From Cupriavidus sp. D39 (GTDB taxonomy: Bacteria > Pseudomonadota > Gammaproteobacteria > Burkholderiales > Burkholderiaceae): a stretch of 64,000 nucleotides of DNA. The stretch is taken from positions 1-64,000 of the forward strand of contig NZ_JAPNLE010000005.1 in assembly GCF_026627925.1 (NCBI RefSeq), written 5' to 3'. Positions 1 to 64,000 of this stretch are shown here, in pieces; within the stretch, counting starts at the first letter, position 1; each line of letters begins with the position of its first letter. Under the pieces are notes generated by a model. The model saw nothing but the letters and a program-made list of their open reading frames with translations. It ran no database searches and was not told the origin of the DNA. The translations under genes were made by a program, and so were the position numbers.

Positions 1-895
1 ACGCTTTCGATGCGGCCACGACTACAGGCTGGCCTCCGCGCGACTGCGCTGCCCCGGTCGTATCTGCTACAACCATACCGCCACCGCCCGCGTCTCGAAG
101 CTCAAGACCATGCTGCAGGAGCACTCTGTGAACATCTTGCCAACTGGTCATCTTGTTGTCCTTCAAGACACGCCGCAGCGGGTCGGCTGGAACTCGCGCG
201 CACCACTCTTGAAGCGATTCGTCCCCTGACCAGGTTCCCACTGCTTCGGCCTTACCCTGAACGCGAGCAATATCGTCCTCCACATAGGACGCGTCCTCAA
301 CGACGAGCTTCCTTCCGCCCACATCCACGACCTTGAACAGTCCCGAGTCGTGATGCCACCCAAAGCGGATCTCAACCTCTCGCGCTGCTCGATGGAGGGT
401 CTTATGATCAAAGCCCAACGGCACAGCCTTGAACGTTTGCGGGTTCACCCGATTCACCTCCACATGGACATGGATGTTGTCGGTATTCGCATGCACCGCG
501 GCGATGTACTGGTGGTCAGCCATGCCCAGAGCGCCTAACGTGTGACGCACCGCCTCAAAGATGTCCTCCGTCTTCGGCTTCTCGTGCTCAGGCCAGGAAA
601 GGATGTAGTGGTACACCGGGTTCTTTGCGCGGGCATTCTTATTGGCTACCGCATACATTTCGGCTGGGGCTGTGGCCAGGCTTGTGACGTTGCCAATTTC
701 CACGGCAATCGTCTTCTCGACTTCATCTCCAAGCTCATCTAGCACTGATTCTTGCGTGATGTACTGGGTCAGCCGGTCCCAGCTCGTCGTGGTCGGCGGT
801 GCTGCCTGGTTCTGGATTCCATCGGTGATGTACTTGCTCAGATCTTTGAACGACGAGCGCCCGTCCCTGCGATTCTTCGGAACCTTCACGATCAT
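1..895 (-). CDS. traI: MOB-P type relaxase, TraI-like (partial, C-terminus beyond window)
   Basis: Reading leftwards from ATG at 895 the frame stays open to the window edge (298 codons). The protein nicks oriT and pilots the transferred strand. The N-terminus shows the IncP TraI relaxase signatures: catalytic Tyr22 in DLSKYITD and the HUH-type motif HANTDNIHVHVEVNRV with His135, His142 and His144. The ATG overlaps the stop of the upstream traJ-like gene (ATGA), so the two are translationally coupled, as traJ-traI are in RP4. Only the relaxase domain and the start of the following region are visible; whether a primase or helicase domain follows cannot be seen. Confidence 0.93.
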   Translation of the reverse strand, partial: MIVKVPKNRRDGRSSFKDLSKYITDGIQNQAAPPTTTSWDRLTQYITQESVLDELGDEVEKTIAVEIGNVTSLATAPAEMYAVANKNARAKNPVYHYILSWPEHEKPKTEDIFEAVRHTLGALGMADHQYIAAVHANTDNIHVHVEVNRVNPQTFKAVPLGFDHKTLHRAAREVEIRFGWHHDSGLFKVVDVGGRKLVVEDASYVEDDIARVQGKAEAVGTWSGDESLQEWCARVPADPLRRVLKDNKMTSWQDVHRVLLQHGLELRDAGGGGMVVADTTGAAQSRGGQPVVVAASKA

Positions 896-1209
896 CGCCG
901 TGCCCCTTCGCTCCAGACACGCTGGATCGCCTGCACAACCTCATCAAGTGCACGCTGCAGGTGCTCTTCGTGAATATCGTCGGCCACTTCGTGCAGAGCC
1001 TTCAATCCGGCGGCAATCTCCCGAAGCAAATTGATAGCGTCAACATCGGCGCGACCGCGAGTTTGCCGCTTTAAGCCGGCGGCAAGCAGATACTCAGACA
1101 GCGGCATGGAGCATTCGTCCGCCTTTATGAGAAGCGCTGCCTTCTCGTCCTTTGTGACGCGCAGTTTGCAGATCTCGGTTTTGGGGTTGTCTACCTTTGC
1201 GAATGCCAT
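892..1209 (-). CDS. traJ: TraJ/MobC-like relaxosome accessory protein
   Basis: 105 aa. The segment KLRVTKDEKAALLIKA followed by PLSEYLLAAG matches the ribbon-helix-helix pattern of IncP TraJ and MobC proteins, which bind the inverted repeat next to nic and recruit the relaxase. It lies directly between oriT and the relaxase gene and overlaps the latter by 4 bp. I chose the ATG at 1209 because the frame upstream runs through the oriT hairpin; a 16-bp operator-like palindrome ends 6 bp before this start and overlaps the ribosome-binding region, so repression by its binding protein is likely. Confidence 0.8.
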   Translation of the reverse strand: MAFAKVDNPKTEICKLRVTKDEKAALLIKADECSMPLSEYLLAAGLKRQTRGRADVDAINLLREIAAGLKALHEVADDIHEEHLQRALDEVVQAIQRVWSEGARR

Positions 1210-1214
1210 AGCAA

Positions 1215-1230
1215 TTTCCAACGTCAGAAA
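1215..1230 (+). promoter_or_regulatory. 16-bp near-palindrome, copy 1
   Basis: Exact TTTCCAACGTCAGAAA. It sits immediately upstream of the minus-strand traJ start. One of 13 copies in the window (see finding); inferred binding site of a plasmid-wide regulator or ParB-type protein. Confidence 0.75.
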
Positions 1231-1264
1231 TACGGGTCTCGGGGCGGAGCCCTGAGCAGGCCGC

Positions 1265-1420
1265 AGAAGGCCGAATCCGCGACGGGCGCCGCAGGCGACC
1301 CAGCGGATTCGGCCGGTGGGGTCACAACACTTGTGTTGTGGCCACATCTGCCATCCTGTCCTGTTGTTCTGGGGTTATTTTTCTATGTTTCCGTCTATGG
1401 ATTTATCCATAGACCTGACT
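1265..1420 (+). other. oriT: oriT, IncP-like, with nic motif
   Basis: The region between the diverging traJ and traK-like genes holds three inverted repeats: 12-bp arms at 1269-1280/1303-1314, the hairpin CACAACAC-TT-GTGTTGTG at 1323-1340, and GTCTATGGAT-TT-ATCCATAGAC at 1393-1414. Between the last two, CATCCTG|T at 1352-1359 matches the IncP nic consensus YATCCTG|Y; the predicted nick is between 1358 and 1359 on the plus strand. The orientation (nic reading away from traJ) and the hairpin just 5' of nic agree with RP4. If right, sequence to the right of 1359 enters the recipient first. Confidence 0.8.
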
Positions 1421-1568
1421 AGGGTTTCGGCGTGCCGATGCCCACAGAGTGTATGCCATCTGCTACTATAAAGAAATCACGAAAAGGCATAGTTTCCTGA
1501 CGCGTGCCGGGTGAATTCCCGGCTGTCCGCGTGCAACGACGCTCGCCACAGTCCAGACCGCAAAGCAG

Positions 1569-2108
1569 ATGACAAAGCTTGAAACTCATGAACTCGAAAG
1601 CGTAGAGCGGGCGCGGAAACTCCTGCTCGCGAAGTTCTTTGATAGCGCGGCTACGGACAAGCTGCGGAAGAAGGAAGCTGTTCGCCAACTGCTGGGAACG
1701 ATCATCGCTGTACGAGAAGCTGGGATGTCATTTGACGAGATCGCGACCATCTTCAGTGAAGCGGGGCTCGTTCTCAATGCCAACACGTTGCGCTTGTACT
1801 TCTATCAATTGAAGGCGCAGGCCGACATTGCCGCGCACGAAAAGGCCCACGCCGACCAGGTCGCGCGCACCCGATCTCAGCTGGAGAGCGACGACCGGCA
1901 GCGCTTTAGCCAGGATGCGCTGACCGAGGCGCAAGCCGTGGCGAAACGTAAGCGCTCCCCGCACTTCCCCGAACCGCCCCCAGAGGTGCCGCCGGCGGCG
2001 GCGCCTTTTGCAATGAAGCCGCAGAAGGCGGAAAAGCAAAAGCCCGCGCGACCCCTTATGGGGGTCGCGCCGCCACCCAACGCATGCGTTGGGGGCGGCG
2101 ATTTCTAG
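1569..2108 (+). CDS. TraK-like oriT-proximal protein, ends at an in-frame amber codon
   Basis: 179 aa. The core GMSFDEIATIFSEAGLVL resembles the helix-turn-helix of TraK-type proteins that bind oriT from the leader side, and its divergence from traJ across oriT supports this. The C-terminal third is a proline-rich linker encoded by two adjacent GC-rich hairpins (2046-2100). The frame stops at TAG 2106-2108, but the same frame is open for another 108 codons, so the gene may have been a 288-codon protein now cut by the amber codon. No clear Shine-Dalgarno was seen before the ATG. Confidence 0.6.
   Translation: MTKLETHELESVERARKLLLAKFFDSAATDKLRKKEAVRQLLGTIIAVREAGMSFDEIATIFSEAGLVLNANTLRLYFYQLKAQADIAAHEKAHADQVARTRSQLESDDRQRFSQDALTEAQAVAKRKRSPHFPEPPPEVPPAAAPFAMKPQKAEKQKPARPLMGVAPPPNACVGGGDF
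2046..2100 (+). repeat. Double GC-rich hairpin inside the traK-like gene
   Basis: Two adjacent inverted repeats: GCGCGACCCC/GGGGTCGCGC (2046-2055, 2061-2070, loop TTATG) and an imperfect 32-bp palindrome centred at 2084/2085 on CCAACGCATGCGTTGG. They encode low-complexity PPP/GGG stretches just before the amber codon and look like a small palindromic insertion. Confidence 0.6.
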
Positions 2109-2432
2109 GGCGGGGAGGGGTCCCTTGAGCCGCCGGCGGAGCCGAGTAAGCCCGTGCCCGCCGAAGCGCCTCCCGTTGCACCGAGAACAGAAGGCATCGG
2201 CCCGACGATCGAAGAGGCTCTGCAGGCCGGCGCAAGCATCCAAGGCGTGAGGCCAGATCTCCGCGAGAACGTTGTCCTTCACCAAGGGCGTCTGTACTAC
2301 GAGAGCGGAGAAGCGTTTGACGCGACGCTTTCCAAGGCTCAGGCGTACTTGATTCGCCAGACGGGCAAGATCATCGCGCCCACGGTCATGACGTCCACGA
2401 AGGACTTCGTGACGATGCCGACCAAACTCTGA
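2109..2432 (+). CDS. In-frame continuation of the traK-like gene (possible GTG restart at 2154)
   Basis: The 108 codons after the amber stop stay open in the same frame: a proline/alanine-rich start followed by an ordered-looking segment (GIGPTIEEALQAG, then LHQGRLYYESGEAFDA). A separate gene could start at GTG 2154, but no ribosome-binding site precedes it, so I favour readthrough, decay or a sequencing artefact of one longer gene. Function unknown. Confidence 0.45.
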   Translation, partial: GGEGSLEPPAEPSKPVPAEAPPVAPRTEGIGPTIEEALQAGASIQGVRPDLRENVVLHQGRLYYESGEAFDATLSKAQAYLIRQTGKIIAPTVMTSTKDFVTMPTKL

Positions 2433-2439
2433 AACGCTT

Positions 2440-2455
2440 TTTCCAACGTCAGAAA
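2440..2455 (+). promoter_or_regulatory. 16-bp near-palindrome, copy 2
   Basis: Exact TTTCCAACGTCAGAAA abutting the ATG of the SprT-like gene, where it would cover the ribosome-binding region. Confidence 0.75.
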
Positions 2456-3322
2456 ATGACCTTTGACAGTGAATTGGATTGTGCAATCCAAACCGGATTG
2501 ACGACCTCGAACGGCATCCTGACCGGCCAGATCCGCGTAGCGGCAACACCAGAGATGTACGGGCCGCTGGAAAAGCTGTACGACGTATTCAACGAAAAAC
2601 TCTTCGGCGGCGCCTTGCCGGGATGCCTTCTCACGCTGCAGCGCGAGCGCAGAAATTCTTACGGGTACTTTTCACGAAAGCGCTGGGTGAGCAGAGCAGG
2701 GACGTTCGCGGATGAGATCGCACTCAACCCAAACCACTTTGCCGTCACGCCGCTGCTCGAAGCACTGCAGACCCTGTGCCACGAAATGGTCCACCAGATG
2801 CAGAGTCTCTATGGCAAACCTGGCCGGCGCGGCTACCACAACAAAGAGTTTGCTCGAATGATGGCGGAGGTCGGCCTTCAGGCGTCCAACACCGGTAAGC
2901 CTGGTGGAAAGGAGACGGGCGAGTCGATGTCGGACTATCCCATTGCCGGCGGAAAGTTCCTGCAGGTAGTCGAGGATCTCTTAGCGTCGGGATTCACGAT
3001 CGCATGGATGGACCGCTTTCCTCCGGTCGCTATCGTTCAACTAGCCGCAGCGAACACTGCCGCGCCGGCGGATCTCGGCGACGCCGCATCAGAAGCACTG
3101 ACGTTGGCCAGCCTCCCGCTTTCAGCCGACACGCTTGCCAAACTCTCCGTCCAGGCTGACCCCAGTCAGCCTCCCAGCGCCCCAACCAGGACAAAGTACA
3201 CCTGCGCGTGCATGACGAACATATGGGGCAAGCGGGGGATTCTTGCAACGTGTGGCATCTGTGGCAGCCAGTTCCTTCCTGCGAAGCCAACAGTCGCCGA
3301 CAGCGAAGACGACAAGCCGTAG
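2456..3322 (+). CDS. SprT-like zinc metallopeptidase
   Basis: 288 aa. Residues about 35-140 form a SprT-like domain: the first helix LYDVFNEKLFGGALP, then the zinc-binding catalytic motif CHEMVHQMQ (HExxH) and a downstream YHNKEFARMM segment. The C-terminus carries a zinc-ribbon pair, CACMTN and CGICGSQF, as in SprT/Spartan relatives that act on DNA-protein complexes. The ATG follows a 16-bp operator-like site directly. It is the last gene before the accessory zone; genes of this family are common on conjugative elements. The biological substrate is not known. Confidence 0.85.
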   Translation: MTFDSELDCAIQTGLTTSNGILTGQIRVAATPEMYGPLEKLYDVFNEKLFGGALPGCLLTLQRERRNSYGYFSRKRWVSRAGTFADEIALNPNHFAVTPLLEALQTLCHEMVHQMQSLYGKPGRRGYHNKEFARMMAEVGLQASNTGKPGGKETGESMSDYPIAGGKFLQVVEDLLASGFTIAWMDRFPPVAIVQLAAANTAAPADLGDAASEALTLASLPLSADTLAKLSVQADPSQPPSAPTRTKYTCACMTNIWGKRGILATCGICGSQFLPAKPTVADSEDDKP

Positions 3323-3384
3323 GCCGCCGGCGGGCGGCGGGCGGCGGCGTGCGCGGGCGCTGAGTTAGTGAGACTACGCCTCTA
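3323..3384. other. GC-rich spacer, no gene
   Basis: A G/C-only run of GGC/GGCG triplets follows the SprT-like stop; nothing coding or palindromic enough to name is seen before the left repeat block of unit A. Confidence 0.5.
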
Positions 3385-3389
3385 GCTTA

Positions 3390-3490
3390 ATCAATGACTT
3401 ACTAACGAATTCGGTCACGTCGCAGACGACGCCCGAACAGAATTCGTTAGACTCGCCGGATCTGTGACGCGAATTAGTTGGACTGGCGGG
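3390..3490 (+). repeat. Left-end repeat block of unit A
   Basis: Contains ACTAACGAATTCGG (inverted copy), CAGAATTCGTTAGACT and GCGAATTAGTTGGACT (direct copies), about 32 bp apart, preceded by AATCAATGACTTA, which is also present in the left blocks of units B and C. Confidence 0.6.
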
Positions 3491-3527
3491 ATGTTCGGGT
3501 CGGTTGATAATGTAGCCTCCTGACTCC

Positions 3528-4865
3528 ATGACTCGCACCGTGATAGACAACCCTTCCTCAGCTACCGCGCCCGATCCCAACCTTCTGACGCAAATAGAAA
3601 CCGCCGACATTCCGGAGGTATACCAGCGCTTCGCCAACGTTATTGATGCGAGGCGTTGGACGTGCCGTGTAAACAAAATGAAGGCGGAAATCGAAGGCAA
3701 CCCTTTCTTGACTGACTTCCTGCGTCACGAGAACGACATCGCCTTCGGTCTGGAGCGCTGCGGTGACCTCATCGAACGGTACGGGCAACTGCCCAGAGAT
3801 CTGGAAGCGGCTCGCATGCTGTACCCGGCGATCAGCTTTGCCGCACAGACGCTCTCCATGATGGACTTGGCCACGCATGTGGAGGCTGAACGTCTGCGGA
3901 AGCGTGTCGAAGGAGCGCTGAATAATCCAAAGGACATGCGTGCGCTTCGACTTGAGTTGATCGCGGCTACGCACTTCACCCGTCGTGGCCATCGGCTTGA
4001 ATGGCCGGAGATGACCGGGGGCGGCACTTTTGATCTGCTTGTTCCCGATCTAGGCAGGTGTGGTCTTGAAGTTGAGTGCAAATCGATTTCGGACGACAAG
4101 GGACGGAATATTCATCGGCGCGAGGCGCTGGCCTTCCATCACCTCTTTGCCAGCGAGCTTGAGACAATTCGCAAGAACTTGAGCGTGGGCTTAGCTGTGG
4201 TACTTACAGTTCCAAGTAAACTGCCCAGTCGGCACGACGCGTGCAAGGCATTGGCAAAGCGAGTCCGGCAGCAGATAACCATTGGCCGAAGTGGCCGCCT
4301 CGACGACGGCTCAAACGTCAGGATCGCTGAGTTTGATCTAGCGCAGCTTGGCAATGTTGCAAATGGCCATCGCCCCGAAGTCGTGCGCGAGATAATCGCG
4401 AGCGTAACCGGCACGCAGAACCGCGAAGTGATGCTTTTAGGCACAGAGAAAGGCGGAGCACTCGCCTTTGTAATCCAGAGCGCGGAGAACGACGACCTCC
4501 TAGGTGCAACGTTTCGGACACTCCGCGATGCGGCTCAACGGCAGTTGACAGGCAACCGCCCTGGCATCTTGATGGCGGGCTTTGATGGTCTCGACAGTGA
4601 ACAACTCTTGTCCATTGCCCGACAGGACAACGATCCTCGGTTTCAACCTACGGCACTGAAGATCAAGGTGAGCAGGTTCCTGTCGTCGCATAACCGCGAT
4701 CACGTAGTCGGAGTCAGTTTCCTCAGCCGCAGCGTGCTGCGGCCTGTTGCGGACAGCATCGTGGAGTCTGGCGGTACCGCCTACCATTTTCCAAGGCGCG
4801 AAAGCCTGTTCTGGCATGACGACTTCAGTGGTCAATTCACGCCGCCGGCCTCTGAAAGCGAATGA
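3528..4865 (+). CDS. PD-(D/E)XK nuclease-fold protein, unknown role
   Basis: 445 aa. Around residues 150-190 the order ELIAATHFTRRGHRLEW, GTFDLLVPD and GLEVECKS gives the helix, Asp and ExK elements of the PD-(D/E)XK restriction-endonuclease fold. The N-terminal third is helical and the C-terminal third (from about residue 290) is a second unrecognised domain. No methyltransferase or target-recognition partner is beside it, so a restriction role is only one option; repair or phage defence are others. It lies alone on the plus strand inside cargo unit A. Confidence 0.7.
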   Translation: MTRTVIDNPSSATAPDPNLLTQIETADIPEVYQRFANVIDARRWTCRVNKMKAEIEGNPFLTDFLRHENDIAFGLERCGDLIERYGQLPRDLEAARMLYPAISFAAQTLSMMDLATHVEAERLRKRVEGALNNPKDMRALRLELIAATHFTRRGHRLEWPEMTGGGTFDLLVPDLGRCGLEVECKSISDDKGRNIHRREALAFHHLFASELETIRKNLSVGLAVVLTVPSKLPSRHDACKALAKRVRQQITIGRSGRLDDGSNVRIAEFDLAQLGNVANGHRPEVVREIIASVTGTQNREVMLLGTEKGGALAFVIQSAENDDLLGATFRTLRDAAQRQLTGNRPGILMAGFDGLDSEQLLSIARQDNDPRFQPTALKIKVSRFLSSHNRDHVVGVSFLSRSVLRPVADSIVESGGTAYHFPRRESLFWHDDFSGQFTPPASESE

Positions 4866-4959
4866 ACGCGGCGGCACATCACTGCGCACGGTTCTCGAAT
4901 GGACGCTACAGCTACGGTTCTGAAACGATAGTTTTTTTGCGAGCAAAATAGCGCGGTGT

Positions 4960-5673
4960 CTACCAAGTCAAGCGTTCGATCGGGAACACCATCGCGCGGT
5001 TGCCGTCCTGATAGAAACTTGCCTCGATCACGACCCGTTTCGCCTTCCTCGCCGATGTGATGAATTTGCTGGACGGCTTGATGAATAGTGCGGTTGAGCT
5101 GTAGTCAGATGGCTGATATGCCGAATAGCGCGCTGCGTGTCCGTCATCGAATCGAACCATTACGGAACAAGCCTCTACACCACAGACGAACTGCCCTTTG
5201 TCGATCGATAGAATGACATCCGTGCCGTATCTGGGATGCTTTCGAATCTGGAGGTTTGCTGTCGAGCCCCCGCTATACGGGAAGTTGAAGTCAAGCTTCC
5301 CCGACGCATCGACTGACGCGAAGTGGATCTGCTTGCTGGTAATCTGATCCGGTTGATCGAAGTACGTCCAGTCTGAGCGGGGCGGTTGGGGCGTCTCTAC
5401 GGGAGTATCGCTAGCCGCGGCCGCAGCGGCGGAATGAGTCGGGGGAGCAGCGCTGGGCGCTGCCGCGCTGGACGAGTTGCTGTTGCCGGCTTTTGACGAG
5501 GCGAAATTCCCGAGGACGATTGAGCACAAGAGAAAGACTCCGGCACTCGCTGAGCACACCTTTAACCGTGACGGCGCGGGTTTTCCCTTGCGACCAAAGG
5601 TCGACGGACTGATTAACCCAACGAAGAACGCAAAAAAGCTTCCCACCAGTAGAAACGCGACTATGAAATTCAT
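4960..5673 (-). CDS. Membrane-anchored protein of unknown function
   Basis: 237 aa. Two hydrophobic segments (about residues 3-25 and 40-58) are followed by a Ser/Ala/Pro-rich linker and a soluble C-terminal domain from about residue 95 with two cysteines (FVCGVEACSV) that could form a disulfide, suggesting exposure to the periplasm. It converges with the PD-(D/E)XK gene within unit A. I do not recognise the family. Confidence 0.7.
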   Translation of the reverse strand: MNFIVAFLLVGSFFAFFVGLISPSTFGRKGKPAPSRLKVCSASAGVFLLCSIVLGNFASSKAGNSNSSSAAAPSAAPPTHSAAAAAASDTPVETPQPPRSDWTYFDQPDQITSKQIHFASVDASGKLDFNFPYSGGSTANLQIRKHPRYGTDVILSIDKGQFVCGVEACSVMVRFDDGHAARYSAYQPSDYSSTALFIKPSSKFITSARKAKRVVIEASFYQDGNRAMVFPIERLTW

Positions 5674-5926
5674 TTTTATGGTCCCCGGATTGTGCGGCGT
5701 AATTGTATTGCATTGCGCGGATTAACCACGGTGCGCGAATTGGCGAGCCGCGTTCTGTCTGAAACTGATACTGCTGATTGGATAGTGCGCTTGCGGACGC
5801 AGCAATACGAGCTGGACAACAACCCACCCTGAACGTCCACTGTCATGGCAGTTGGCCAACCGCATCGGGTCGAAAGCGGCCGTCCATCATCACGTTTGAG
5901 CAGCACTCGCCTGCACCGGCTGCCCA
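5674..5926. other. Intergenic stretch before the right end of unit A
   Basis: No convincing gene. It holds a GTCCACTGTC...AGCGGCCGTCC segment of a kind that also occurs before the right end of unit C (about 12505-12570), suggesting shared end-proximal sequence. Confidence 0.4.
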
Positions 5927-5988
5927 GCAATCCAGCAAATTCCGGATTTCCGGTCCAGCAAAAGCGCACCTAGTCCAGCCAATTCCGG
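5927..5988 (-). repeat. Right-end repeat block of unit A
   Basis: Three copies of the repeat in inverted orientation: GCAATCCAGCAAATTCCGG, GGTCCAGCAAAAGCGCAC and AGTCCAGCCAATTCCGG. The same triple arrangement and spacing recur at 10988-11049 and 12623-12684. Confidence 0.75.
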
Positions 5989-6036
5989 TTACGCACACGG
6001 CGTTCGAGGCCAGCAGGCAAAATCAAGCCCGGGATA

Positions 6037-6065
6037 TTGTAATGGCATCTCAACTGCCATATAAT
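6037..6065 (+). promoter_or_regulatory. Sigma70-type promoter with operator-like spacer
   Basis: TTGTAA, a 17-bp spacer and TATAAT. The spacer is TGGCATCTCAACTGCCA, an inverted repeat (TGGCA/TGCCA), and nearly the same spacer occurs in the promoter at 12732-12760. A repressor binding between the -35 and -10 boxes is inferred. Confidence 0.8.
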
Positions 6066-6101
6066 ACTACACATATAGCAATGTTTTTTATGGTTGGTTC
6101 G

Positions 6102-7904
6102 ATGCACCTGAACGTGACACACACGAACGAAACGCTGGGCCTCTTGGCAATGCTCGGCGTCCCGGCTGCGGCCAGGCAATTGACGCTGTTTTGCGATGAA
6201 GCGCATGAGCCTATCCCTGGTCGGTCCAAGCTGACCCGTCGCGCCACACTGGATCTTTTCGCCCTCACGGCCAGCGCCTCTACAGAGGCTATTGCCTCCC
6301 TCGCGGCGAAGGTGGCGAGATTCGCTTCCGGCATGTCACGCGCTCGAGATTTCGGTGCCGCTGGTCATGCTGGGCATGCCGTGGGCGTGGACGTGGGCCA
6401 ACTGTCCCGCAAAGCGATGGGCGAGCTCGCGGAGATGGTCGCTACGAAGCGTACCCCTGTGTTTGTGGACTCGGGCGCCTACAGCATGTTTCGTCGGCAG
6501 CAGGCTGATCTGGCCGCCGGCAAGGAAGTCGTCGCGCTCGACTTCGGCCAGATCCTCGCTCGCTATGAGCAACTGGCCGAACTGATCCACGAGAAAAACG
6601 AAGCAGAAGAGCAATTGCCGGGACCCCTCGTCTCTCTGCCTGACGTGATCGGCGACCAGCACGGTTCGCTCCATCTTCTGAAACATCATTCGGCCTGGAT
6701 AAAGGCTACCGCGCAATTCAATGTCCTGCGTCTCCTTGTACCGATCCCCCGAGGCGACAGCTACACGCTCTCGCACTACTACGACGCGGCGGTATTGGCT
6801 GCGGGCACCGACAACTTCGTCGTCGGTATCCCGACGGTTGCGAATCCTTGGTCCCCTGCAGAAGTGACTGCCTTCTTGCTCGATCGCAAGCCACGGGCCA
6901 TTCACTTCCTCGGCTCGTTGCATGACAGCCGGCTGACGAAATGGCTCAAGGCAATCGTCAATGCCGGCATGAGCGACGCGATAGAAGTCTCCGCTGACGC
7001 GAATCCGCTCCGTAGCATGGTCCTGCCGCGCGACGGCACCAAGCTCGCGCCGGGTGAGCGGTGTGATCGGATCATCGACGGACTCAGCGCGCGCGCTCGC
7101 GCTACGGAACTCTCGAATGTCTTTGCACAATACGGTGGCCGGGATCAGATGCGCGAGGTGCTGGGCGGCGCAGATTTCGAGCGTCAACAGCGATTGCTGG
7201 GCTTGATCGCGGATCTGTCAGGTACACCGCAGGAAATTGTGCGGCGCGACTTCGGGTTGGCAGATGGCCCGATCGAAGGCGATCGGAAGGTGGAGCACGG
7301 CACAGAGTACGTTCTGCGAAATGGCCGCTGGCGGACCAACGCAGAGCAGTCGCAATCCGCACCCTCAAACACGAAAATCGTTGGCAGCGAGCGCCTGTTG
7401 CTCGTTGCGTGCTCAGCAGCGAAGAGGCAAGGGCGATATCCAGCGGCGGCCCTCTATACCGGCGCGCTTTACGGCGTGCTCAACAAGTGGATTCCCGCCG
7501 GGCATGCGCGGCCCGATGTGCACATCCTTTCGGCCAAGCATGGACTCGTGAACGGCGCCACGGAGCTCGAGACCTATGACCAGCGCATGACGCCGCAACG
7601 CGCTAAGGAACTGGCCGCTCAGGGCCTGGATCTGTCGCAATTCAATGGGAAGCGCTACCGCGAGGTCTTCATCGCCGGCGGTGCTGACTATCGCGAGGTG
7701 GCTCGTGCATACGTCCAGCAGCTCCTGGACGCGGGAGTCATTGCCGCCGACGCCTCACTCGAATCAACGAAGGGCGGCATAGGTGAAATCCGCGGGCAAC
7801 TGGCGCCTACCTGCGTTCGTGCACTTTCGATTCCCTCTGACCAACCCACGCCCCGATTGCACCTTACACGTCATCGTCAACTACACAGGACAGGAGCAAC
7901 ATGA
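6102..7904 (+). CDS. TGT-like (DpdA-type) domain fused to DUF6884
   Basis: About 600 aa. The middle (about residues 115-350) shows TGT-superfamily features: FVDSGAYSMF near the first catalytic Asp, then SLPDVIGD, LLVPIPRGD and GIPTVANPWS. From about residue 430 the pattern LLLVACSAAKRQG, ALYTGALYG and ILSAKHGLV is a DUF6884 domain. TGT relatives exchange guanine for 7-deazaguanine in tRNA or, as DpdA, in DNA; DUF6884 function is unknown to me. The transcript should start near 6072, excluding the in-frame ATG at 6042; 6081, 6090 and 6102 remain possible starts. First gene of an operon with the next two (4-bp overlaps). Confidence 0.7.
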   Translation: MHLNVTHTNETLGLLAMLGVPAAARQLTLFCDEAHEPIPGRSKLTRRATLDLFALTASASTEAIASLAAKVARFASGMSRARDFGAAGHAGHAVGVDVGQLSRKAMGELAEMVATKRTPVFVDSGAYSMFRRQQADLAAGKEVVALDFGQILARYEQLAELIHEKNEAEEQLPGPLVSLPDVIGDQHGSLHLLKHHSAWIKATAQFNVLRLLVPIPRGDSYTLSHYYDAAVLAAGTDNFVVGIPTVANPWSPAEVTAFLLDRKPRAIHFLGSLHDSRLTKWLKAIVNAGMSDAIEVSADANPLRSMVLPRDGTKLAPGERCDRIIDGLSARARATELSNVFAQYGGRDQMREVLGGADFERQQRLLGLIADLSGTPQEIVRRDFGLADGPIEGDRKVEHGTEYVLRNGRWRTNAEQSQSAPSNTKIVGSERLLLVACSAAKRQGRYPAAALYTGALYGVLNKWIPAGHARPDVHILSAKHGLVNGATELETYDQRMTPQRAKELAAQGLDLSQFNGKRYREVFIAGGADYREVARAYVQQLLDAGVIAADASLESTKGGIGEIRGQLAPTCVRALSIPSDQPTPRLHLTRHRQLHRTGAT

Positions 7905-8344
7905 TCAACGTCAACCTCCAAGCCATCACCGCACAAATGATTCAGGCGTCCATCAGGGATGCCGATCTCGATGCGGCCCTGCAGCCGCTCATGGCCGTCG
8001 CCGGCATCCTCCACGGAGACGTAGCGGCGGCACACTTTGCCTCAGTTATGGATTCCGACAACTCGCAGTGGCAGGAGGGCACTTTTGAACAACGGGAGGC
8101 TTTCATTCGTAGCTGGATGGATCACGAAGCTGCTGCATTGCGTCGCCAAACGCGTGCTAGTTTCGTTGAACTCGCGGCACGCACCTATGACGACGGTACA
8201 ACTGTCGTGGTCGACCAGGAGGAGCCGGAGATCCGCCTCGCTGTTGAAACCCCCGGCGCTCAACGCGTTTGGGTCAAGGCGTGGGTATGGGTGGATCAGC
8301 AAGCCTCATACTTCTCTTCCTCCCTGACTCATCTAAAACCATGA
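7901..8344 (+). CDS. Hypothetical protein, operon partner of the TGT-like gene
   Basis: 147 aa, acidic and largely helical in the first half, with a C-terminal half rich in beta-forming residues (DDGTTVVVDQEEPEIRLAVE). The ATG overlaps the preceding stop (ATGA) and has its own Shine-Dalgarno (GGAGC). No family recognised. Confidence 0.75.
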   Translation: MINVNLQAITAQMIQASIRDADLDAALQPLMAVAGILHGDVAAAHFASVMDSDNSQWQEGTFEQREAFIRSWMDHEAAALRRQTRASFVELAARTYDDGTTVVVDQEEPEIRLAVETPGAQRVWVKAWVWVDQQASYFSSSLTHLKP

Positions 8345-8859
8345 CATCACTATTGCGCTACGTGCTTGCCATCATCTTTGCAGTCTTCTTTGCTTCGGCT
8401 TCCGCTGCTGACTTCTCGGGGACAGTGGTAGCCGTCCTGGATGGAGACACCATCGACGTTCTCGTGGACAAGACACCCATCCGCGTCCGCCTGGCTGGCA
8501 TCGATGCCCCAGAGAAATCGCAACCCTTTGGCTCGCGCTCAAAAATTGCCCTGTCGAATCTTGTCTACGCAAAGCAGGTCCTCGTTCAGGACCAGGGGCC
8601 GGACCGCTATGGAAGACGCATTGGCTTCGTATGGATGGATGGCGTCTCAATCAATCTCCGCCAGGTTGAGGCCGGCATGGCATGGGTCTATCGACAGTAC
8701 ACGAACGATGCTTCATTTCTGCGTGCCGAGACTAACGCGAGGGCCATCCGGCGTGGCCTGTGGACCGATACGAGCCCTGTACCACCCTGGGAGTATCGGC
8801 ATTCAACAGGCGTACGCACTAGCGAGACTGCTCGACCGCTCTCCCTTCTGGGGAAATGA
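8341..8859 (+). CDS. Secreted thermonuclease-family (SNase) protein
   Basis: 172 aa. A signal peptide (hydrophobic residues 8-22, likely cleavage after ASA) is followed by a staphylococcal-nuclease domain: DGDTIDV, the RVRLAGIDAPE motif with catalytic Arg and Glu, and DRYGRRIGFVW with the second Arg. It should be an active periplasmic or secreted Ca-dependent nuclease. It overlaps the previous stop by 4 bp and ends the operon begun by the TGT-like gene. Related nucleases are frequent on conjugative plasmids. Confidence 0.88.
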   Translation: MTSLLRYVLAIIFAVFFASASAADFSGTVVAVLDGDTIDVLVDKTPIRVRLAGIDAPEKSQPFGSRSKIALSNLVYAKQVLVQDQGPDRYGRRIGFVWMDGVSINLRQVEAGMAWVYRQYTNDASFLRAETNARAIRRGLWTDTSPVPPWEYRHSTGVRTSETARPLSLLGK

Positions 8860-8976
8860 GCCCCGGCATGTGCCAATAGATCTGCGATAGGTCGGAGGTC
8901 TGCCTGTGGCCTCAACATTGCCAATGCGCTGCCGTTAGCTCGTGGTATCCCGCTGTCCTCGCCCGCTGCATGCGGG
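8860..8976. other. Intergenic, nothing recognised
   Basis: No gene, terminator or repeat is apparent between the nuclease gene and the left end of unit B. Confidence 0.4.
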
Positions 8977-8992
8977 CAATTTTGTGAGAAAT

Positions 8993-9119
8993 CGGAATTC
9001 GTCGGACTGCGTTTTCCGAGAAATCAATAACTTAACCGCTAATTCCGTCGCCGCTCGGGCCGTTCAGAACCGGAATTAGCCGGACTGCAGTGACAAGATG
9101 CGCGAATTGGCTGGACTGC
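8993..9119 (+). repeat. Left-end repeat block of unit B
   Basis: Direct copies CGGAATTCGTCGGACTGC (8993), CCGGAATTAGCCGGACTGC (9070) and GCGAATTGGCTGGACTGC (9102), plus one inverted partial copy GCTAATTCCG (9038). The arrangement is repeated almost base for base at 11073-11200. Confidence 0.85.
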
Positions 9120-9393
9120 AGTGCAGTGCCATTTTGCGCACGTTTCTTGGCTTCCTACCCGAGCAGCCTGCAGCGGGAACTCGCCCCCGGGTCAGTGGCT
9201 GTTGCCGACCCGTAGCGGGCGCCCGGAAAAACAATGCTTCTAGGGCAGCTGGCAAGGGACAGCGGTCGTCCACTGCGGGTTGTTGTATTAGAGGATGAGT
9301 CAACTCATCGACCGCTCTGGTCAAACGCGTCCCGCTCAATTTAGTGGACTATCGCTACTTCCATAGAGCGCAAGGGGGTGTGAGAAAGCTGCC
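9120..9393. other. Non-coding stretch inside unit B
   Basis: No supported gene; short reading frames here have composition typical of non-coding DNA. Confidence 0.4.
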
Positions 9394-9629
9394 ATGGGAG
9401 ATCGAATCGTTACGATTGAAGCGAGCGGCCAGGTTGCGGCTTCGGTCACCATGACCGAAGGTCAAGGACGTGATATCGCTTGCTTTCGCCGTGGCGTCGT
9501 CTATCTTAGCACCTGAAGCTCGACGCTCTGCTGGAGAAGTTACTACCGGTATTGGATCACTTCATTCAAGCGGACGCGCCCATTAAACTCCGAACAGGGC
9601 TATGGCTAGAATCAATTAAAACGCCTTAG
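9394..9629 (+). pseudogene. Small ORF broken by a single frameshift
   Basis: ATG 9394 opens a frame (MGDRIVTIEASGQVAASV...) that ends at 9516; the frame one base back continues with KLDALLEKLLPVLDHFIQAD to a stop at 9627-9629. Joined, they give a protein of about 78 aa with an ordered-looking helical C-terminus. An AAGGGGGTG sequence lies 14 bp before the ATG. No family recognised. Confidence 0.35.
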
Positions 9630-9653
9630 CTCTTTAACCAAGTGAGGAATAAG

Positions 9654-9971
9654 ATGAATTTAATCGACTACTTATTATCTAGCGCTTTGATCTTAATTGC
9701 TGCATCGTCGCAGGCCATTGCGCAAGAACCGTCAAAAAACAATGGCCAGAGGTGCGAGTCGAATGAGCAGTGTTTCTCAACCGCGTGCTGGCCGGGCCCA
9801 GGGAATGGAGCGGCGCGTTTTTGCATGGCAAAATCAAAGAATTGCGCGTGGCCTGACACTGACGGATTCATGTACGGAGCAGAAAAGACGTGGCAAGGGG
9901 ACAAGGTAGTCTGCATGGATGCAAGCCCCAAATCTCCTGGATCACAAGGGCGTTTCGCTTACCCCAAATAA
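9654..9971 (+). CDS. Small secreted cysteine-rich protein
   Basis: 105 aa. A signal peptide (hydrophobic residues 6-22, cleavage near AIA) is followed by a short domain with six cysteines in the order RCESNEQCFSTACWP, FCMAK, NCAWP, VVCMD, which suggests disulfide bonding outside the cytoplasm. GAGGA precedes the ATG by 5 bp. Codon use is more AT-rich than in the plasmid backbone, consistent with recent acquisition. Function unknown. Confidence 0.75.
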   Translation: MNLIDYLLSSALILIAASSQAIAQEPSKNNGQRCESNEQCFSTACWPGPGNGAARFCMAKSKNCAWPDTDGFMYGAEKTWQGDKVVCMDASPKSPGSQGRFAYPK

Positions 9972-10050
9972 GGTGCGCAGAGATCCCTTATCAGCTGAAT
10001 GCAAGAATAAAGGGTTGCGGAGGTCACAGATACGTTTTTCGGCGGGTAAT

Positions 10051-10362
10051 ATGAGACGAAATTTGATTGGCATGTGCACTTTAGCATTCGCGTGCATAAC
10101 TGCCAGCTTCGGGCAATCAATGATTACCATTCGACTCAATGGCCAGTACATGTATTCGGGCGATACGAGCGTTATCGAGGTGTTTGACGTAAATTGCAAC
10201 TTAACTAAAGGGCTAATTACCTTGCAAGGCAAGCAAATAGTTCTATTGCCGATTTGCAGCAACGACTCCGGCCACGGCAACATCCGATATCGAAACGTTA
10301 CCAACAACGGTAACTGGGTAAACGCCTCACTTTTAAGTGACGGGGACGATGTTTCTCCTTAG
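10051..10362 (+). CDS. Small secreted protein, unknown
   Basis: 103 aa with an N-terminal signal peptide (LIGMCTLAFACITASFG) and a mature domain with two cysteines (NCNLTKG, PICSND). It is AT-rich like the gene before it, and both are likely cargo of unit B. The ATG at 10051 was chosen because it starts the signal peptide; the ribosome-binding site is weak. No family recognised. Confidence 0.65.
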   Translation: MRRNLIGMCTLAFACITASFGQSMITIRLNGQYMYSGDTSVIEVFDVNCNLTKGLITLQGKQIVLLPICSNDSGHGNIRYRNVTNNGNWVNASLLSDGDDVSP

Positions 10363-10636
10363 TTGGATCGCTTTGGTTCCGCCGCGAATGCGGTCCCATC
10401 GGTTTGCACTAGGTAGCCTCGGGCCTTGAAAACAAAAGGAATCGGCTGTTCGCTTAATCTTGCACAATCTTTCGCCGGACAGACGACATAAAAGGACTAA
10501 CTGCGAATGTCCGTTCTCTGGGGTGGAACCGACGCTCGAACGTGCGTGTGCAAGCATGGGCGGAGGTCCGTTGATGGCCGACAACGGTCCCCCTGGCAAG
10601 CCGATCCTCGGCGCTGGACCCCGCCTGGCCGGCTTC
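10363..10636. other. Non-coding stretch inside unit B
   Basis: No supported gene. Overlapping frames on both strands have the arginine/glycine/proline-rich composition of shadow translations. Confidence 0.4.
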
Positions 10637-10864
10637 CTATCGTGCTTGCGACGACAGCCGCCATGCCGGAATTCTGTCGTCGAAGCTATCGAACCACTCC
10701 CGGATTGCGTCGGCCACAATGCTTGGATCGCAGGTGGCGGCATCCGGAACGCATGCCCGAATGAGACTTTCGACGTCAAAGCGCTGTTCCGCCCGAGCCC
10801 GCCGAGCATCGGGGTTGCGGGCGAGAATAGTGAGGTGCTGGTCGCGGATCGGAATGTAGCGCAT
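10637..10864 (-). CDS. Possible small protein, unknown
   Basis: 75 aa; the translation (MRYIPIRDQHLTILARN..., then VADAIREWFDSFDDR) has balanced composition unlike the competing frames. No strong Shine-Dalgarno is present. It may be a remnant of a longer gene. Confidence 0.4.
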   Translation of the reverse strand: MRYIPIRDQHLTILARNPDARRARAEQRFDVESLIRACVPDAATCDPSIVADAIREWFDSFDDRIPAWRLSSQAR

Positions 10865-10987
10865 GGCGAAGACAGGTAATGGAGTCCCCCGTATTGACGG
10901 CCTCCTCCCAAATATCTTGAGCCACGCCCAGTGACCAGAGGGTGAACCGACCGACCGGTCTGGGTCGGCGTTGGCGGGAATTGCACG

Positions 10988-11049
10988 GCAGTCCGGCTAA
11001 TTCCGGATTTCCAGTCCAGCAAAAGCGCTCGTAGTTCGGATAATTCCGG
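10988..11049 (-). repeat. Right-end repeat block of unit B
   Basis: GCAGTCCGGCTAATTCCGG (10988), CAGTCCAGCAAAAGCGC (about 11012) and AGTTCGGATAATTCCGG (11033), all inverted relative to the left block. Confidence 0.8.
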
Positions 11050-11072
11050 TTTCCTACAATTTTGTGAGGAAT

Positions 11073-11200
11073 CGGAATACGTCAGACTGCATTTTCCGAA
11101 AAATCAATGACTTAACAGGCTAATTCCGCCGCCGCTCGGCCGTCTTAGACCCGGAATTAGCTGGACTGCGCTGACGAGAAGCGCGAATTAGCTGGACTGC
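11073..11200 (+). repeat. Left-end repeat block of unit C
   Basis: CGGAATACGTCAGACTGC (11073), inverted GGCTAATTCCG (11118), CCGGAATTAGCTGGACTGC (11151) and GCGAATTAGCTGGACTGC (11183): the same four-copy layout and spacing as 8993-9119. Confidence 0.85.
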
Positions 11201-11399
11201 TCCTCACCGGTTGCTCACTGGCTCTTAGCGACCCATTGCGGTCATAAGGACTCTCGGAAAGCTGACGTTCGACGCGGCGGGGCAAACGCGTCCTGGACAT
11301 TGCCCGTTGCGTACCGGTCACGAATAGCCAATCGTGACAGGATTCAATCAGGGCTTCCTTCGCCAACTGAGTGGGCTGCATCGCCATCCGGGGCATGCG

Positions 11400-12347
11400 C
11401 TATCGAACGCCGCGAATGAACGCAAGTATTCCCGTGCCCACTGTATCGTCGGGGCTGTTGATCGAAAAAACCTCGGAGAAGTGGTTCTGTCCCGGGAAGC
11501 GTGTGAATGTTGGACAGCGGTTGGCTTTGCAGAGCGCGTCCTGGAGTTGCAGCGCCTGGCGCTCCACGGCGACGGGATCGAGTTCCGCGGTTGCCACCAT
11601 GAGTGGCAACGGTGTCTGCTGAAGTCCGGGCACTGACGAGCGTTCCGCGTACCGGCTGACGTCGTCGCCGAAATATGCCTTGAGCGCCGGGCTAATCTCG
11701 GCGGTAGCGGGGTCGAAGATGGTCGCCGAAAGAAACGCCGCGCCAGCCAGTCCTACGCCAACCGGTCCATAGAACTGTGGGTGGGCGACATAGGAGGCCC
11801 CGAGCACCGCGCCAGACGAGTGACCCACGAGAAAGACCCGTTTCGGGTCGCCGCCCCGCGCGGCGATGTTCTCCTGAACCCAACGCACTGCCAGACCCAG
11901 GTCTTCGGTGCCCGCTGGCCAAGAGTTCTGCGGTGCCATCCGGTGATTGAGATTGACGCCGATCAGTCCGCGGCTCGCGGCCCATAGCATCACGTTGTCG
12001 TAGAAGGGGCTGTCGGACGCATGTTTGTCACCGCGCACGAAGCCGCCGCCATGCACGAAGATCAGCACGGCACGCGACGACTGGAGCGCGGTCGCGGGTA
12101 CGAACAGGTCCAGCCTCTGGCTGTCTGCCGGCCCGTAGTTCAGATCCCGCGAGACACGCACTCCCGAATAAGACTGTGCCTTCAACAGCGGCACATACAG
12201 GGCGGCGGTGCTCGACGGGTCAACGACTCGTTCCAGCGCCTTGAGCTTTTCGTCAAGATCGGGCGGCACCTGCGCCAGGGATAGGTGACTGGCGACGCCC
12301 AAGGCCAGGATCGCCAGGGCGCGCCCGAAAATTTCTCGACGGCTCAT
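11400..12347 (-). CDS. Secreted alpha/beta hydrolase (esterase/lipase family)
   Basis: 315 aa. A signal peptide (residues 8-25, cleavage near SLA) precedes an alpha/beta-hydrolase fold with the oxyanion motif FVHGGGF, the nucleophile elbow GHSSGA, an acid in ATAELDPV and the catalytic His in PGQNHFSE, as in the BD-FAE/hormone-sensitive-lipase group. It should hydrolyse small esters in the periplasm or outside the cell. GGGAG lies 9 bp before the ATG. It is the only gene in unit C and transcribes towards the left end. Substrate not predictable. Confidence 0.88.
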   Translation of the reverse strand: MSRREIFGRALAILALGVASHLSLAQVPPDLDEKLKALERVVDPSSTAALYVPLLKAQSYSGVRVSRDLNYGPADSQRLDLFVPATALQSSRAVLIFVHGGGFVRGDKHASDSPFYDNVMLWAASRGLIGVNLNHRMAPQNSWPAGTEDLGLAVRWVQENIAARGGDPKRVFLVGHSSGAVLGASYVAHPQFYGPVGVGLAGAAFLSATIFDPATAEISPALKAYFGDDVSRYAERSSVPGLQQTPLPLMVATAELDPVAVERQALQLQDALCKANRCPTFTRFPGQNHFSEVFSINSPDDTVGTGILAFIRGVR

Positions 12348-12622
12348 CACAATCTCCCGACGCAGCTCGCACGGTGACCAATCGGGGTCTTGTCTCCGCA
12401 CAGGTCCCAAGTCTGATGCATGACCGCCACGTGTGCTGCGCCACGCTTCAACATCAATATATAGATTACCGGGTAGTCAACTGCAAGACGAGAGCAGCAC
12501 CTAACGTCCGCTGTCCTACGCCCACGACCGATGGGACCGCTTCTGGCCGGACAGCGGTCGTGCGCTGTCCCGGGCTTCTGGACCATACCTCTGGAGCAGC
12601 CGCGCGCCCATCGGGCTGCACG
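12348..12622. other. Intergenic, right part of unit C
   Basis: No gene. Contains a CGTCCGCTGTC...AGCGGTCGT segment similar to that before the right end of unit A. Confidence 0.4.
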
Positions 12623-12684
12623 GCAATCCAGCCAATTCCGGATTTCTAGTCCAGCAAAAGCGCACGTAGTTCAGCTAATTCCGA
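12623..12684 (-). repeat. Right-end repeat block of unit C
   Basis: GCAATCCAGCCAATTCCGG (12623), TAGTCCAGCAAAAGCGCAC (about 12647) and AGTTCAGCTAATTCCGA (12668), matching the right blocks of A and B. Confidence 0.8.
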
Positions 12685-12731
12685 TTCCCTACAATTTTTT
12701 GTTTGTTTGCTGCCCATCCTCTCGAATTATC

Positions 12732-12760
12732 TTGATATGGCACTTCAACTTCCATATAAT
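12732..12760 (+). promoter_or_regulatory. Sigma70-type promoter, twin of the one at 6037
   Basis: TTGATA, a 17-bp spacer TGGCACTTCAACTTCCA, and TATAAT. The spacer differs from that of the 6037 promoter at only 3 of 17 positions, so both are probably controlled by the same regulator. It drives the small gene that is split by the IS21 element. Confidence 0.85.
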
Positions 12761-13042
12761 TATTTCACTGTTTGGGATAGGAGAAATGATGATGAGGCAG
12801 CAGCAGGGAACCAATAGCTTCGAGCCGACCGATCTGTTGCGCTACATGCTTGTCCACGTGACCGCAGAGTGGATGCCGGTGGGCACCAAGATCCCGGCCT
12901 ACTGGAATGGCTCGCGCTGTGTCGATGGCGGTGTAAATCCGCACAAATCTGGCAGCAAGAGGGACTGGTGGAGTCAAACGGGCAGTCGGCCTGCTCCTGG
13001 CGGATGTGTCTAACAGGGGGTCGTGGTAACGAAGGAAGGTTT

Positions 13043-13097
13043 GACGCTGGGCGCGTCGAAGGGAGCCCGTAGGGCGACTGGAGACGCGCCCAGCGTC
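13043..13097. repeat. 15-bp perfect inverted repeat in the IS left part
   Basis: GACGCTGGGCGCGTC at 13043-13057 and its exact complement at 13083-13097, with a 25-nt spacer. Located upstream of the IS genes, it could act as a transcription block against readthrough from the host gene or as a transposase site. Confidence 0.6.
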
Positions 13098-13327
13098 GCG
13101 TCAAGTGAACGGTCTGGCACGTGGTAGAAAGGCGATCTCGCCGAGGAAACTACCGGCGCGACACCGCAGCAAACCGCCAAGTTCAGTCCGGTGCCGCGCC
13201 CCACAGGAATCGTAATGCGGGCGGATGGCCTGCCCCATGACGGAACGCGTGAAGGCGCAGTATCGCACTGCTTGCGCGCTCCGTCGATCCCCAACGAATC
13301 TTCTTCGGCGTTCGTTCAGGAGCGTCG

Positions 13328-13774
13328 ATGCAGCCCACGGGCCGACTGTTCATGTGCGCCCGCTGCCGGGCGCAAGTCTTCATTTGTCGTCGCTGTGACC
13401 GCGGCAACCGCTATTGCACGGCCGACTGCGCACGTGCTGCCCGACGCGAGAGCCTGAGCGCTGCTGGCCACCGCTATCAGAGCAGCCGCCGTGGGCGCTT
13501 TGCCCATGCGGCGCGAGCGCGCCGTTACCGGGCCCGGTGCAAGTTGGTGACGCATCACAGTTCACCCGCCACAGCCGCGAATGATGTACTGCAGTCGGAC
13601 CCGATTGACGCCGCCGCCGCGGTGGCTGCCACCACTTGCGTGGTGGTGGCAGCGCCGGCGACGTCGCGCTGTCACTGCTGTGGCTGCCCGTTGCCAGCGC
13701 TGGTGCGTACCGGCTTTGTGCGTCGTCGAGGTCCCCGTCGTGTTTATCACTTCAATCGCGGAGACCCAGATTGA
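13328..13774 (+). CDS. IS accessory protein with paired zinc-ribbon motifs
   Basis: 148 aa, Arg/Ala-rich, with [17 protein letters not shown] and YCTADC near the N-terminus and CHCCGC near residue 118, suggesting zinc binding. AGGAG precedes the ATG by 5 bp. Its stop overlaps the TTG start of istA (TTGA), so it is translated with the transposase. Its role in transposition is not known to me. Confidence 0.65.
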
Positions 13775-15276
13775 CTATAGGAGCTGAACGAGAGGCGCAG
13801 ATCCTGCGCTACTACCACGTCGAGAAATGGCGCTGCGGCACCATTGCGCGCCAGCTTGGCGTGCATCACGACACCGTGCGACGGGTGCTGGCGCAAGCCG
13901 GGCTGCCGCGGCACGGGCCGGTGCGCGGCTCGCTCATCGAGCCATATCTGCCATTCATCCGCCAGACGCTGGAGAAGTTCCCCACGCTGACGGCCCGCCG
14001 GCTGTGGGAGATGGTGCGCCAGCGCGGGTACAAAGGCGGGGCGGACCACTTCCGACATCTGGTTGCGATGCACCGGCCGCGCCCGGTGGCCGAGGCATTC
14101 CTGAGGCTGCGCACGCTGCCAGGCGAACAATGCCAATGCGACTGGGCCCACTTCGGCCACCTGGAGATAGGCCGGTCCCGTCGGCCGCTGATGGCCTTCG
14201 TGATGGTGCTGTCGTACTCGCGCGACATTTACCTCCGCTTCTTCCTGGATGCGCGCATGGAGAACTTCCTGCGTGGCCACGTTGGCGCCTTCACCCACTG
14301 GGGCGGGCTCGGCAAGGTCATCCTCTATGACAACCTGAAGAGTGCTGTGCTCGAGCGCCAGGGCGATGCGATCCGCTTCCATCCGACGCTGCTGGCGTTT
14401 GCCGCGCACTACCGGTTCGAGCCTCGCCCGGTGGCGGTGGCACGGGGCAATGAGAAGGGGCGCGTCGAACGGGCCATCCGCTACGTGCGCGACAGCTTCT
14501 TTGCTGCGCGCAAGTTCGCAGACCTGGACGATCTGAATGCGCAGGCTGAGCAATGGTGCCGCACCCTGGCGGCAGACAGGCGATGTCCGGAAGATCAGGC
14601 GGTGACGGTACGCGAGGCCTTCGCCATGGAGCAGCCGCTGTTGCTGGCATTGCCAGACAATCCGTATCCCGTGGAGGAGCAGGTTGAGGTCAAGGTCGGC
14701 AAGACCCCCTACGTGCGCTTCGACCTGAACGACTACTCGATCCCGCACACGCATGTGCGCCGCACGCTGACGGTACGCGCCGATCCGGAACAGGTCCGGG
14801 TATTGGGTGGGGCCGAGGTGATTGCCCGGCATCGCCGCAGCTACGACCGCGGCGAGCAGATCGAACTGCCGGCGCACATTGAAGAACTCGAAGCTCGCAA
14901 GCACCAGGCCCGCCAGCACCGGGGCGTCAACAGCCTGACCCGGGCCGTGCCGGCCAGCCAGGCGCTGCTCACGCGCGCCGCCGAGCGCGGCGAGAACCTC
15001 GGTGCGCTCACCAACGCACTGCTGCGTGTGCTCGACCGGTACGGGGCGGCCGAGTTGCAGGCCGCCATCGACGAAGCGCTCGCCAAGGGCGTGGCCCACA
15101 TGAACGCCGTGCGTCTGGCGCTGGAGCGCCGCCGCGCCGCGCGGGGCGAGCCGCCACCGGTGGCCATGGAGCTGCCCGAACACGTGCGCCGCAAGGACAC
15201 GCCCGTGCAGCCGCATCGGCTTGATACCTACGACCAACTGACCCGGAGCCGTGATGATGACCTTGAACGCGAATGA
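13771..15276 (+). CDS. istA: IS21-family transposase IstA
   Basis: 501 aa from TTG 13771. An N-terminal helix-turn-helix ([18 protein letters not shown]) is followed by a DDE integrase core: [13 protein letters not shown] with the first Asp, [11 protein letters not shown] with the second and [13 protein letters not shown] with the Glu. The C-terminal region is the usual IstA beta-rich and helical tail. It joins with IstB to transpose the element. The start is inferred from the overlap with the preceding stop; no ATG lies near. Confidence 0.92.
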
Positions 15277-16027
15277 AATCCTGCGCGCACGCGCGCAAGC
15301 GCTACGCCTGAACGGACTGCTGGAACACTGGGCCGAGGTGGACGGCGCCGACTGGGTGGCGCCGCTCATCCAGTGGGAAGAGGACGAGCGTGGCCACCGC
15401 TCGCTGCAGCGACGCGTGCGGGCTGCAAAGCTGGGCCGGTTCAAATCCCTGAGCGACTTCGACTGGCAATGGCCCGAGCGCATCGATCGCGTAGCCATCG
15501 AGGAACTGATGACGCTCGCCTTCCTCAAGGAAGCGACCAACGTGGTGCTCATCGGCCCGAATGGCGTGGGAAAGTCCACCCTTGCGCAGAACTTGGCGCA
15601 CCAGGCGCTGCTGCAGGGGCATACGGTGCTGTTCACCTCCGCCGGGCAGATGCTTGGCGAGTTAGCCGCGCTTGACAGTGATTCCGCTTTACGCAAGCGT
15701 CTGAACCGCTATGCCTCGCCGGACATGTTGCTCATTGACGAGGTCGGATATCTGTCCTACGGCAACCGCCACGCCGACCTGCTGTTCGAGTTGATCAGCC
15801 GCCGCTATGAGGCCCGCAGCACAATCGTCACCACCAACAAACCGTTTGCAGCCTGGTCGGAGGTGTTCCCCAACGCTGCCTGCGTGGTCTCGCTGGTTGA
15901 CCGGCTGGTGCATCGCGCCGAAGTGATCTCGATTGAGGGGGAATCTTACCGGCTCAAGGAAGCACGCGAACGCGCCGAGCAGCGCACCAGCAAACGAAGC
16001 AGGGCCCGCGCGGAGAAACGGCCATGA
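15254..16027 (+). CDS. istB: IS21-family helper ATPase IstB
   Basis: 257 aa, AAA+ ATPase of the DnaC/IstB group: Walker [10 protein letters not shown] at about residue 99, Walker [12 protein letters not shown] and sensor region IVTTNKPF. It remodels target DNA for IstA. The start overlaps the end of istA (23 bp); ATG 15257 is an alternative. The basic C-terminus ([10 protein letters not shown]) is typical. Confidence 0.92.
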
Positions 16028-16248
16028 ACAAGAGCCTCACACACCTGCCTTCCGGCATCAAGCGCGGACTCGACTTCCTGGTCGCCGACAATTGGACGCC
16101 CGAACAGGCATTGGCCGTCTTCGAACTGCTCAGCGACTTGCGGGCGCGCGTCTGGATGCACTATTGCGTGGACTTGCACGACCAGATCCGCGAGCAACGA
16201 TTCCCGCCGAAAGACTCTGACATCGAAGACATCCTGGGAGGGTTCTGA
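16024..16248 (+). CDS. Small IS-borne protein, unknown
   Basis: 74 aa (PSGIKRGLDFLVADNWTPEQ..., then AVFELLSDLRARVW). It overlaps the istB stop (ATGA) and ends just before the right IS terminus, so it is carried by the element. Helical; no family recognised. Confidence 0.65.
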   Translation: MNKSLTHLPSGIKRGLDFLVADNWTPEQALAVFELLSDLRARVWMHYCVDLHDQIREQRFPPKDSDIEDILGGF

Positions 16249-16273
16249 GCAGCACAACAACCTCCTCGCCAAC

Positions 16274-16296
16274 AAGGGGCCCCGCGTGGGTCCCTT
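16274..16296 (+). terminator. Hairpin at the end of the IS genes
   Basis: AAGGGGCCC / GGGTCCCTT (8 of 9 paired), loop CGCGT, followed by ATT. Probable terminator of the istAB transcript, though the U-tract is short. Confidence 0.5.
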
Positions 16297-16587
16297 ATTG
16301 ATTGCCGCACCTTGCCACCATTTATGCGCGGATTTAGGCCGCCGCTAACACGCTGGAACGACTGGATCACACCGCAGTTCACTGCAGAGGGTATCGCGAT
16401 GGTGGCGGCGGTGATGCCCGACGTCGTCTTCTATGACAAGGCGAGCGGCAGGGTCTCCGTGGTCGATGATCCGGGCGAGGGTGATGTGGGGGTCTTCGAG
16501 GTCAAGGCAGTCGACACTTTCGTGGACGGCAAGCAGATCCCTACATACGGGATCGAAAACTGGTGCTGGGAACTCTCGGAGTAAGGA

Positions 16588-16875
16588 ATGAACACGCTGT
16601 TCAAGAATGAGGAAGCGCCCGAACGGTCCGCAGATGCAAAAGCGGAGGCCTTCGCAGAGCGAATCAACATTCTGATGGGCATTGATAGCTGCAGGTGGTG
16701 CCGGATGTCGCGTGCTTACTTCGCGATCGTGCCCGTCCATATGACCCTTGTTGCCCGAATGATCAGGCAGTTGTTTGAACAAGCCGGGTGCGCACGGGTT
16801 ACGTATTCCCGCGAGGCTGGCTCGCTCGAGGCCGGTATCGACGGTCTCCAGGTCAGCGGCTACCTGGTTGCGTAG
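16588..16875 (+). CDS. Hypothetical protein
   Basis: 95 aa. The ATG comes 3 bp after the stop of the IS-split gene, with an AAGGA just upstream, so they formed one transcript. A CRWC motif at about residue 36 is the only distinctive feature. Function unknown. Confidence 0.7.
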   Translation: MNTLFKNEEAPERSADAKAEAFAERINILMGIDSCRWCRMSRAYFAIVPVHMTLVARMIRQLFEQAGCARVTYSREAGSLEAGIDGLQVSGYLVA

Positions 16876-16923
16876 CAGATGGCCAACACTAATCGAATCG
16901 AAAACTAACCAAGGAGATTCCCG

Positions 16924-17061
16924 ATGTTCATTGCTCGTTACCGCGACACCAAACGTGAGGTTGAAACGCTCGGCACGTTGGAAGAGGCGCTGATGTGGTT
17001 GCAGACACGCGCTCTGCCGGGTCTGTTCGAAGTTGTCGGACCGCGTTCGCTGAACGCATGA
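16924..17061 (+). CDS. Small protein, 45 aa
   Basis: A good AAGGAG lies 7 bp before the ATG. The translation (MFIARYRDTKREVETLGTLE..., ending GPRSLNA) is evenly composed. Its stop overlaps an in-frame ATG (17058) of the following gene's frame, suggesting coupling. Function unknown. Confidence 0.7.
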   Translation: MFIARYRDTKREVETLGTLEEALMWLQTRALPGLFEVVGPRSLNA

Positions 17062-17129
17062 TAGGCGGGTCCGCCAAGAGGGGCCATAATGTGCGCTACG
17101 CTGGATATCGCACGATCTTTGCCCCTTTT

Positions 17130-17456
17130 ATGGAATCAAACGAAATCACCATCAACGAACACGGGTTCTATCAGTTCCCGATTCGAGACATTCGTCGGCT
17201 GTTTGTTGTGCTCGTCGCACTGGAGCGAACTGGCTTGACCAGCACGGTCGCCCTCGAAGATCTCACGGGGCACCACAGGCATACCATCGCTGGTGATCTG
17301 CAGAGGCTTCGCACTGAGCTGTACGTGGATATCTCCGTGACGGACGGATTATCCGAGAAGCGCCGCCCTGTAAAGCTCTACGAACTCGTCGGCTGGGGCC
17401 CGATACTGAATCGCGAAGGCGTGGTCGCCGCGGCGCAAGCCACAGAGGTGCTCTAG
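17130..17456 (+). CDS. Winged-helix-type DNA-binding protein
   Basis: 108 aa from ATG 17130 (ATG 17058, overlapping the previous stop, would add 24 residues). The segment ALERTGLTSTVALEDLTG followed by HRHTIAGDLQRLRT reads as a helix-turn-helix with a recognition helix. It is a candidate local regulator, possibly of the twin promoters. No strong ribosome-binding site favours either start. Confidence 0.65.
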   Translation: MESNEITINEHGFYQFPIRDIRRLFVVLVALERTGLTSTVALEDLTGHHRHTIAGDLQRLRTELYVDISVTDGLSEKRRPVKLYELVGWGPILNREGVVAAAQATEVL

Positions 17457-17480
17457 GCCACGATGACTTGGAGAGTCACT

Positions 17481-17680
17481 ATGAAGGTTGGCATTGTTTC
17501 GATCGAGGCGGCGATCAATAGGAGCCGCAACGCAGGGGTATTACCGGCGTCACGCTGTCTGCTGATGTACGCGCCCTTGCGGAGGTTTGGGGCATCATGA
17601 TCTATTACGGCATGACCGAGATTGACCTGGACAGCATTACCATTCACGCTCGCGAAGCGTTGGCACGTTGGACCGATTAA
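17481..17680 (+). pseudogene. DUF3717-like small protein, frameshifted
   Basis: The first frame (VSIEAAINRSRNAG) and the frame one base back (ITGVTLSADVRALAEVWG...) join into a 66-residue protein with the EAAIN...VRALAEVYG-type pattern of DUF3717 proteins from Burkholderiales. One extra G in the GGGG run at 17535-17538 would restore it. GGAGAG precedes the ATG. Confidence 0.65.
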
Positions 17681-17726
17681 AGTCGGCAAAAAGTCATTTT
17701 TTAATTCAGTAAAGGAAGTTTCATAC

Positions 17727-18488
17727 ATGGCTAAAGAAACCAAGAAAAGCACCGGCTGCCCGGTATTCATCTGCCACGGCGACAAGGGCGGCGTGGGCAA
17801 GTCGATGGAATGCGCGGTGATCTGCGATTGGCTGGACAAGTCTGGAATTGAATTCGCGCTGGTCGACGGCGACACGAGAAATCCGGACGTTGCCCGCATG
17901 TTCAAATCGGTTGCCCCGGTCGCTCAACTGAACCTGCGCACGCATGACGGCTGGATGGATCTCACGGACTTCATGTCCGAACATAGCCATCGCGTGATCG
18001 TCATCTCGATGCCAGCTGGCATCGGTGAAGAGCTTAGCAAGGAGGGCGCCTCCTTCGTGAACACGATCCGCCTGCTGGAACGACCGATGCACCTGTTCTG
18101 GGTCATCAACCGCTTGCCGGACAGCGTGAACCTGCTCTCCGAGGCAGAGAAGACCCTCGGCGGCGATCTCGCAGGCAGGTATGTCGTGAAGAACCTCTAC
18201 TTCGGTCCCGCCGAGAAGTTCACGCGTTGGGATACCAGCACGACTCGTTCGAACTTCGAGCAGGCCGGCGGCGTCACACTGAAGCTGCCGGAGCTCCACG
18301 AGCGCACCGTGGACAAGCTGTACGCCGACAACGACGCGATCATGCCCTTTTCTCGGGCGGTGCAGCCCGTAGGACAGCACAAGGAAAGCGTCCACGGCTT
18401 TACCGCCAGCGAGAACATGGAACTGGTGCACTGGGTCACCACTAACCACAACACGCTCGAGTCCATTCGTCATCGTCTGGGCCTGTAA
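17727..18488 (+). CDS. ParA/MinD-like ATPase, TraL/StbB type
   Basis: 253 aa. Deviant Walker A DKGGVGKSM at about residue 20 and ALVDGDTRNPDVARMF following; the rest resembles the TraL/StbB branch of ParA ATPases coded near plasmid oriT regions. RP4 has one such protein (TraL) in its leader operon. AAAGGAAG precedes the ATG. A second, related ATPase is coded 600 bp downstream with the same VVDGDERTPDVARAF signature. Exact role (plasmid positioning or transfer) is inferred. Confidence 0.75.
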   Translation: MAKETKKSTGCPVFICHGDKGGVGKSMECAVICDWLDKSGIEFALVDGDTRNPDVARMFKSVAPVAQLNLRTHDGWMDLTDFMSEHSHRVIVISMPAGIGEELSKEGASFVNTIRLLERPMHLFWVINRLPDSVNLLSEAEKTLGGDLAGRYVVKNLYFGPAEKFTRWDTSTTRSNFEQAGGVTLKLPELHERTVDKLYADNDAIMPFSRAVQPVGQHKESVHGFTASENMELVHWVTTNHNTLESIRHRLGL

Positions 18489-18490
18489 CT

Positions 18491-18506
18491 TTTCTGACGT
18501 TGGAAA
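18491..18506 (-). promoter_or_regulatory. 16-bp near-palindrome, copy 3
   Basis: Exact TTTCTGACGTTGGAAA, starting 2 bp after the ATPase stop and running into the AAGGAGG ribosome-binding site of the next gene. Confidence 0.75.
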
Positions 18507-18518
18507 AAGGAGGGGTAG

Positions 18519-19094
18519 ATGGCCAAGTTCAATTTCCGCCGGGGTGAGGCCGTCATCCACTATTCATTGGTGGGCCCGCACCGGGGATATTGGGGCCGCA
18601 AGGTCGGAGCGTTCCGAGTGCTCGCGACCAGCCCCTCGAGCCTGGATTCAGGTGCCTGCATCTCTGAGAGCGATCTAGGGCACACGATCTTCCCAGCCCC
18701 TAACGAGCATGGCGTCTACGATGAGCGCCATGCCAAGCAGTTTGCCTATCGCAGCACCAGTGGTAGAGATCACGCTGTCGCATACGTTCTGCATATCGGG
18801 CCGGATCGCTGGGCCTACTCGTTTAGCCTCACCATCGCTACCGGCGGATACTGCGGCTTCTCGAGTGGCATCTCTGACGATCACAGCGAGAGCACCGAAG
18901 AGTCGGCTACCCGTCTTGCCCTCACTCAGTTGATCGGCATGCTCCGCGACACGCTTGACAACGCCAGCGTCACAAATCCGGAGAGACGACGCAAAGCAGT
19001 CCGTGCTGCAATCATCGCCCTTCTTTCCCAGCTTTCGTTAGTCGATAGGACTGCTATACTTAAAGCAGTTAAAGAAATGTCAAAAGGCGGATGA
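18519..19094 (+). CDS. Hypothetical protein between two ParA-like genes
   Basis: 191 aa. AAGGAGG gives a strong start. The N-terminal two thirds looks like a beta-rich soluble domain (YVLHIGPDRWAYSFSL, GGYCGFSSG), the C-terminal third is helical. It overlaps the next gene's start by 4 bp. Its fixed position between two ATPases suggests a shared complex, but no family is recognised. Confidence 0.75.
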   Translation: MAKFNFRRGEAVIHYSLVGPHRGYWGRKVGAFRVLATSPSSLDSGACISESDLGHTIFPAPNEHGVYDERHAKQFAYRSTSGRDHAVAYVLHIGPDRWAYSFSLTIATGGYCGFSSGISDDHSESTEESATRLALTQLIGMLRDTLDNASVTNPERRRKAVRAAIIALLSQLSLVDRTAILKAVKEMSKGG

Positions 19095-19783
19095 TGGATA
19101 AAGTTGTGTGGCTGGTAGCCGGCAATAAAGGAGGAGTGGGCAAGTCCGTCGTGGGCAAAGCACTCGCCGGCTGGCTTCGTAGCCAGCCCGTTCCAGTCAT
19201 TGTTGTGGATGGGGACGAGCGGACTCCGGACGTTGCGCGCGCTTTCGAAGACTCGCTTCCTGTCACTGAACTTCGCTTGGACGACGAAAGCGGTTGGCGC
19301 GAGTACGCCGACTTCATTGGGTCAAATCGGCTCATTGGGCACATCGTTACCAATCTCCCCGACGGCGTGACAGACAAGGCGATGGGCTTCTTGGAACGCT
19401 TCCGAATCGTGGCTGAAGCCCACGGCTTCATCGTCAAGGTTCTGTTCGTCATGAACAACCTTCCCGACGGCCTGCATTTGCTGCCCGAGCTCCGGCTTGT
19501 CCTCCCCCGCCTCTTCCCCGTCAAGAACCTACATTTCGGGCCGCCCGAAAGCTTCGTTCATTTTGACCAAGCCTACGGCCCCGGATCTGCAGCAGACACT
19601 GTGCTTTTCCCTGGGCTGCACCCACGAATTATGAGCGTTGCCCGTGAATCGGGTCTCGCGTTCAGTGCGTTTGCGAATCAGCGAGCCAATACCCCAACCA
19701 ACTTCACTTGGGCCAAGATTGCCGTCGCGAACTGGTATGCCGAGGCTTGTGAAGCGTTAGACGAAACCCTTTACGGAGAATGA
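19091..19783 (+). CDS. Second ParA/MinD-like ATPase, TraL/StbB type
   Basis: 230 aa. Walker A NKGGVGKSV, then VIVVDGDERTPDVARAF and HFGPPESFVHFDQ, all with close counterparts in the ATPase at 17727 (NLYFGPAEKFTRWDT), so the two look like a diverged duplication. Start overlaps the preceding stop. Confidence 0.78.
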   Translation: MMDKVVWLVAGNKGGVGKSVVGKALAGWLRSQPVPVIVVDGDERTPDVARAFEDSLPVTELRLDDESGWREYADFIGSNRLIGHIVTNLPDGVTDKAMGFLERFRIVAEAHGFIVKVLFVMNNLPDGLHLLPELRLVLPRLFPVKNLHFGPPESFVHFDQAYGPGSAADTVLFPGLHPRIMSVARESGLAFSAFANQRANTPTNFTWAKIAVANWYAEACEALDETLYGE

Positions 19784-19784
19784 C

Positions 19785-20423
19785 ATGAGCCAGTTGGACA
19801 AGGCACTCACTGTCTTGATCGAGCGCGATCCGACCACGGAGGAGATCGCCAAGTTCTACCAGATCAAGGAAGCTTGTGGCTTCTCAGAACATGACTCGGT
19901 GTGGTCGCTCATCCTTGCCTTTGGTCACTACGAAATCTTGTACAAGGACATCGCTGACAAGATCGGCGAACAGTCAATCAAGACTCTCGCGGACCACAAG
20001 CTAGCTCTCGATTCGACAGCGGCCGCCGCAGAACGTGCAATCAAAAGCAACCTGGTGGACTCCGTTCGGGAGACCACAAGCAAGCTCCTGGCCGAGGCGC
20101 AGAAGACTGGCACCGCTCTTGCCGCGATTCAAGCTAAGAAGGGGCTGCTCATTGGCGCTGTTACCAGCCTGGGTGTTGCGACGGTGCTTCTGTTGTGCGC
20201 CGGCTTTCTAGGCTACTCGATTGGCTCCAAATCAGCCGGGCCAGCCGCTGCCTGGCTGCAAACGGCGGACGGCGCGGCTGCTCAACGTTTCGCGCAGATG
20301 AACGCAGTGAGAACAATGCTCGATTGCCCCGCCCCTTATCAAACGCACAGAGAAGGCTCGGCCACCTATTGCGTGCCTTTTGACCCCCAAGCCAAGAAGA
20401 CTTGGGGCTGGCGTATCAACTAA
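19785..20423 (+). CDS. Single-span membrane protein of the oriT-side operon
   Basis: 212 aa. The N-terminal 110 residues are helical with coiled-coil potential; a transmembrane segment lies at about 122-148 (LLIGAVTSLGVATVLLLCAG...), followed by about 60 residues with two cysteines. It starts 2 bp after the second ATPase. It could anchor the ATPases to the membrane; unrecognised family. Confidence 0.72.
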   Translation: MSQLDKALTVLIERDPTTEEIAKFYQIKEACGFSEHDSVWSLILAFGHYEILYKDIADKIGEQSIKTLADHKLALDSTAAAAERAIKSNLVDSVRETTSKLLAEAQKTGTALAAIQAKKGLLIGAVTSLGVATVLLLCAGFLGYSIGSKSAGPAAAWLQTADGAAAQRFAQMNAVRTMLDCPAPYQTHREGSATYCVPFDPQAKKTWGWRIN

Positions 20424-20442
20424 CCTTTAGAAAGGGAAAATA

Positions 20443-21321
20443 ATGAATCTCATCCCCGAGGGAGCAATCGCAACACTCGTTGCGGTTGACCGCACCCAAT
20501 CCGATCATCAGATTCCGAGCACGATGGGGGTCTACTCGTATGAGGCGTCCGACCATGACGCCGAACTCTGGACCTTGGAGGATCTTGAGCGCGACGGCGA
20601 CGGCTCGCTACGGCTCGACGCAGAAGGCAGCAAGATCTCCATCTATGGCCCGTCCGTCGACAACATGCACAACGCCAACAACATCGCCTCGATGCTCGGC
20701 TGGAAAACGTGCCAGCTATTCGGCAAGGATGCAGCCTCGGAACAGGCGGTCCTCCGCCAGCTCGTGAACGTCGATGTCCTGAATGCACCTCCGACGTCCG
20801 CCGCTGAGATCCCTCCGCCAGCCGCTCCGGTCCAGAGCCATCCCCCAAGCATTCCGCCCGCGCGACGCACCTCGGCTAGTCGAGAGGATGCGTTTATCGA
20901 TCTGCCGCCGGGGCTCGATTCGCCCGTGCCGCATGACGGTAACGCAGGAATTCCCCCAGCCATCGGCGGTCGTGATGCCGGGCAACTGGCGGACATCACC
21001 CAGGTGGTCGAAGACTTGGCGGCAGCGGAGGCCGAGCGCGATCGGCTGGCCGATGAACTTCGCTCAGCCTCTAGCGAAAAAACTAGGTTGCAAGTCCTGG
21101 TGGAGAACCTGCAGAGAGAAAATCGAACGCTCAAAACCTCCAGCGCTCAGGTAGAGCCGGGCGCGACGAGATCCGCACTGCTCAGCGCCTTGCTCCAGTG
21201 CGCAGAAGCGCAGTTGGCCGAGCGTTTAACGGCTGGCTCCCCTGGTGAAGAGCCGCTACTCGGCATCCTTCGTGCCCATGGCTTCGGTATCCGGCTCAAC
21301 ATCGTCCCAATGACGGCTTAG
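20443..21321 (+). CDS. Hypothetical protein with proline-rich linker and coiled coil
   Basis: 292 aa: a globular N-terminus of about 115 residues, a Pro/Ala-rich linker (PPPAAPVQSHPPSIPPA), and a coiled coil from about residue 185 (LAAAEAERDRLADELRSASS). GAAAGGGA precedes the ATG. The stop is followed by the palindrome GGGGCCGG-C-CCGGCCCC at about 21328-21345. Function unknown. Confidence 0.72.
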   Translation: MNLIPEGAIATLVAVDRTQSDHQIPSTMGVYSYEASDHDAELWTLEDLERDGDGSLRLDAEGSKISIYGPSVDNMHNANNIASMLGWKTCQLFGKDAASEQAVLRQLVNVDVLNAPPTSAAEIPPPAAPVQSHPPSIPPARRTSASREDAFIDLPPGLDSPVPHDGNAGIPPAIGGRDAGQLADITQVVEDLAAAEAERDRLADELRSASSEKTRLQVLVENLQRENRTLKTSSAQVEPGATRSALLSALLQCAEAQLAERLTAGSPGEEPLLGILRAHGFGIRLNIVPMTA

Positions 21322-21363
21322 TAGAAAGGGGGCCGGCCCGGCCCCTACTCCTCCGGGCTGCGA

Positions 21364-21379
21364 TTTCCAACGTCAGAAA
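21364..21379 (+). promoter_or_regulatory. 16-bp near-palindrome, copy 4
   Basis: Exact TTTCCAACGTCAGAAA ending 3 bp before ATG 21383. Confidence 0.75.
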
Positions 21380-21382
21380 TCC

Positions 21383-21682
21383 ATGATGGGCGATCAGGAA
21401 GAGCCGGCGGCGAAATGCGCAATTCTCTACCGCCGATTAGCGCATGGGATTGCTGATGTATCCAACGCCGCCGGCGCGACGAGTGAGGCTGTAAGTCGCC
21501 TGAACGCTGTCGCCGCGCGGATGCGCGAACTTTGCCAGGAAGTTGAAAGGTTGCTAGAAACATGCGCGGAAGAAACGATCTCCGAGTCATCTCCCTTCTG
21601 GGGCAAGCTAAACGCGGTTCAGCGGGAATGCTCGCGCCTCGAGGGTATTCTGCGGGGTTGCGACGTTGCTCTCATGCGATAG
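21383..21682 (+). CDS. Small helical protein before traB
   Basis: 99 aa, helical throughout (AVAARMRELCQEVERLLET). Its start is covered by an operator-like site, so it heads a transcript with the broken traB. Function unknown. Confidence 0.65.
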   Translation: MMGDQEEPAAKCAILYRRLAHGIADVSNAAGATSEAVSRLNAVAARMRELCQEVERLLETCAEETISESSPFWGKLNAVQRECSRLEGILRGCDVALMR

Positions 21683-21711
21683 CGTCCCTGCCCTCCTTTG
21701 TCCGGACTTGC

Positions 21712-22863
21712 ATGCTGGCGCTGGGGGCTGCCGGCGTCGGCCTAGCCGCCTGGCGCGGTTCCGTATTCCTACTTGCCCTTCTGCCGGCATTCGTCTTCTG
21801 CTGGGCAAATGCGCGCAGCAAACTCCAAGCATTTGTCATCGCCCTCGCCTACTACTTGGCAGCTGCACGCGGCCTGGTCGTAGGAGCCACAGAGTTTTTT
21901 CGACAGCCGGCGGCGAGAAGGACTGGCGGATCGGGCTAGCAATATGGATGGTGCCGTCTCTTTTGATGGCCGCTGTCTGGTGCATTTGCTGGGGGCGGCA
22001 TCAGCGCCCTCTTCGCGTGGCTATCGCGATCGCGTTGCTCGCCCTTCCCCCTGTTGGCCTTGTCGGATGGGCGAACCCTCTAACAGCAGCCGGCGCGCTC
22101 TACCCCGGCCTTGGATGGACCGGGCTCGTATGCACACTTGGGGTCCTATGTTGCGTTGCGGTTGAACTCCGAACGAAGCGCACCGTCTTCTTGTTTGCGG
22201 CGCTTTGCGCACTCTCGGCTTTCCTCAACGCTACATATCGTGCGCCGCCCCCTCCCCAGCTTACGTAGCTGTGAATACAGATTTCGGGCGTGGTGTTGCT
22301 GACGGAGACGATTACGGGCAAATGCGTTCTCTTCAATCCGCGGTGGCCAAGGTCTCCGCTAGCGCGGCACCTGATTCGATCCTGGTTCTGCCAGAATTGG
22401 TGGGAGGGAGTGGGGAATGAACGAGCTCTGGTGGGCAGACATAGCCGCCGCTCTCAATAGGCGGAAGCAGACGGCTCTAGTAGGGGGCCGAAAAACAGTC
22501 GCACCAGGTCGATATGAGAGTGGCATGTATGCCATCGGTGCGCATGACAATGCAAAGTATGTGGCACGAGTTCCGGTGCCAATCGGCATGTGGCGTCCTT
22601 GGGCCTCATCGTCGGCGCTCGGACAACCGTTTGGGAAAGGATCTGTCCGAATTGGGAGTCAGGTCGTCGGAGCCGCCATTTGTTACGAGCAGTTGCTTGT
22701 GCTTCCTCTGCTAGTAACGATGGCCGAAGATCCGACCGTGCTGGTCGGCACCTCTAATATATGGTGGGCTCGTCGGACGAGTATTCCCGACATACAAATG
22801 GAAGTTATGTCTGCATGGGCTCGCCTGCTCGGATTGCCCTTGATCTATGCCGCCAACAAATAG
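21712..22863 (+). pseudogene. traB: traB, nitrilase-superfamily transfer protein, three frameshifts
   Basis: Four reading-frame pieces read in order as one TraB: membrane segments (MLALGAAGVGLAAWRG..., WRIGLAIWMVPSLLMAAVW), a nitrilase core start (YVAVNTDFGRGV), ILVLPELVGG with the likely catalytic Glu, VPIGMWRPW and ICYEQLLVLPLL with the catalytic Cys. Each break is fixed by one extra base in T6 (21895), C5 (22248) and G4 (22413). The family is related to apolipoprotein N-acyltransferase and raises conjugation efficiency in Agrobacterium-type plasmids. If the breaks are real the gene is dead. Confidence 0.8.
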
Positions 22864-22956
22864 CAAAAAGCAAAAGAACCCGGATTTTGATTTTTCCGGG
22901 CAGTCTCACTAATTTCGGTTCAAATTCGGGTAAACCAGTAGCAAATGGCGGGGACC

Positions 22957-22986
22957 TTGACACAGAGTGATGGCGGAAGCTATTCT
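22957..22986 (+). promoter_or_regulatory. Promoter of the XRE regulator gene
   Basis: TTGACA, 18-bp spacer, TATTCT, about 50 bp before the ATG at 23036. Confidence 0.6.
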
Positions 22987-23035
22987 TACCGTCACTATGT
23001 GAGGGTTGTTTACCCCAAGATACAAGGAAAGCCAC

Positions 23036-23392
23036 ATGCAAGCCCAGACTTATATTGCTGCTGCTTTCGCTCCCGCCCAACTTTCGCTTCTGAACGAAGC
23101 AGAATCTTTGATCGGAGCGGACGGCAAGCCAAGCCTGAAAGCAATCCGAACTCAGGTTTTCAAGAAGACCCAGGAACAACTGGCGGAGCTTCTTGGAGTA
23201 AGCGTGAGCACCTACGTCTCTTGGGAAAAGAAACGGCGGGAGCCCTCAGGCGCGGCAAAGACGTTGATTCAGATGGCTTTTGCCAAGCCCAAGATGGTGG
23301 AACTGATTCTGAACGAAATGCGCGACGCAGAGCAAGGGGCCCGTGTGGGCAATGCCAGCTCTGCCGCGGAGATGACGAGTATGGCGATGTAG
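23036..23392 (+). CDS. XRE-family helix-turn-helix regulator
   Basis: 118 aa. TQEQLAELLGVSVSTYVSWE is a clear XRE/Cro-type helix-turn-helix at about residues 42-62, with a KRREPSGAAKTL continuation. AAGGAA precedes the ATG. Alone in its transcript between traB and the replication-like gene; probably controls one of them or itself. Confidence 0.85.
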   Translation: MQAQTYIAAAFAPAQLSLLNEAESLIGADGKPSLKAIRTQVFKKTQEQLAELLGVSVSTYVSWEKKRREPSGAAKTLIQMAFAKPKMVELILNEMRDAEQGARVGNASSAAEMTSMAM

Positions 23393-23406
23393 GCCAGAAA
23401 GACAAA

Positions 23407-23430
23407 AGCCCAAGGCGGCAACCTCGGGCT
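23407..23430 (+). terminator. Hairpin after the XRE gene
   Basis: AGCCCAAGG / CCTCGGGCT (8 of 9 paired), 6-nt loop. A T-rich tract follows on the minus strand (TTTTGTCTTT), so it may end transcription there as well. Confidence 0.45.
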
Positions 23431-23651
23431 CTTGAAAGAAGCGACTTAGTAATCGGGCGATCCACTAGGTCAGGTGTGACGGGCTAGGGTCACAAGGCAC
23501 AACTCGCGCCTTTGATTTGATTCTACTCCCTTCACCCTGGCGTTTGCAAGCGCAACCTCTACGGTGATGAGATGCATCCATATAGCAGTATTTCCAAGCC
23601 CTTTTCCATGGGCTTCGCAGGGCACTTCTCCTTCAACGAAGCGTTGATGGC
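23431..23651. other. Intergenic leader of the replication-like gene
   Basis: No gene. AAGCCC-TTTTCCAT-GGGCTT (about 23597-23616) can form a small hairpin shortly before the start codon. Confidence 0.4.
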
Positions 23652-24836
23652 ATGAGAAATCGCCTCCTGCAAATTACCCGCAGCGTCATCGCATACCTGC
23701 CTGAGCTCAAGCCCTACACCGGTTCTGTCGTGGGGTGCCTGCTCATGCAGCAAATGGACTTCTGGTTCAATCAGAAGCCAGACGGCTTCTATAAGTTCCT
23801 CAGCCCTGCTAGCGAGCATCCGGACTACCGCGATGGTGATAGCTGGACCGAAGAGCTTGCGATCAGTGAAGCAGAGTTCCGTACCGCTGCCGACAAGATC
23901 TGCCACCGCTGGCCCTCCAAGTCCGCATTCGACGCGGCGGACGACAAGTTCCAGGGCAAGTTCTATTGCTCCGTCTACGACCGCCGGCGGCAATTGACAA
24001 CCTACTTTCGCAACCATCCTCTGGTGGATGCGTGCCTGGACGAACTCGCAGAACGCAATGTCACGCGCGTGAGCTCGAATGAATCGCTGACCAGGCGTTA
24101 CGAAATCAGCCGGGAACGCGGCTCAGACCGTCAATTCGCCCGGCAAAATGGCCCTCAGGCCCCCGTTTTCCCTGTAAATCAAGAACCCTCAGCCACAGGA
24201 GGTGAAGAGATCCCACTTCCTGTAAATGAAGATTCTTCATTTACAGGAAACGCACATGATCTGGTTACAGCAGACTCGCCTCCTGAAGCTACTGGAACCG
24301 AGCCTGAACCGGTTCCAGTAGGCGAAGAATCCCCTTCTGAGGAGATGTCAAAGCCCGAGTTCCAGCAAGCGCAGAAAACGTCGCTGCCGAATGAAACAAA
24401 GAAAACGGGTTCAAAGACTTCCAAACAACTACAACCCCAAAACCGTGGTTGTAGTTCTTCTGATGGACTTGTTTTTCCCGAAAGCCTGACGCAAACGGAG
24501 CGCATTGCTGTCGAAAGCATGCTCACCGGATGCCCGCCGGCCTATCGCCAAGATGTCCTGGACGAAATTGCTGGCTACAAGCGCGCTGGAACGATCCGCT
24601 CGTCCGTTATCGCGTTGACCAAGCAGTTGATCGAGGCCGTGAAAGCGGGATCGTTCAGTCTGAATGTGGGGGCAGCCGTCAAGGACGCCCGAGAGTCGGC
24701 TGCTGGAAGGGCGCGGCGTGTCGCTGCAGCGACATCCATGCAGATTGATCCGTCCACACTCAGCATGGAAACCATCAATAAGCTGCCCCCGACTCTGCGC
24801 GCGAAGACGCTCGCATCGATCGGGAGGGCGGAGTGA
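23652..24836 (+). CDS. Replication-initiator-like protein with internal repeats
   Basis: 394 aa. The N-terminus (SVVGCLLMQQMDFWFNQKPD, then WTEELAISEAEFRTAADKI) matches the winged-helix start of phage/plasmid replication proteins that resemble DnaD or lambda O. Residues about 170-280 are a disordered Ser/Pro/Glu-rich linker, then a helical C-terminus (LTQTERIAVESMLTGCPP onward). The linker DNA carries three inverted repeats and iteron-like copies, as expected of an origin inside an initiator gene. No other replication gene is in the window. Confidence in the replication role is moderate. Confidence 0.6.
   Translation: MRNRLLQITRSVIAYLPELKPYTGSVVGCLLMQQMDFWFNQKPDGFYKFLSPASEHPDYRDGDSWTEELAISEAEFRTAADKICHRWPSKSAFDAADDKFQGKFYCSVYDRRRQLTTYFRNHPLVDACLDELAERNVTRVSSNESLTRRYEISRERGSDRQFARQNGPQAPVFPVNQEPSATGGEEIPLPVNEDSSFTGNAHDLVTADSPPEATGTEPEPVPVGEESPSEEMSKPEFQQAQKTSLPNETKKTGSKTSKQLQPQNRGCSSSDGLVFPESLTQTERIAVESMLTGCPPAYRQDVLDEIAGYKRAGTIRSSVIALTKQLIEAVKAGSFSLNVGAAVKDARESAAGRARRVAAATSMQIDPSTLSMETINKLPPTLRAKTLASIGRAE
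24168..24456. repeat. Iterons and inverted repeats inside the replication-like gene (candidate oriV)
   Basis: TTCCTGTAAATGAAGA occurs at 24217-24232 and inverted at 24234-24249 (a 33-bp palindrome with one central base), with a third near-copy at 24168-24185. Two more perfect inverted repeats follow: CTACTGGAACCG/CGGTTCCAGTAG (24289-24300/24310-24321) and AACTACAACC/GGTTGTAGTT (24427-24436/24447-24456). Confidence 0.55.
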
Positions 24837-24847
24837 ATTCGGTCCGG

Positions 24848-24867
24848 TTTTTCCAACGTTGGAAAAA
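24848..24867. promoter_or_regulatory. 16-bp motif, copy 5, fully palindromic
   Basis: TTTTTCCAACGTTGGAAAAA, a perfect 20-bp palindrome. It shows that the motif is built from two half-sites (TTTCCAACGT and TTTCTGACGT) and here has two of the first type. Lies between the replication-like gene and the pil operon. Confidence 0.8.
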
Positions 24868-24914
24868 ATGCCGGACCGCCAACGGCGCGTAAGCCTGCGA
24901 ACATCGTTGCGCGG

Positions 24915-24932
24915 ATGATATTTTAATATCAT
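24915..24932. promoter_or_regulatory. GATATT-NN-AATATC operator-like repeat, copy 1
   Basis: ATGATATT-TT-AATATCAT, 8-bp arms, in the AT-rich promoter region of the pil operon. Related repeats precede three other operons. Confidence 0.6.
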
Positions 24933-24978
24933 AATTGAACGGTGGGCGCGAAGCGCCTTGAACATGAGAGGGCACCTG

Positions 24979-25374
24979 ATGAGGCATCTAATCTTAGGGC
25001 TGGCGCTTCTTCCTTTGACCGCGACCGCTGGCCTGGTTGTGGAAGACGAAGGAGAAAAGCCAGCCGTCGTTGTGGCAGCACCTGCGCCGGCGCAAGTGAT
25101 AATCCCGGTCGAAATCTGGAAGGGAGAGCAGGGGAGTACCCTGAGCGACTCCCTTCAGCAATGGGCCAACCGGGCGAAGTGGGTCGTCATCTGGGATGCC
25201 TTCAAAGGCGCCGAGAAAGTCGACTACGGCCTGCCGGCGCCTGTAACGTTCCAGGGCACCTTCGATAGCGCAGTCGCGCAGTGGATTCGTAGGTATGAAC
25301 GAGCGGACATCCCGCTTGTTGTCGACATTCAGCCGGATCAACGAGTGGTGTACATCACTGTCAGGAAGAAATAG
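24979..25374 (+). CDS. TcpQ/PilL-type periplasmic protein, first gene of the pil operon
   Basis: 131 aa. A signal peptide (LILGLALLPLTATAG) and a C-terminal TcpQ-like domain (TLSDSLQQWANRAKWVVIWD, FQGTFDSAVAQWIRR). TcpQ proteins assist the outer-membrane secretin of type IVb pili. AGAGGG precedes ATG 24979, preferred over ATG 24958 and 24964. A larger OmpA-TcpQ protein is coded at 35047, so the cluster has two proteins with this domain. Confidence 0.78.
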   Translation: MRHLILGLALLPLTATAGLVVEDEGEKPAVVVAAPAPAQVIIPVEIWKGEQGSTLSDSLQQWANRAKWVVIWDAFKGAEKVDYGLPAPVTFQGTFDSAVAQWIRRYERADIPLVVDIQPDQRVVYITVRKK

Positions 25375-25376
25375 TC

Positions 25377-27059
25377 ATGCGCAAAATCCTTATCATCGCG
25401 CTGAGTGCAATATATATATCTGGTTGCACATCAGTAGACAACTTCCGCACGATCAATCGCGATCTTCTTCAGCGCCAGGTGGACGCGCAAGCGCAAATGG
25501 CCGCCATGAAGAATGCTGGGACGGAGCGGCCCCGTGAGACCGTGCGTTACTTGAGCGACCAGTTCGTCAGCCTCACGCCGATCCTGCAGAAGGTGAACAA
25601 CGCGGCCCCTTCGTCGCCACTACTGCGTTGCCGCATTTCAATAGAGACGGTTGCGCCGATCAGCATGCTCGAGTTCGCGCAAACGATCACGCGCAAGTGC
25701 AAGGTAAATGTCCGAGTCACGCCCGACGCGCTAGCGGCGGTCCAGAACCCGTTGGCCAACGAGGGGACCGCTGCGGCTACAAACACGCCTATGGCGCCGC
25801 CAATGCAGCCGCAGCCCATGGGCGCGCAGACCGGCTTGGGGAATGCAGGGCAGATCGGCCTGCTTGATCTCAACTACCACGGTGAGTTGTCCGGCCTCAT
25901 GGATACCGTTACGTCGCGCTGGGGTGTGTCCTGGAAAGTCGAGGACGGCAAGATCAAGATCTACAACGTAGATACGCGCGTGTTCCTGCTTTCTGCGTTC
26001 AACTCTGACACCACACTGAAATCGGACGTGCAAAGCGGCACTACGATGGTAAACGGCACGTCTGCCGCCGGTGCTGGTGCATCGGGATCGGGCGGTGCGG
26101 GCACAAGCACCGCCGGTGGCATTGGGGGCTCCACCGGCTCCCAGCAAAGCACGACCGTGACTCTGAAGATGGAGTTGTGGAAGGACATCATGGAGACCGT
26201 CAAGGGCATGAAGTCACCGAAGGGAACTGTCGTGGGCGCGCCATCCACCGGCACCATCACAGTCACCGATAACGAGGATGTTCTGAGCAGGATGGAGCGC
26301 TATGTCACACCGCTCAACGCTCGCCTCGAGAAGCAGGTGGTGTTCGATGTGGATCTCGTCTCGGTGGAAACCAACGACACCGATGCGCTAGGCCTTAGCT
26401 TCAATGCGCTGTTCCAAACTCTGAATCAGAAGTATGGCTTCTCGCTGGCGAGCTCGTTCTCGGCGCCGACTGCGGCAGCCAGTGGAACGTTCTCTATTCT
26501 CAAGAATTCAGGAAGCCGCTGGTCGGGCACCGACGCAATCGTGAGCGCGTTGTCGGAGCAGGGCAACGTTGGGTTGCGCAGGGCGCCGTCGGCGACGACC
26601 CTCAACCTACAGACCGTCTCAGTGCAGGTTGCGCGTCAGAAGGGCTTCGTGGCGGGCTCCACGACGACGAACACGGCTCAGGTGGGCTCCACAACCACCC
26701 TGCAGACTGGCATGGTCACTACCGGCCTCAACATGTCGCTGACGCCATATGTGTTCGAGGACAATCGAATGCTGGTGGCATTCAGCATCAATCTGTCCTC
26801 CCTGCTGAACATCCGGGCAGTTAGCCGCGGCGACACGTATGCAGAACTGCCCGAGTTGAACCTGCCGATCAACATGTCGCAGAAGGTAAGGCTTGCTTCC
26901 GGCGATACCATGATGCTGTCCGGCTTTGACGACGAAGACACCAATGCGACGCAGACGGGGACGTTCACTCCCTCGAACTGGTTGCTGGGGGGCGGCATAA
27001 ACGGTACGAAGCGCAAGACCAAGCTGCTGGTTCTCATCACACCCAGGGTGATGCAATGA
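25377..27059 (+). CDS. pilN: Type IVb pilus secretin lipoprotein PilN
   Basis: 560 aa. A lipoprotein signal (YISGC, Cys17) and the PilN/BfpB arrangement: N-domains with the low-complexity Gly/Ser/Ala linker at about 225-255, then the secretin domain ending in SGDTMMLSGFDDED and KRKTKLLVLITPRVMQ. It forms the outer-membrane pore for the pilus. Starts 2 bp after the TcpQ-like gene. Confidence 0.9.
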   Translation: MRKILIIALSAIYISGCTSVDNFRTINRDLLQRQVDAQAQMAAMKNAGTERPRETVRYLSDQFVSLTPILQKVNNAAPSSPLLRCRISIETVAPISMLEFAQTITRKCKVNVRVTPDALAAVQNPLANEGTAAATNTPMAPPMQPQPMGAQTGLGNAGQIGLLDLNYHGELSGLMDTVTSRWGVSWKVEDGKIKIYNVDTRVFLLSAFNSDTTLKSDVQSGTTMVNGTSAAGAGASGSGGAGTSTAGGIGGSTGSQQSTTVTLKMELWKDIMETVKGMKSPKGTVVGAPSTGTITVTDNEDVLSRMERYVTPLNARLEKQVVFDVDLVSVETNDTDALGLSFNALFQTLNQKYGFSLASSFSAPTAAASGTFSILKNSGSRWSGTDAIVSALSEQGNVGLRRAPSATTLNLQTVSVQVARQKGFVAGSTTTNTAQVGSTTTLQTGMVTTGLNMSLTPYVFEDNRMLVAFSINLSSLLNIRAVSRGDTYAELPELNLPINMSQKVRLASGDTMMLSGFDDEDTNATQTGTFTPSNWLLGGGINGTKRKTKLLVLITPRVMQ

Positions 27060-28453
27060 AATTCCCATCGCGGAGGAGGCGTCCACCTGAGAAGAAGGCG
27101 GTAGCAGCTTCGGAGTCGTCCGAGATTGCCATTATCACGATCCACGGCAAGAAATTTGTCAGCGGCCTGTTCTGGCAACCGCTGTCGCGGGCTCGCGCAT
27201 ACATGGGCGAAGCTCGCGAGCTCGGGAAGAAGCACGACTGGGATATTGTCGCAATCCGCCGAGGTCGGGCACGCATCCAAGCCGGCTTCGTGAGCAAGGA
27301 CCGTGGTGCGTTGAAGGGCATGTACAGCCTTGCGGCCAGTCTGGCTGGAGTGCTTGGGGACCGCTGGATCGGCGCATTCGCGGTGGACGATCAGGACCGA
27401 TACGCGGTTGTAGCCGTCCACGAAGGCACGATCGTGCCCGGTTTCGATCGCGTCGTGCATGGTTTTGAGGAGGCGAAGCAACTCCTGATGCACGGGATCA
27501 ACCTGCTCGATTTCGGCGAGAACGTCTTTGCGCCACAGGCCTTCGGCGTCGCGCTGCAGGAGCATGATCTCCCGTCCGTCCTCAAGCCAAAGCTGCTGCG
27601 GCCCGAGTACAAGCTCAAGCAGTTGACCTTCGGCCTGACGAAGAAGGAGATCGGCGTGCTTGCCGTTGCATTGCTGATCGCTGGCGTTGGGATCTTTGCC
27701 TACGGAAAATGGGCAGAGCATCAGGAAGCGCAGCGAATCGCTGAACTCCAACGACAAGCCGAGCTTCGCCGTCGCGCGCTTGCGCTGCTCGAAGAGCAGT
27801 CGCGCAAGAAGCAGACGGTCAAAGCTCTCGAGCATCCGTGGGCGCACATGCCATCGGCTCTGGCCTTCACAAGCGCGTGCAAGGAGGCGAGTGCCGCCAC
27901 GCCGCTGAGCATCGCTGGCTGGGTGGAGAGGGATTCGTCGTGCGTGGCAGGAAGCGTCGTCGTTGCTTACGTCAGGGGACAAAAAGGCGCCACGGTGGAA
28001 GCATTCCACGACGCCGCGAGCTCACTGAAGGACTGGCGCGTTGCTGTTCTAGATTCCAGTATCGAAGCGACCATCACGCGGGATCTATCGATGCCTGCAG
28101 CCGGCGACGAGCTGCTTCTCGATGCGTCCGCCGCGAAGATGCGCCTTGCTTCGGAGGTGCAGGGTTGGGGCGAAGACGTAGCCAAGCTTGTCAGCATTGT
28201 GCATCGGGACATCTCGGTCCCCAAGCCTCCACCGGCGCTACCCGGTCAAGTCACGCCGGCGGCACCTCTTCCGCCAGAACCGACCTGGCAGGAGTTCACG
28301 TTTGAATTCAAAACGGGTCTACCACCGGCAAGACACGTTGAGCGCCTCAAGGATCTACCTGGCTTGCGGCTCACCAACATCACGGCGACGCTCAGCCAGG
28401 AAGAAGCAAAACTCGAATGGACGGTCAAAGGGGATCTGTATGCGAATCGGTAA
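27056..28453 (+). CDS. pilO: Type IVb pilus accessory protein PilO
   Basis: 465 aa, PilO2-type: cytoplasmic N-terminal part (ARELGKKHDWDIVAIRRG), one transmembrane segment at about residues 200-220 (EIGVLAVALLIAGVGIFAYG), a coiled coil (AQRIAELQRQAELRRRAL) and a periplasmic C-terminus. Part of the inner-membrane platform. Overlaps the pilN stop by 4 bp. Confidence 0.88.
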   Translation: MKFPSRRRRPPEKKAVAASESSEIAIITIHGKKFVSGLFWQPLSRARAYMGEARELGKKHDWDIVAIRRGRARIQAGFVSKDRGALKGMYSLAASLAGVLGDRWIGAFAVDDQDRYAVVAVHEGTIVPGFDRVVHGFEEAKQLLMHGINLLDFGENVFAPQAFGVALQEHDLPSVLKPKLLRPEYKLKQLTFGLTKKEIGVLAVALLIAGVGIFAYGKWAEHQEAQRIAELQRQAELRRRALALLEEQSRKKQTVKALEHPWAHMPSALAFTSACKEASAATPLSIAGWVERDSSCVAGSVVVAYVRGQKGATVEAFHDAASSLKDWRVAVLDSSIEATITRDLSMPAAGDELLLDASAAKMRLASEVQGWGEDVAKLVSIVHRDISVPKPPPALPGQVTPAAPLPPEPTWQEFTFEFKTGLPPARHVERLKDLPGLRLTNITATLSQEEAKLEWTVKGDLYANR

Positions 28454-28922
28454 ATATGCAGTAGTGATCGGCATGGCTGCCATCAGTAGCGTTGCCGTGG
28501 CGGCGAACGTAGCCAGCGAGGACCAGCTCGGCGAAGTCAACGCACAAACGATTCTTCTCAAGGCTCAAGCCAAGATGGAAGAGGCGCGGCAGGATCTGGT
28601 ATCGAAGTCTGGAGGCGGCTACGGGGACAACGGCGTATTGCCCAATGTGCTCAAGATCGATCGCGTCAATGATGATCCTGTGACGGCAGAACTGATCTTC
28701 GCCGGCAACGTGAAGGTCGAGGCAAGACAAGGCACGCGCCTGCCCGGAGGATTCCGGGTCGACGCCATCAACATGACGGCCAGGACTGTCGACCTTACCC
28801 GGGGGAAAGAACGGTACACCGTGGGAATGTCGTCCTCGGTTCCCCAACAGCAGAAGCCAGCACAGGGAACCCCCAACTTCGGGCCAACCGGCTCGCCGTA
28901 TGTGCCTTCCGTGGCTCGCTAG
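28440..28922 (+). CDS. pilP: Type IVb pilus periplasmic protein PilP
   Basis: 160 aa. Signal peptide (YAVVIGMAAISSVAVAA), then a helical segment and a beta domain (RVDAINMTARTVDLTRGKER) typical of R64 PilP, which links the platform to the secretin. Overlaps pilO by 14 bp, preceded by AAGGGG. Confidence 0.87.
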   Translation: MRIGKYAVVIGMAAISSVAVAANVASEDQLGEVNAQTILLKAQAKMEEARQDLVSKSGGGYGDNGVLPNVLKIDRVNDDPVTAELIFAGNVKVEARQGTRLPGGFRVDAINMTARTVDLTRGKERYTVGMSSSVPQQQKPAQGTPNFGPTGSPYVPSVAR

Positions 28923-28930
28923 GGGAAAAC

Positions 28931-30451
28931 ATGGGCGCTAACGACCTTACCGCCATGGGTGGTGCCTTGCCTTCCGTCGTGTCTGCGACGGGAAGGCTGG
29001 CCATCCCCGTAGCGCATCGGGACAAGATGTACCTCGGCGACGATCATACGCTGTACATAGCAGGCTCGTATGCCACGGATGCCGCTGTCCTGGCCTACAT
29101 CGAACTGTTGCGGCGCAAAAATGTGCAGTACCGCCGTGAGGTTACTTCGGTAGAACACATTCAAGGGCTGTACGCAGAAAATGCCGCTGTTGCGCGCGAA
29201 GATTTCACGCAGCGCCAGGGTCAGGTAGTAGGCATCATCCTCGAGGCAATTCGTCTTCGCGCGAGCGACGTGCACTTCCGAAACGAAGACACACGGTCGC
29301 TAGTCCTGGTGCGAGTTGACGGCTTCCTTGAGCCTCTCCGCGAGTTCAGCCGAGAGGATGGACGTGAGATCTGCCGCGCGATGTATGGCTCCATGTGCGA
29401 CGTGGCTGAGGAGCAATATTACGAGAACAAGTCGCAGAATGGTCGCCTGAAGGCTGAGTACCTGCGGCAGCTGGGCCTAACCGGCGCGCGGATTGGCACA
29501 AGGCCGACTGACGACGGCAACCTGGTGGTCTTGCGTCTTCTCATGAAGGGTGAGCGGAAGGCCGTTCGTGAACTTGGCTACCTTCCGGAACAGACTGAGC
29601 ATATCGTCCGGATGACGCGCAACCCCTACGGCATCAATATCTTCAGCGGTCCGACGGGCGCGGGCAAGTCTACCTCCCTCGAAGTGCTGTTGCGGGAAAT
29701 GCTCGACTATCTCGGGGGTAAGACTAACGTAATGACCGTCGAGCACCCGCCGGAGTACAAGATTCCGGGGGCAGTGCAGACTCCCTTGATGTGCGATTCG
29801 GATGATCCGGAATCTGTCTCACGGGCTTGGGCCAACGCGATCAGTGAATTGCTTCGTCTTGACCCAGACACGATCATGATTGGGGAAATGCGCGATCTGA
29901 ACTCGGCTGTCGCGGCATTCCGTGCCGCGATGACCGGCCATGGTGTCTGGACGACGAACCACTCGAATCACGCGATCCAGACGTTGGACCGCTTGATCGA
30001 TCTGGGGGTGAACCCTTCGTTCGTGACGGACGCCTCGATTGTCACAGGCCTTATCAATCAGTCTCTAGTGGTCCTAAACTGCCCTCACTGCGCTCGGCCC
30101 TATGACGCCGCTAAGGAAACCCTGCCGGAGGATCTTCGAGCTCGTGTGGAACGCTACTGCAACCCACAGAGGGTAAAAGTGCGAGGAAAGAACAAGGGCT
30201 GCAAGCACTGCAAGGGCAAGGGCCATCGAGGACGGTCGGTTGTGGCCGAAGTTGTGACGCCGACGCAGAAGCTGATGAACGTGTACCGGACCGAAGGCAG
30301 TGCTGCTGCCCGTTCGTACTGGGCCAAGGAACTCGGCGGGATCACCAAGTGCATGCACCTCATCCGGCTGATCAATGAGGGACTGGTCGACCCGCTATTC
30401 GCCGAGCAGCAGGTGTGCTTGCTCGACCAGGACGACATTATCCTTGCATAG
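28931..30451 (+). CDS. pilQ: Type IVb pilus assembly ATPase PilQ
   Basis: 506 aa, GspE/PilB-type secretion ATPase: Asp box DVHFRNEDT, Walker A GPTGAGKSTS at about residue 239, Walker B region IMIGEMRDLN and a C-terminal zinc site (CPHC, CKHCKGKGH). Powers pilus extension in the cytoplasm. Confidence 0.92.
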   Translation: MGANDLTAMGGALPSVVSATGRLAIPVAHRDKMYLGDDHTLYIAGSYATDAAVLAYIELLRRKNVQYRREVTSVEHIQGLYAENAAVAREDFTQRQGQVVGIILEAIRLRASDVHFRNEDTRSLVLVRVDGFLEPLREFSREDGREICRAMYGSMCDVAEEQYYENKSQNGRLKAEYLRQLGLTGARIGTRPTDDGNLVVLRLLMKGERKAVRELGYLPEQTEHIVRMTRNPYGINIFSGPTGAGKSTSLEVLLREMLDYLGGKTNVMTVEHPPEYKIPGAVQTPLMCDSDDPESVSRAWANAISELLRLDPDTIMIGEMRDLNSAVAAFRAAMTGHGVWTTNHSNHAIQTLDRLIDLGVNPSFVTDASIVTGLINQSLVVLNCPHCARPYDAAKETLPEDLRARVERYCNPQRVKVRGKNKGCKHCKGKGHRGRSVVAEVVTPTQKLMNVYRTEGSAAARSYWAKELGGITKCMHLIRLINEGLVDPLFAEQQVCLLDQDDIILA

Positions 30452-30460
30452 GAACAGGAC

Positions 30461-31567
30461 ATGAGTGCTTTGAACATGCTGGCCAATCCGCGGGAAGCGT
30501 GGCATCACTTCTCGACGTGGTGGGTGCGCGGCCAATTCCGCGCGAACGACAAGATCGAGTTCTTCAAGACGCTGAAACTCATGCTGCAGGGGAATGTGCA
30601 GCTTCCTGTTGCCCTGACCGACATCTACAACGCTTACAGCGAGGACGGACGGAAGCCTCGGAATATCGTTGCCGTCGTCTCTGCTGACTGCCTGATGCAA
30701 ATCCGCACCGGAAAGTCCTTTGGCGAGGCGCTCAGACGATGGCTGCCAGATGATGAGTGCTCGTTGCTGGACGCCGGTAGCGCATCTGGCAATATCTTGG
30801 AGGCCTTCGACAAGGTGATGCGGATTGTGCGATCCAAAGGACTGGCTGTGAAGGCGGTAATGAGCGCTACGGTCTACCCCACGATCCTGATGTTGCAGTG
30901 CGCGTATCTGCTTAACAAGGTGGCAAACGACCTGGTGCCAAAGCTGTTACGGGGGAAGGCTGCAGAGACGGTGGAGGGGCCTGCTTGGGTGCTGAAGGAG
31001 CTCTCGTTCTTCGTCTCGAACTACGGCCACATTGCGGCAATATCGCTGGTGGTCCTTGGCGTGCTCGTCATATTGTCGCTGCCAGTGCTGCGCGGAAACA
31101 TCCGGTACTACTTGGACAAGCTTCCTCCTTACTCCTTTTATCGCATGATGTATGGGAGCACCTTCTTGCTGAACATCGGAGTGCAGATGAGCGCTGGTAT
31201 CAAGCTTTCGCAGATCCTCACTGATGCTGCCAGGCATGCAAATCCTTGGCTGCGCGAACGGCTGGAAGCGACGCTGTTTGGCGTGAACAACGGGAAGACG
31301 CTCGGGCAGGCGCTCACAGATGCTGGCTACGACTTTCCGGACCGTCGGGCGGTGTATTTCCTCCGTGCGATCACATCGCAGAAAGGTTCGGAAGAGAATA
31401 TCGAGCAGTTCGGCGCTGACTGGCTCGACCAGAGCATCGTCAAGCTGCAGGCACTCGCAAAGGTGATGCTCGCGTCCGGGATTATTCTCAACGGCGCGAT
31501 CATCTTGCTGGTGCTGGCCGGAGCAAGCGGCATGGAGGATGCAAGCCTTGCCACGTTCGACAAGTAA
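30461..31567 (+). CDS. pilR: Inner-membrane platform protein PilR (T2SF family)
   Basis: 368 aa with the GspF-type double domain and three membrane segments (about 145-165, 190-210 and 335-355). GKSFGEALRRWLPDDE and GKTLGQALTDAGY mark the two T2SF repeats. Partner of the PilQ ATPase. Confidence 0.9.
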   Translation: MSALNMLANPREAWHHFSTWWVRGQFRANDKIEFFKTLKLMLQGNVQLPVALTDIYNAYSEDGRKPRNIVAVVSADCLMQIRTGKSFGEALRRWLPDDECSLLDAGSASGNILEAFDKVMRIVRSKGLAVKAVMSATVYPTILMLQCAYLLNKVANDLVPKLLRGKAAETVEGPAWVLKELSFFVSNYGHIAAISLVVLGVLVILSLPVLRGNIRYYLDKLPPYSFYRMMYGSTFLLNIGVQMSAGIKLSQILTDAARHANPWLRERLEATLFGVNNGKTLGQALTDAGYDFPDRRAVYFLRAITSQKGSEENIEQFGADWLDQSIVKLQALAKVMLASGIILNGAIILLVLAGASGMEDASLATFDK

Positions 31568-31618
31568 AATTTAGTAGTAATATATCAAAAGCAGTAAAAC
31601 ACTTATCGGAGTAACGCC

Positions 31619-32164
31619 ATGTCCAAATTTTTCCAACGTCAGAAATCCTTCTCGGCTCGCACGCAGCGGGGCTTCCTCTCGGTGGAAGCCATCATCGTGC
31701 TTGTCATCGTTATCGGCCTGATTGCTCTCGGCGCATCCAAGAGCGAAATGCTCTCTGGTAACTCCGAAGCAACGGAGGAGATCAGCAACATTCAAGCGCT
31801 AGTTACGAGTACCAGGGCGCTCAAGTCGAACGCCGGCTACGGGGCCTCGGGCACCGATCTGGCAGCCACGCTGATTGCTATCGGCGGTGTACCGACGAAC
31901 GTCGCTATAGTGGGTGGCGTGCTGCAGAACCCTGTTGGCGGCACTTATGTCGTGACGAGCACCGGCGCCGGCTTCACGATCGCTACCAGCAACCTGAAGC
32001 CCACGCTTTGTGTGAAGGTGGTCCCGAAACTGACGCGTAGCGGCACGTTCTCGAACACCAAGGTTGGCAGCGGCGCTGCAACGACCGGCGAAATCGCGGC
32101 GCCAGCAGCGACGACTGCCTGTGGCGCGGCCATGTCGACCGTGACCTACACGGTTGCATCGTAG
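31619..32164 (+). CDS. pilS: Major type IVb prepilin PilS
   Basis: 181 aa. Leader ending RTQRG, mature start FLSVE with the conserved Glu5, and hydrophobic helix AIIVLVIVIGLIALGAS. The mature domain ends with a pair of cysteines (LCVKVV, TACGAAM) forming the usual D-region disulfide. No prepilin peptidase is coded in the window, so processing needs an enzyme from elsewhere. The leader's codons 4-9 are the 16-bp operator-like motif. Confidence 0.9.
   Translation: MSKFFQRQKSFSARTQRGFLSVEAIIVLVIVIGLIALGASKSEMLSGNSEATEEISNIQALVTSTRALKSNAGYGASGTDLAATLIAIGGVPTNVAIVGGVLQNPVGGTYVVTSTGAGFTIATSNLKPTLCVKVVPKLTRSGTFSNTKVGSGAATTGEIAAPAATTACGAAMSTVTYTVAS
31630..31645 (+). promoter_or_regulatory. 16-bp near-palindrome, copy 6 (inside pilS leader)
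   Basis: Exact TTTCCAACGTCAGAAA within codons 4-9 of pilS, encoding FFQRQK, 11 bp downstream of the ATG. Confidence 0.75.
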
Positions 32165-32176
32165 GCACCTGATCCG

Positions 32177-33145
32177 ATGCGAATCCATAAGGTCGAATTC
32201 GTAGACCTCTACATTGGCGCGGACTTCAGCGACATCACAGGGATCAACGGGAAGCCGGGCCGCAGCCCGGTACCTCCTCCGCTGCTAGGCGATGTCGAGG
32301 AGCTCCGTCGCCAGTGTGAGAGCAAATACGAGCGGTATGGAGAAGAGGAGTTCTCTCTCAACGTCGAAGGAACGATGTTCCGGGTCACTGTCATGGAGGA
32401 TTTGACGGAGACGATCACGTTCGTGCTGCGGAAGTCCGCGGCCAGCATTCGGCCAGCGGCTTCGCTCCCCCTTGCTCCGAGCATTCTTGAGTTTTTGCTC
32501 GCTGCGGACCTGCGCGGATTGGTCTTGGTTGCGGGCGAAATTGCTACTGGAAAAACGTCGACAGCGTCAACGCTTTTCGCTGAGAGACTGGCTCTGCACG
32601 GCGGCGTGGCCGTCGCTGTAGAGGACCCAAACGAGACTGCGCTGCATGGTGTCCGGGGCAAAGGCAGGTGTATTCAGCTTTGGGCTAGCGAGAAGAGAGG
32701 TGGCTACCAGGAACAGCTGAAGAAGGCTCTCCGCAGCGGCGCCAATCTCCTACTGGTTGGTGAGATCCGCGATGAGCGTACGGCGCTCGAGGTTGGTCGT
32801 GCAGCCATCAACGGGTTCACCTGCATTTCCACTATCCATGCGGACACGCCCGTGCATGCCGTTTCTCGCTTTCATTCGCTATGCGCTGGGCAGACCAATC
32901 GCGCTGCTGACCTGATTGCCGATGGCCTGTCCATGGTCATATGGCAAACCATCCGGCGCAGGGCCAGCGAGGAAAGGAATGCGACGCGGTTGGAAACGAA
33001 GGTGCTGCGCGTTGCAGGCATGAACAGCGTTGTCGCGAAGATTCGGGATGCGAAATTCTCGATGCTGGAGCAGGACGTGATCGACCAGGCGAACAAGATC
33101 GCATTCGATCAGCAGTCGCTCAAGATGCTGGGGACTAAAAAATGA
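32177..33145 (+). CDS. PilT/VirB11-like ATPase of the pilus cluster
   Basis: 322 aa. Walker A GEIATGKTST at about residue 119, Asp-box and Walker B region LLLVGEIRDERTA, His box STIHADTPVHAVS. It belongs to the secretion/retraction ATPase superfamily and is separate from the extension ATPase PilQ, so a retraction role is likely. It sits between pilS and pilV and overlaps pilV by 4 bp. R64 does not have this gene at this place, as far as I know. Confidence 0.8.
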   Translation: MRIHKVEFVDLYIGADFSDITGINGKPGRSPVPPPLLGDVEELRRQCESKYERYGEEEFSLNVEGTMFRVTVMEDLTETITFVLRKSAASIRPAASLPLAPSILEFLLAADLRGLVLVAGEIATGKTSTASTLFAERLALHGGVAVAVEDPNETALHGVRGKGRCIQLWASEKRGGYQEQLKKALRSGANLLLVGEIRDERTALEVGRAAINGFTCISTIHADTPVHAVSRFHSLCAGQTNRAADLIADGLSMVIWQTIRRRASEERNATRLETKVLRVAGMNSVVAKIRDAKFSMLEQDVIDQANKIAFDQQSLKMLGTKK

Positions 33146-34518
33146 AGAACACGCAGAGGCGCAAGGGACGAGGCTTCATCTCGGTCGAGGTGGCCATGGG
33201 CATAATTATCGTGATCGCCCTGATGACGACGATGAGTTCGTGGATCAACTCGGATGTGGACCGAAAGGTCAACGCAACGGCGGCGAGCAGTGCGACGACG
33301 GTGCTGCAGGCGACTCAGAAATGGATGGGGGACAACTACGCGACGATCCTGGCAAGCGCTAACCCCTACGTGGCCTACGATACGACGGCCCTCGCTGGCT
33401 ATCTCCCCAGTGGCTTTGCCGCGACCAATGTGTACCAGCAAGGCTATTCGATCCGGATCAACAAGGTTGCTGCCAATCGCCTTGAGGCACTGGTGGTGAC
33501 TACGGGCGGTGAGACCATCAAGGAGACCAGTCTGCGGCAGATAGCGCAGCTGATCGGCGGCCAAGGCGGCTACGTTAGTGCGACGAACGCCGCGCAGGCG
33601 ACAGGGTCTTTTGGTGGGTGGAACTACGCTCTAGGCACCTACGGTGGTTCTCCTGGCGCCGGCAAGCTTGCACTGGCTCTTGCTTTCCAAGACGGCACCG
33701 CCGTTGATCCTGGCGACTACCTGCACAGGAAGGTAGTCGCTGGCCGACCGGAGTACAACCGGATGGAAACAGCCATTGATATGGCTGGCAACAACCTGAA
33801 TGCTGTTGGCACTGTGAACGCAACTACGGTTGCCGCCACCGGCCAGGTCAGCGGGGCGAATTTGGCCATCTCCAACGACGCTAGGATCGGGCAGGAGACC
33901 TATACCGGCGGATGGTTCCGAACGCAGGGAGACTCAGGTTGGTATAGCCAAAAGTGGGGCGGTGGTTTGTACATGTCCGACACGCAGTGGATTCGGGCCT
34001 ATAACAACGCCGGCATCTATTCTCCGAGTGAAGTGCAGAGTAGCTACATCAACTCCAACGGGCGAGTGCGGGCAGGAGAATACCTTCAACTGGACGGATG
34101 GGCCGGCGAAGGCGGTTGGTGCAGCACGAACGGCCTCGTTGGTCGGGACGCCAATGGGCGGATTCTGTCCTGCCAGTCGGGCGTTTGGCAGGGCGCTTCA
34201 GCATCGGCCATCATTGGTGGGCCAGTAGGCGGTGGGAGCGATACAGCCATTGGGGTTACCGTGACCTCGCGCAAGACTTTCATCATTACCGCCTCCGCGC
34301 AGCAAGCCGGCGGCTCGGTGACGGCGCAAATCGTGGTAGATGGATCGGCCTGTCCGACGGTTGGCGATACTTCGGTCGTCTCCGGAGGCTCGTGGTCGGT
34401 GCAATCGCTGGGCGTTTGCCAGGTGACGTTAGATCCGGGGTGGCACGTCTTTAGCACGAATAACAGCCGGTACTCTGGCTCCGGCTATGGGAGTTCGATC
34501 CAGTATTTTGGAATCTGA
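33142..34518 (+). CDS. pilV: Minor pilin / tip adhesin PilV
   Basis: 458 aa. A prepilin leader (KNTQRRKGRG, then FISVEVAMG) and long PilV-type shaft (AIDMAGNNLNAVGTVNATTV) lead to a variable receptor-binding C-terminus after about residue 330 (NGLVGRDANGRILSCQSGVW). In R64 this C-terminus is switched by a shufflon; here no inverted segments or shufflon recombinase follow, so a single tip is fixed. Ends at a strong terminator. Confidence 0.88.
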   Translation: MKNTQRRKGRGFISVEVAMGIIIVIALMTTMSSWINSDVDRKVNATAASSATTVLQATQKWMGDNYATILASANPYVAYDTTALAGYLPSGFAATNVYQQGYSIRINKVAANRLEALVVTTGGETIKETSLRQIAQLIGGQGGYVSATNAAQATGSFGGWNYALGTYGGSPGAGKLALALAFQDGTAVDPGDYLHRKVVAGRPEYNRMETAIDMAGNNLNAVGTVNATTVAATGQVSGANLAISNDARIGQETYTGGWFRTQGDSGWYSQKWGGGLYMSDTQWIRAYNNAGIYSPSEVQSSYINSNGRVRAGEYLQLDGWAGEGGWCSTNGLVGRDANGRILSCQSGVWQGASASAIIGGPVGGGSDTAIGVTVTSRKTFIITASAQQAGGSVTAQIVVDGSACPTVGDTSVVSGGSWSVQSLGVCQVTLDPGWHVFSTNNSRYSGSGYGSSIQYFGI

Positions 34519-34540
34519 GCTTCGCACCTCGTCAGAACGG

Positions 34541-34569
34541 AAAGAGCCCGCAACGATTGCGGGCTCTTT
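34541..34569. terminator. Bidirectional terminator between pilV and pilM
   Basis: AAAGAGCCCGCAA-CGA-TTGCGGGCTCTTT: 13-bp perfect stem, with A/T tracts on both sides so it serves the converging pil transcripts. Confidence 0.9.
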
Positions 34570-34594
34570 CTATTGGGGCAACTGTAGTGGCCCC

Positions 34595-35044
34595 CTAGGG
34601 GACGATCACGGTCGCCCCGTCCGGGATGACGGCGGGAAGGGGGCGGGCGAGGGGAAAGCCCGGCTGGCCAGCCGGCAGTGCGATCGAGGCTCCCGCCTTG
34701 ATGCCAACGTGGACGGTGGCCTTGCTAACGGTCACGATGGCAGTTGGCAGGCCCGGCTGAGTGCCGGGGAGGTAGACGTAGGGGTAGCCGGCGTCGACGT
34801 AGTTGAACACGCCGGGGGCCTTCTGGTACCACGTCGGGAGAGACAAAGCGGAATCCGGCACAGCGCCCGAGGTGGCAGGATTTGCTGCGGCATAGGCGGC
34901 GACGCGCTGGGAATAGTTCAGCATGTTGCCGGCGAGCGCAGCCGTCTGTGTGGTGTCCGCCGCGGCGCTCTGATACGCGACAGTCTGAAACATGACCGTG
35001 AACGCGAAAGCTCCTGCAGCGGCTGCCAGTGCATAGCCCAGCAT
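34595..35044 (-). CDS. pilM: PilM-type pilus protein
   Basis: 149 aa. One N-terminal membrane segment (ALAAAAGAFAFTVMFQTVAY) and a small periplasmic domain (GNMLNYSQRVAAYAAANP) as in R64 PilM. It directly follows the OmpA-TcpQ gene on the minus strand. Confidence 0.75.
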   Translation of the reverse strand: MLGYALAAAAGAFAFTVMFQTVAYQSAAADTTQTAALAGNMLNYSQRVAAYAAANPATSGAVPDSALSLPTWYQKAPGVFNYVDAGYPYVYLPGTQPGLPTAIVTVSKATVHVGIKAGASIALPAGQPGFPLARPLPAVIPDGATVIVP

Positions 35045-35046
35045 GG

Positions 35047-36057
35047 TTATTTCCTCGCGTCGACGATCTTGAGGCTACGCGCACCCTTGCGTACCTGCAG
35101 ATCGATCGTAGGGACCATCTTTGCCAATTGGCCGAGCACCTCCATGTAGGTCCCGGTCATCGGATGATCCTGAGTGATTTGATAGGGATTGGAGGCCTCC
35201 CACGTCGGCGCAGGCCAACCGGCGGTGGCGGCCCATGCCTCGAGGTTCTCCTTCAGACTCTTCCCTGACGTCAGGGTCCATACGCGAGGCTGCTCCACCA
35301 CAGGAATAATGATCGGCGCCGGCTGGATAGTGGCGACTAGCGGCGCTCCGGGGCTTGCTTGCAACTGCAACTGCAACTGCAACTGCGGTTGCGGCTGTCG
35401 CTGTTGCATCAAGTCAGCAATGAGCCGGAGCGCGTCGTCTGCCTTAATGGCGTTGCTTTGCGCCATCGCGAGGACGCGATTGACCATTTGAAGGACCATC
35501 GGATCAATCGCCGGCAGTTGGCCTTGCATCGGGCTCTGGCTCTGTGGGCGGGCGGGGATAGCGTCTACCGTCTGCATCGCACGCTGGTTCGTTGCTTCAA
35601 TGGTCTTGGGCGTCGCCCCCGAGGTGCTCCGCGAAGGCATGCGAAGAGAAATGGAGACCTTGCTCGCGTCGCGCCGGTTTCCGCCGGGCTCCCGGGCGGA
35701 CGTGTCCTCCGCCAGTTGAATCTTGCTGGCAGGCACCCCGTTGTCAATGAACCACTGCCGCACGGACGTGGCTCGCTGCTTGGCGAGCGTGGTGCTACCG
35801 GCGGCGTCTCCAAAGCCGGTGACGATCACCTGGTCGGCGTCGATGGCGTCCTCGAGTCGATCGGCTAGGAGCTTTCGGGACGAGGGACCGATGACAGCCC
35901 GCTTGATGCTGTACCCGATGTCGAAGGCACTCGTTGTGACAAGGGGTTGGGGGTTCGCTGCGGTCTGCTGGGGCGCGTCCTCGTCCACATAGAACGACGC
36001 GTGAGCGGAGGCGCTGAAGACAAGCGCGATGGCCAGGACGATCTGCTTTGCGTTCAT
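35047..36057 (-). CDS. pilL: PilL-like protein: OmpA-like plus TcpQ domains
   Basis: 336 aa. Signal peptide (VLAIALVFSASAHA); residues about 75-140 form an OmpA-like domain (VTGFGDAAGSTTLAKQRA, then SAREPGGNRRDASKV); a linker with a QLQLQLQLQ tract; and a C-terminal TcpQ domain (LTSGKSLKENLEAWAATA). It likely holds the secretin to peptidoglycan. Divergently transcribed from trbB, with an operator-like site just upstream. Confidence 0.82.
   Translation of the reverse strand: MNAKQIVLAIALVFSASAHASFYVDEDAPQQTAANPQPLVTTSAFDIGYSIKRAVIGPSSRKLLADRLEDAIDADQVIVTGFGDAAGSTTLAKQRATSVRQWFIDNGVPASKIQLAEDTSAREPGGNRRDASKVSISLRMPSRSTSGATPKTIEATNQRAMQTVDAIPARPQSQSPMQGQLPAIDPMVLQMVNRVLAMAQSNAIKADDALRLIADLMQQRQPQPQLQLQLQLQASPGAPLVATIQPAPIIIPVVEQPRVWTLTSGKSLKENLEAWAATAGWPAPTWEASNPYQITQDHPMTGTYMEVLGQLAKMVPTIDLQVRKGARSLKIVDARK
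35361..35384. repeat. Hexanucleotide repeat (GCAACT)4 in pilL
   Basis: Four tandem GCAACT units encode a Gln-Leu tract in the linker of the PilL-like protein. Changes in copy number would keep the frame and alter linker length. Confidence 0.7.
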
Positions 36058-36071
36058 GAAGGTTTCCGGTT

Positions 36072-36087
36072 CTTCTGACGTTGGAAA
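36072..36087 (-). promoter_or_regulatory. 16-bp near-palindrome, copy 7 (one mismatch)
   Basis: CTTCTGACGTTGGAAA, in the shared upstream region of pilL (minus) and trbB (plus), where one bound protein could affect both operons. Confidence 0.65.
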
Positions 36088-36180
36088 TGGGTCGGCGTTA
36101 CTTGAGCGCCTCTGATATCATGCTATTGCACATTGTACTAAAATAAAAGCACAATACGCATCGTGATCAATGAGGAGGTG

Positions 36181-37158
36181 ATGGCCGTGTCCGATGAAGG
36201 TAAGGGCGATCCGCGTGAGCGGTTGAATGAATCGATTCGAAGAGGATTGGGCGCGACCTGCTTGGCCGCTCTCGAAGATCCAGCCGTCGAAGAGCTCATG
36301 TTGAATCCCGACGGAAAGCTCTGGATCTACAAAGTGGGTGTAGGAATGATTGACACTGGGCAAACCTTGCGCCCGGCCCAAGCACTGAATGTCATGAACA
36401 CGATCGCGTCGATGCTGGATCGGACGGTCACGGCTGACAACCCAATTCTCGAAGGCGAACTACCCCTTGATGGGTCGCGCTTTGAAGGCGTGATTCCTCC
36501 AGCGTCCGCCGGACCGCTGTTCAGTATCAGAAAGCATGCGCAGTTTGTGTACACACTCGAAGACTATGTGCAGGCCGGCATTCTGTCCCTCGCGTACTAC
36601 ACAGCGATCCTGGAGGCCGTTCGTACTCGGAAGAACATTCTCGTGGTCGGTTCGACGGCTTCGGGGAAGACGACGCTGCTCAACGCAGTGATCGCAGCTA
36701 TCGCGAAGCACACCCCTGATCACCGGGTGGTCATCATCGAAGACACGGGCGAGGTTCAATGCACGGCTGAGAACAAGGTCATTCTGCAAACCAGCCGGAC
36801 GGTCACAATGCTTGACCTTCTGAAGGCCACTATGCGGCTGCGGCCCGATCGGATCATCGTGGGAGAGGTGCGTGGGCCAGAGGCAAACGCGCTGCTCAAG
36901 GCATGGAACACAGGCCATCCAGGAGGGGTGGCCACTATTCATGCGAACGATTGCATGGGTGGGTTGATCCGTGTGGAGCAACTCATTCAGGAGGCGGTCG
37001 CTGTGGTTAACCCGCAGGTGATAGCTTCTGCGGTGGATATGGTCATCTTTATCAAGAAGGGGGAAATCTCAGGCAAGAGACGGGTTGAACAGGTCGCGCT
37101 TGTGGAGCGCTACGACGCTGCCGCGCATCAATACGTCCTGCGGGACGTGCAAGAGTAA
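36181..37158 (+). CDS. trbB: T4SS ATPase TrbB (VirB11 family)
   Basis: 325 aa. Walker A GSTASGKTT at about residue 159, Walker B RIIVGEVRGPEA and His box ATIHANDC. A hexameric cytoplasmic ATPase of the mating channel. AGGAGG lies only 2 bp before ATG 36181, so the GTG at 36187 or 36163 may be used. First gene of the trb operon. Confidence 0.92.
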   Translation: MAVSDEGKGDPRERLNESIRRGLGATCLAALEDPAVEELMLNPDGKLWIYKVGVGMIDTGQTLRPAQALNVMNTIASMLDRTVTADNPILEGELPLDGSRFEGVIPPASAGPLFSIRKHAQFVYTLEDYVQAGILSLAYYTAILEAVRTRKNILVVGSTASGKTTLLNAVIAAIAKHTPDHRVVIIEDTGEVQCTAENKVILQTSRTVTMLDLLKATMRLRPDRIIVGEVRGPEANALLKAWNTGHPGGVATIHANDCMGGLIRVEQLIQEAVAVVNPQVIASAVDMVIFIKKGEISGKRRVEQVALVERYDAAAHQYVLRDVQE

Positions 37159-37178
37159 TTAAATAAAAGGTGATATCT

Positions 37179-37550
37179 ATGAAGCAACTTTGGAAGCGCG
37201 TTGTGTCCGTTTGGGCGAAGCGCAAGCCGTCGTTCCTGAAGCTGAACATCTTGGGGTGGATCGTGCTGTATGCGGGTGCCGCTCTTGCGCAGCAATCGAG
37301 TACAGGGGCGCCTTGGGATGGCCCGCTGTGCGGCGTATCGAACTGGTTCAAGGGCCCTACGGCACTGGCCGTCGGCACGATCGCGTTCGCAGCGGCTGCT
37401 GGCGGCTTCATCTGGGGCGAGGAATTCACGGGCATCATGAAGAAGATCGTGAACGTGGTCATGGCCGTCAGCATTCTCATCGGCGCGTCGAGTTTCATCG
37501 GCTGGATCGCGATGAAGATGGGCGCGAGTATCGGCAGCTGCCCTGCTTGA
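37179..37550 (+). CDS. trbC: Conjugative pilin TrbC (VirB2 family)
   Basis: 123 aa. A long signal (LNILGWIVLYAGAALAQQ) and two hydrophobic segments around residues 68-85 and 95-112, as in VirB2/TrbC pilins; cysteines at GPLCG and near the C-terminus (GSCPA). Follows trbB by 20 bp. Confidence 0.87.
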   Translation: MKQLWKRVVSVWAKRKPSFLKLNILGWIVLYAGAALAQQSSTGAPWDGPLCGVSNWFKGPTALAVGTIAFAAAAGGFIWGEEFTGIMKKIVNVVMAVSILIGASSFIGWIAMKMGASIGSCPA

Positions 37551-37560
37551 AAGGTGAGAC

Positions 37561-37895
37561 ATGAGCGGAAGCCATCGCAGTGAGCTGATCAAGGTCGCCA
37601 TTCATCGCGCTGGCGTCCGCGTATTGACGTTCCTGGGGGCGAGCGCAGGCAGGTGATGATTCTCCTGTTTGCGACCGTCTATCTCGCCTACATTCTCACG
37701 CTGCGCTTTGGGATGTTCGTGGCTGTTCCTGTCTGTGGAGTCGTATGGCTTCTCGGGATGGCCATTCTGCGGCGAATGGCGACGAGTGATCCGCAGATGT
37801 GGGCGGTGCTCAAGCGAGCTCGCAAGTACAAGGGCTTTTATCCTGCGAGAGGCCGGTTCGATGCCCCGCAGCCGCAGTATCGGGACTACAAGTAG
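37561..37895 (+). CDS. trbD: TrbD (VirB3 family), frameshifted as given
   Basis: The first frame (LIKVAIHRAGVRVLTFLG) breaks in the GGGGG run at 37635-37639; one extra G gives TFLGGERRQVMILLFATVYLA, exactly the GGER turn and membrane segment of TrbD/VirB3, and continues to the stop at 37895. The repaired protein has about 111 residues with two membrane segments and stands in the right place between trbC and trbE. A sequence error is more likely than loss. Confidence 0.8.
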
Positions 37896-37900
37896 ATGCC

Positions 37901-40504
37901 ATGACTGGATTCCTTTTCTTCATCTTCATCCTCATCATCGAAGCGGGGCTTCTCCTCTTCGCATTCCTGCGCCATCGGCCAGGAATGCAGGAGGAGTTTC
38001 GCGACTCCGAAGCCGGTTTGGCAGATCTTCTTCGCCATGCCGAACCCATAGCTGACGGTGTTCTATCGGGGAAGGGCGGCGAGATCATAGGCGGTTTTTT
38101 CTATCGAGGGACCGATACCGAATCGTCCACGAACCACGAACTCGACATGATCTCGGCCCGCGTCAACAACGCGCTTGCGCGACTTGGCTCGGGCTGGATG
38201 GCGCATATCGACGCGATGCGGTCTGAAGCGATCGGCTACCCGGACCGGACTCCATTCGTGCATCCTGTGGCCGAGCTCGTGGATGAGGAGCGGCGCCTGC
38301 AGTACAGCGGCGAAGGCCTCCACCATGAGAGCCGCTACGCCATCATCCTCACCTATCTGCCCCCACTCGCCGCGGAGAGCAAGGCTCAGTCGATGATGTT
38401 CGAGCACAGCGAGGACCTGCGGGGCATTAAGACGGCAACGCGGGAGAGGCTTGTCGCGCAGTTCAATACGATTCTCGATTCCCTCGAGGGCGAACTCGGG
38501 CTGGTCTTCAATGCCATTACCCGAATGCGTTGCCACGAGCGGATCAATGCGGCAGATGGCCGGAAGTATCATGTCGATGATCTGCTCGGATACGTGCACT
38601 ACTGCGTCACAGGCATTGCCCAGTACATGGCATTGCCGAAGGCTGGAGTGACTATCGACACGATCGTTGGCAGCCAGGACTTTGTCGCAGGGAACACGCC
38701 CAAGGTAGGCGCGAATCATATCCGCGTCCTTTCCATCGAAGGGTTCCCTTCGCACGGCTACTCGGGCATCTTGGATTCCCTGAATTCGCTGCCGGTCACC
38801 TATAGGTGGAGCACGCGGTTCATCTTTATGGACCCCGAGGAGGGCAGGAATCTTCTGGAGAAGATGTTCAAGAAGTGGCGGCAGAAAATTCGCGGACTGC
38901 GCGATACGGTGTCTAACAACTCAGCGGGAGCGGTTGACCAGGACGCCCTGGAAATGATGATCGATGCCCAAACTGCCATGGGAGAGGCGGCTGCGGGCAG
39001 AGTTCGATTTGGTCACTACACCAGCGTGATTGTGCTTATGAATCAAGATCTGCCGGCCCTCCTGGAGGCGGTAGAGATGTGCGCGAAGGCGATCCGTACC
39101 CTCTCTTTCGCCGTTCGCGTGGAGACAATCAATGCGGTAGAAGCATTCTTGGGGAGCATTCCGGGCCATGGATATGAGAACGTGCGCCGGCCAATCCTTC
39201 ACACGATGAACCTTGCGCATTTGATCCCGACGACGGCCACTTGGCCAGGTCTGAGTACCAACCCCAACCCCTTCTATCCGCCGAACAGTCCGCCGTTGAT
39301 GTACGCGGATACAACAGGCGGAACGCCCTTCAGGGTGGGGACGCACGTTGGCGATGTCGGGCACTTTCTAATGCTCGGCCCGACGGGCGCAGGTAAGTCG
39401 ACGCTGCTTGAACTGATGGGCCTTCAGCACATGCGCTACCGCAGGGCAAGGACGATCAAGTTCGAGAAGGGCTATTCGTCCTATGTCGCATGCGCATCGG
39501 TCAACGGCGCTTACTACGATCTGGCGGGGGAGCATCCGAGTATCGTGGGAGGCAAGGAGTATCGAGACGCGCTATGCCCCCTGCGCCATGTCGATCAGCC
39601 TTCCTGGCGGCTCTGGGCGCTGGACTGGATCGAGACGTGCCTGGCGCTTTCCAAGGTCGAGGTAACGTCGCGCCGGCGCAATCTTATCGCCAATGCGCTG
39701 GTTTCGATTGGAAACGCAGACCCTGACCAGCGGACGATGACCCATTTCGTGTCCCAGTTGCAGGACAGCGATTTGCAGGAAGCGCTGAAACCGTACACGC
39801 TGGCCGGCAACAACCAGATGCTGGACGGCGAAGACGACACGCTGCAGGGCGCGCACTTCATCGTGTTCGAGATGGAACACCTGATGGGAAAGGGCGCGCA
39901 AATCGCTGTGCCGGTGCTCCTGTACCTCTTCCGCAAGGTCGAGACGATGTTGGATGGCTCGCCCACGCTGCTCATTCTTGACGAAGCGTGGCTCATGCTT
40001 GAGCATCCGATCTTCAGTGCGAAAATCAAAGAGTGGCTCAAAGTCATGCGCAAACGGAATTGTTCGGTCGGCTTTGCCACCCAGTCGATTTCTGACGTTG
40101 GAAAAAGCGCGATCCGTGACGTTCTCTACGAAAGCTGCCCTACGAAGATCTTCCTGTCGAATCCCGAAGCGCAACGCAACGTGAGCGTGCGGGAGGAGTA
40201 TGAGCGCATCGGCCTCAACGACCAGCAGATCGAGCTCATTGCCCAAGGCGTGAAGAAGCAGGATTACTTCTACATGTCCCCGTTGGGGCGGCGCCGGTTC
40301 CGCCTTGGGCTTGGCCCGGTGACTCTGGCCTTCGTGGGCGTCAGCGGCACCGAGGATATTGATCACGCGCGGCGCATCCTTGCCTCGGGTACGCGGAACT
40401 TCGGCGCTGAGTGGCTGCGCCACTGCTCCACGGCAAAGGTAGAGTGGGGCGATGGTCTTGCGGAATGGGCTTCGCTGCTGGAGAACCGTCAAGCTGCGGC
40501 TTAA
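37901..40504 (+). CDS. trbE: T4SS ATPase TrbE (VirB4 family)
   Basis: 867 aa. One N-terminal membrane segment (FLFFIFILIIEAGLLLFAF), Walker A GPTGAGKSTL at about residue 495, Walker B LLILDEAWLMLE, and the CagE/TrbE-VirB domain between. Energises channel and pilus assembly at the inner membrane. An exact copy of the 16-bp motif lies in the coding sequence and encodes ISDVGK in a conserved region. ATG 37901 follows trbD by 5 bp. Confidence 0.93.
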   Translation: MTGFLFFIFILIIEAGLLLFAFLRHRPGMQEEFRDSEAGLADLLRHAEPIADGVLSGKGGEIIGGFFYRGTDTESSTNHELDMISARVNNALARLGSGWMAHIDAMRSEAIGYPDRTPFVHPVAELVDEERRLQYSGEGLHHESRYAIILTYLPPLAAESKAQSMMFEHSEDLRGIKTATRERLVAQFNTILDSLEGELGLVFNAITRMRCHERINAADGRKYHVDDLLGYVHYCVTGIAQYMALPKAGVTIDTIVGSQDFVAGNTPKVGANHIRVLSIEGFPSHGYSGILDSLNSLPVTYRWSTRFIFMDPEEGRNLLEKMFKKWRQKIRGLRDTVSNNSAGAVDQDALEMMIDAQTAMGEAAAGRVRFGHYTSVIVLMNQDLPALLEAVEMCAKAIRTLSFAVRVETINAVEAFLGSIPGHGYENVRRPILHTMNLAHLIPTTATWPGLSTNPNPFYPPNSPPLMYADTTGGTPFRVGTHVGDVGHFLMLGPTGAGKSTLLELMGLQHMRYRRARTIKFEKGYSSYVACASVNGAYYDLAGEHPSIVGGKEYRDALCPLRHVDQPSWRLWALDWIETCLALSKVEVTSRRRNLIANALVSIGNADPDQRTMTHFVSQLQDSDLQEALKPYTLAGNNQMLDGEDDTLQGAHFIVFEMEHLMGKGAQIAVPVLLYLFRKVETMLDGSPTLLILDEAWLMLEHPIFSAKIKEWLKVMRKRNCSVGFATQSISDVGKSAIRDVLYESCPTKIFLSNPEAQRNVSVREEYERIGLNDQQIELIAQGVKKQDYFYMSPLGRRRFRLGLGPVTLAFVGVSGTEDIDHARRILASGTRNFGAEWLRHCSTAKVEWGDGLAEWASLLENRQAAA
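40089..40104 (-). promoter_or_regulatory. 16-bp near-palindrome, copy 8 (inside trbE)
   Basis: Exact TTTCTGACGTTGGAAA within trbE, about 400 bp before its stop. Confidence 0.7.
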
Positions 40505-40509
40505 GATTC

Positions 40510-40542
40510 TGATATTGTAATATCACTATTAAGTGATATAAT
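40510..40542 (+). promoter_or_regulatory. Promoter with GATATT-NN-AATATC repeat, copy 2
   Basis: TGATATT-GT-AATATCA (40510-40525) overlaps a TTGTAA box; TATAAT follows at 40537 after 16 bp. This gives the second half of the trb genes their own regulated promoter. Confidence 0.7.
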
Positions 40543-40564
40543 TAAAGCAACTAGGGAGGTTGAT

Positions 40565-40750
40565 ATGACGACGTTGTTTCTCCTCGTTTTGGTTGTGGCG
40601 GGTCCGCTTGTCGGCGTGGCTGCTGGGCTCTTTGGCGGGCTGGTCGGCTTTACCGGCGGACTCGCCTTCCGGGCTGCTCGTGCTGCTGCTCGCGCCGTTG
40701 TGCGCGCGGCACGCGAACGGCGCCATCAAATAGCGCTTAGGCAGCATTAG
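40565..40750 (+). CDS. Small membrane protein in the trb operon
   Basis: 61 aa: a hydrophobic segment of about 30 residues (LFLLVLVVAGPLVGVAAGLF...) followed by an Arg/Ala-rich basic tail. GGGAGG 8 bp before the ATG. Not a standard trb gene; possible chaperone or exclusion factor. Confidence 0.75.
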   Translation: MTTLFLLVLVVAGPLVGVAAGLFGGLVGFTGGLAFRAARAAARAVVRAARERRHQIALRQH

Positions 40751-40783
40751 GCTGCGCCGACTCATCCCTCAAGGTAAAAGAGC

Positions 40784-41401
40784 ATGAAGAGCATTTCGCA
40801 TGTTTTCGGCCTGGCCGTGATGGTCATGACGAGCATCGCGGCGTCTGCCACATTCGCCGCCACCCCTTTCGTACCTGGTCCTTCAACCATTACGGTTGCG
40901 AACCAGACTCTAGGGTGCGCCGGACGCACGCCCGTCGTAACGCTCAACCTCTTGGTGAACCCAGAAGACGCGGGGAGGCCAGGGCTCATATATGTCGGGG
41001 TTCATGACCCCCAGCAAATGCAGGCCGCGCTGCTGAACCAAGATTCGGCTTGGGAGGCATTCACGGGCGCCGCCCTGATCCCTCACATTGTTCGTCGCGA
41101 TGGGCTTTCGTCGGTCCGGCTGAACATTCCCCTGTCGAGCTCACCGAGCTATCAGGGCTGGAGTCTTTACGTCGGCTATGGCGCCTTGACGCTCGCTAGC
41201 GAGGCAATGGTCCAGAAAGCGGTGGTGGCTGTCGCTGGCGTGAAAGCACGGTATCCGGATCGCCCGGTCCCTGCGGTTGATGAGGACCATTTCAAACGGT
41301 CCCTGATCCAGGAGGATATGCGCAAGAACACCAAATACCGGTTTGTGCGCGCATTCACGCCTGAGCTCATGTCGATATGTGAACCCCTAGGAGGAAACTG
41401 A
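40784..41401 (+). CDS. Exported protein of the trb operon, unknown
   Basis: 205 aa with a signal peptide (VFGLAVMVMTSIAASATFAA) and a mature domain starting TPFVPGPSTITVANQTLGC. Two cysteines could pair. It precedes trbJ with a 1-bp overlap. No family recognised; not part of the canonical trb set. Confidence 0.75.
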   Translation: MKSISHVFGLAVMVMTSIAASATFAATPFVPGPSTITVANQTLGCAGRTPVVTLNLLVNPEDAGRPGLIYVGVHDPQQMQAALLNQDSAWEAFTGAALIPHIVRRDGLSSVRLNIPLSSSPSYQGWSLYVGYGALTLASEAMVQKAVVAVAGVKARYPDRPVPAVDEDHFKRSLIQEDMRKNTKYRFVRAFTPELMSICEPLGGN

Positions 41402-42144
41402 TGAAGAATCTGAAAATCATGTGTGCAGCAGGAGTTTTGCTGCTGTCGAGCGTCACGTCGAACGTCGCTCAGGCTGGGGCCGTTGTTGGCGCCACGGAGC
41501 CCACGCAGATTCTCAACAATCTGCAACTGGTCCTGGCCTATGCCGAACAGGCCCAGACGAGTGCCAACACGATGAACCAGTACGCGGCGATGCTGAAGAA
41601 CCTCGAGCGCATGACGCCGAGCAGCTTGCTCGATTCAGCAGCGCAGCAGCTTTTTGTCGACAAGAACATGTCGCAGGCGTTCAGCGATCTGCGAAACATC
41701 TATTCGAAGGGCCAGCAGACGGCCTACTCGCTCGCGTCGGTGAATCAGCAGTTTAAGAGCAACCACCCCGGATACGGCGGGGCCGTGGACTTCTCCTCGG
41801 CCTACAGGAACTGGTCGGATTCATCGCTCTCGGCAGCAAAGAACGCGATCAAGTTGGTCACTGCCCACTCGGAGAATTTCGCCACCGAAGAGGGGATGAT
41901 GAACGAACTGGCCTTTAAGTCGCAGACGGCTGCAGGTCAACTGCAAGCCGCACAGGCCGGCGCCGCGATCAGTCTGCAGATGGTGGGGCAGATGCAGAAA
42001 CTCCGCCAGGTGGCACTCGCGCAGGTGCAGAGCCAGAACGAGTTCGCCGCGGCGGCGCAAAGCGAGAAGGACGCGCAACAGTTGGGCGTGGAGAAAGCGT
42101 TTGGCGGTGTTGCATCCAAGTCCGTGAAGGGCCAGGCCAACTAG
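41401..42144 (+). CDS. trbJ: TrbJ (VirB5 family)
   Basis: 247 aa. Signal peptide cleaved near AQA; a helical, Gln/Ala-rich mature protein (YAEQAQTSANTMNQYAAMLK, MVGQMQKLRQVALAQVQSQ) typical of TrbJ, the periplasmic pilus-tip/assembly factor. The C-terminal KAFGGVASKSV recurs in the next gene's product. Confidence 0.88.
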   Translation: MKNLKIMCAAGVLLLSSVTSNVAQAGAVVGATEPTQILNNLQLVLAYAEQAQTSANTMNQYAAMLKNLERMTPSSLLDSAAQQLFVDKNMSQAFSDLRNIYSKGQQTAYSLASVNQQFKSNHPGYGGAVDFSSAYRNWSDSSLSAAKNAIKLVTAHSENFATEEGMMNELAFKSQTAAGQLQAAQAGAAISLQMVGQMQKLRQVALAQVQSQNEFAAAAQSEKDAQQLGVEKAFGGVASKSVKGQAN

Positions 42145-42154
42145 GAAAACTCAT

Positions 42155-42340
42155 ATGCGAAACAAGTTCGTTGTGCCCCTCCTCATTGTTTTTGCGCTGT
42201 GCGCCGGCTGTAGTCAGAAAGACAGCCACCCGACGCGGAGCGCGGGCGCTGCGGACGCTTCCCGCTCGTCTGGCGACGTGGCCATTGACAAGGCGTTCGG
42301 AGGCATCAACAGCAACTCCGTGCGTAAATCCGATAACTGA
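42155..42340 (+). CDS. Small lipoprotein, TrbK position
   Basis: 61 aa. Lipobox LCAGC with Cys at about residue 19. TrbK, the entry-exclusion lipoprotein, is coded at this place in IncP and Ti-type trb operons, so a surface-exclusion role is inferred. Its C-terminus (KAFGGINSNSV) closely matches that of TrbJ. Confidence 0.72.
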   Translation: MRNKFVVPLLIVFALCAGCSQKDSHPTRSAGAADASRSSGDVAIDKAFGGINSNSVRKSDN

Positions 42341-42357
42341 ACGTTAGGTGGCTCCCC

Positions 42358-44338
42358 ATGCAGTCAAGTTTCACGTCGACGGCCATCCGGCTGTTTCGTT
42401 ATCTGGATGCGCTCCAGATAGCCTTTATTCGCGCTGTCTTGGAGCAGCCGAAGTGCAGGAAGGCTCTGCGGTTGGGCCTGCTGGTGGTGTTCCTGCTGTA
42501 CATGGTTTCGCAGGTCACCGCGTCAGCCGACGATTCCTTGCTGCAGTTGGACAAGATCGATGACAAGTTCCGGGGGCTGCAAAATGGTTGGTATTCCATC
42601 GTCAAGGGCTTTGCGATGGGGCTATTCTGGAAGCTCGCCCTGGTCGATTTTTGTTGGTCTACAGTAATATATGTATTAGATAAAAACGAGATGCCAGAGA
42701 TCTTGCACGCCCTTGTGCGGAAGATCTTCAATCTCGGATTCTTCTTCTCGCTGCTAAAGCTGTCCGACGAGTGGATTCCGGCAATCATCAAATCGTTTAT
42801 CACGATCGGTAAGGCTGCTTCAAACGTCGGCGACCTCACGCCTGATGGCATCGTGAACAAGGGCCTCGATCTCGCACTGGGGTCCTTCCAGATGATCAAG
42901 TCGCTGGGGGCCTTCGACAAGATGGTCGTCGTCTTTCCCGTTACTTTCATGGCCCTGCTGATCTTCTTGGCATTCCTCTGGGTAGCGGCGCAGCTCTTGG
43001 TGACTTTGATCGAAAGCTACATCGCGATCGGCTTGGGCGTGATCTTGCTGGGGTTCGGCGGGTCGCGATGGACCACGGACTTCGCAACGAAGTATCTGCA
43101 ATTCGCCGTGGGTACGGGGATCAAGTTGATGGTCCTCTACGCAATTGTCGGGGGGGACAGAGCCTGTTCGGCAGCCTGATGATCGATGCGGATCAGCTCA
43201 TCAAGAGCTGCATGGTGGTCCTGGGTGTCGCGGGGATCTATACCTACCTCGCCATCAACGTGCCGCAGTTGGCCACGGCGATGATGTCCGGTAGCCCGAA
43301 CCTCACGGCAGGCTCGCTAGCAGGAACAGCCGCGACGGTGGCAGGTGCAGCGGTGGGTGCTGGCGCTTTGGCTGCGACGGCGGGCGCTGCCGGCGTCGCC
43401 GGGGCCGTGGGCGGGGCTGCAGGGGCTGGAGGGTTGGCGCAGGCCCTCGGCGCAGGCCTGAGTTCGGCTGCCGACCACGGCAAGACGGGCTTGGCGGCTG
43501 CCGGTCACGCGGCTAAGGAGGTAGCTTCCCACGGATTGGGCCTGGCCACCGGTGCCGCTAGCGGCGCAGCGGGCTCCGCGAAGACCGCTTTTGCCGATAA
43601 GGTCGGTCAGTCCGCCGGCGGAAAGATTGCATCGAGTATCGAGGCGACGCGCGGCGGCAGTGTCCAGGGAGTGCCCGCGCCGGCCAATGCTGGTGGCGGG
43701 GCTGGGGCGGCGCCCGCCGGTGGCAATGCCGGCGGACATGGCCAGGCCCCGGGCGCTGAGCCGGCGCAGGACAGCGGCGCGCAAGCTGGCTCGAGCGGCG
43801 CTAGCGAGGGCGGCGATGCGGCTGCGGCAACGGCTGCATCGAGCCCAGCACCTGCCGCGGTGAGTCCTGCCGCGCAGAGTGCCAGCACTAGTGGGCCGGC
43901 AGGGAAGGCGGCTACGGCTCAGCCCGCTGCTGCCGGCCCCTCGGGCGCCGCTGCGGGGCCGTCAGGAGCCCCGGCTGCGGCCAGCGCGGTTGCGCCTGCA
44001 GCCAGCGCCGGCGGCCCCGCTGCTGCAGCGTCGAGCAGCGCCCCAACGGCTCCGTCGGCTCCTGCAGCCAACTCGCAAGCTGCCCCGACGCCACAACCTG
44101 CACAGGTAGCTGATAGTGCGGCTGCACCTGCGTCCGTTGGCGATGCTTCCAGCGTTGCGCTCTCCGCCGGTACCACGCCGACCGGGGATGCCGCCTCGGC
44201 TGCAGGCAATTCCGGTGGTCAGCAGGGAGAGCGCAAGCCCTCCGCTGGCGAGAGGATTCGCAACTGGAAGGCTATGTGCCGCAGGACGGCGCTGGCAGTG
44301 CCGCGATCAACATCAACATCGGCCACGCGCGCGACTGA
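42358..44338 (+). CDS. trbL: TrbL (VirB6 family), two frameshifts as given
   Basis: Polytopic N-terminus: membrane segments around LRLGLLVVFLLYMVSQ, FAMGLFWKLALVDFCW and VTFMALLIFLAFLWVAAQLL. One extra G in the G7 run at 43150-43156 restores GGGQSLFGSLMID and leads into a long Ala/Gly/Ser-rich C-terminal region. A second lost base near 44238-44240 restores an ending DSQLEGYVPQDGAGSA...GHARD, stop 44336-44338. With both repairs the gene is 661 codons including stop. It forms part of the inner-membrane channel. Confidence 0.83.
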
Positions 44339-44356
44339 TAAATATAGTGAGGATTC

Positions 44357-45121
44357 ATGCTCTGGCGTAAGAAGGCAGATCAGGGTGCCGCCGCAGTAGC
44401 GGACATCGACAATGTCGGAGCTGGCGCGGATAAGGCGCCGGCGAAAGCTAAGAAGAAGGGCCGCGATGCGGTGAATCCGTTCGTGGAGCACCAGCGGCAC
44501 CAGGACGATCGTTATATGAACCTGGCAAAGGCGAAGGCAAACTGGCAAGTCGCTTTCTGCATGCAGACGGCGCTGCTATCCATCTCGATAGCCTTCAACG
44601 GCTACGCACTGCTCAAGCCCAAATTTCAGCCCTACGTGGTTGTTCAAGACCAGATTGGGCACGTTGTGGCGGTGGGGCCGGTCGATCAGAGCAATCCCAT
44701 CGACTCGCGCCGCATCATTCGTGGACAGACGATCGAATGGGTGGAGAATGCACGCGCCGTCATTGGCGATCTGAAGGCAGCGAAGAAGAACTTTGACTGG
44801 GTATATGCGCGCGTGGCCGCCGGTTCGCCGGCCAAGAAGAAGCTTGATGAATTCTATCGGCAACGAGAGCCATACAAGACCGCAGCCACCTCAAGCGCCG
44901 TTGCAGTCGTCACTCTGGCTCTCCCCATCGGAGGCAACACGTGGGATCTGGAGTGGACTGAGGAATGGCGCAATCTCCAGGGAGAGGTTCTCAGGAAGGA
45001 ACGCTGGAAGGTGAAGCTGACGTACGCCATCGTCGCGCAAGACTCGGAAGAGAACATTCGCCGGAATCCTGCCGGCTACATGGTCACTGACTTCTCCTGG
45101 TCGAAGCAAAGTGGGATTTGA
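44357..45121 (+). CDS. trbF: TrbF (VirB8 family)
   Basis: 254 aa: basic Ala/Lys-rich N-terminus, one membrane segment (about residues 68-88), and a periplasmic VirB8-like domain (QIGHVVAVGPVDQ, WDLEWTEEWRN). GAGGATT precedes the ATG. Bridges inner membrane and core complex. Confidence 0.9.
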   Translation: MLWRKKADQGAAAVADIDNVGAGADKAPAKAKKKGRDAVNPFVEHQRHQDDRYMNLAKAKANWQVAFCMQTALLSISIAFNGYALLKPKFQPYVVVQDQIGHVVAVGPVDQSNPIDSRRIIRGQTIEWVENARAVIGDLKAAKKNFDWVYARVAAGSPAKKKLDEFYRQREPYKTAATSSAVAVVTLALPIGGNTWDLEWTEEWRNLQGEVLRKERWKVKLTYAIVAQDSEENIRRNPAGYMVTDFSWSKQSGI

Positions 45122-45128
45122 GGCAAAC

Positions 45129-46016
45129 ATGATCGTGAAAAAGCAGATTCTCGTAGCGCTGGCTGTCGCTTTGTTGTCGTCGGTGGCCGGCGCCGGCACC
45201 AGCAAGAAATTTCTGACGTTGGAAGACGCTGCACTGGCGCAAGCTAAGAAATGGCAGCAGACGGGGGTTGCAAAGCCCATCATGTCGGACGATGGGAAAG
45301 TGCTCTATCCATTCGGCCAGTACATGCCGACGATCACGTGTGCGCCCATGCGTGCGTGCGACGTCGAGCTCGAGCCGGGTGAGAATGTGAGCGGCAAGCC
45401 AATGCTCGGCGACTCCGCCAGGTGGCTACTCTCCAAGGCCCAATCTGGATCAGGTGAGAAGCGCGTGACTCATATCGTTGTGAAGCCGACGGACACAGGT
45501 TTGGAAACGAACATGATCGTCACTACCGATCGGCGCACGTACCACATGCGTCTTTACTCAAGCGCAAACGACCGGGATTATATGAACCGGGCGGGCTTCT
45601 ACTATCCGCAGGACATCGTTGACGAGTGGAACGATGCTGAGCAAACCGCGCAGAAGCGAGCCAGGGAAGAAGGCACCCGCGTCGTCGCGGATCTTCCCCC
45701 TACGTCAGTCGAAAAGCTCGATTTCGGCTACAGCGTCGACGGTGACAAAACGCTCTTCAATCCTACGCGAGTCTTCAACGATGGGACGCGGACCTATATT
45801 CAAATGCCCGAGCAAATGAAGTCGGCGGAGGCGCCGGTGCTTCTGCTGCTCGATCGCGAGGACAAGCCGCAGATTGTCAACTACCGTGTCAAGGACGCCT
45901 ATTACATCGTGGACAAGCTGTTCGACCGCGCCATGCTGGTCGTCGGTGTCGACTCGAACCAGAGCAAAGTGACGATCACATGGAACAAGGCCCCGAAACG
46001 CGGCCTGTTCTGGTAA
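45129..46016 (+). CDS. trbG: TrbG (VirB9 family)
   Basis: 295 aa. Signal peptide (ILVALAVALLSSVAGAG), then the VirB9/TrbG beta-rich domain: VLYPFGQYMPTITCAP, CDVELEPGENV, HIVVKPTDTGLETN and the C-terminal DAYYIVDKLFDRAMLVVG. Core-complex component at the outer membrane. Codons 27-32 contain the 16-bp motif with one mismatch. Confidence 0.92.
   Translation: MIVKKQILVALAVALLSSVAGAGTSKKFLTLEDAALAQAKKWQQTGVAKPIMSDDGKVLYPFGQYMPTITCAPMRACDVELEPGENVSGKPMLGDSARWLLSKAQSGSGEKRVTHIVVKPTDTGLETNMIVTTDRRTYHMRLYSSANDRDYMNRAGFYYPQDIVDEWNDAEQTAQKRAREEGTRVVADLPPTSVEKLDFGYSVDGDKTLFNPTRVFNDGTRTYIQMPEQMKSAEAPVLLLLDREDKPQIVNYRVKDAYYIVDKLFDRAMLVVGVDSNQSKVTITWNKAPKRGLFW
45210..45225 (-). promoter_or_regulatory. 16-bp near-palindrome, copy 9 (inside trbG, one mismatch)
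   Basis: TTTCTGACGTTGGAAG, encoding FLTLED near the start of the mature TrbG. Confidence 0.6.
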
Positions 46017-46026
46017 GGGCGCACCC

Positions 46027-47427
46027 ATGGCAAAAGCAGAAGCCACTAGCGATCCGTTCGCATCGCCGGACTCCGTTCCTCTGAAGGGAAAGGTTACTGG
46101 CATCACCAAGTTGTCTCGCAAGGCAAAATTACTCATGTCGATGGCCGCCGTTGGCACGGTGGCGGGCATTGTCTTTTCCATCATGACCGTGGGGGATGAC
46201 ACTGCTCCGGTTGCCTCGAGTGACCCGAATGCGAGCGATCAAGCCAAGGCAAAAGGCATGGAACTCGCTCGGGCGGACGGCAACGCGGACGAGATACCCG
46301 ATGGGCAAGCGTCAGCCGTCGCGGACAAGCTGGGAGTGGATACATCGCTGGGCGGCGGCATCCAAGTGGGGCCCGCCGAAGTCGGCACCGCAAAAAGTGG
46401 CGATGCGGTGAAGCTCCCGGAGACGAACGGTGCACCTGGCAAGCAAGGGGAGGCTACGCCGATCGTGCCGGCCCCAGGGCAGGGCGCAGCGCCGGCTCAG
46501 CCGGCTGAAACAAGCGAACAGGCGGCGGCACGTCGGGCGCGAGACGAGCGGGACGAAAAGACCCGTCAGGCTCGGGCTGCATCCATTGAAAGCTCGGGCG
46601 CTGCCGAAGGTGTCACGGGCGGTGCAGGGGCGGCCAATGCTCAAATTGCCAATGCCGTTTCTCAAGCTGCCGCAGCGTTAGCGGGGCAAGGTAAGCCTGG
46701 TACAGGCCTTGCTGGACTAGGCTTGAACGGGCAACAAGAACAAGACGACGTGAACAAGCAGATCCGCAAGGAATCGTTCTTGCGGGATGCCAGCGCGAGC
46801 TCTGGAAGTACCTACCTGCAGGAAACGAAGCAGAAGCCGCTCGGCGTGTACGAAGTTAAGGCGGGCTGGAACATTCCTATGGTGCTGGAATGCGGCATCA
46901 ATTCGGACCTGCCGGGGCAGACTTGCGCGAGGGTGAGTGAGAATGTCTACGATACGGTGTCTGGTCGTCACCTTCTCATTCCGCAGGGGACAAAGGCGAT
47001 CGGCATGTATGACAGCCGGATTGCTGTTGGCCAAAGTCGTCTGCTGGTCGTCTGGAATCGGCTGATCTTTCCCGATGGGACAAGCTTCGTCATACAGGGC
47101 ATGCCGGGTACTGACGGCGCGGGGAACGCAGGTTTCGACGGAGACGTGAATAACCACTACGCTCGAATTTTCTTGGGGGCCGGGATGATGAGTTTGGTGT
47201 CTGCAGGCGCCCAACTCTCGCAGCCGCAGCAGTCGTCAACGAATGGCACCGCTCCTTCGGCGCAGCAGACGATCGCCGCCGCTATGGGGCAGCAGCTGGC
47301 TCAGGTAAGCGGTGCCATGATCCAGCGGAACATGCAGATCCAGCCAACTATTACGCAGATGCCCGGATACCGCTTCAATGTCACGCTCACTCGCGACATG
47401 TTGTTCCCAGCCCCTTACGGGCGTTGA
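46027..47427 (+). CDS. trbI: TrbI (VirB10 family)
   Basis: 466 aa. Cytoplasmic start, a membrane segment at about residues 36-56 (LLMSMAAVGTVAGIVFSIM), a Pro/Ala-rich linker, and the TrbI domain: VKAGWNIPMVLECGINSDLPG, GRHLLIPQGTKAIGMYDS, GMPGTDGAGNAGFDGDVNNH. Spans the envelope and senses energy from the ATPases. Last gene before a strong terminator. Confidence 0.93.
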   Translation: MAKAEATSDPFASPDSVPLKGKVTGITKLSRKAKLLMSMAAVGTVAGIVFSIMTVGDDTAPVASSDPNASDQAKAKGMELARADGNADEIPDGQASAVADKLGVDTSLGGGIQVGPAEVGTAKSGDAVKLPETNGAPGKQGEATPIVPAPGQGAAPAQPAETSEQAAARRARDERDEKTRQARAASIESSGAAEGVTGGAGAANAQIANAVSQAAAALAGQGKPGTGLAGLGLNGQQEQDDVNKQIRKESFLRDASASSGSTYLQETKQKPLGVYEVKAGWNIPMVLECGINSDLPGQTCARVSENVYDTVSGRHLLIPQGTKAIGMYDSRIAVGQSRLLVVWNRLIFPDGTSFVIQGMPGTDGAGNAGFDGDVNNHYARIFLGAGMMSLVSAGAQLSQPQQSSTNGTAPSAQQTIAAAMGQQLAQVSGAMIQRNMQIQPTITQMPGYRFNVTLTRDMLFPAPYGR

Positions 47428-47451
47428 GTGCCCTTTCCCAGGCGAATCTGG

Positions 47452-47481
47452 AGCCCCACGCGGTTGTAGTGGGGCTTTTTT
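47452..47481 (+). terminator. Rho-independent terminator of the trb operon
   Basis: AGCCCCAC / GTGGGGCT stem, 9-nt loop, then six T. Confidence 0.92.
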
Positions 47482-47578
47482 ACGTCGGCTTTTTCGTGCC
47501 ATTCTTTTAGTATCAGCTACAATCACAAAGAAAAAGTCATAGGGAATATCCACTGGGGGGTGGGGGCAATCATAAAAT

Positions 47579-48123
47579 ATGAAAGCTGATAAAAATAGCC
47601 GCGCGCGGTCTGCTACGAAGACCGCAACACGACGTGACGTTTCAAGCGCTCGCACACCACGAAAGGCCATCTCAGCGCCGGCGCCTGCGAGCGTTCCTGA
47701 ACCGGCAAATATCGTGCGGCCCAAGCGGCTTGGGCGTCCGCGAACGCGCCTCGAGGAGCCGAAGGTCGTGCCTACCCGATGTCCGGAGAACATGTACACA
47801 TACTTGAAGATGATCGCCCCCTTGAGTGGCGCTCGTTGACCGGAATGTTTCAAGACATGATGACCCGATTCCTGGCTACGGAACCATGGAAACACGGCCT
47901 CCTTTGGCGCAAGCCGCGCACGGCGCTGACGTTTCAGGATGGAGTCGCGGGCCGCACAGGTTGGGAGCAGGTGAACATTCAGCTTCCGCCGGACCTAGCT
48001 GAGCAAGTGGAGCATGCATCAAGGGGCGTGGGCGTATCGAAGGCCGCATTTTGCTACACGGCTATGTTCTGGTGGATTCAGTACATTTATCCGCCAAAAG
48101 CCGTCAAGCGTCTGTCGCAGTAA
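47579..48123 (+). CDS. RHH-type DNA-binding protein, one frameshift as given
   Basis: The first frame (basic N-terminus with GRPRTRLEEP and PTRCPENMYTYLKMIAPL) breaks in the CCCCC run at 47817-47821; one extra C continues as EWRSLTGMFQDMMTRFLATEP to the stop at 48123, giving about 181 residues. The C-terminal VNIQLPPDLAEQVEHASRGV, then GVSKAAFCYTAM reads as a ribbon-helix-helix. Placed between the trb and par operons, it is a candidate regulator of transfer. Confidence 0.65.
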
Positions 48124-48158
48124 GTTCTGTTTTCCCGACTTTAGCGCCACGCGGCCTT

Positions 48159-48174
48159 TTTCCAACGTAAGAAA
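48159..48174 (+). promoter_or_regulatory. 16-bp near-palindrome, copy 10 (one mismatch)
   Basis: TTTCCAACGTAAGAAA, upstream of the par operon. Confidence 0.65.
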
Positions 48175-48176
48175 TT

Positions 48177-48198
48177 CGGGCCCGAGCCGGGCCCGTTT
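48177..48198 (+). terminator. Hairpin terminator upstream of the par operon
   Basis: CGGGCCCG-AGC-CGGGCCCG followed by TTT. Confidence 0.6.
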
Positions 48199-48260
48199 GA
48201 CCGGCGTAGAGTGCAATAAAAATATCAAAAAAACCGTTGCGCCCAAGAGTCGGCTATCAT

Positions 48261-48274
48261 AATATTGCAATATC
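48261..48274. promoter_or_regulatory. GATATT-type operator repeat, copy 3
   Basis: AATATT-GC-AATATC just before the ribosome-binding site of the first par-operon gene; suggests autoregulation of partition. Confidence 0.55.
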
Positions 48275-48288
48275 GCAGGAGCGTAAAT

Positions 48289-48477
48289 GTGACTGAAGAG
48301 AAGAAGCCCACGCTGGTTCGATTGCCCGTCGAGTTCCGCAAGGAACTATTGGACGAGAGTGCGGCGCAGACCCGTGAACGCGGGCAAACCGTGTCGATTC
48401 CCCAATTGGTTGTTGAACTGGCCAAAGAAGCTTGGGAGGCGCGGCGAGCCCGGAAACCAGGACAGGACAATGGCTAA
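48289..48477 (+). CDS. Small RHH-like protein, first gene of the par operon
   Basis: 62 aa from GTG 48289 (CAGGAG 7 bp upstream; the overlapping ATG at 48287 is followed at once by TGA). TLVRLPVEFRKELLDESAA followed by QTVSIPQLVVELAKEAWE looks like a ribbon-helix-helix. It overlaps parA by 8 bp, so it may be the operon's autorepressor. Confidence 0.7.
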   Translation: MTEEKKPTLVRLPVEFRKELLDESAAQTRERGQTVSIPQLVVELAKEAWEARRARKPGQDNG

Positions 48478-49210
48478 ATTGATCACCGTCATCAACAACA
48501 AGGGCGGAGTCGGGAAAACGACCATCGCATGCCATCTCGCTTTCGCCTCGGGGGAAGCAGGCAAGAGGACCCTGTTGTGTGACTTCGATACGCAAGGGAA
48601 CGCTGGTCAGTTTCTGACCAAAGACCTGCAGATCACGAAGCGTCGCGGCGGCTCGGAACAGCTTTTTGAGCAGGCGGAGCTACAATACACCCCCGCTTGG
48701 GTGGACAACATTCAACTGTTGCATGGGCATGGATACCTGCAAGAGTTGGATTCGCGCGGTGACGAGCTCAGCGAACTGGCGATCCGGAAGCGTGGTGAGA
48801 TCCGCAAGCTTCCGTTCGACTACGTGATTTTCGACACGCCGCCGGCGCTCGGTCCGCGGCAGACCGCTCCGTTGTTCTGGTCGGACCTGGCCGTCGTGAT
48901 TGTTGAGCCTCAGCTTACCTCGTTGACTGGGATGGCCGATGTCTTCAAGAACATCCAGGACGCGCGGAAGCGCAATCCGAGCCTGCAGGTGCAGGTGGTA
49001 ATCAACCGATACACCAAGGCGTCGTCGTCGCAAAAGAAGGTGCGTGCGGAGCTCGAGCAAAAGTTCGGCAAGATGATTGTGGGCGAGTTCACGACGCGCG
49101 TCGCGGTGTCCGATGCGCTGGCCAACTACCAGCCGGTGTGGCGGTTCGCGAAGGACAAGAAATTGAACGCCGCCTGGAAAGATTTTTCCGGGCGTGTGTT
49201 GGGACTTTAA
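48470..49210 (+). CDS. parA: Partition ATPase ParA (IncC-like)
   Basis: 246 aa. Deviant Walker A NKGGVGKTTI at residues 9-18, CDFDTQGN, and YVIFDTPPALG as Walker B region. Ib-like size without an N-terminal DNA-binding domain. With the ParB beside it, it positions and segregates the plasmid. Confidence 0.92.
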   Translation: MAKLITVINNKGGVGKTTIACHLAFASGEAGKRTLLCDFDTQGNAGQFLTKDLQITKRRGGSEQLFEQAELQYTPAWVDNIQLLHGHGYLQELDSRGDELSELAIRKRGEIRKLPFDYVIFDTPPALGPRQTAPLFWSDLAVVIVEPQLTSLTGMADVFKNIQDARKRNPSLQVQVVINRYTKASSSQKKVRAELEQKFGKMIVGEFTTRVAVSDALANYQPVWRFAKDKKLNAAWKDFSGRVLGL

Positions 49211-49222
49211 GGATAGGAAAAC

Positions 49223-50290
49223 ATGGGCACTCTCGACTTCCTCGACAGCTTGGAAGCACCTGCCGCAACGGCCATCAGTATCCCTCTTCGGGATGTGATG
49301 CCCGACCCGAAGCAGCCGCGCACGAGATACCGCGAAATCGATGGCAATGTGTCGGTGGAAGGTCGGGACCACATCAAGAACCTGGCCAAGAGCATTGCTG
49401 ATCAAGGCCTTCTGCAGCCGATTACCGTGCGCGAGGTGGACGGCGGCTACATGATCGTCATGGGCGAATGCCGGTGGCGCGCGTTTGTGCTCAATCAGGA
49501 AGAGGGCGTTCCCGGACATGAGGCTATTCCGGCCTTTGTACGGAACGACATGTCGCCGGCAAAGTTGCGCCTGGCGCAGTTGGCCGAGAACCTGAATCGC
49601 GATGACCTTACCGATCTGGAGGTCGCGCATTTCGTCAAGGAAACGCTGGAAGAGAACCCTGAGCTCAAGAAGTCCGAGCTCGGGGCGATCATGCGGCAGA
49701 ACAGTCAATACATCTCCCGTATCCTCGCTTTGTTGAATCCGAAGTGGTCCGACGTAGTCGATTCGGGGATGATCTCCTTCGCATCGCTGCTTGAACAATA
49801 CCGCGCGCTGCCGGAGAACGTCCGGGCAGAAGTGAAGACGAAGGTTCAGGCCGAGGGGCGCAGCAAGATTACCTCAACCGATCTGAAGAAGGCTCGCGAC
49901 GGGATGAAAACGCCGGGGCGGGTCTCGGTTGACCCCGAGTTGGCGCGCTCGGTCGATCAGATGCTCGAGGCCAATACGCCGAAGGGCGAACACTATCATC
50001 CGCCCAAAACCCAATTCACTGATGTCGGCATAACGGCCCCGATCATTCCGAGCGGCGTCGAGAATGTGAACGCCAGTCTGATCGACAAGCGCACGCTGCG
50101 TATCACGGCGCGCCAACTGAAGATGCTCATTGAGAAGAGCGCCATCACTGGCAAGGAGAAGGGCTTGATGGTGGAGCTGATTCTGCCGGTCGAGGATTTG
50201 AAGCGGATGCACAAGAAGATCGGCGGAAAATTGCCTGAAACCGATTCGCTTCTGCAGGCCGCCTTCATGGATCAACTCAACTCGATCTGA
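49223..50290 (+). CDS. parB: ParB / KorB-like partition and regulatory protein
   Basis: 355 aa. ParB N-terminal CTPase motifs (GLLQPITVREVDG, GECRWRAF, QLAENLNRDDLTDLE), a helix-turn-helix (KKSELGAIMRQNSQYISRIL) and a C-terminal dimerisation part. The KorB of IncP plasmids is both ParB and global repressor with 12 scattered operators; this protein is the best candidate to bind the 13 scattered 16-bp palindromes in the window, which is inference. Confidence 0.9.
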   Translation: MGTLDFLDSLEAPAATAISIPLRDVMPDPKQPRTRYREIDGNVSVEGRDHIKNLAKSIADQGLLQPITVREVDGGYMIVMGECRWRAFVLNQEEGVPGHEAIPAFVRNDMSPAKLRLAQLAENLNRDDLTDLEVAHFVKETLEENPELKKSELGAIMRQNSQYISRILALLNPKWSDVVDSGMISFASLLEQYRALPENVRAEVKTKVQAEGRSKITSTDLKKARDGMKTPGRVSVDPELARSVDQMLEANTPKGEHYHPPKTQFTDVGITAPIIPSGVENVNASLIDKRTLRITARQLKMLIEKSAITGKEKGLMVELILPVEDLKRMHKKIGGKLPETDSLLQAAFMDQLNSI

Positions 50291-50367
50291 CGAAGCAAGG
50301 GGAGCGCATAGCTCCTCTCGTCCCGCCGTGTAGTGAATATATTATTGCACTAAAAGAGGCATTAGTT

Positions 50368-51846
50368 TTGCAAGTTCCGTTTGGCTACGATGCTGCGCAA
50401 CCTCACGAGCTACGCCCTATCCTGTGGGAAAGTCGCAGGCTGACCAATCCCCACATGATCTTGATGGGCGACACCGGTAGCGGGAAGACGCACCAGCTGC
50501 TGCATGTCTGCGATAGCTTGGTGCGCTCGAGTTCCGCGCATACCAAGATTCATGTGCTCGACCGTCATGGCGATATCGAAGTGCAGGGCGCATCGTCCGT
50601 ATTCTTTAGCCAATCTGCTGATTTCGGCATCAATCCTCTAGTTCTGAACCCCGACCCCCACTACGGAGGGGTGAGAAAGCGTGTGCAAGCGTTCATTTCC
50701 GGCATCAATCGAACTAGCCAACGTCTTGGACATAGACAAGAGGCTGTTCTGCGGAACTTGCTCTTGGATCTGTATAGGTCCATGGGCTTTTCCCTGGATG
50801 ACCCCCGGACCTGGCACGCGGCGAACGCTGCCGAGATCTATAGCGTCCCCGGCAAAGAAGATCGCCTCTATCTAGAGGTGCCATACGAAGAAATCGATCG
50901 GGCGAAGAAATGCGGCATCCGTTGGGACGGTGATGAGAAGGCGTGGTGGTGCCCCCATGGGGAGCACACGGGAGAGCGTCGGAGATGGCCTGTGAAAGTG
51001 GCTGGACAACGATATCCGACATTGCTTGACGCTATCCGGTTTTCAAATAACCGGCTCAAGGCCATGTTCTTGGGGTCAAGTCAGCAAGCTGTGCGCAGTC
51101 TGGAGGCCGTGCAACGGGTGGCCAAGAACCTGGCTGTCAAGCAACGGCGCGCGGCGCGCATGGCCGAGGTGATGGTGGGAGAGGAAGAAATCAGTGCCGA
51201 GCTAGCGGATGCTCGCGCTAAGGCTATTGCAGCGTACACGGTTGCTGTCAATTCCATGGTTACAGGCAGGGAATTGGACGATCTGCTCAAGTACGACTCG
51301 ATCGAGACGGTGAAGTCGGTAGTGGACCGCCTTGAAAACTTCTATGCGATGGGCGTTTTTCGGAGTGTCCCACCTCCACACGATCCCAACGCCAAGGTTC
51401 ACAGATATGTGATGACAGCGCTGCATGACGACGCGCAGAAGCTGCTCGTGGATACAAAGGCGGAAGACATCCTTTCGCGCGCCATGCAGCGCGGCAAACA
51501 AAACGAGGTGTTGGACGTTCTTGTGGTGGACGAGGCCAAGGTTTTCGTAAGTGACGAGAAAGACCACATTCTGAACCGAATCGCAAACGAAGGCCGGAAG
51601 TTTGGCGTAATGCTCCTTCTTGCCTCTCAAGGTCCGGGACATTTTACCGATGATCTTATGTCCGCAGCGGGGACAAAGGTCATGCTCGGCTTTGATCGTA
51701 ATCAATGGCGCGATGCCAACCGCATGCTGGGTATGTCAACGAAGGCGCTCGAATGGATCCATCCGCGGCGCCGCTGCGTCATCACCATGAAAGGGGCCGG
51801 CGAGTTACAGAGCGGCACTCACTGGGTCAACTTCCAAGCTCCCTAG
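50368..51846 (+). CDS. HerA/VirD4-like ATPase with embedded DUF5710 domain
   Basis: 492 aa from TTG 50368 (AGAGG 9 bp upstream). Walker A GDTGSGKTHQ at about residue 34, Walker B VLDVLVVDEAKVF, and a terminal Arg-rich segment, as in HerA/FtsK-type DNA pumps. Between them (about 170-200) lies a DUF5710-like module (LYLEVPYEEIDRAKKCGIRW). Possibly a second coupling or DNA-processing motor; it follows parB in the same direction. Confidence 0.72.
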   Translation: MQVPFGYDAAQPHELRPILWESRRLTNPHMILMGDTGSGKTHQLLHVCDSLVRSSSAHTKIHVLDRHGDIEVQGASSVFFSQSADFGINPLVLNPDPHYGGVRKRVQAFISGINRTSQRLGHRQEAVLRNLLLDLYRSMGFSLDDPRTWHAANAAEIYSVPGKEDRLYLEVPYEEIDRAKKCGIRWDGDEKAWWCPHGEHTGERRRWPVKVAGQRYPTLLDAIRFSNNRLKAMFLGSSQQAVRSLEAVQRVAKNLAVKQRRAARMAEVMVGEEEISAELADARAKAIAAYTVAVNSMVTGRELDDLLKYDSIETVKSVVDRLENFYAMGVFRSVPPPHDPNAKVHRYVMTALHDDAQKLLVDTKAEDILSRAMQRGKQNEVLDVLVVDEAKVFVSDEKDHILNRIANEGRKFGVMLLLASQGPGHFTDDLMSAAGTKVMLGFDRNQWRDANRMLGMSTKALEWIHPRRRCVITMKGAGELQSGTHWVNFQAP

Positions 51847-51903
51847 CGTCAAATTGTGCGGCCAGCGGATGCTGGAGGGTGACGCACGTGACCAGGGGGC
51901 AAT

Positions 51904-51919
51904 TTTCTGACGTTGGAAT
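51904..51919 (-). promoter_or_regulatory. 16-bp near-palindrome, copy 11 (one mismatch)
   Basis: TTTCTGACGTTGGAAT, between the ATPase gene and the following small gene. Confidence 0.65.
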
Positions 51920-52034
51920 TTAAGAGCGCAAGTTAATAGGTGTTAAGAGTTATGATCTTTACAAACTATTGAATGCGCGTATCATGTACCGAAAGGACAA
52001 CACGGGTACGTACGTAAGGAAGGGGTTAAGAATA

Positions 52035-52322
52035 ATGAAGAACACAAACAATGTCGCGCTGATCAACCCGGAGTCGGAGCATTTTGTGCCGACCTTGACT
52101 GACGTGGTCTCGCCCGCGACGCTTGCTCAAGTGTTCGGGGACCATCCGGTCCCCTTCAAGACGAATGCGGACGGGTCTGTTCCTACCTCCGTCTATCTGC
52201 AACACCTGGAAGACACGTGGGCGCTGGCCATGCAGGAAGCGGAAACGGACGAGATCCACGCGGAACGCGCGCCTGCGCGTGACCTGCGTGAAGTTTCCAT
52301 CGAAGCCCGTGCCATCCTGTAG
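52035..52322 (+). CDS. Small acidic protein, unknown
   Basis: 95 aa. AAGGAAGGGG lies about 9 bp before ATG 52035, preferred over ATG 51969 and 51984. The core SPATLAQVFGDHPVPF followed by TSVYLQHLEDTWALAMQEA is well-formed. Precedes the TrfB-like repressor gene by 36 bp. Function unknown. Confidence 0.65.
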   Translation: MKNTNNVALINPESEHFVPTLTDVVSPATLAQVFGDHPVPFKTNADGSVPTSVYLQHLEDTWALAMQEAETDEIHAERAPARDLREVSIEARAIL

Positions 52323-52358
52323 ACTTCGGGCGGTTTCCACCAGCTAGCATCGCGACAA

Positions 52359-52874
52359 ATGAACGAGCGGGAGTTCGACAACCTGGTCAACACGACACGC
52401 CTGACGCCGAAGAGCCGCGAAGCGGCGCGTTTGGTGTATGTGGACGGGAAGTCACCGAGCGAGGCGGGAATAGCAGTGGGTCTTTCGCCACAGCGGATTT
52501 CGCAGATCCTTGCTGCTGTCAAGAAGGCTGAATCCGAACGACCGTTGTCCGTTGCTCCCAACACGCCCGTTACTCCGGTTGACGCCGTAAGGGCTAGCTA
52601 CGCCTTTGCTGTCAAAGCTGCGCGTGATCTGTTCGGAGATGAGGCAACAATCAGGACGCCTGGCCCCGACGAGAGACTTGTTGGGAGGGTGGAAGCCCGC
52701 ACCGATTTCCATCTGGTGCAGCATCTGGGGCGAAACGCCGTAGCAATCCACGATCTCGCGAGCCTGGACAGAGTGCCTCCTCTGGCCAGGTCCGTTGCGA
52801 TCCAGTATCGCGCAGGAGCGGCTCAGGTCATCGACCGCGACCAAGTGCAAACGCGAGAATCTAACGTTCGTTGA
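52359..52874 (+). CDS. TrfB/KorA-like repressor with KfrB-like C-terminus
   Basis: 171 aa. RLTPKSREAARLVYVDGKSP followed by GIAVGLSPQRISQIL is the TrfB-family helix-turn-helix of IncP KorA and TrbA. Residues about 108-165 (GRVEARTDFHLVQHLGRNAV, then AIQYRAGAAQVID) form a KfrB-like domain, which recurs at the C-termini of three more proteins in this window. A global repressor working with KorB-like ParB is inferred. Confidence 0.82.
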   Translation: MNEREFDNLVNTTRLTPKSREAARLVYVDGKSPSEAGIAVGLSPQRISQILAAVKKAESERPLSVAPNTPVTPVDAVRASYAFAVKAARDLFGDEATIRTPGPDERLVGRVEARTDFHLVQHLGRNAVAIHDLASLDRVPPLARSVAIQYRAGAAQVIDRDQVQTRESNVR

Positions 52875-52966
52875 TATGGTTCCTATCTGGCTATCAACGA
52901 CGATCAGAAGTAATATATAAAAAGTATTAAAGAAACATGGCGAGGCTCGCCGATATGACGCCTCCT

Positions 52967-53067
52967 TTAGCGAGAGCAAGGGCGCGAAGCCTTGATTGCG
53001 AGGTAGTGCTATTCGCGCGGCGGGCCGCCTCCGCGCGCTAACCCTGCACGCCGAAATGCGCGCGTGC
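52967..53067 (+). ncRNA. Structured leader upstream of the ankyrin/LPD7 gene
   Basis: TTAGCG (52967) can pair with CGCTAA (53036) around inner hairpins CAAGG/CCTTG and GGCGG/CCGCC; a further hairpin GCACGC/GCGTGC (53046/53062) follows, 40 bp before the start codon. An AT-rich promoter-like stretch lies at about 52900-52930. Proposed from pairing only. Confidence 0.4.
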
Positions 53068-53109
53068 AGTTTCCATGAGATGCAGTGAGTCAAACCAGGA
53101 CAGTGAACT

Positions 53110-55094
53110 ATGTCGGCTAAATCGGATTTCTTGGATGCTCTTGCGGAAGGGGACTTCGTCTCCGCCCGTAAGCTGATGGCGCAGCACAAGCTGGGCCCGA
53201 ACACCCGCGACTGGACTCGCTCGCGCATGTCGCCGCTCGCCTATGCGATTCGCCACGGCGACAACGAGTTCGCGGCGGAGCTCGTGGCAATGGGTGCCAA
53301 GGTGGACGAAGTGAGCCAAGGGGACACCCCTTGATTCTCATGGCGAACGTGGAAGGAGCGGAGATCCTGGCGAAGGCCGGTGCCGACGTGAACGCCACGA
53401 TGCGACGCGATGCGGTCAACGTGGGCGTGAACAAGGGTGCAACGGCGCTGATCAAGGCCGCGCATAACAACAATTCCGAGCTGGTGGCCAAGCTGGTCGA
53501 CCTGGGCGCGGATGTTCGCGCGACCGATCGGCTCGGGCGCACAGCGCTGCACTATGCGGCACGCAATAACCCGCAGACTGCCGATCTCCTGATCAAGGCC
53601 GGCGCTGATTTCCTCGCACGAGACCGTTTCGGTAAGACGGCTCTGTTTGTTGACATCGCGCCGAGCAACACCACACCCTCGCTCGCCAACGCATCCCCCG
53701 CCAACAGCATCAGCAATTTCGTGAAGGACGCTACTGCGCGGAAGGAGATCGAGGCGACGAACGAGGGCTTAATGGCGGTGCCGGAGAACGCACTGGACGC
53801 AGAAACTGCGAGACGGCTGGTTCACGATGACGTGACGATGTACAAGGGGGTGTCCGATCCGACTGAAAGGCACTGGGCCGCCCTGGCGATGGCCGACAAT
53901 GCGGACAGGCAGCAGACCTATCGAGAAGCGCTACTGCAGGAGGCCCCGGAGTTAGCAATGGACCTGGGCGCGGCCATGTCGCGCGAGGCGGCCCTGGTGA
54001 GCGAAAAGGAAGAAAGCAAGGCCATCGAAGTCGATTCGATGCTACACGATCAGGTGGCTGGTTTTGATCACGTCGCTGGTCAGCGCATTTCGATCCCGCA
54101 CGGTGACTTTCTCTACCTGGAAGGCACCGATACCTTGGGCGATAATTCGCGGGCCGCCGTCGTTCCGCGTGCGATCGACAAGCCCGTGGTTCGCTTCAAG
54201 GACGAAGCCGAAGTCCAACAGTACCTTGCGGAGCAGGGCATCGCCGAGCGAGAGCGCCGGGCCATCGATGCCTTCTATTCCCTGAGCGCGCTAAAGGACC
54301 GCCGGGCGCATGAGCAAATCACCGCGCCACCCGAAAACGCGATCGTCGCAGTCGAGCGCTCGGTGAGCCAAGAGGCGATCCGGCTGGACGAATACATTTC
54401 GCTCATCGAGAACGGTACGGACAACGGCCTCGATCTGGATGCGCGCGACGATGTTGAAGGCCCGTCGACATTGCTGCGCGGTAGATTCGTGCGCGACGCC
54501 GCAGGCCAGTATCGACGCATCGGGGAAGAGCGTGTGGCACTCGTGGACGAGGGCGAGAAGATCCGCTTCGTTGACAAGCAGTTCGATACGTTCCAGGCCG
54601 CCACCGAACTCGCTAGCGCAAAGAAATGGCAAGCAATCCAAGTCACGGGGACGGAGCAGTTTCGTTCCGAAGCGTGGTTTGCGGCGCGCCTCGCCGGGCT
54701 GGACGTGATCGGTTACGAGCCGAACGAGAAGGACATGGCCCGCCTCGAGCAGGCTGTCTCGCGCGGCCTGGCACAAGCTGGCGACGAACCTGCCCCCGAA
54801 GTGCAGGCGTCGCGCACGGAAGCGGAGAATCTGGCCCTCAAGGAGGGTCGCGGCCTACAGGGCCCGCTGGAGAGCGGCAGCTATAAGGGCAAGATCGTCC
54901 ACGAGACCGCTCACCATGTCGTCCAGGACATTGGGCGCAACGTGGCCGTTGTCCACGCCAAGGACGGCCTGGACCCGGAGAAGTTGAAGGATGCGCGGGA
55001 AAGCAGCCGCTCCGTCCGCGTCGACTACAAGAAGGGCCGGCCCGCTATCGCTGCAGACCGGGAGGTATCGCGCGAGTCTGGATTGTCGCGTTAA
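53110..55094 (+). CDS. Ankyrin-repeat, LPD7 and KfrB-domain protein, one frameshift as given
   Basis: One extra C in the CCCC run at 53327-53330 joins the two frames at GDTP-LILMANVEG and gives 662 codons. Residues about 1-180 are ankyrin repeats (PLAYAIRHGDNEFAAELVAM, ALHYAARNNPQTADLLIKAG). Around residues 430-540 lies an LPD7-like domain (AKKWQAIQVTGTEQFRSEAW, LDVIGYEPNEKDM), and the C-terminus is KfrB-like (HHVVQDIGRNVAVVHA). Such modular proteins are found next to relaxase and leading-region genes; exact role unknown. Confidence 0.75.
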
Positions 55095-55121
55095 TCTGCG
55101 GGCCTAGGCTCCGATAGGCAA

Positions 55122-55227
55122 AATGACCGCGGGGGACACCAAACGCACGGCAGAATTGTGTTTGGTCGGGGTCATTCCTCCGCCGGCGGCAGTGCGCTAC
55201 TGAGGTTGCGCAAGCCGCCGGCTTTTT
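55122..55227 (+). ncRNA. Structured leader with intrinsic terminator, upstream of the ardC operon
   Basis: AATGACC (55122) pairs with GGTCATT (55170), enclosing ACCAAAC/GTTTGGT (55138/55160). Then GCCGGCGGC (55182) and GCCGCCGGC (55214) form a terminator stem followed by five T. A leader fold followed by a terminator right before a start codon suggests attenuation, though it could simply end the ankyrin-gene transcript. Confidence 0.55.
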
Positions 55228-55249
55228 CCATCCAAGAGGGGTAATAGCA

Positions 55250-55381
55250 ATGTCGACTGCACCACGCGATCTGCTCGATCCGAAAGACTATGAAGGTGGC
55301 ATTGATGTCGATGACTCGGGCTTTACGGAGTCTGACCTAACCGATTCCCCCGAGCCTATCGTCACTGGAACGCAGGGATAG
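55250..55381 (+). CDS. Small acidic protein, 43 aa
   Basis: AGAGGGG 10 bp before the ATG; very acidic product (DYEGGIDVDDSGFTESDL). It ends 4 bp before the ardC start, so it shares that transcript. Its charge recalls DNA-mimic anti-restriction proteins, but at this size the comparison is only suggestive. Confidence 0.65.
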   Translation: MSTAPRDLLDPKDYEGGIDVDDSGFTESDLTDSPEPIVTGTQG

Positions 55382-55385
55382 GGCC

Positions 55386-56243
55386 ATGGCACGGGACTAC
55401 CGAGGCGATGTTGCCACGCGGCTGGCCGAGCTATTCGACGCAGGTGAAGTGCCATGGCACGGGCCCTATAGAACGATGGCCGGACTGCCCTTCAATCCCT
55501 CAACCGGAAAGCTCTTTCGGGGTGGCAACGCCGTCGCCCTGATGGCTTCGGGATACTCCGATCCGCGCTGGTGCACGTATCGGCAAGCTGCTGCGAATGG
55601 TTGGCACGTGCGCCAGGGCCAAACGTCGACTGTAGTCGAGTTCTGGAAGTATGCCGACGTTGTAGAGCGGCAGAACGAGAGTGGCGAGATCGAGCGGGTG
55701 CGAGTGCCGCGCGAGCGCCCGACACCGCAATACGTGCATGTGTTCAACGTCGAGCAAATGGAGCGCGTGCCGCAGCTAGAGGTAGCGCGCGGACCGGAAG
55801 CAAAGCTTCGCGCGGAAGCAATCTTGACACGGGCGCACGTACCGATTTTCCACGACGGCGAACGGCAACCAATCTACGTCGAGGCACGTGACGCGATCTA
55901 TGCCAGACCGAAGGCCGCATTTGCCTCTGAGGACCACTACTATGCGGAGGCGTTGCGACTCGTCGGCGAGGCAGCGATGGCCCCCAACCGATTGAACGTT
56001 ACACAGAGCCTGCAGACTGTCGCGGAGCGCTCCTTCGCTACCGCTATGGCGGGCATGTTCGTGGCGGGTCGATTGGGCTTGGAAGCAAGCAACCTGCTGT
56101 CCCCCCTGTACTGCAGTCCTGGTCCGTATTGGTCAGCGCAGACAAGAACGCTATGTATCGCTGCGCACGTGAGGCGGAGCGCTTGGCTGAATATGTGCTG
56201 GGACTCGAAGTGGAACGGGAGCGCGCTGCGGCTCCTGTGGTAG
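55386..56243 (+). CDS. ardC: ArdC-like anti-restriction protein, frameshifted and lacking HExxH
   Basis: The N-terminus is an ArdC ssDNA-binding domain (GEVPWHGPYRTMAGLPFNPS, GNAVALMASGYSDPRWCTYR, VEFWKY). In the following protease-like domain the usual ALHELGHW active site reads ALRLVGEAAM, so the zinc site is lost. After the CCCCCC run at 56101-56106 the frame is wrong; one extra C gives PPVLQSWSVLVSADKNAMY, the expected ArdC C-terminus, reading on past 56243 in the other frame to a stop at 56437. ArdC shields incoming ssDNA from host restriction. Confidence 0.82.
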   Translation: MARDYRGDVATRLAELFDAGEVPWHGPYRTMAGLPFNPSTGKLFRGGNAVALMASGYSDPRWCTYRQAAANGWHVRQGQTSTVVEFWKYADVVERQNESGEIERVRVPRERPTPQYVHVFNVEQMERVPQLEVARGPEAKLRAEAILTRAHVPIFHDGERQPIYVEARDAIYARPKAAFASEDHYYAEALRLVGEAAMAPNRLNVTQSLQTVAERSFATAMAGMFVAGRLGLEASNLLSPLYCSPGPYWSAQTRTLCIAAHVRRSAWLNMCWDSKWNGSALRLLW

Positions 56244-56269
56244 TGCGGGTGGACGGTTCCGCCCGAGAA

Positions 56270-56285
56270 TTTCCAACGTCAGAAA
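56270..56285 (+). promoter_or_regulatory. 16-bp near-palindrome, copy 12
   Basis: Exact TTTCCAACGTCAGAAA, 10 bp before ATG 56296 and overlapping its ribosome-binding region. Confidence 0.75.
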
Positions 56286-56295
56286 AGGGGGAACT

Positions 56296-57900
56296 ATGGC
56301 AGGTCCGAACAGCAGCAAGAGACTGGTCCTCTACGTTCCCTTTGCCGAGATCCAGCAAGCAAAGGATGCCGGCGCTGTCTGGGATAAGAAGAAGCGCTAC
56401 TGGCATGTCTCCGCCGCTGGCGATATCAAAGCGGTAGGGCGCTGGCTCGAGAAGCCCCGAGAGCTATCGGAGAACGACATTATCGGACAGTTCGCAGATG
56501 CACTGCGTGACGCGGGTCTGGTGCTGGACGGCGCACCGGTGATGGACGGGAAGTGGCACCGAACCCCAGTGGAGTCGGCAAAGAACGCAAAGATGAAACA
56601 GGGCGTCTATAAGGGAAACCTTGACGCAGATAGGCCGAACGGCTTTATCGAGAACAAACTGAATGGCTTCTCTACGCCCTGGTCCGCCCGTGGTGTAATC
56701 CTCACGCCAGAACAGCGGGCCGAATTTGACCAACAGGCGCGAGCTCGTAGCGAAAGCCAGCAGCGGGAGCAAGAGGCGGCTCAGACGCGCGCTGCCGCTT
56801 ACGCGCAGAAGAAGTGGGGGTCGAGCCGCGAAGAGGGCCGGCATCCGTATCTTGACAGGAAGCAGGTGGGCGCCTTTGGCGTTCGTGTGGACGGCGGTGA
56901 ACTGGTGATCCCTCTCGTTGACGCCGAGAACCGCCTCTGCAACGTGCAGCGGATCTTCTCGGACCAGGAGCGAGGAAAACTCTTCCTCAAGGATGCGCGA
57001 AAGACCGGGTGCTTTCACATCCTCGGCGATATCGAGACATCGCCCACAGTGCTTTTCGCCGAAGGCTACGCAACCGGGGCCAGCCTCCACATGGCCACGT
57101 CGCTGCCTGTCGTGTTGACGTTCGACAGCGGCAACATCGACGCCGTGATGCGGGCCGTGAGCGCGCGCGTGGAAGGCAAGGAAAAGATTGTGTGCGGCGA
57201 CGAAGATGACCTGCCGCCTTCGAGGATACTCCGCCGGATTAACGGCATGCTCACCACAGAACGTACCTTCGCGAAGCTGAAGCTCAACAGTATCGACCCC
57301 GATGAGTTGAAGCTTGATGGCATCCCGCGACCAGCGCGACACAACCCGGAATGCACGCTCAGCCTTCGGGTTGAGTCGGGACCGCACGAGACGCCTCGGA
57401 TAGTGGGCGAGATTCGCAATGCGTCGACCGATGGCGTGCTGCGCGTCATGCTGAACAACGTGGGCCGAGAGAAAGCGCTGGCGGCCGCAGCGGAGCATGG
57501 CGCTACTGCGATCTTTCCACGTTTCGCCAGCCACGATGGATTCCCGACCGACTTCAACGATCTGCACGTGCGGGAGGGGCTACAGGCGGTCTCCGTCCAG
57601 CTGAAAAAGGTGATTCAGCGCGGACATGAGACCGCCCGCGTCGGGCATGCGGAGGTCGAGCCGGCGCGCATGCAAGTCTTCGAGCCTCAACTCGGGGCGC
57701 GCTATATTGGCCAGGTGATCGAGATCTCGGAGACCCATCTGACGCAGCAGATCGGCCGGGGCATTGCTGTAAGGCACAACCGTGCGACAGTCCTCGGCGA
57801 AGCGGCGGTCGGGTTGACGGTGGAGATCGCGTATGCCAACGGCAGGGCGCGACTCACGGATCGAGCGAAGCGGGCCGTGGATAAAGTCCTCGAGCGATAG
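56296..57900 (+). CDS. Plasmid primase-like protein: DUF5710, TOPRIM and KfrB-like domains
   Basis: 534 aa. N-terminal DUF5710 module (LVLYVPFAEIQQAKDAGAVW), then a primase-like region (GYATGASLHMATSLPVVLTF, with FAEG before it as the TOPRIM Glu and CGDEDD as the acidic pair), and a C-terminal KfrB-like domain (LTQQIGRGIAVRHN). The layout matches TraC-type primases that start DNA synthesis on the transferred strand. Next to traG. Confidence 0.78.
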   Translation: MAGPNSSKRLVLYVPFAEIQQAKDAGAVWDKKKRYWHVSAAGDIKAVGRWLEKPRELSENDIIGQFADALRDAGLVLDGAPVMDGKWHRTPVESAKNAKMKQGVYKGNLDADRPNGFIENKLNGFSTPWSARGVILTPEQRAEFDQQARARSESQQREQEAAQTRAAAYAQKKWGSSREEGRHPYLDRKQVGAFGVRVDGGELVIPLVDAENRLCNVQRIFSDQERGKLFLKDARKTGCFHILGDIETSPTVLFAEGYATGASLHMATSLPVVLTFDSGNIDAVMRAVSARVEGKEKIVCGDEDDLPPSRILRRINGMLTTERTFAKLKLNSIDPDELKLDGIPRPARHNPECTLSLRVESGPHETPRIVGEIRNASTDGVLRVMLNNVGREKALAAAAEHGATAIFPRFASHDGFPTDFNDLHVREGLQAVSVQLKKVIQRGHETARVGHAEVEPARMQVFEPQLGARYIGQVIEISETHLTQQIGRGIAVRHNRATVLGEAAVGLTVEIAYANGRARLTDRAKRAVDKVLER

Positions 57901-57928
57901 TAAGATATCGTGATATAAAAATATCTTA
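57901..57928. promoter_or_regulatory. GATATT-type operator repeat, copy 4
   Basis: TAAGATAT (57901) and ATATCTTA (57921), with GATAT-AAAA-ATATC nested inside, directly before traG. Confidence 0.55.
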
Positions 57929-57938
57929 GAAAATTAAT

Positions 57939-60458
57939 ATGATCCAAAGCAGAAAGCGGAATGACTCGGTTCGTCTGAGTGTCTCGGTCTTCTTCGTGTT
58001 CGCTCTCTGCACGATAGCGACGTGCTGGGTGGCCACCCAATATCTCGCTGCAATGCTCCGCTATCAGCCAGGCCTCGGGGAACCGGTCTTGGCGTTCCGC
58101 TCGGGAGTCAAGATCTATCAGCCTTTCTCAGGGTGGATATGGAGCTGGACATGGATGAACGAAACCGGGCGGTTGCAAGACTACGTTATGCGCACAACCG
58201 GTATCCACGTTGTGGGCATGTTCATGAGTGTCGCGTTTGGCTTCTATCTCTGGTACCGCCGAAGCCTCACCAGGCAAATTACCGAAGGGCTGCATGGCAC
58301 CGCCAAGTGGGCGTCGCTCGAGGACGTACAGGCGATGAGGTTTGTTTCGTATGAAATGAAGAAGGGTAGCTGGCCGTTCTACAAGCGCGTTTCGTACACC
58401 GCGAACGGGGTGTATCTCGGGGCCTTGGACACGCCTGACGGGAGAAAGGTACTGAGATACGATGAGTCGGCTCACGTCCTTGCTTACATGCCCTCGCGTA
58501 GCGGCAAAGGCGTTGGTCTGGTCGTCCCCACGCTGCTCTCGTATCCCCACAGTACGGCCACCAATGACCTGAAGCGGGAGAACTTCGAGTTGACCAGTGG
58601 GTTCCGCCATTCGGCGGGATCATTGGTTATTTGCTTTGACCCGACTGGCACGGACGGTCGAAGCATCGATGGCCGCACGCCATTCCGAGTCGGATGCTCA
58701 TGGAATGTGTGCGAGGAGGTCCGCGAATATCCGCACGATGTGCAGGACGCGCAGAACATCGCAGCCATTATCGCGGATGCCAACGACGAAGGGATTGGCA
58801 GTGACCACTGGATCAGTACGTCGTGGGGCCTTATAGCCGGGCTGATTCTTCACTGCAAGTACGCGGAGCGGGACAAGTCGCTTACAGGCGCCTTCAACTA
58901 TCTGACGGACCCGACGTTTGAGGACCCAGAGCAGATGCTGATGGGCATGTTGAACGCTGAACACGATCCCACAGGTCACTTCGGCTGGAAAGACTCCAGC
59001 GGGAGAAGCACGAAGGTACACCCAGTTGTGGCAGCCGTCGCGCGTGCCAATCTGAACCGCGAGGCGAAGGAGCGGGCAAGCGTGCTGTCGACTGCCGAAA
59101 CCAAATTGGCGCTCTACCAAGATCCTGTCATCGCGCGGAACATTCGGCGGTCGGACTTCCGGATTCGGGATTTGATGAACCACGAAAAGGCCGTCAGCCT
59201 CTACCTGGTGGTGCCACCGTCGGACAAGAAGCGGCTGCAGCCGCTGCTGCGCATGTTCTTCACGTACCTGATCCGGCAGCTGACGCAAAGCATGGACTTT
59301 GCCGATGGCGAGAGCCTCCGCTCGTTCCGGCATCGTCTCTTGCTGTTGATCGATGAGCTCCCTTCCCTGGGAAAGATGGACCAGTTGCAGGACGGTCTGG
59401 GCTACCTCGCCGGCTACGGCATCACAGCCTTCCTCTTCGCTCAGGACACGATCCAGTTGGTTGACGCCTACGGGGAGAACCAGACCATCACTTCGGGTTG
59501 CCAAGTCCGAGTAGCGAGCGCCCCAAACACGCTAGCCACAGCGAAGGACATTTCGGCAATGACCGGCATCACGACGGTAAAAAAACAGACTGTCAACTAC
59601 TCGGGCAAGCGCACTGCCGCCATGCTGGACCAGATGAGCGTCTCAGAGGATGACGTCGAACGCCCCTTGCTAACTGACGATGAGGCGATGCGGCTTCCGC
59701 GCGACGAGCTCATTATCTTCAACACGGGTCACAACCCGATTCGGGCCAAGAAGCTGCGCTATTTCGAGATGAAAGAGTTCAAGCGCCGTGCAGAGATTGA
59801 GAGCCCTACGCGGGTAGAAATCGCGGTGCTGAAAGACGGGCGTGTGAAAGCGCAGTGGTTCATGGTCCAATGCGAGCCGCGGGAGCAGGGCGGCATTCTG
59901 ATCTGTATCAACGCTTACGATAGCTTCCCTGCAGTACGGGTTACGGTCAAGCAGGAGAACATCGAGGAGGACACCGTCGTTGAGGCCGAATATGTCTTGC
60001 GCCGGCGCGATGGTGCGGAGTTCTCCGATGAAATTACGATCGATGATTCGCACTTCCTCGCCACCCCGCGCGATGAGGCGTTCAAGCTAGATCCCCGGGA
60101 ATACTTCGAGGTTCATTTCTCTCCTCTTGACGAGGAGGAATGGAAGGGCGCTAAGATCTGCGGCTTTGGACGCCGCCTCTCCGACTATGAGCGAGAGGCT
60201 CGCCGGAAGGTGAAGCAGCACTACCACCAACTCGAGGAAGACACTGGCAAGGTCGCCGACATTCGACTCGAGCGCGCCGAGCAAGATAGTCGGTATAGCG
60301 GCAACGTCGTTCTTGCCACTGAACACTACCTGGTGCTGGAGCGCATGGGCGATCTCGGAGCCGTCTCGCTTCATCGGTTGGCGCGCCTTTCTCATGTGCC
60401 GAAAGTGGGGGAGCGGGTCGCAATTCGCTACACCGGCAAGAAAGGGTCCGTAGCGTGA
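57939..60458 (+). CDS. traG: Coupling protein TraG/VirD4 with KfrB-like C-terminus
   Basis: 839 aa. Two N-terminal membrane segments (about 14-34 and 89-107), VirD4-type Walker A PSRSGKGVGLVVPTL at about residue 190, Walker B LLLLIDELPSLGKM, and VSLYLVVPPSDKKRL. It links relaxosome to channel. The tail after about residue 640 is longer than in RP4 TraG and ends in a KfrB-like module (HYLVLERMGDLGAVSLHR). Confidence 0.92.
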   Translation: MIQSRKRNDSVRLSVSVFFVFALCTIATCWVATQYLAAMLRYQPGLGEPVLAFRSGVKIYQPFSGWIWSWTWMNETGRLQDYVMRTTGIHVVGMFMSVAFGFYLWYRRSLTRQITEGLHGTAKWASLEDVQAMRFVSYEMKKGSWPFYKRVSYTANGVYLGALDTPDGRKVLRYDESAHVLAYMPSRSGKGVGLVVPTLLSYPHSTATNDLKRENFELTSGFRHSAGSLVICFDPTGTDGRSIDGRTPFRVGCSWNVCEEVREYPHDVQDAQNIAAIIADANDEGIGSDHWISTSWGLIAGLILHCKYAERDKSLTGAFNYLTDPTFEDPEQMLMGMLNAEHDPTGHFGWKDSSGRSTKVHPVVAAVARANLNREAKERASVLSTAETKLALYQDPVIARNIRRSDFRIRDLMNHEKAVSLYLVVPPSDKKRLQPLLRMFFTYLIRQLTQSMDFADGESLRSFRHRLLLLIDELPSLGKMDQLQDGLGYLAGYGITAFLFAQDTIQLVDAYGENQTITSGCQVRVASAPNTLATAKDISAMTGITTVKKQTVNYSGKRTAAMLDQMSVSEDDVERPLLTDDEAMRLPRDELIIFNTGHNPIRAKKLRYFEMKEFKRRAEIESPTRVEIAVLKDGRVKAQWFMVQCEPREQGGILICINAYDSFPAVRVTVKQENIEEDTVVEAEYVLRRRDGAEFSDEITIDDSHFLATPRDEAFKLDPREYFEVHFSPLDEEEWKGAKICGFGRRLSDYEREARRKVKQHYHQLEEDTGKVADIRLERAEQDSRYSGNVVLATEHYLVLERMGDLGAVSLHRLARLSHVPKVGERVAIRYTGKKGSVA

Positions 60459-61069
60459 AGGGCTCAGCAACCGTGATGGTTCGAGCGCTTCCCTTGGTCG
60501 ATAGCGTGTGGATGAGCGCCGGCGCGGCAGCGCACCTATATCGTCTTCTCGCGCGCTACAACTGGTGTCTGATCGAACCCGAGCGCTATAGGGCACGCTG
60601 GCAACTGTTCTGGCCAACACTGAGGTGGTGCGAACGCGCCATGCTACGGCTCTGCCTGGCGGCGCATGGCGGCAGGCGAGTGGGGCAGCGCTTGACGACG
60701 GCATCGCCGCAGGGATATCGCGACGTGCTCCTGGCGCACAGGCCCGTGCGCATTGCGGCCAATGTCGAAGAGGAGTTCTGGACGGTACTCGCGAGTTTCT
60801 ACGCTGCTCTGACCACGGCTGACGAGGTGGCTCAGATGTGGGCGAAGCACTGCGCGGCATCCTTCGAGGTCCTCGCCTCGGACAGGCCGTACACCCAATG
60901 GTTTGCCGACGGCCATGGGTTCGTTCCTTGGGCAGTCTTTGAGAACGCACGACGCTACTATGGCGGAATGGGGTGGAATGCGCCCGACGCGCAGCACGCC
61001 GCTGCAGACCTGTCGGCTGCCCTGCACAAACATCTTTATTTAAAGGAGCAAGAGCTATGCGCTTCCTAG
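60455..61069 (+). CDS. Hypothetical protein downstream of traG
   Basis: 204 aa from GTG 60455 overlapping the traG stop. Helical, Trp- and Arg-rich (RYRARWQLFWPTLRWCERAM). Overlaps the next gene by 13 bp. No family recognised. Confidence 0.7.
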   Translation: MKGSATVMVRALPLVDSVWMSAGAAAHLYRLLARYNWCLIEPERYRARWQLFWPTLRWCERAMLRLCLAAHGGRRVGQRLTTASPQGYRDVLLAHRPVRIAANVEEEFWTVLASFYAALTTADEVAQMWAKHCAASFEVLASDRPYTQWFADGHGFVPWAVFENARRYYGGMGWNAPDAQHAAADLSAALHKHLYLKEQELCAS

Positions 61070-61683
61070 TAGGTGCGTTGACGCTGTTCATCGCCACTCT
61101 GTGCCACGGCGAAGATCTGCAGAGTCTAATGGCGCGATGTGTACCCGAGGTCCATCCGACAACGATGGCGGCCATCGTGCGGGTGGAAACGGGGGGCAAT
61201 ATGTTCGCGATCTCAGACGATGGCCCCGCCGGGTTGCCATGGAGTGAGCGAAAGAAACTAATCCGCAGTTTCAGACCTTCGACCCTAGAGGAAGCGGTGC
61301 AAATCTCGCGCGACCTGGCTGAGAAAGGGCACTGGTTCGGCATAGGCCTGACCCAGCTTAGCAATCGGCACCTGTCGAAGCTCGGTCTTAGCGTGGAACA
61401 GGCATTGGACCTCTGCACGAACCTCAAGAGCGGTGGCAAGGTCCTCCTGGAGTTCTTTGCAGCGGCGAAGAAGAAATACGCCAACGAGAACGATGCATTG
61501 CAAGCGGCCATCAGCGCGTACAACACCGGTAACTTTGAATCCGGGTTCGCCAACGGCTATGTGCAGAAGGTGGTGAGTGCCGCCCGTCTCACTGTCCCCG
61601 CGCTAAGGACGGGAGGCACCGTATCGGCTGTCCGGGTGCGAGCGGCTGGAGTGTCGGCCGGCGCGAGGGGGGATGACGGCTAG
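61057..61683 (+). CDS. Lytic transglycosylase (VirB1/PilT type)
   Basis: 208 aa. Signal peptide (LVGALTLFIATLCHG), then an SLT domain with the catalytic Glu in AIVRVETGGN, the GLTQLSNRHL motif and AISAYNTGNFESGF. Opens peptidoglycan for the mating channel or pilus. AAGGAG 9 bp before the ATG. Confidence 0.9.
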   Translation: MRFLVGALTLFIATLCHGEDLQSLMARCVPEVHPTTMAAIVRVETGGNMFAISDDGPAGLPWSERKKLIRSFRPSTLEEAVQISRDLAEKGHWFGIGLTQLSNRHLSKLGLSVEQALDLCTNLKSGGKVLLEFFAAAKKKYANENDALQAAISAYNTGNFESGFANGYVQKVVSAARLTVPALRTGGTVSAVRVRAAGVSAGARGDDG

Positions 61684-61745
61684 ACCCAGCACGCTCCTCG
61701 AGGCGCGCTTTGCAAAGCTCGAGGCAGAGACGTTTTGATCCCGAA

Positions 61746-61761
61746 TTTCCAACGTCAGAAA
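61746..61761 (+). promoter_or_regulatory. 16-bp near-palindrome, copy 13
   Basis: Exact TTTCCAACGTCAGAAA, upstream of the AT-rich promoter region of the methylase gene. Confidence 0.75.
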
Positions 61762-61807
61762 AACAGGATTTAAAAGTAATTTGAAAAAGTGTAGTATATT
61801 TATGTCA

Positions 61808-61925
61808 CATTTAAATGAAGGAAGCGGCTTTGGAAGTGCGGGAACACCCCAAAGCCACTCGGTAACGCAGGTGCGAGCTGCGTCCCTTGCCGTGGCTTCC
61901 TGCCCCTTTCAGGGCAGCCGAAGCC
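61808..61925 (+). ncRNA. Structured 5' leader RNA before the methylase gene (radC-like?)
   Basis: GGAAGC (61820) pairs with GCTTCC (61895), closing a three-way junction with GGCTTTGG/CCAAAGCC (61826/61849, loop containing GTGCGGGAACAC) and ACGCAG/CTGCGT (61865/61878); CTGCCC/GGGCAG (61900/61912) follows. Position, size and the conserved-looking GCGGGAACAC loop recall the radC RNA motif, found before plasmid genes for DNA-binding proteins; the assignment is from memory and unverified. Confidence 0.6.
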
Positions 61926-61959
61926 TAGCAAAGAATTCTGTACGATGGAAGGCTCGCAC

Positions 61960-64000
61960 ATGGCACGACGCAAACAACAACAGCAGCAGCAGCTGAATCA
62001 GCTAGCATTTGATTTTGGTTTTGACGAAACGGTAGAGGCAATTGAGCGCATCGATGCAGACGCGCGTGCCGATGAACTGGACCTTTTTTCTGGAGAGAAT
62101 CATGTTGGTGGGCAAAACACAACCGCTGGAGATGGCGCAACGGGTGCTGCAAGCCAGCACACTGCAGTTGATCGCCAAGAGCCCGTACACGATCTACGGC
62201 TGGAAGATCGTGGATCGCTGGGCGGTGAACGATCCGCAGAAGTTGTCGGCGCTGGAAGCGCAGGGCGAGATCCTGCTCCTGAGCAGGTTGCTCGAACAGC
62301 AGACGACCGAAATGGACGTCCTGACGACGCAGGCGGCGTTGGAGCGCCTGGCAGCGGGCGAGACGGAGTTCGAGATTCTGGCCAGCGCGCAGGTCCAGAC
62401 CGAACTGTAAAGCCGACCGACTATGTCATCACGGACGCGGACGCTCTCGGCGAGGGTGGTGCCAAGGCCAAGTACCGCGATAACGTCGCAGCACTGCGTA
62501 TTCTTTCCGCGCTGGAGAGCGAGGAGCGAGCCGCGACTGCGGAGGAGCAAGGGGCCCTTGTTCGGTACGTAGGATGGGGTGGACTACCGCAAGCGTTTGA
62601 TCCGGCGAATTCGGATTGGGCGCGCGAATTCAACGAGCTCAGGGAACTTCTCTCGGGTCCCGATTATGATGCTGCGCGTCGATCCACTCAGGATGCGCAC
62701 TACACCGCTCAACCGGTTGTCGAGGCGATCTACGCCGGCCTTGATCGCCTCGGCTTCCCCGGTGGCAAAATGCTTGAACCTGCCCTTGGCTCTGGCAACT
62801 TCGTCGGCCTCATGCCCCGCGAAATGCGGGAGAAATCCAAGCTGACGGGGATCGAACTCGATCCGACTACCGCCGCGATTGCCAAGCACCTCTATCCCTC
62901 TGCAACTGTCATTAATAAAGGCTTCCAAGAAGTCAGCATACCGCACGACTACTTCGATGCAGCCGTGGGTAATCCGCCCTTTGGCAATCAGAAGCTCTAC
63001 GATCGCGAGCACAAAGAACTTGGCGAGTTCTCCATTCACAACTACTTCGTTGCGAAGGCGCTAGACAAGGTGCGGCCAGGCGGCGTTGTCGCCGTGGTGG
63101 TGAGCAACTATTTCCTCGATGCCAATCTCTCGACCGCGCGTGAGCACGTCTCCAAGACAGCGAACCTGGTCGGCGCTATCCGGTTGCCCAACACCGCCTT
63201 CAAGCAGAACGCGCTAACGGAGGTGACGACGGACATCGTGTTCCTGCAAAAGCGGACCGCAGAGCAGGAGGCCGATCTCTCATGGGTGAACGTCGGTACA
63301 TTACCCGATGCAGAAACGGGCGTGCCCATTACCGTCAATCAGTATTACCTCGATCGGCCCAACATGATGCTTGGGGAGATGGCACTGAAAGGGACGATGT
63401 ACAGGGGCAATACTGCCGCTCTTATCGCTCCTGACGGCCAGGATCTGCCCGCCGCGCTGGCCGCCGCAATCGAGTCGCTGCCATCAGGCATCTATCGGCA
63501 GCTGGAGAAGACGAGATTCGAGGTGGTTCCTGCAGGCCGCGATGAAGAGAAGGTAGTGATCCCAGCGCACACGAAGGTTGGCGCGTACTTCGTGACGCCC
63601 GGCGGGGCAATTGCACGTCGTCTTCCCGATCTCTTGGACGAACAGCGCCACGAGCTCGTGGAACCGAAGAACGAGCGCGCCGGTGAACGGATTAAGGGGA
63701 TGGTTGATGCGCGCCTGTCGCTCCGGGCGCTGATGGCCGCCGAGCGGACTGACGCCACGGACGATGAACTGCAAGCCCTCCGCCGTGACCTCAATCGGGT
63801 CTACGATCGCTTCGTGAAGCAGCACGGTTTCGTCAGCAGCCAGGTCAACAAGCAGGCAATGGGTGACGATCCCGAGTACCCCTGTTGCATGCCCTTGAAA
63901 AAGACTTTGATCGAGGCGTCTCGAAGGAAACCGCGCGCAAGAATGGCATAGAGGCGCGCGAGCCTAGCGCCACTAAAGCGGCGATCTTCACGAAGCGGGT
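61960..64000 (+). CDS. Large DNA methylase/helicase-family protein (partial, one frameshift as given)
   Basis: Starts at ATG 61960 (GGAAGG 7 bp upstream). A Gln-rich start, a low-complexity linker, then LVRYVGWGGLPQAFDP, the SAM-binding LEPALGSGNFVGLMP and catalytic NPPFG, as in N6-adenine methyltransferases fused to SNF2-type helicases on plasmids. After the CCCC run at 63879-63882 one extra C gives LLHALEKDFDRGVSKETARK and the frame stays open to the window end; otherwise it stops at 63949-63951. Thought to modify or protect plasmid DNA. Confidence 0.85.
62102..62410 (+). CDS. Nested gene within the methylase gene, alternative frame
   Basis: 102 aa, one frame over from the methylase. GGAGAG lies 4 bp before the ATG. 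Its translation (MAQRVLQASTLQLIAKSPYT, YGWKIVDRWAVNDPQKLSAL) has normal protein composition and helical periodicity, while the methylase frame over the same bases is a Gly/Arg/Asp-rich linker. This points to a real overlapping gene, of unknown function. Confidence 0.6.
   Translation: MLVGKTQPLEMAQRVLQASTLQLIAKSPYTIYGWKIVDRWAVNDPQKLSALEAQGEILLLSRLLEQQTTEMDVLTTQAALERLAAGETEFEILASAQVQTEL

Follow-up and report, generated by a model that had tools for sequence, protein, structure and literature searches.

The systems that most resemble the one analysed here are described as follows in the reports cited. The KorB-KorA system of RK2 (IncP-1) consists of a ParB-family protein, scattered palindromic operators and a KorA-type protein (PMC11790492, PMC2680271), and at the korA promoter OB lies upstream of the -35 and OA overlaps the -10 (PMC2680271). 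An IncC plasmid has 14 dispersed inverted repeats on its backbone, one of them at the par promoter; four of these parS copies lie within ORFs, and ParB bound the probes tested by EMSA (PMC10954446). KorB of RA3 (IncU), a plasmid that also has a KorA, is both the partition protein and a regulator of backbone promoters (PMC7414963). In NAH7 (IncP-9), several parS lie near T4SS genes, and a KorA-domain protein, ParR, is found among the partition genes (PMC12421886).

The window (the whole stretch of DNA that was analysed, 64,000 nucleotides) belongs to contig C5, a plasmid of 104,190 bp that was joined from stretches. Like RK2, the plasmid has a ParB-family protein, for which RK2 KorB is the best match of the predicted structure, scattered palindromic candidate operators, one of them upstream of a promoter-like -35 before a korA-like operon, and a KorA-type protein. 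It differs from RK2 in the operator itself, which is a 16-bp TTTCC-AACGT..GAAA rather than TTTAGC(C/G)GCTAAA (0 copies of the RK2 OB sequence with ≤1 mismatch on the plasmid), in a ParB without a Pfam KorB domain, in a KorA-like protein that carries a KfrB domain, and in the type IVb pilus genes of its backbone. The IncC repeat is different as well (a 14-bp core in a 22-bp repeat), as is the type of plasmid (PMC10954446); only three OB sites plus parS are reported for RA3 in the passage cited (PMC7414963), and ParB of NAH7 activates T4SS genes rather than repressing them (PMC12421886). This Burkholderiaceae plasmid family apparently has not been described so far. Judged by title and the start of the abstract, no paper under five plasmid names concerned regulation of this plasmid, and none of the covered part of the papers holding a motif string concerned these plasmids. 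We propose that the 16-mer is probably the operator and centromere (OB/parS-like) of the plasmid's own KorB-like ParB, and we read the set as a putative operator network of the KorB/IncC-parS type for partition and backbone control.

A conserved set of sites on the plasmid

A preliminary description of the window had listed 13 copies of the 16-mer, nine of them exact or palindromic and four with one mismatch. All 13 are at the positions given (Table 1): eight are exact copies of TTTCCAACGTCAGAAA or its reverse complement, one is a perfect palindrome, and the other four (at 36072, 45210, 48159 and 51904) have one mismatch. The window search returns 14 rows because the palindromic site scores on both strands. 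By chance, 0.29 matches would be expected when 3 or fewer mismatches are allowed (at most 4 in any of 100 shuffles). The same description had named enrichment on the rest of the plasmid as a check, and five further sites were found outside the window, four exact (87704, 89045, 91225 and 100890) and one with 2 mismatches (98198). The whole plasmid thus carries 18 sites with ≤2 mismatches, while no such site occurred in any of 60 synthetic sequences matched for trinucleotide content (mean 0, maximum 0). The degenerate form TTTCHRACGTYDGAAA, with ≤1 mismatch, has 17 sites, every one of them on C5; the remaining 10 contigs of the genome (7.74 Mb) have none. Most sites are near-palindromes, 56 of 76 being asymmetric (CA/TG), an asymmetry that is odd for a symmetric dimer.

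Table 1. Candidate operator sites and candidate reader genes in the window. The start of the NikA-like gene is taken as annotated in pRK1-3.
Feature	Position	Strand	Context
Site TTTCCAACGTCAGAAA	1215..1230	+	5 bp upstream of start (1209) of a minus-strand NikA-like mobilisation gene
Site	2440..2455	+	Directly 5' of the ATG (2456) of a SprT-like gene
Site	18491..18506	-	In the 30-bp gap between ORFs 17622-18488 and 18519-19094
Site	21364..21379	+	3 bp 5' of ORF 21383
Site, fully palindromic TTTCCAACGTTGGAAA	24850..24865		Upstream of the tcpQ/pilN operon
Site	31630..31645	+	Within pilS, codons 4-9
Site, 1 mismatch	36072..36087	-	Between divergent tcpQ-like and trbB-like genes
Site	40089..40104	-	Within trbE; invariant across six diverged plasmids
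Site, 1 mismatch	45210..45225	-	Within trbG
Ribbon-helix-helix-like protein (by eye)	47779..48123	+	Each of the six compared relatives has a homologue; alternative candidate reader
Site, 1 mismatch; candidate parS/operator	48159..48174	+	Upstream of the par operon
62-aa protein, ribbon-helix-helix-like by eye	48289..48477	+	Opens the par operon; position worked out from its pRK1-3 homologue and the sequence
parA, ParA-family ATPase	48470..49210	+
parB, 355 aa	49223..50290	+	Predicted recognition helix 161-171; likely reader of the sites
Site, 1 mismatch	51904..51919	-	38 bp upstream of the -35 of a promoter-like match before the KorA-like operon
KorA-like (TrfB-related) protein	52359..52874	+	C-terminal KfrB domain; possible co-repressor
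Site	56270..56285	+	10 bp 5' of ORF 56296 (homologues annotated DUF5710)
Site	61746..61761	+	Between a lytic-transglycosylase-like gene and the methylase-like gene 61945

With start codons chosen from the ORFs and the annotation of pRK1-3, seven sites are no more than 15 bp away from a start codon (1215, 2440, 18491, 21364, 31630, 36072 and 56270), as had been claimed; the count includes the site in pilS, which follows the ATG by 11 bp. The intragenic location of the sites in pilS, trbE and trbG was likewise borne out. A spacing of 3-7 kb apart from one 16-kb gap, also claimed, did not prove regular over the whole plasmid, where randomly placed sites would be spaced just as evenly (CV 1.01, P = 0.71) and a second site-free stretch of 26 kb, mostly beyond the window, runs from 61.7 to 87.7 kb. 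Sites do keep a distance from one another (minimum gap 1225, P = 0.016), and among seven plasmids in which even spacing was tested it was supported only in pACP4.3 (CV 0.59, P = 0.009).

The 16-mer is a conserved DNA element. Each of three named plasmids whose ParB is ~45% identical carries 18-20 copies, several at the same places as here. Three plasmids, pl3WSM5005, pBVB_1 and that of B. multivorans, also have a site in the gap that holds the 18491 site and another at the place of the 21364 site. At the place of the 36072 site, pBVB_1 and B. multivorans have the 16-mer too, whereas pMsip01 and pACP4.3 carry their own motifs there. The site within trbE starts the only invariant run of at least 10 bases among the six plasmids compared, and is under selection at the DNA level. 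The trbG site is kept in pRK1-3, pl3WSM5005, B. multivorans and genome G177, as well as in G008, with a changed half and a Leu-to-Pro difference; it has one further mismatch in pBVB_1, is weakened in G167 and is lost in G069. Selection on DNA had been deduced earlier from the different peptides that the three intragenic sites encode; it is the comparison with relatives that supports it, not the peptides alone. The trbE homologue of pRK1-3 is annotated merely as a 'transporter'.

The motif and the ParB family occur together. Of 398 genomes of the family, surveyed with at most five candidates scored per genome, eight encode a member of this ParB family (E ≤ 1e-30), and all six genomes with at least three exact copies of TTCCAACGTCAGAA are among these eight; the remaining two (G008 and G029) carry site variants. 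None of the 17 family genomes with 1-2 copies is among the eight, and outside the family one copy each was found in 6 of 399 order genomes. Moreover, each of the seven plasmids compared, including two whose motif is changed, has a site 85-115 bp upstream of the gene that opens its par operon (in pMsip01 this gene is our own ORF call). The plasmids pYSCONJ and that of Diaphorobacter were left out of these seven-plasmid counts.

Might the 16-mer then be a recombination, methylation or host-factor motif rather than the operator of a regulator? The plasmid does code a methylase-like protein, and several sites lie between modules. We consider this very unlikely, given that the motif (≤1 mismatch) is confined to one of the genome's contigs, that two relatives whose backbone is similar have many copies of other palindromes in its place, and that a site is present upstream of par in all seven plasmids and conserved within trbE.

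Candidate readers of the sites

The enrichment of the motif, its restriction to the plasmid, its conservation at orthologous places and its co-occurrence with the ParB family are observations; which protein reads the sites is a matter of weighing candidates. ParB 49223, coded directly downstream of parA, belongs to the ParB/RepB/Spo0J family (TIGR00180, 83.9 bits, cut-off 58.45; Pfam ParB_N, 53.9, cut-off 26.3). The preliminary description called it KorB-like, which is true of the predicted fold and not of the domain. With an AF2 model (pLDDT 79.6, pTM 0.51) as query, the two best-ranked of 350,542 PDB chains in Foldseek were RK2 KorB in the KorA co-complex (TM 0.73-0.76 on target), with other ParB and Noc chains just behind, whereas Pfam KorB (PF08535) gave no match even at E = 5. 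Among the ParBs scanned, only that of pACP4.3 exceeds the Pfam KorB cut-off (29.4 bits vs 22.3), and that of pYSCONJ has a weak match below it. When the HTH was compared with PDB chains, KorB chains matched that of ParB 49223 weakly (E 0.39 and 0.72), and no KorB chain matched that of pACP4.3. The GERR box reads GECRWRA; its first Arg is replaced by Cys, as in four others among 47 sequences, so normal handling of CTP is not certain. Distant ParB loci from genome contigs and viral contigs, at most 42% identical over parts (best 80 of at least 521 and best 80 of 297 relatives), were left out of further comparison.

The earlier likening of the sites to KorB operators, with ParB 49223 as their likely reader, agrees with the co-occurrence, the site upstream of par and the fold. 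It passed over the KorA-like gene at 52359, whose product could instead read the site as a global repressor binding promoters. Consistent with such a role are its match to Pfam KORA (27.8 bits vs a cut-off of 26.7), a recognition helix that differs by motif class (QRxxQ vs SQ/PQxSR) and a site upstream of its operon in 5/7 plasmids. We nevertheless regard this as improbable. The upstream site is missing in pMsip01 and pACP4.3, RK2 OA is absent from the plasmid, and the sites are upstream of the -35 or deep in genes, not over the -10. The place upstream of the -35 before the KorA-like operon matches that of OB in RK2, and sites deep inside genes recall the four IncC parS-like copies in ORFs; both favour ParB. 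So does G029, which keeps the ParB and four sites, although a whole-genome search with the KorA-like protein (E ≤ 0.001) matched nothing but its KfrB side and found no KorA-type HTH; parA was not found adjoining parB there, and G029 looks decayed. In 399 order genomes, KorA-like matches besides G000 were five weak partial ones (E 5.8e-8 to 9.5e-7), which were left out of further comparison. A search of intergenic words of this plasmid gave no convincing motif for a second (KorA) operator, the only abundant palindrome being the G+C-rich CGCCGGCG (9 vs 1.2 expected). GACTATAGTC in pBVB_1 is a weak lead for such an operator.

Isolated 16-bp palindromes fit ParB/KorB proteins better than ribbon-helix-helix readers, and we judge it somewhat more doubtful still that the reader is the 47779 protein or the 62-aa protein at 48289. 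The 47779-type gene is present in all seven plasmids and in four further contigs searched, and its putative ribbon residues differ by motif class when compared by eye. It has an upstream site in only 3/7 plasmids, however, pBVB_1 being counted through an extended start, and neither protein has a Pfam match for a ribbon-helix-helix fold; the 62-aa type is replaced by an HTH-like protein in pMsip01 and is not annotated in pACP4.3. Covariation of the recognition helix was rejected as proof of the reader. In ParB, Q162 (in 43/47 homologues) separates the motif classes, and we take this residue to lie outside the four specificity residues of Caulobacter ParB (PMC7383237), in a mapping by eye. P0023, P0043, P0044 and P0046, from metagenome contigs, have other residues at this position and would be expected to go with other motifs. 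The motif classes differ just as much in the helix of the KorA-like protein and, judged by eye, in the ribbon of the 47779-type protein, so that ParB does not stand out as the reader on this ground.

If ParB is the reader, its dimers would dock on the 18 sites and, by analogy with RK2, would probably bind CTP and close into clamps that slide on the DNA; with copies all over the backbone, such clamps would be loaded near many operons. The site upstream of par may serve as both centromere and autoregulatory site, while the others may repress the genes for transfer, pilus, maintenance and par, or adjust their expression in another way. The KorA-like protein perhaps acts together with ParB. The plasmid family would thereby gain a candidate centromere and regulon.

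Relatives with other motifs

The two relatives with changed motifs are pMsip01 and pACP4.3, the former with TTTCCTATATAGGAAA and the latter with TTTTGC(A/T)GCAAAA, which is RK2 OB with one symmetric change plus the centre. That this OB-like motif goes with the ParB that exceeds the Pfam KorB cut-off speaks for ParB as the reader. Common site places were rejected as a general feature of these plasmids: only those upstream of par and between trbB and tcpQ are common, and the overlap is not significant overall (P = 0.61 and 0.11). We give an even chance to the following, taken together: one plasmid family has kept a ParB operator network and rewritten its operator plasmid-wide at least twice; this has left three scattered site sets, TTTCC-AACGT-[CA|TG]-GAAA, TTTCCTATATAGGAAA and TTTTGCWGCAAAA; the change of operator goes with the ParB recognition helix; and intragenic operators dictate the sequence of transfer proteins, as in SDVGK of trbE and in the Leu-to-Pro difference by which trbG of G008 keeps its site. 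If true, the rewriting would be a natural series for the change of specificity in a global DNA-binding network. The plasmids supply several natural ParB/operator pairs of different specificity, with which it may be tested how ParB/KorB networks change their operator while partition and silencing are kept, and an operator within a secretion gene appears to constrain the protein.

Candidates for members of the family that are free of KorA, pYSCONJ and the Diaphorobacter plasmid, were tried and rejected, as their palindromes are few and mostly near the relaxase region, and they count neither for nor against any reader. A scattered word of theirs, TGTCACCA, is not palindromic; the palindromes are TTTCCGCGCGCGGAAA, present four times, and GTTTCTCGCGAGAAAC, present five times.

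Sites on the Cupriavidus plasmid

All 13 copies of the 16-bp near-palindrome that a preliminary description had claimed for the window were confirmed, nine exactly (eight as TTTCCAACGTCAGAAA, one as TTTCCAACGTTGGAAA) and four with one mismatch, and dinucleotide shuffles gave a chance expectation of 0.29 matches in the window at ≤3 mismatches. The enrichment holds for the whole plasmid, with 18 sites at ≤2 mismatches on the joined contig C5 against a mean of 0 in synthetic controls (60 sequences per plasmid, trinucleotide content preserved). At ≤1 mismatch, the 7.74-Mb genome has 17 sites, all of them on C5; its other ten contigs have none. Spacing was not regular (CV 1.01, P = 0.71); close pairs of sites are less frequent than chance (P = 0.016).

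An asymmetric form prevails, in which a TTTC-CA-AC half is paired with a TTTC-TG-AC half (window and rest of C5, stretches L005-L007). The 76 sites in four plasmids comprised 56 CA/TG, seven CA/CA, four TG/TG and nine other types, counts that the scan templates may bias somewhat. The two palindromic sites listed below have almost the same flanks over some 10 bp to either side (CGGTCCGG...TGCCGGA) and are possibly a copied unit.

Positions of the features discussed
Feature	Position	Remark
Window	C5 1-64000	contig total 104,190 bp
Palindromic site with flanks	window 24840-24875	
Palindromic site with like flanks	C5 91215-91250	
47779-type gene	window 47779	ribbon-helix-helix-like protein by eye
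First gene of par operon	window 48289	ribbon-helix-helix-like by eye
parB	window 49223	355 aa
GECRWRA box of ParB	window 49463-49483	parB residues 81-87
KorA-like gene	window 52359	with KfrB domain
GACTATAGTC on pBVB_1 (L014)	57710, 74437, 88029	near some sites
HTH-like protein of pMsip01	52229-52483	L016 2229-2483

Related plasmids

The exact 14-mer TTCCAACGTCAGAA occurs in 23 of 398 genomes of the taxonomic family, with one or two copies in 17 and at least three in six (G000, which is the Cupriavidus genome itself, G069, G126, G167, G177 and G311). Eight of the 398, namely these six, G008 and G029, encode a ParB from the protein family of ours (E ≤ 1e-30, with up to five candidates per genome scored); G126 and G311 are probably pBVB_1 and pRK1-3, with identical coordinates. 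Among 399 genomes of the order, TTCCAACGTCAGAA was present, besides G000, as a single copy in each of six genomes outside the family.

Exact TTCCAACGTCAGAA was not found in G008 or G029, and both have site variants. G008 (13.8 kb) has one site at ≤2 and five at ≤3 mismatches (synthetic means 0 and 0.35). G029 (107 kb) has ten at ≤3 mismatches (synthetic mean 2.3, maximum 8) and, at ≤2 mismatches, four (mean 0.18, maximum 2), of which three read ACAT where others read ACGT. The G029 contig (C86, L217-L222) belongs to a small genome of 1.7 Mb and keeps parB and sites with mostly the ACAT core; parA was not found beside parB, and the contig looks like a decaying plasmid or integrated copy.

The closest named plasmid found, pRK1-3 of Cupriavidus basilensis (NZ_CP062807.1), is 93% identical in DNA over 74% of a 7.9-kb query, encodes a ParB 97.7% identical to ours and has 13 sites at ≤2 mismatches. 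In pl3WSM5005, pBVB_1 and a B. multivorans plasmid, with ParBs about 45% identical to ours, we counted 18, 20 and 18 sites at ≤2 mismatches to any of three half-site combinations (synthetic ≤1 in 60 each). The site word ranked first among 12-mers in each of five plasmids in a de novo k-mer count.

Our motif was not found on pMsip01 (ParB identity 35-38%) or pACP4.3 at the mismatch limits used. pMsip01 has 12 copies of TTTCCTATATAGGAAA at ≤2 mismatches (synthetic mean 0.03) and pACP4.3 has 15 of TTTTGC(A/T)GCAAAA at ≤1 mismatch, 14 of them exact (mean 0.23); neither motif occurs on our plasmid at the same limits. The pACP4.3 motif has the same 13-bp build as RK2 OB, given as TTTAGC(C/G)GCTAAA (PMC2680271), and among the ParBs scanned only that of pACP4.3 reached the Pfam KorB cut-off.

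TGTCACCA is another dispersed element, scattered over pYSCONJ (L018, 25 copies) and a Diaphorobacter plasmid (L197, 18 copies), where many copies form inverted pairs whose start positions differ by 33-34 bp. On pMsip01, a small HTH-like protein, which by eye resembles the KorA-like N-terminus and has a weak PapB match, replaces the ribbon-helix-helix-like first par gene of the other plasmids.

The predicted reader of the site

ParB had been described as KorB-like, which its predicted structure supports and its domain matches do not. The protein matches TIGR00180 and ParB_N, and the Pfam KorB domain not even at E = 5. The two top PDB matches of its AlphaFold2 model (47 sequences; mean pLDDT 79.6, pTM 0.51) are RK2 KorB chains from the co-complex with KorA, with ParB and Noc chains next at similar E-values. 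Gln occupies position 162, the second in a predicted helix at 161-171, in 43 of the 47 homologues, in the seven aligned ParBs of plasmids with our motif, and also in the G008 and G029 proteins; pMsip01 has Ser there and pACP4.3 has Gly. Covariation of the recognition helix with the motif does not decide between readers. The GERRWRA box reads GECRWRA here and in four homologues and GESRWRA in two of the 47 sequences, an alteration that may change CTP handling.

Shared upstream places, i.e., a site upstream of both members of a reciprocal-best-hit orthologue pair, were above chance for pl3WSM5005 (3 of 39 orthologues, P = 0.049), pBVB_1 (6 of 40, P = 0.014) and B. multivorans (5 of 40, P = 0.016). 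With pMsip01 (1 of 31, P = 0.61) and pACP4.3 (3 of 33, P = 0.11) they were not. Irrespective of motif, a site lies 85-115 bp before the first par gene in all seven plasmids (these five, ours and pRK1-3); in pMsip01 we called that first ORF ourselves, and the site before it deviates at two positions. We favor ParB over the KorA-like protein as the predicted reader because a site precedes the par operon in 7/7 plasmids versus the KorA-like operon in 5/7, because of where the site lies with respect to the promoter-like sequence ahead of the KorA-like operon (38 bp from site end to TTTACA-16-TATCAT, a consensus match only), because sites occur deep within genes, because the pACP4.3 motif is OB-like, and because G029 retains four sites with no KorA HTH found (a whole-genome search with the KorA-like protein at E ≤ 0.001 gave KfrB-side matches only). 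This last argument weighs moderately, since G029 looks decayed. That the 47779-type protein reads the site is less likely; it is found in all seven plasmids and four contigs examined, but has an upstream site in only three of the seven. The palindrome GACTATAGTC, which recurs near some sites, is possibly the operator of the KorA-like protein in Burkholderia plasmids.

RK2 KorB is described as loading at OB, closing in a CTP-driven manner, sliding as far as 1.5 kb to reach promoters, and being locked by KorA (PMC11790492). ParB may work likewise here: the par-upstream site would serve as centromere and in autoregulation, the remaining sites would act as ParB loading points across the operons for transfer, pilus and maintenance, and the KorA-like/KfrB protein may be a partner. 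Its effect may be activating or repressing, since NAH7 ParB is reported to activate T4SS genes (PMC12421886). Scattered ParB sites have been described for RK2 OB and RA3 KorB (PMC7414963) and for IncC plasmids, with 14 parS, four of them in ORFs (PMC10954446); our plasmid is probably a further case, with an operator sequence of its own.

Sites inside genes

The proposal that selection acts on the DNA at intragenic sites is borne out by trbE. The trbE site is TTTCTGACGTTGGAAA in our plasmid, pRK1-3, pl3WSM5005, pBVB_1, B. multivorans, G069 and G177, whose proteins, pRK1-3 excepted, are 56-58% identical to ours. In six plasmids (nearly identical pRK1-3 omitted), the sole invariant run of at least 10 bases in the gene is one of 19 bases beginning exactly at the site. 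Thirty of 386 amino-acid-invariant codons are codon-invariant (Met and Trp left out), including all five within the site. The site is absent from trbE of pMsip01 and pACP4.3, which have other motifs, and the residues there are EDIVN and QDVAN, respectively, versus SDVGK in plasmids with our motif. The operator appears to fix the protein sequence in trbE; this, and differing operators within one plasmid family, are what we think is new. Judged by title and abstract start, a literature search under the plasmid names gave no paper on regulation of these plasmids, and one for the motif strings none on these plasmids among the matches listed.

The trbG site persists in pRK1-3, pl3WSM5005, B. multivorans and G177. 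In pBVB_1 it has acquired one more mismatch, G167 has a weakened form, and G069 has lost it. In G008, trbG has a Leu-to-Pro difference, yet a valid, palindromic site remains.
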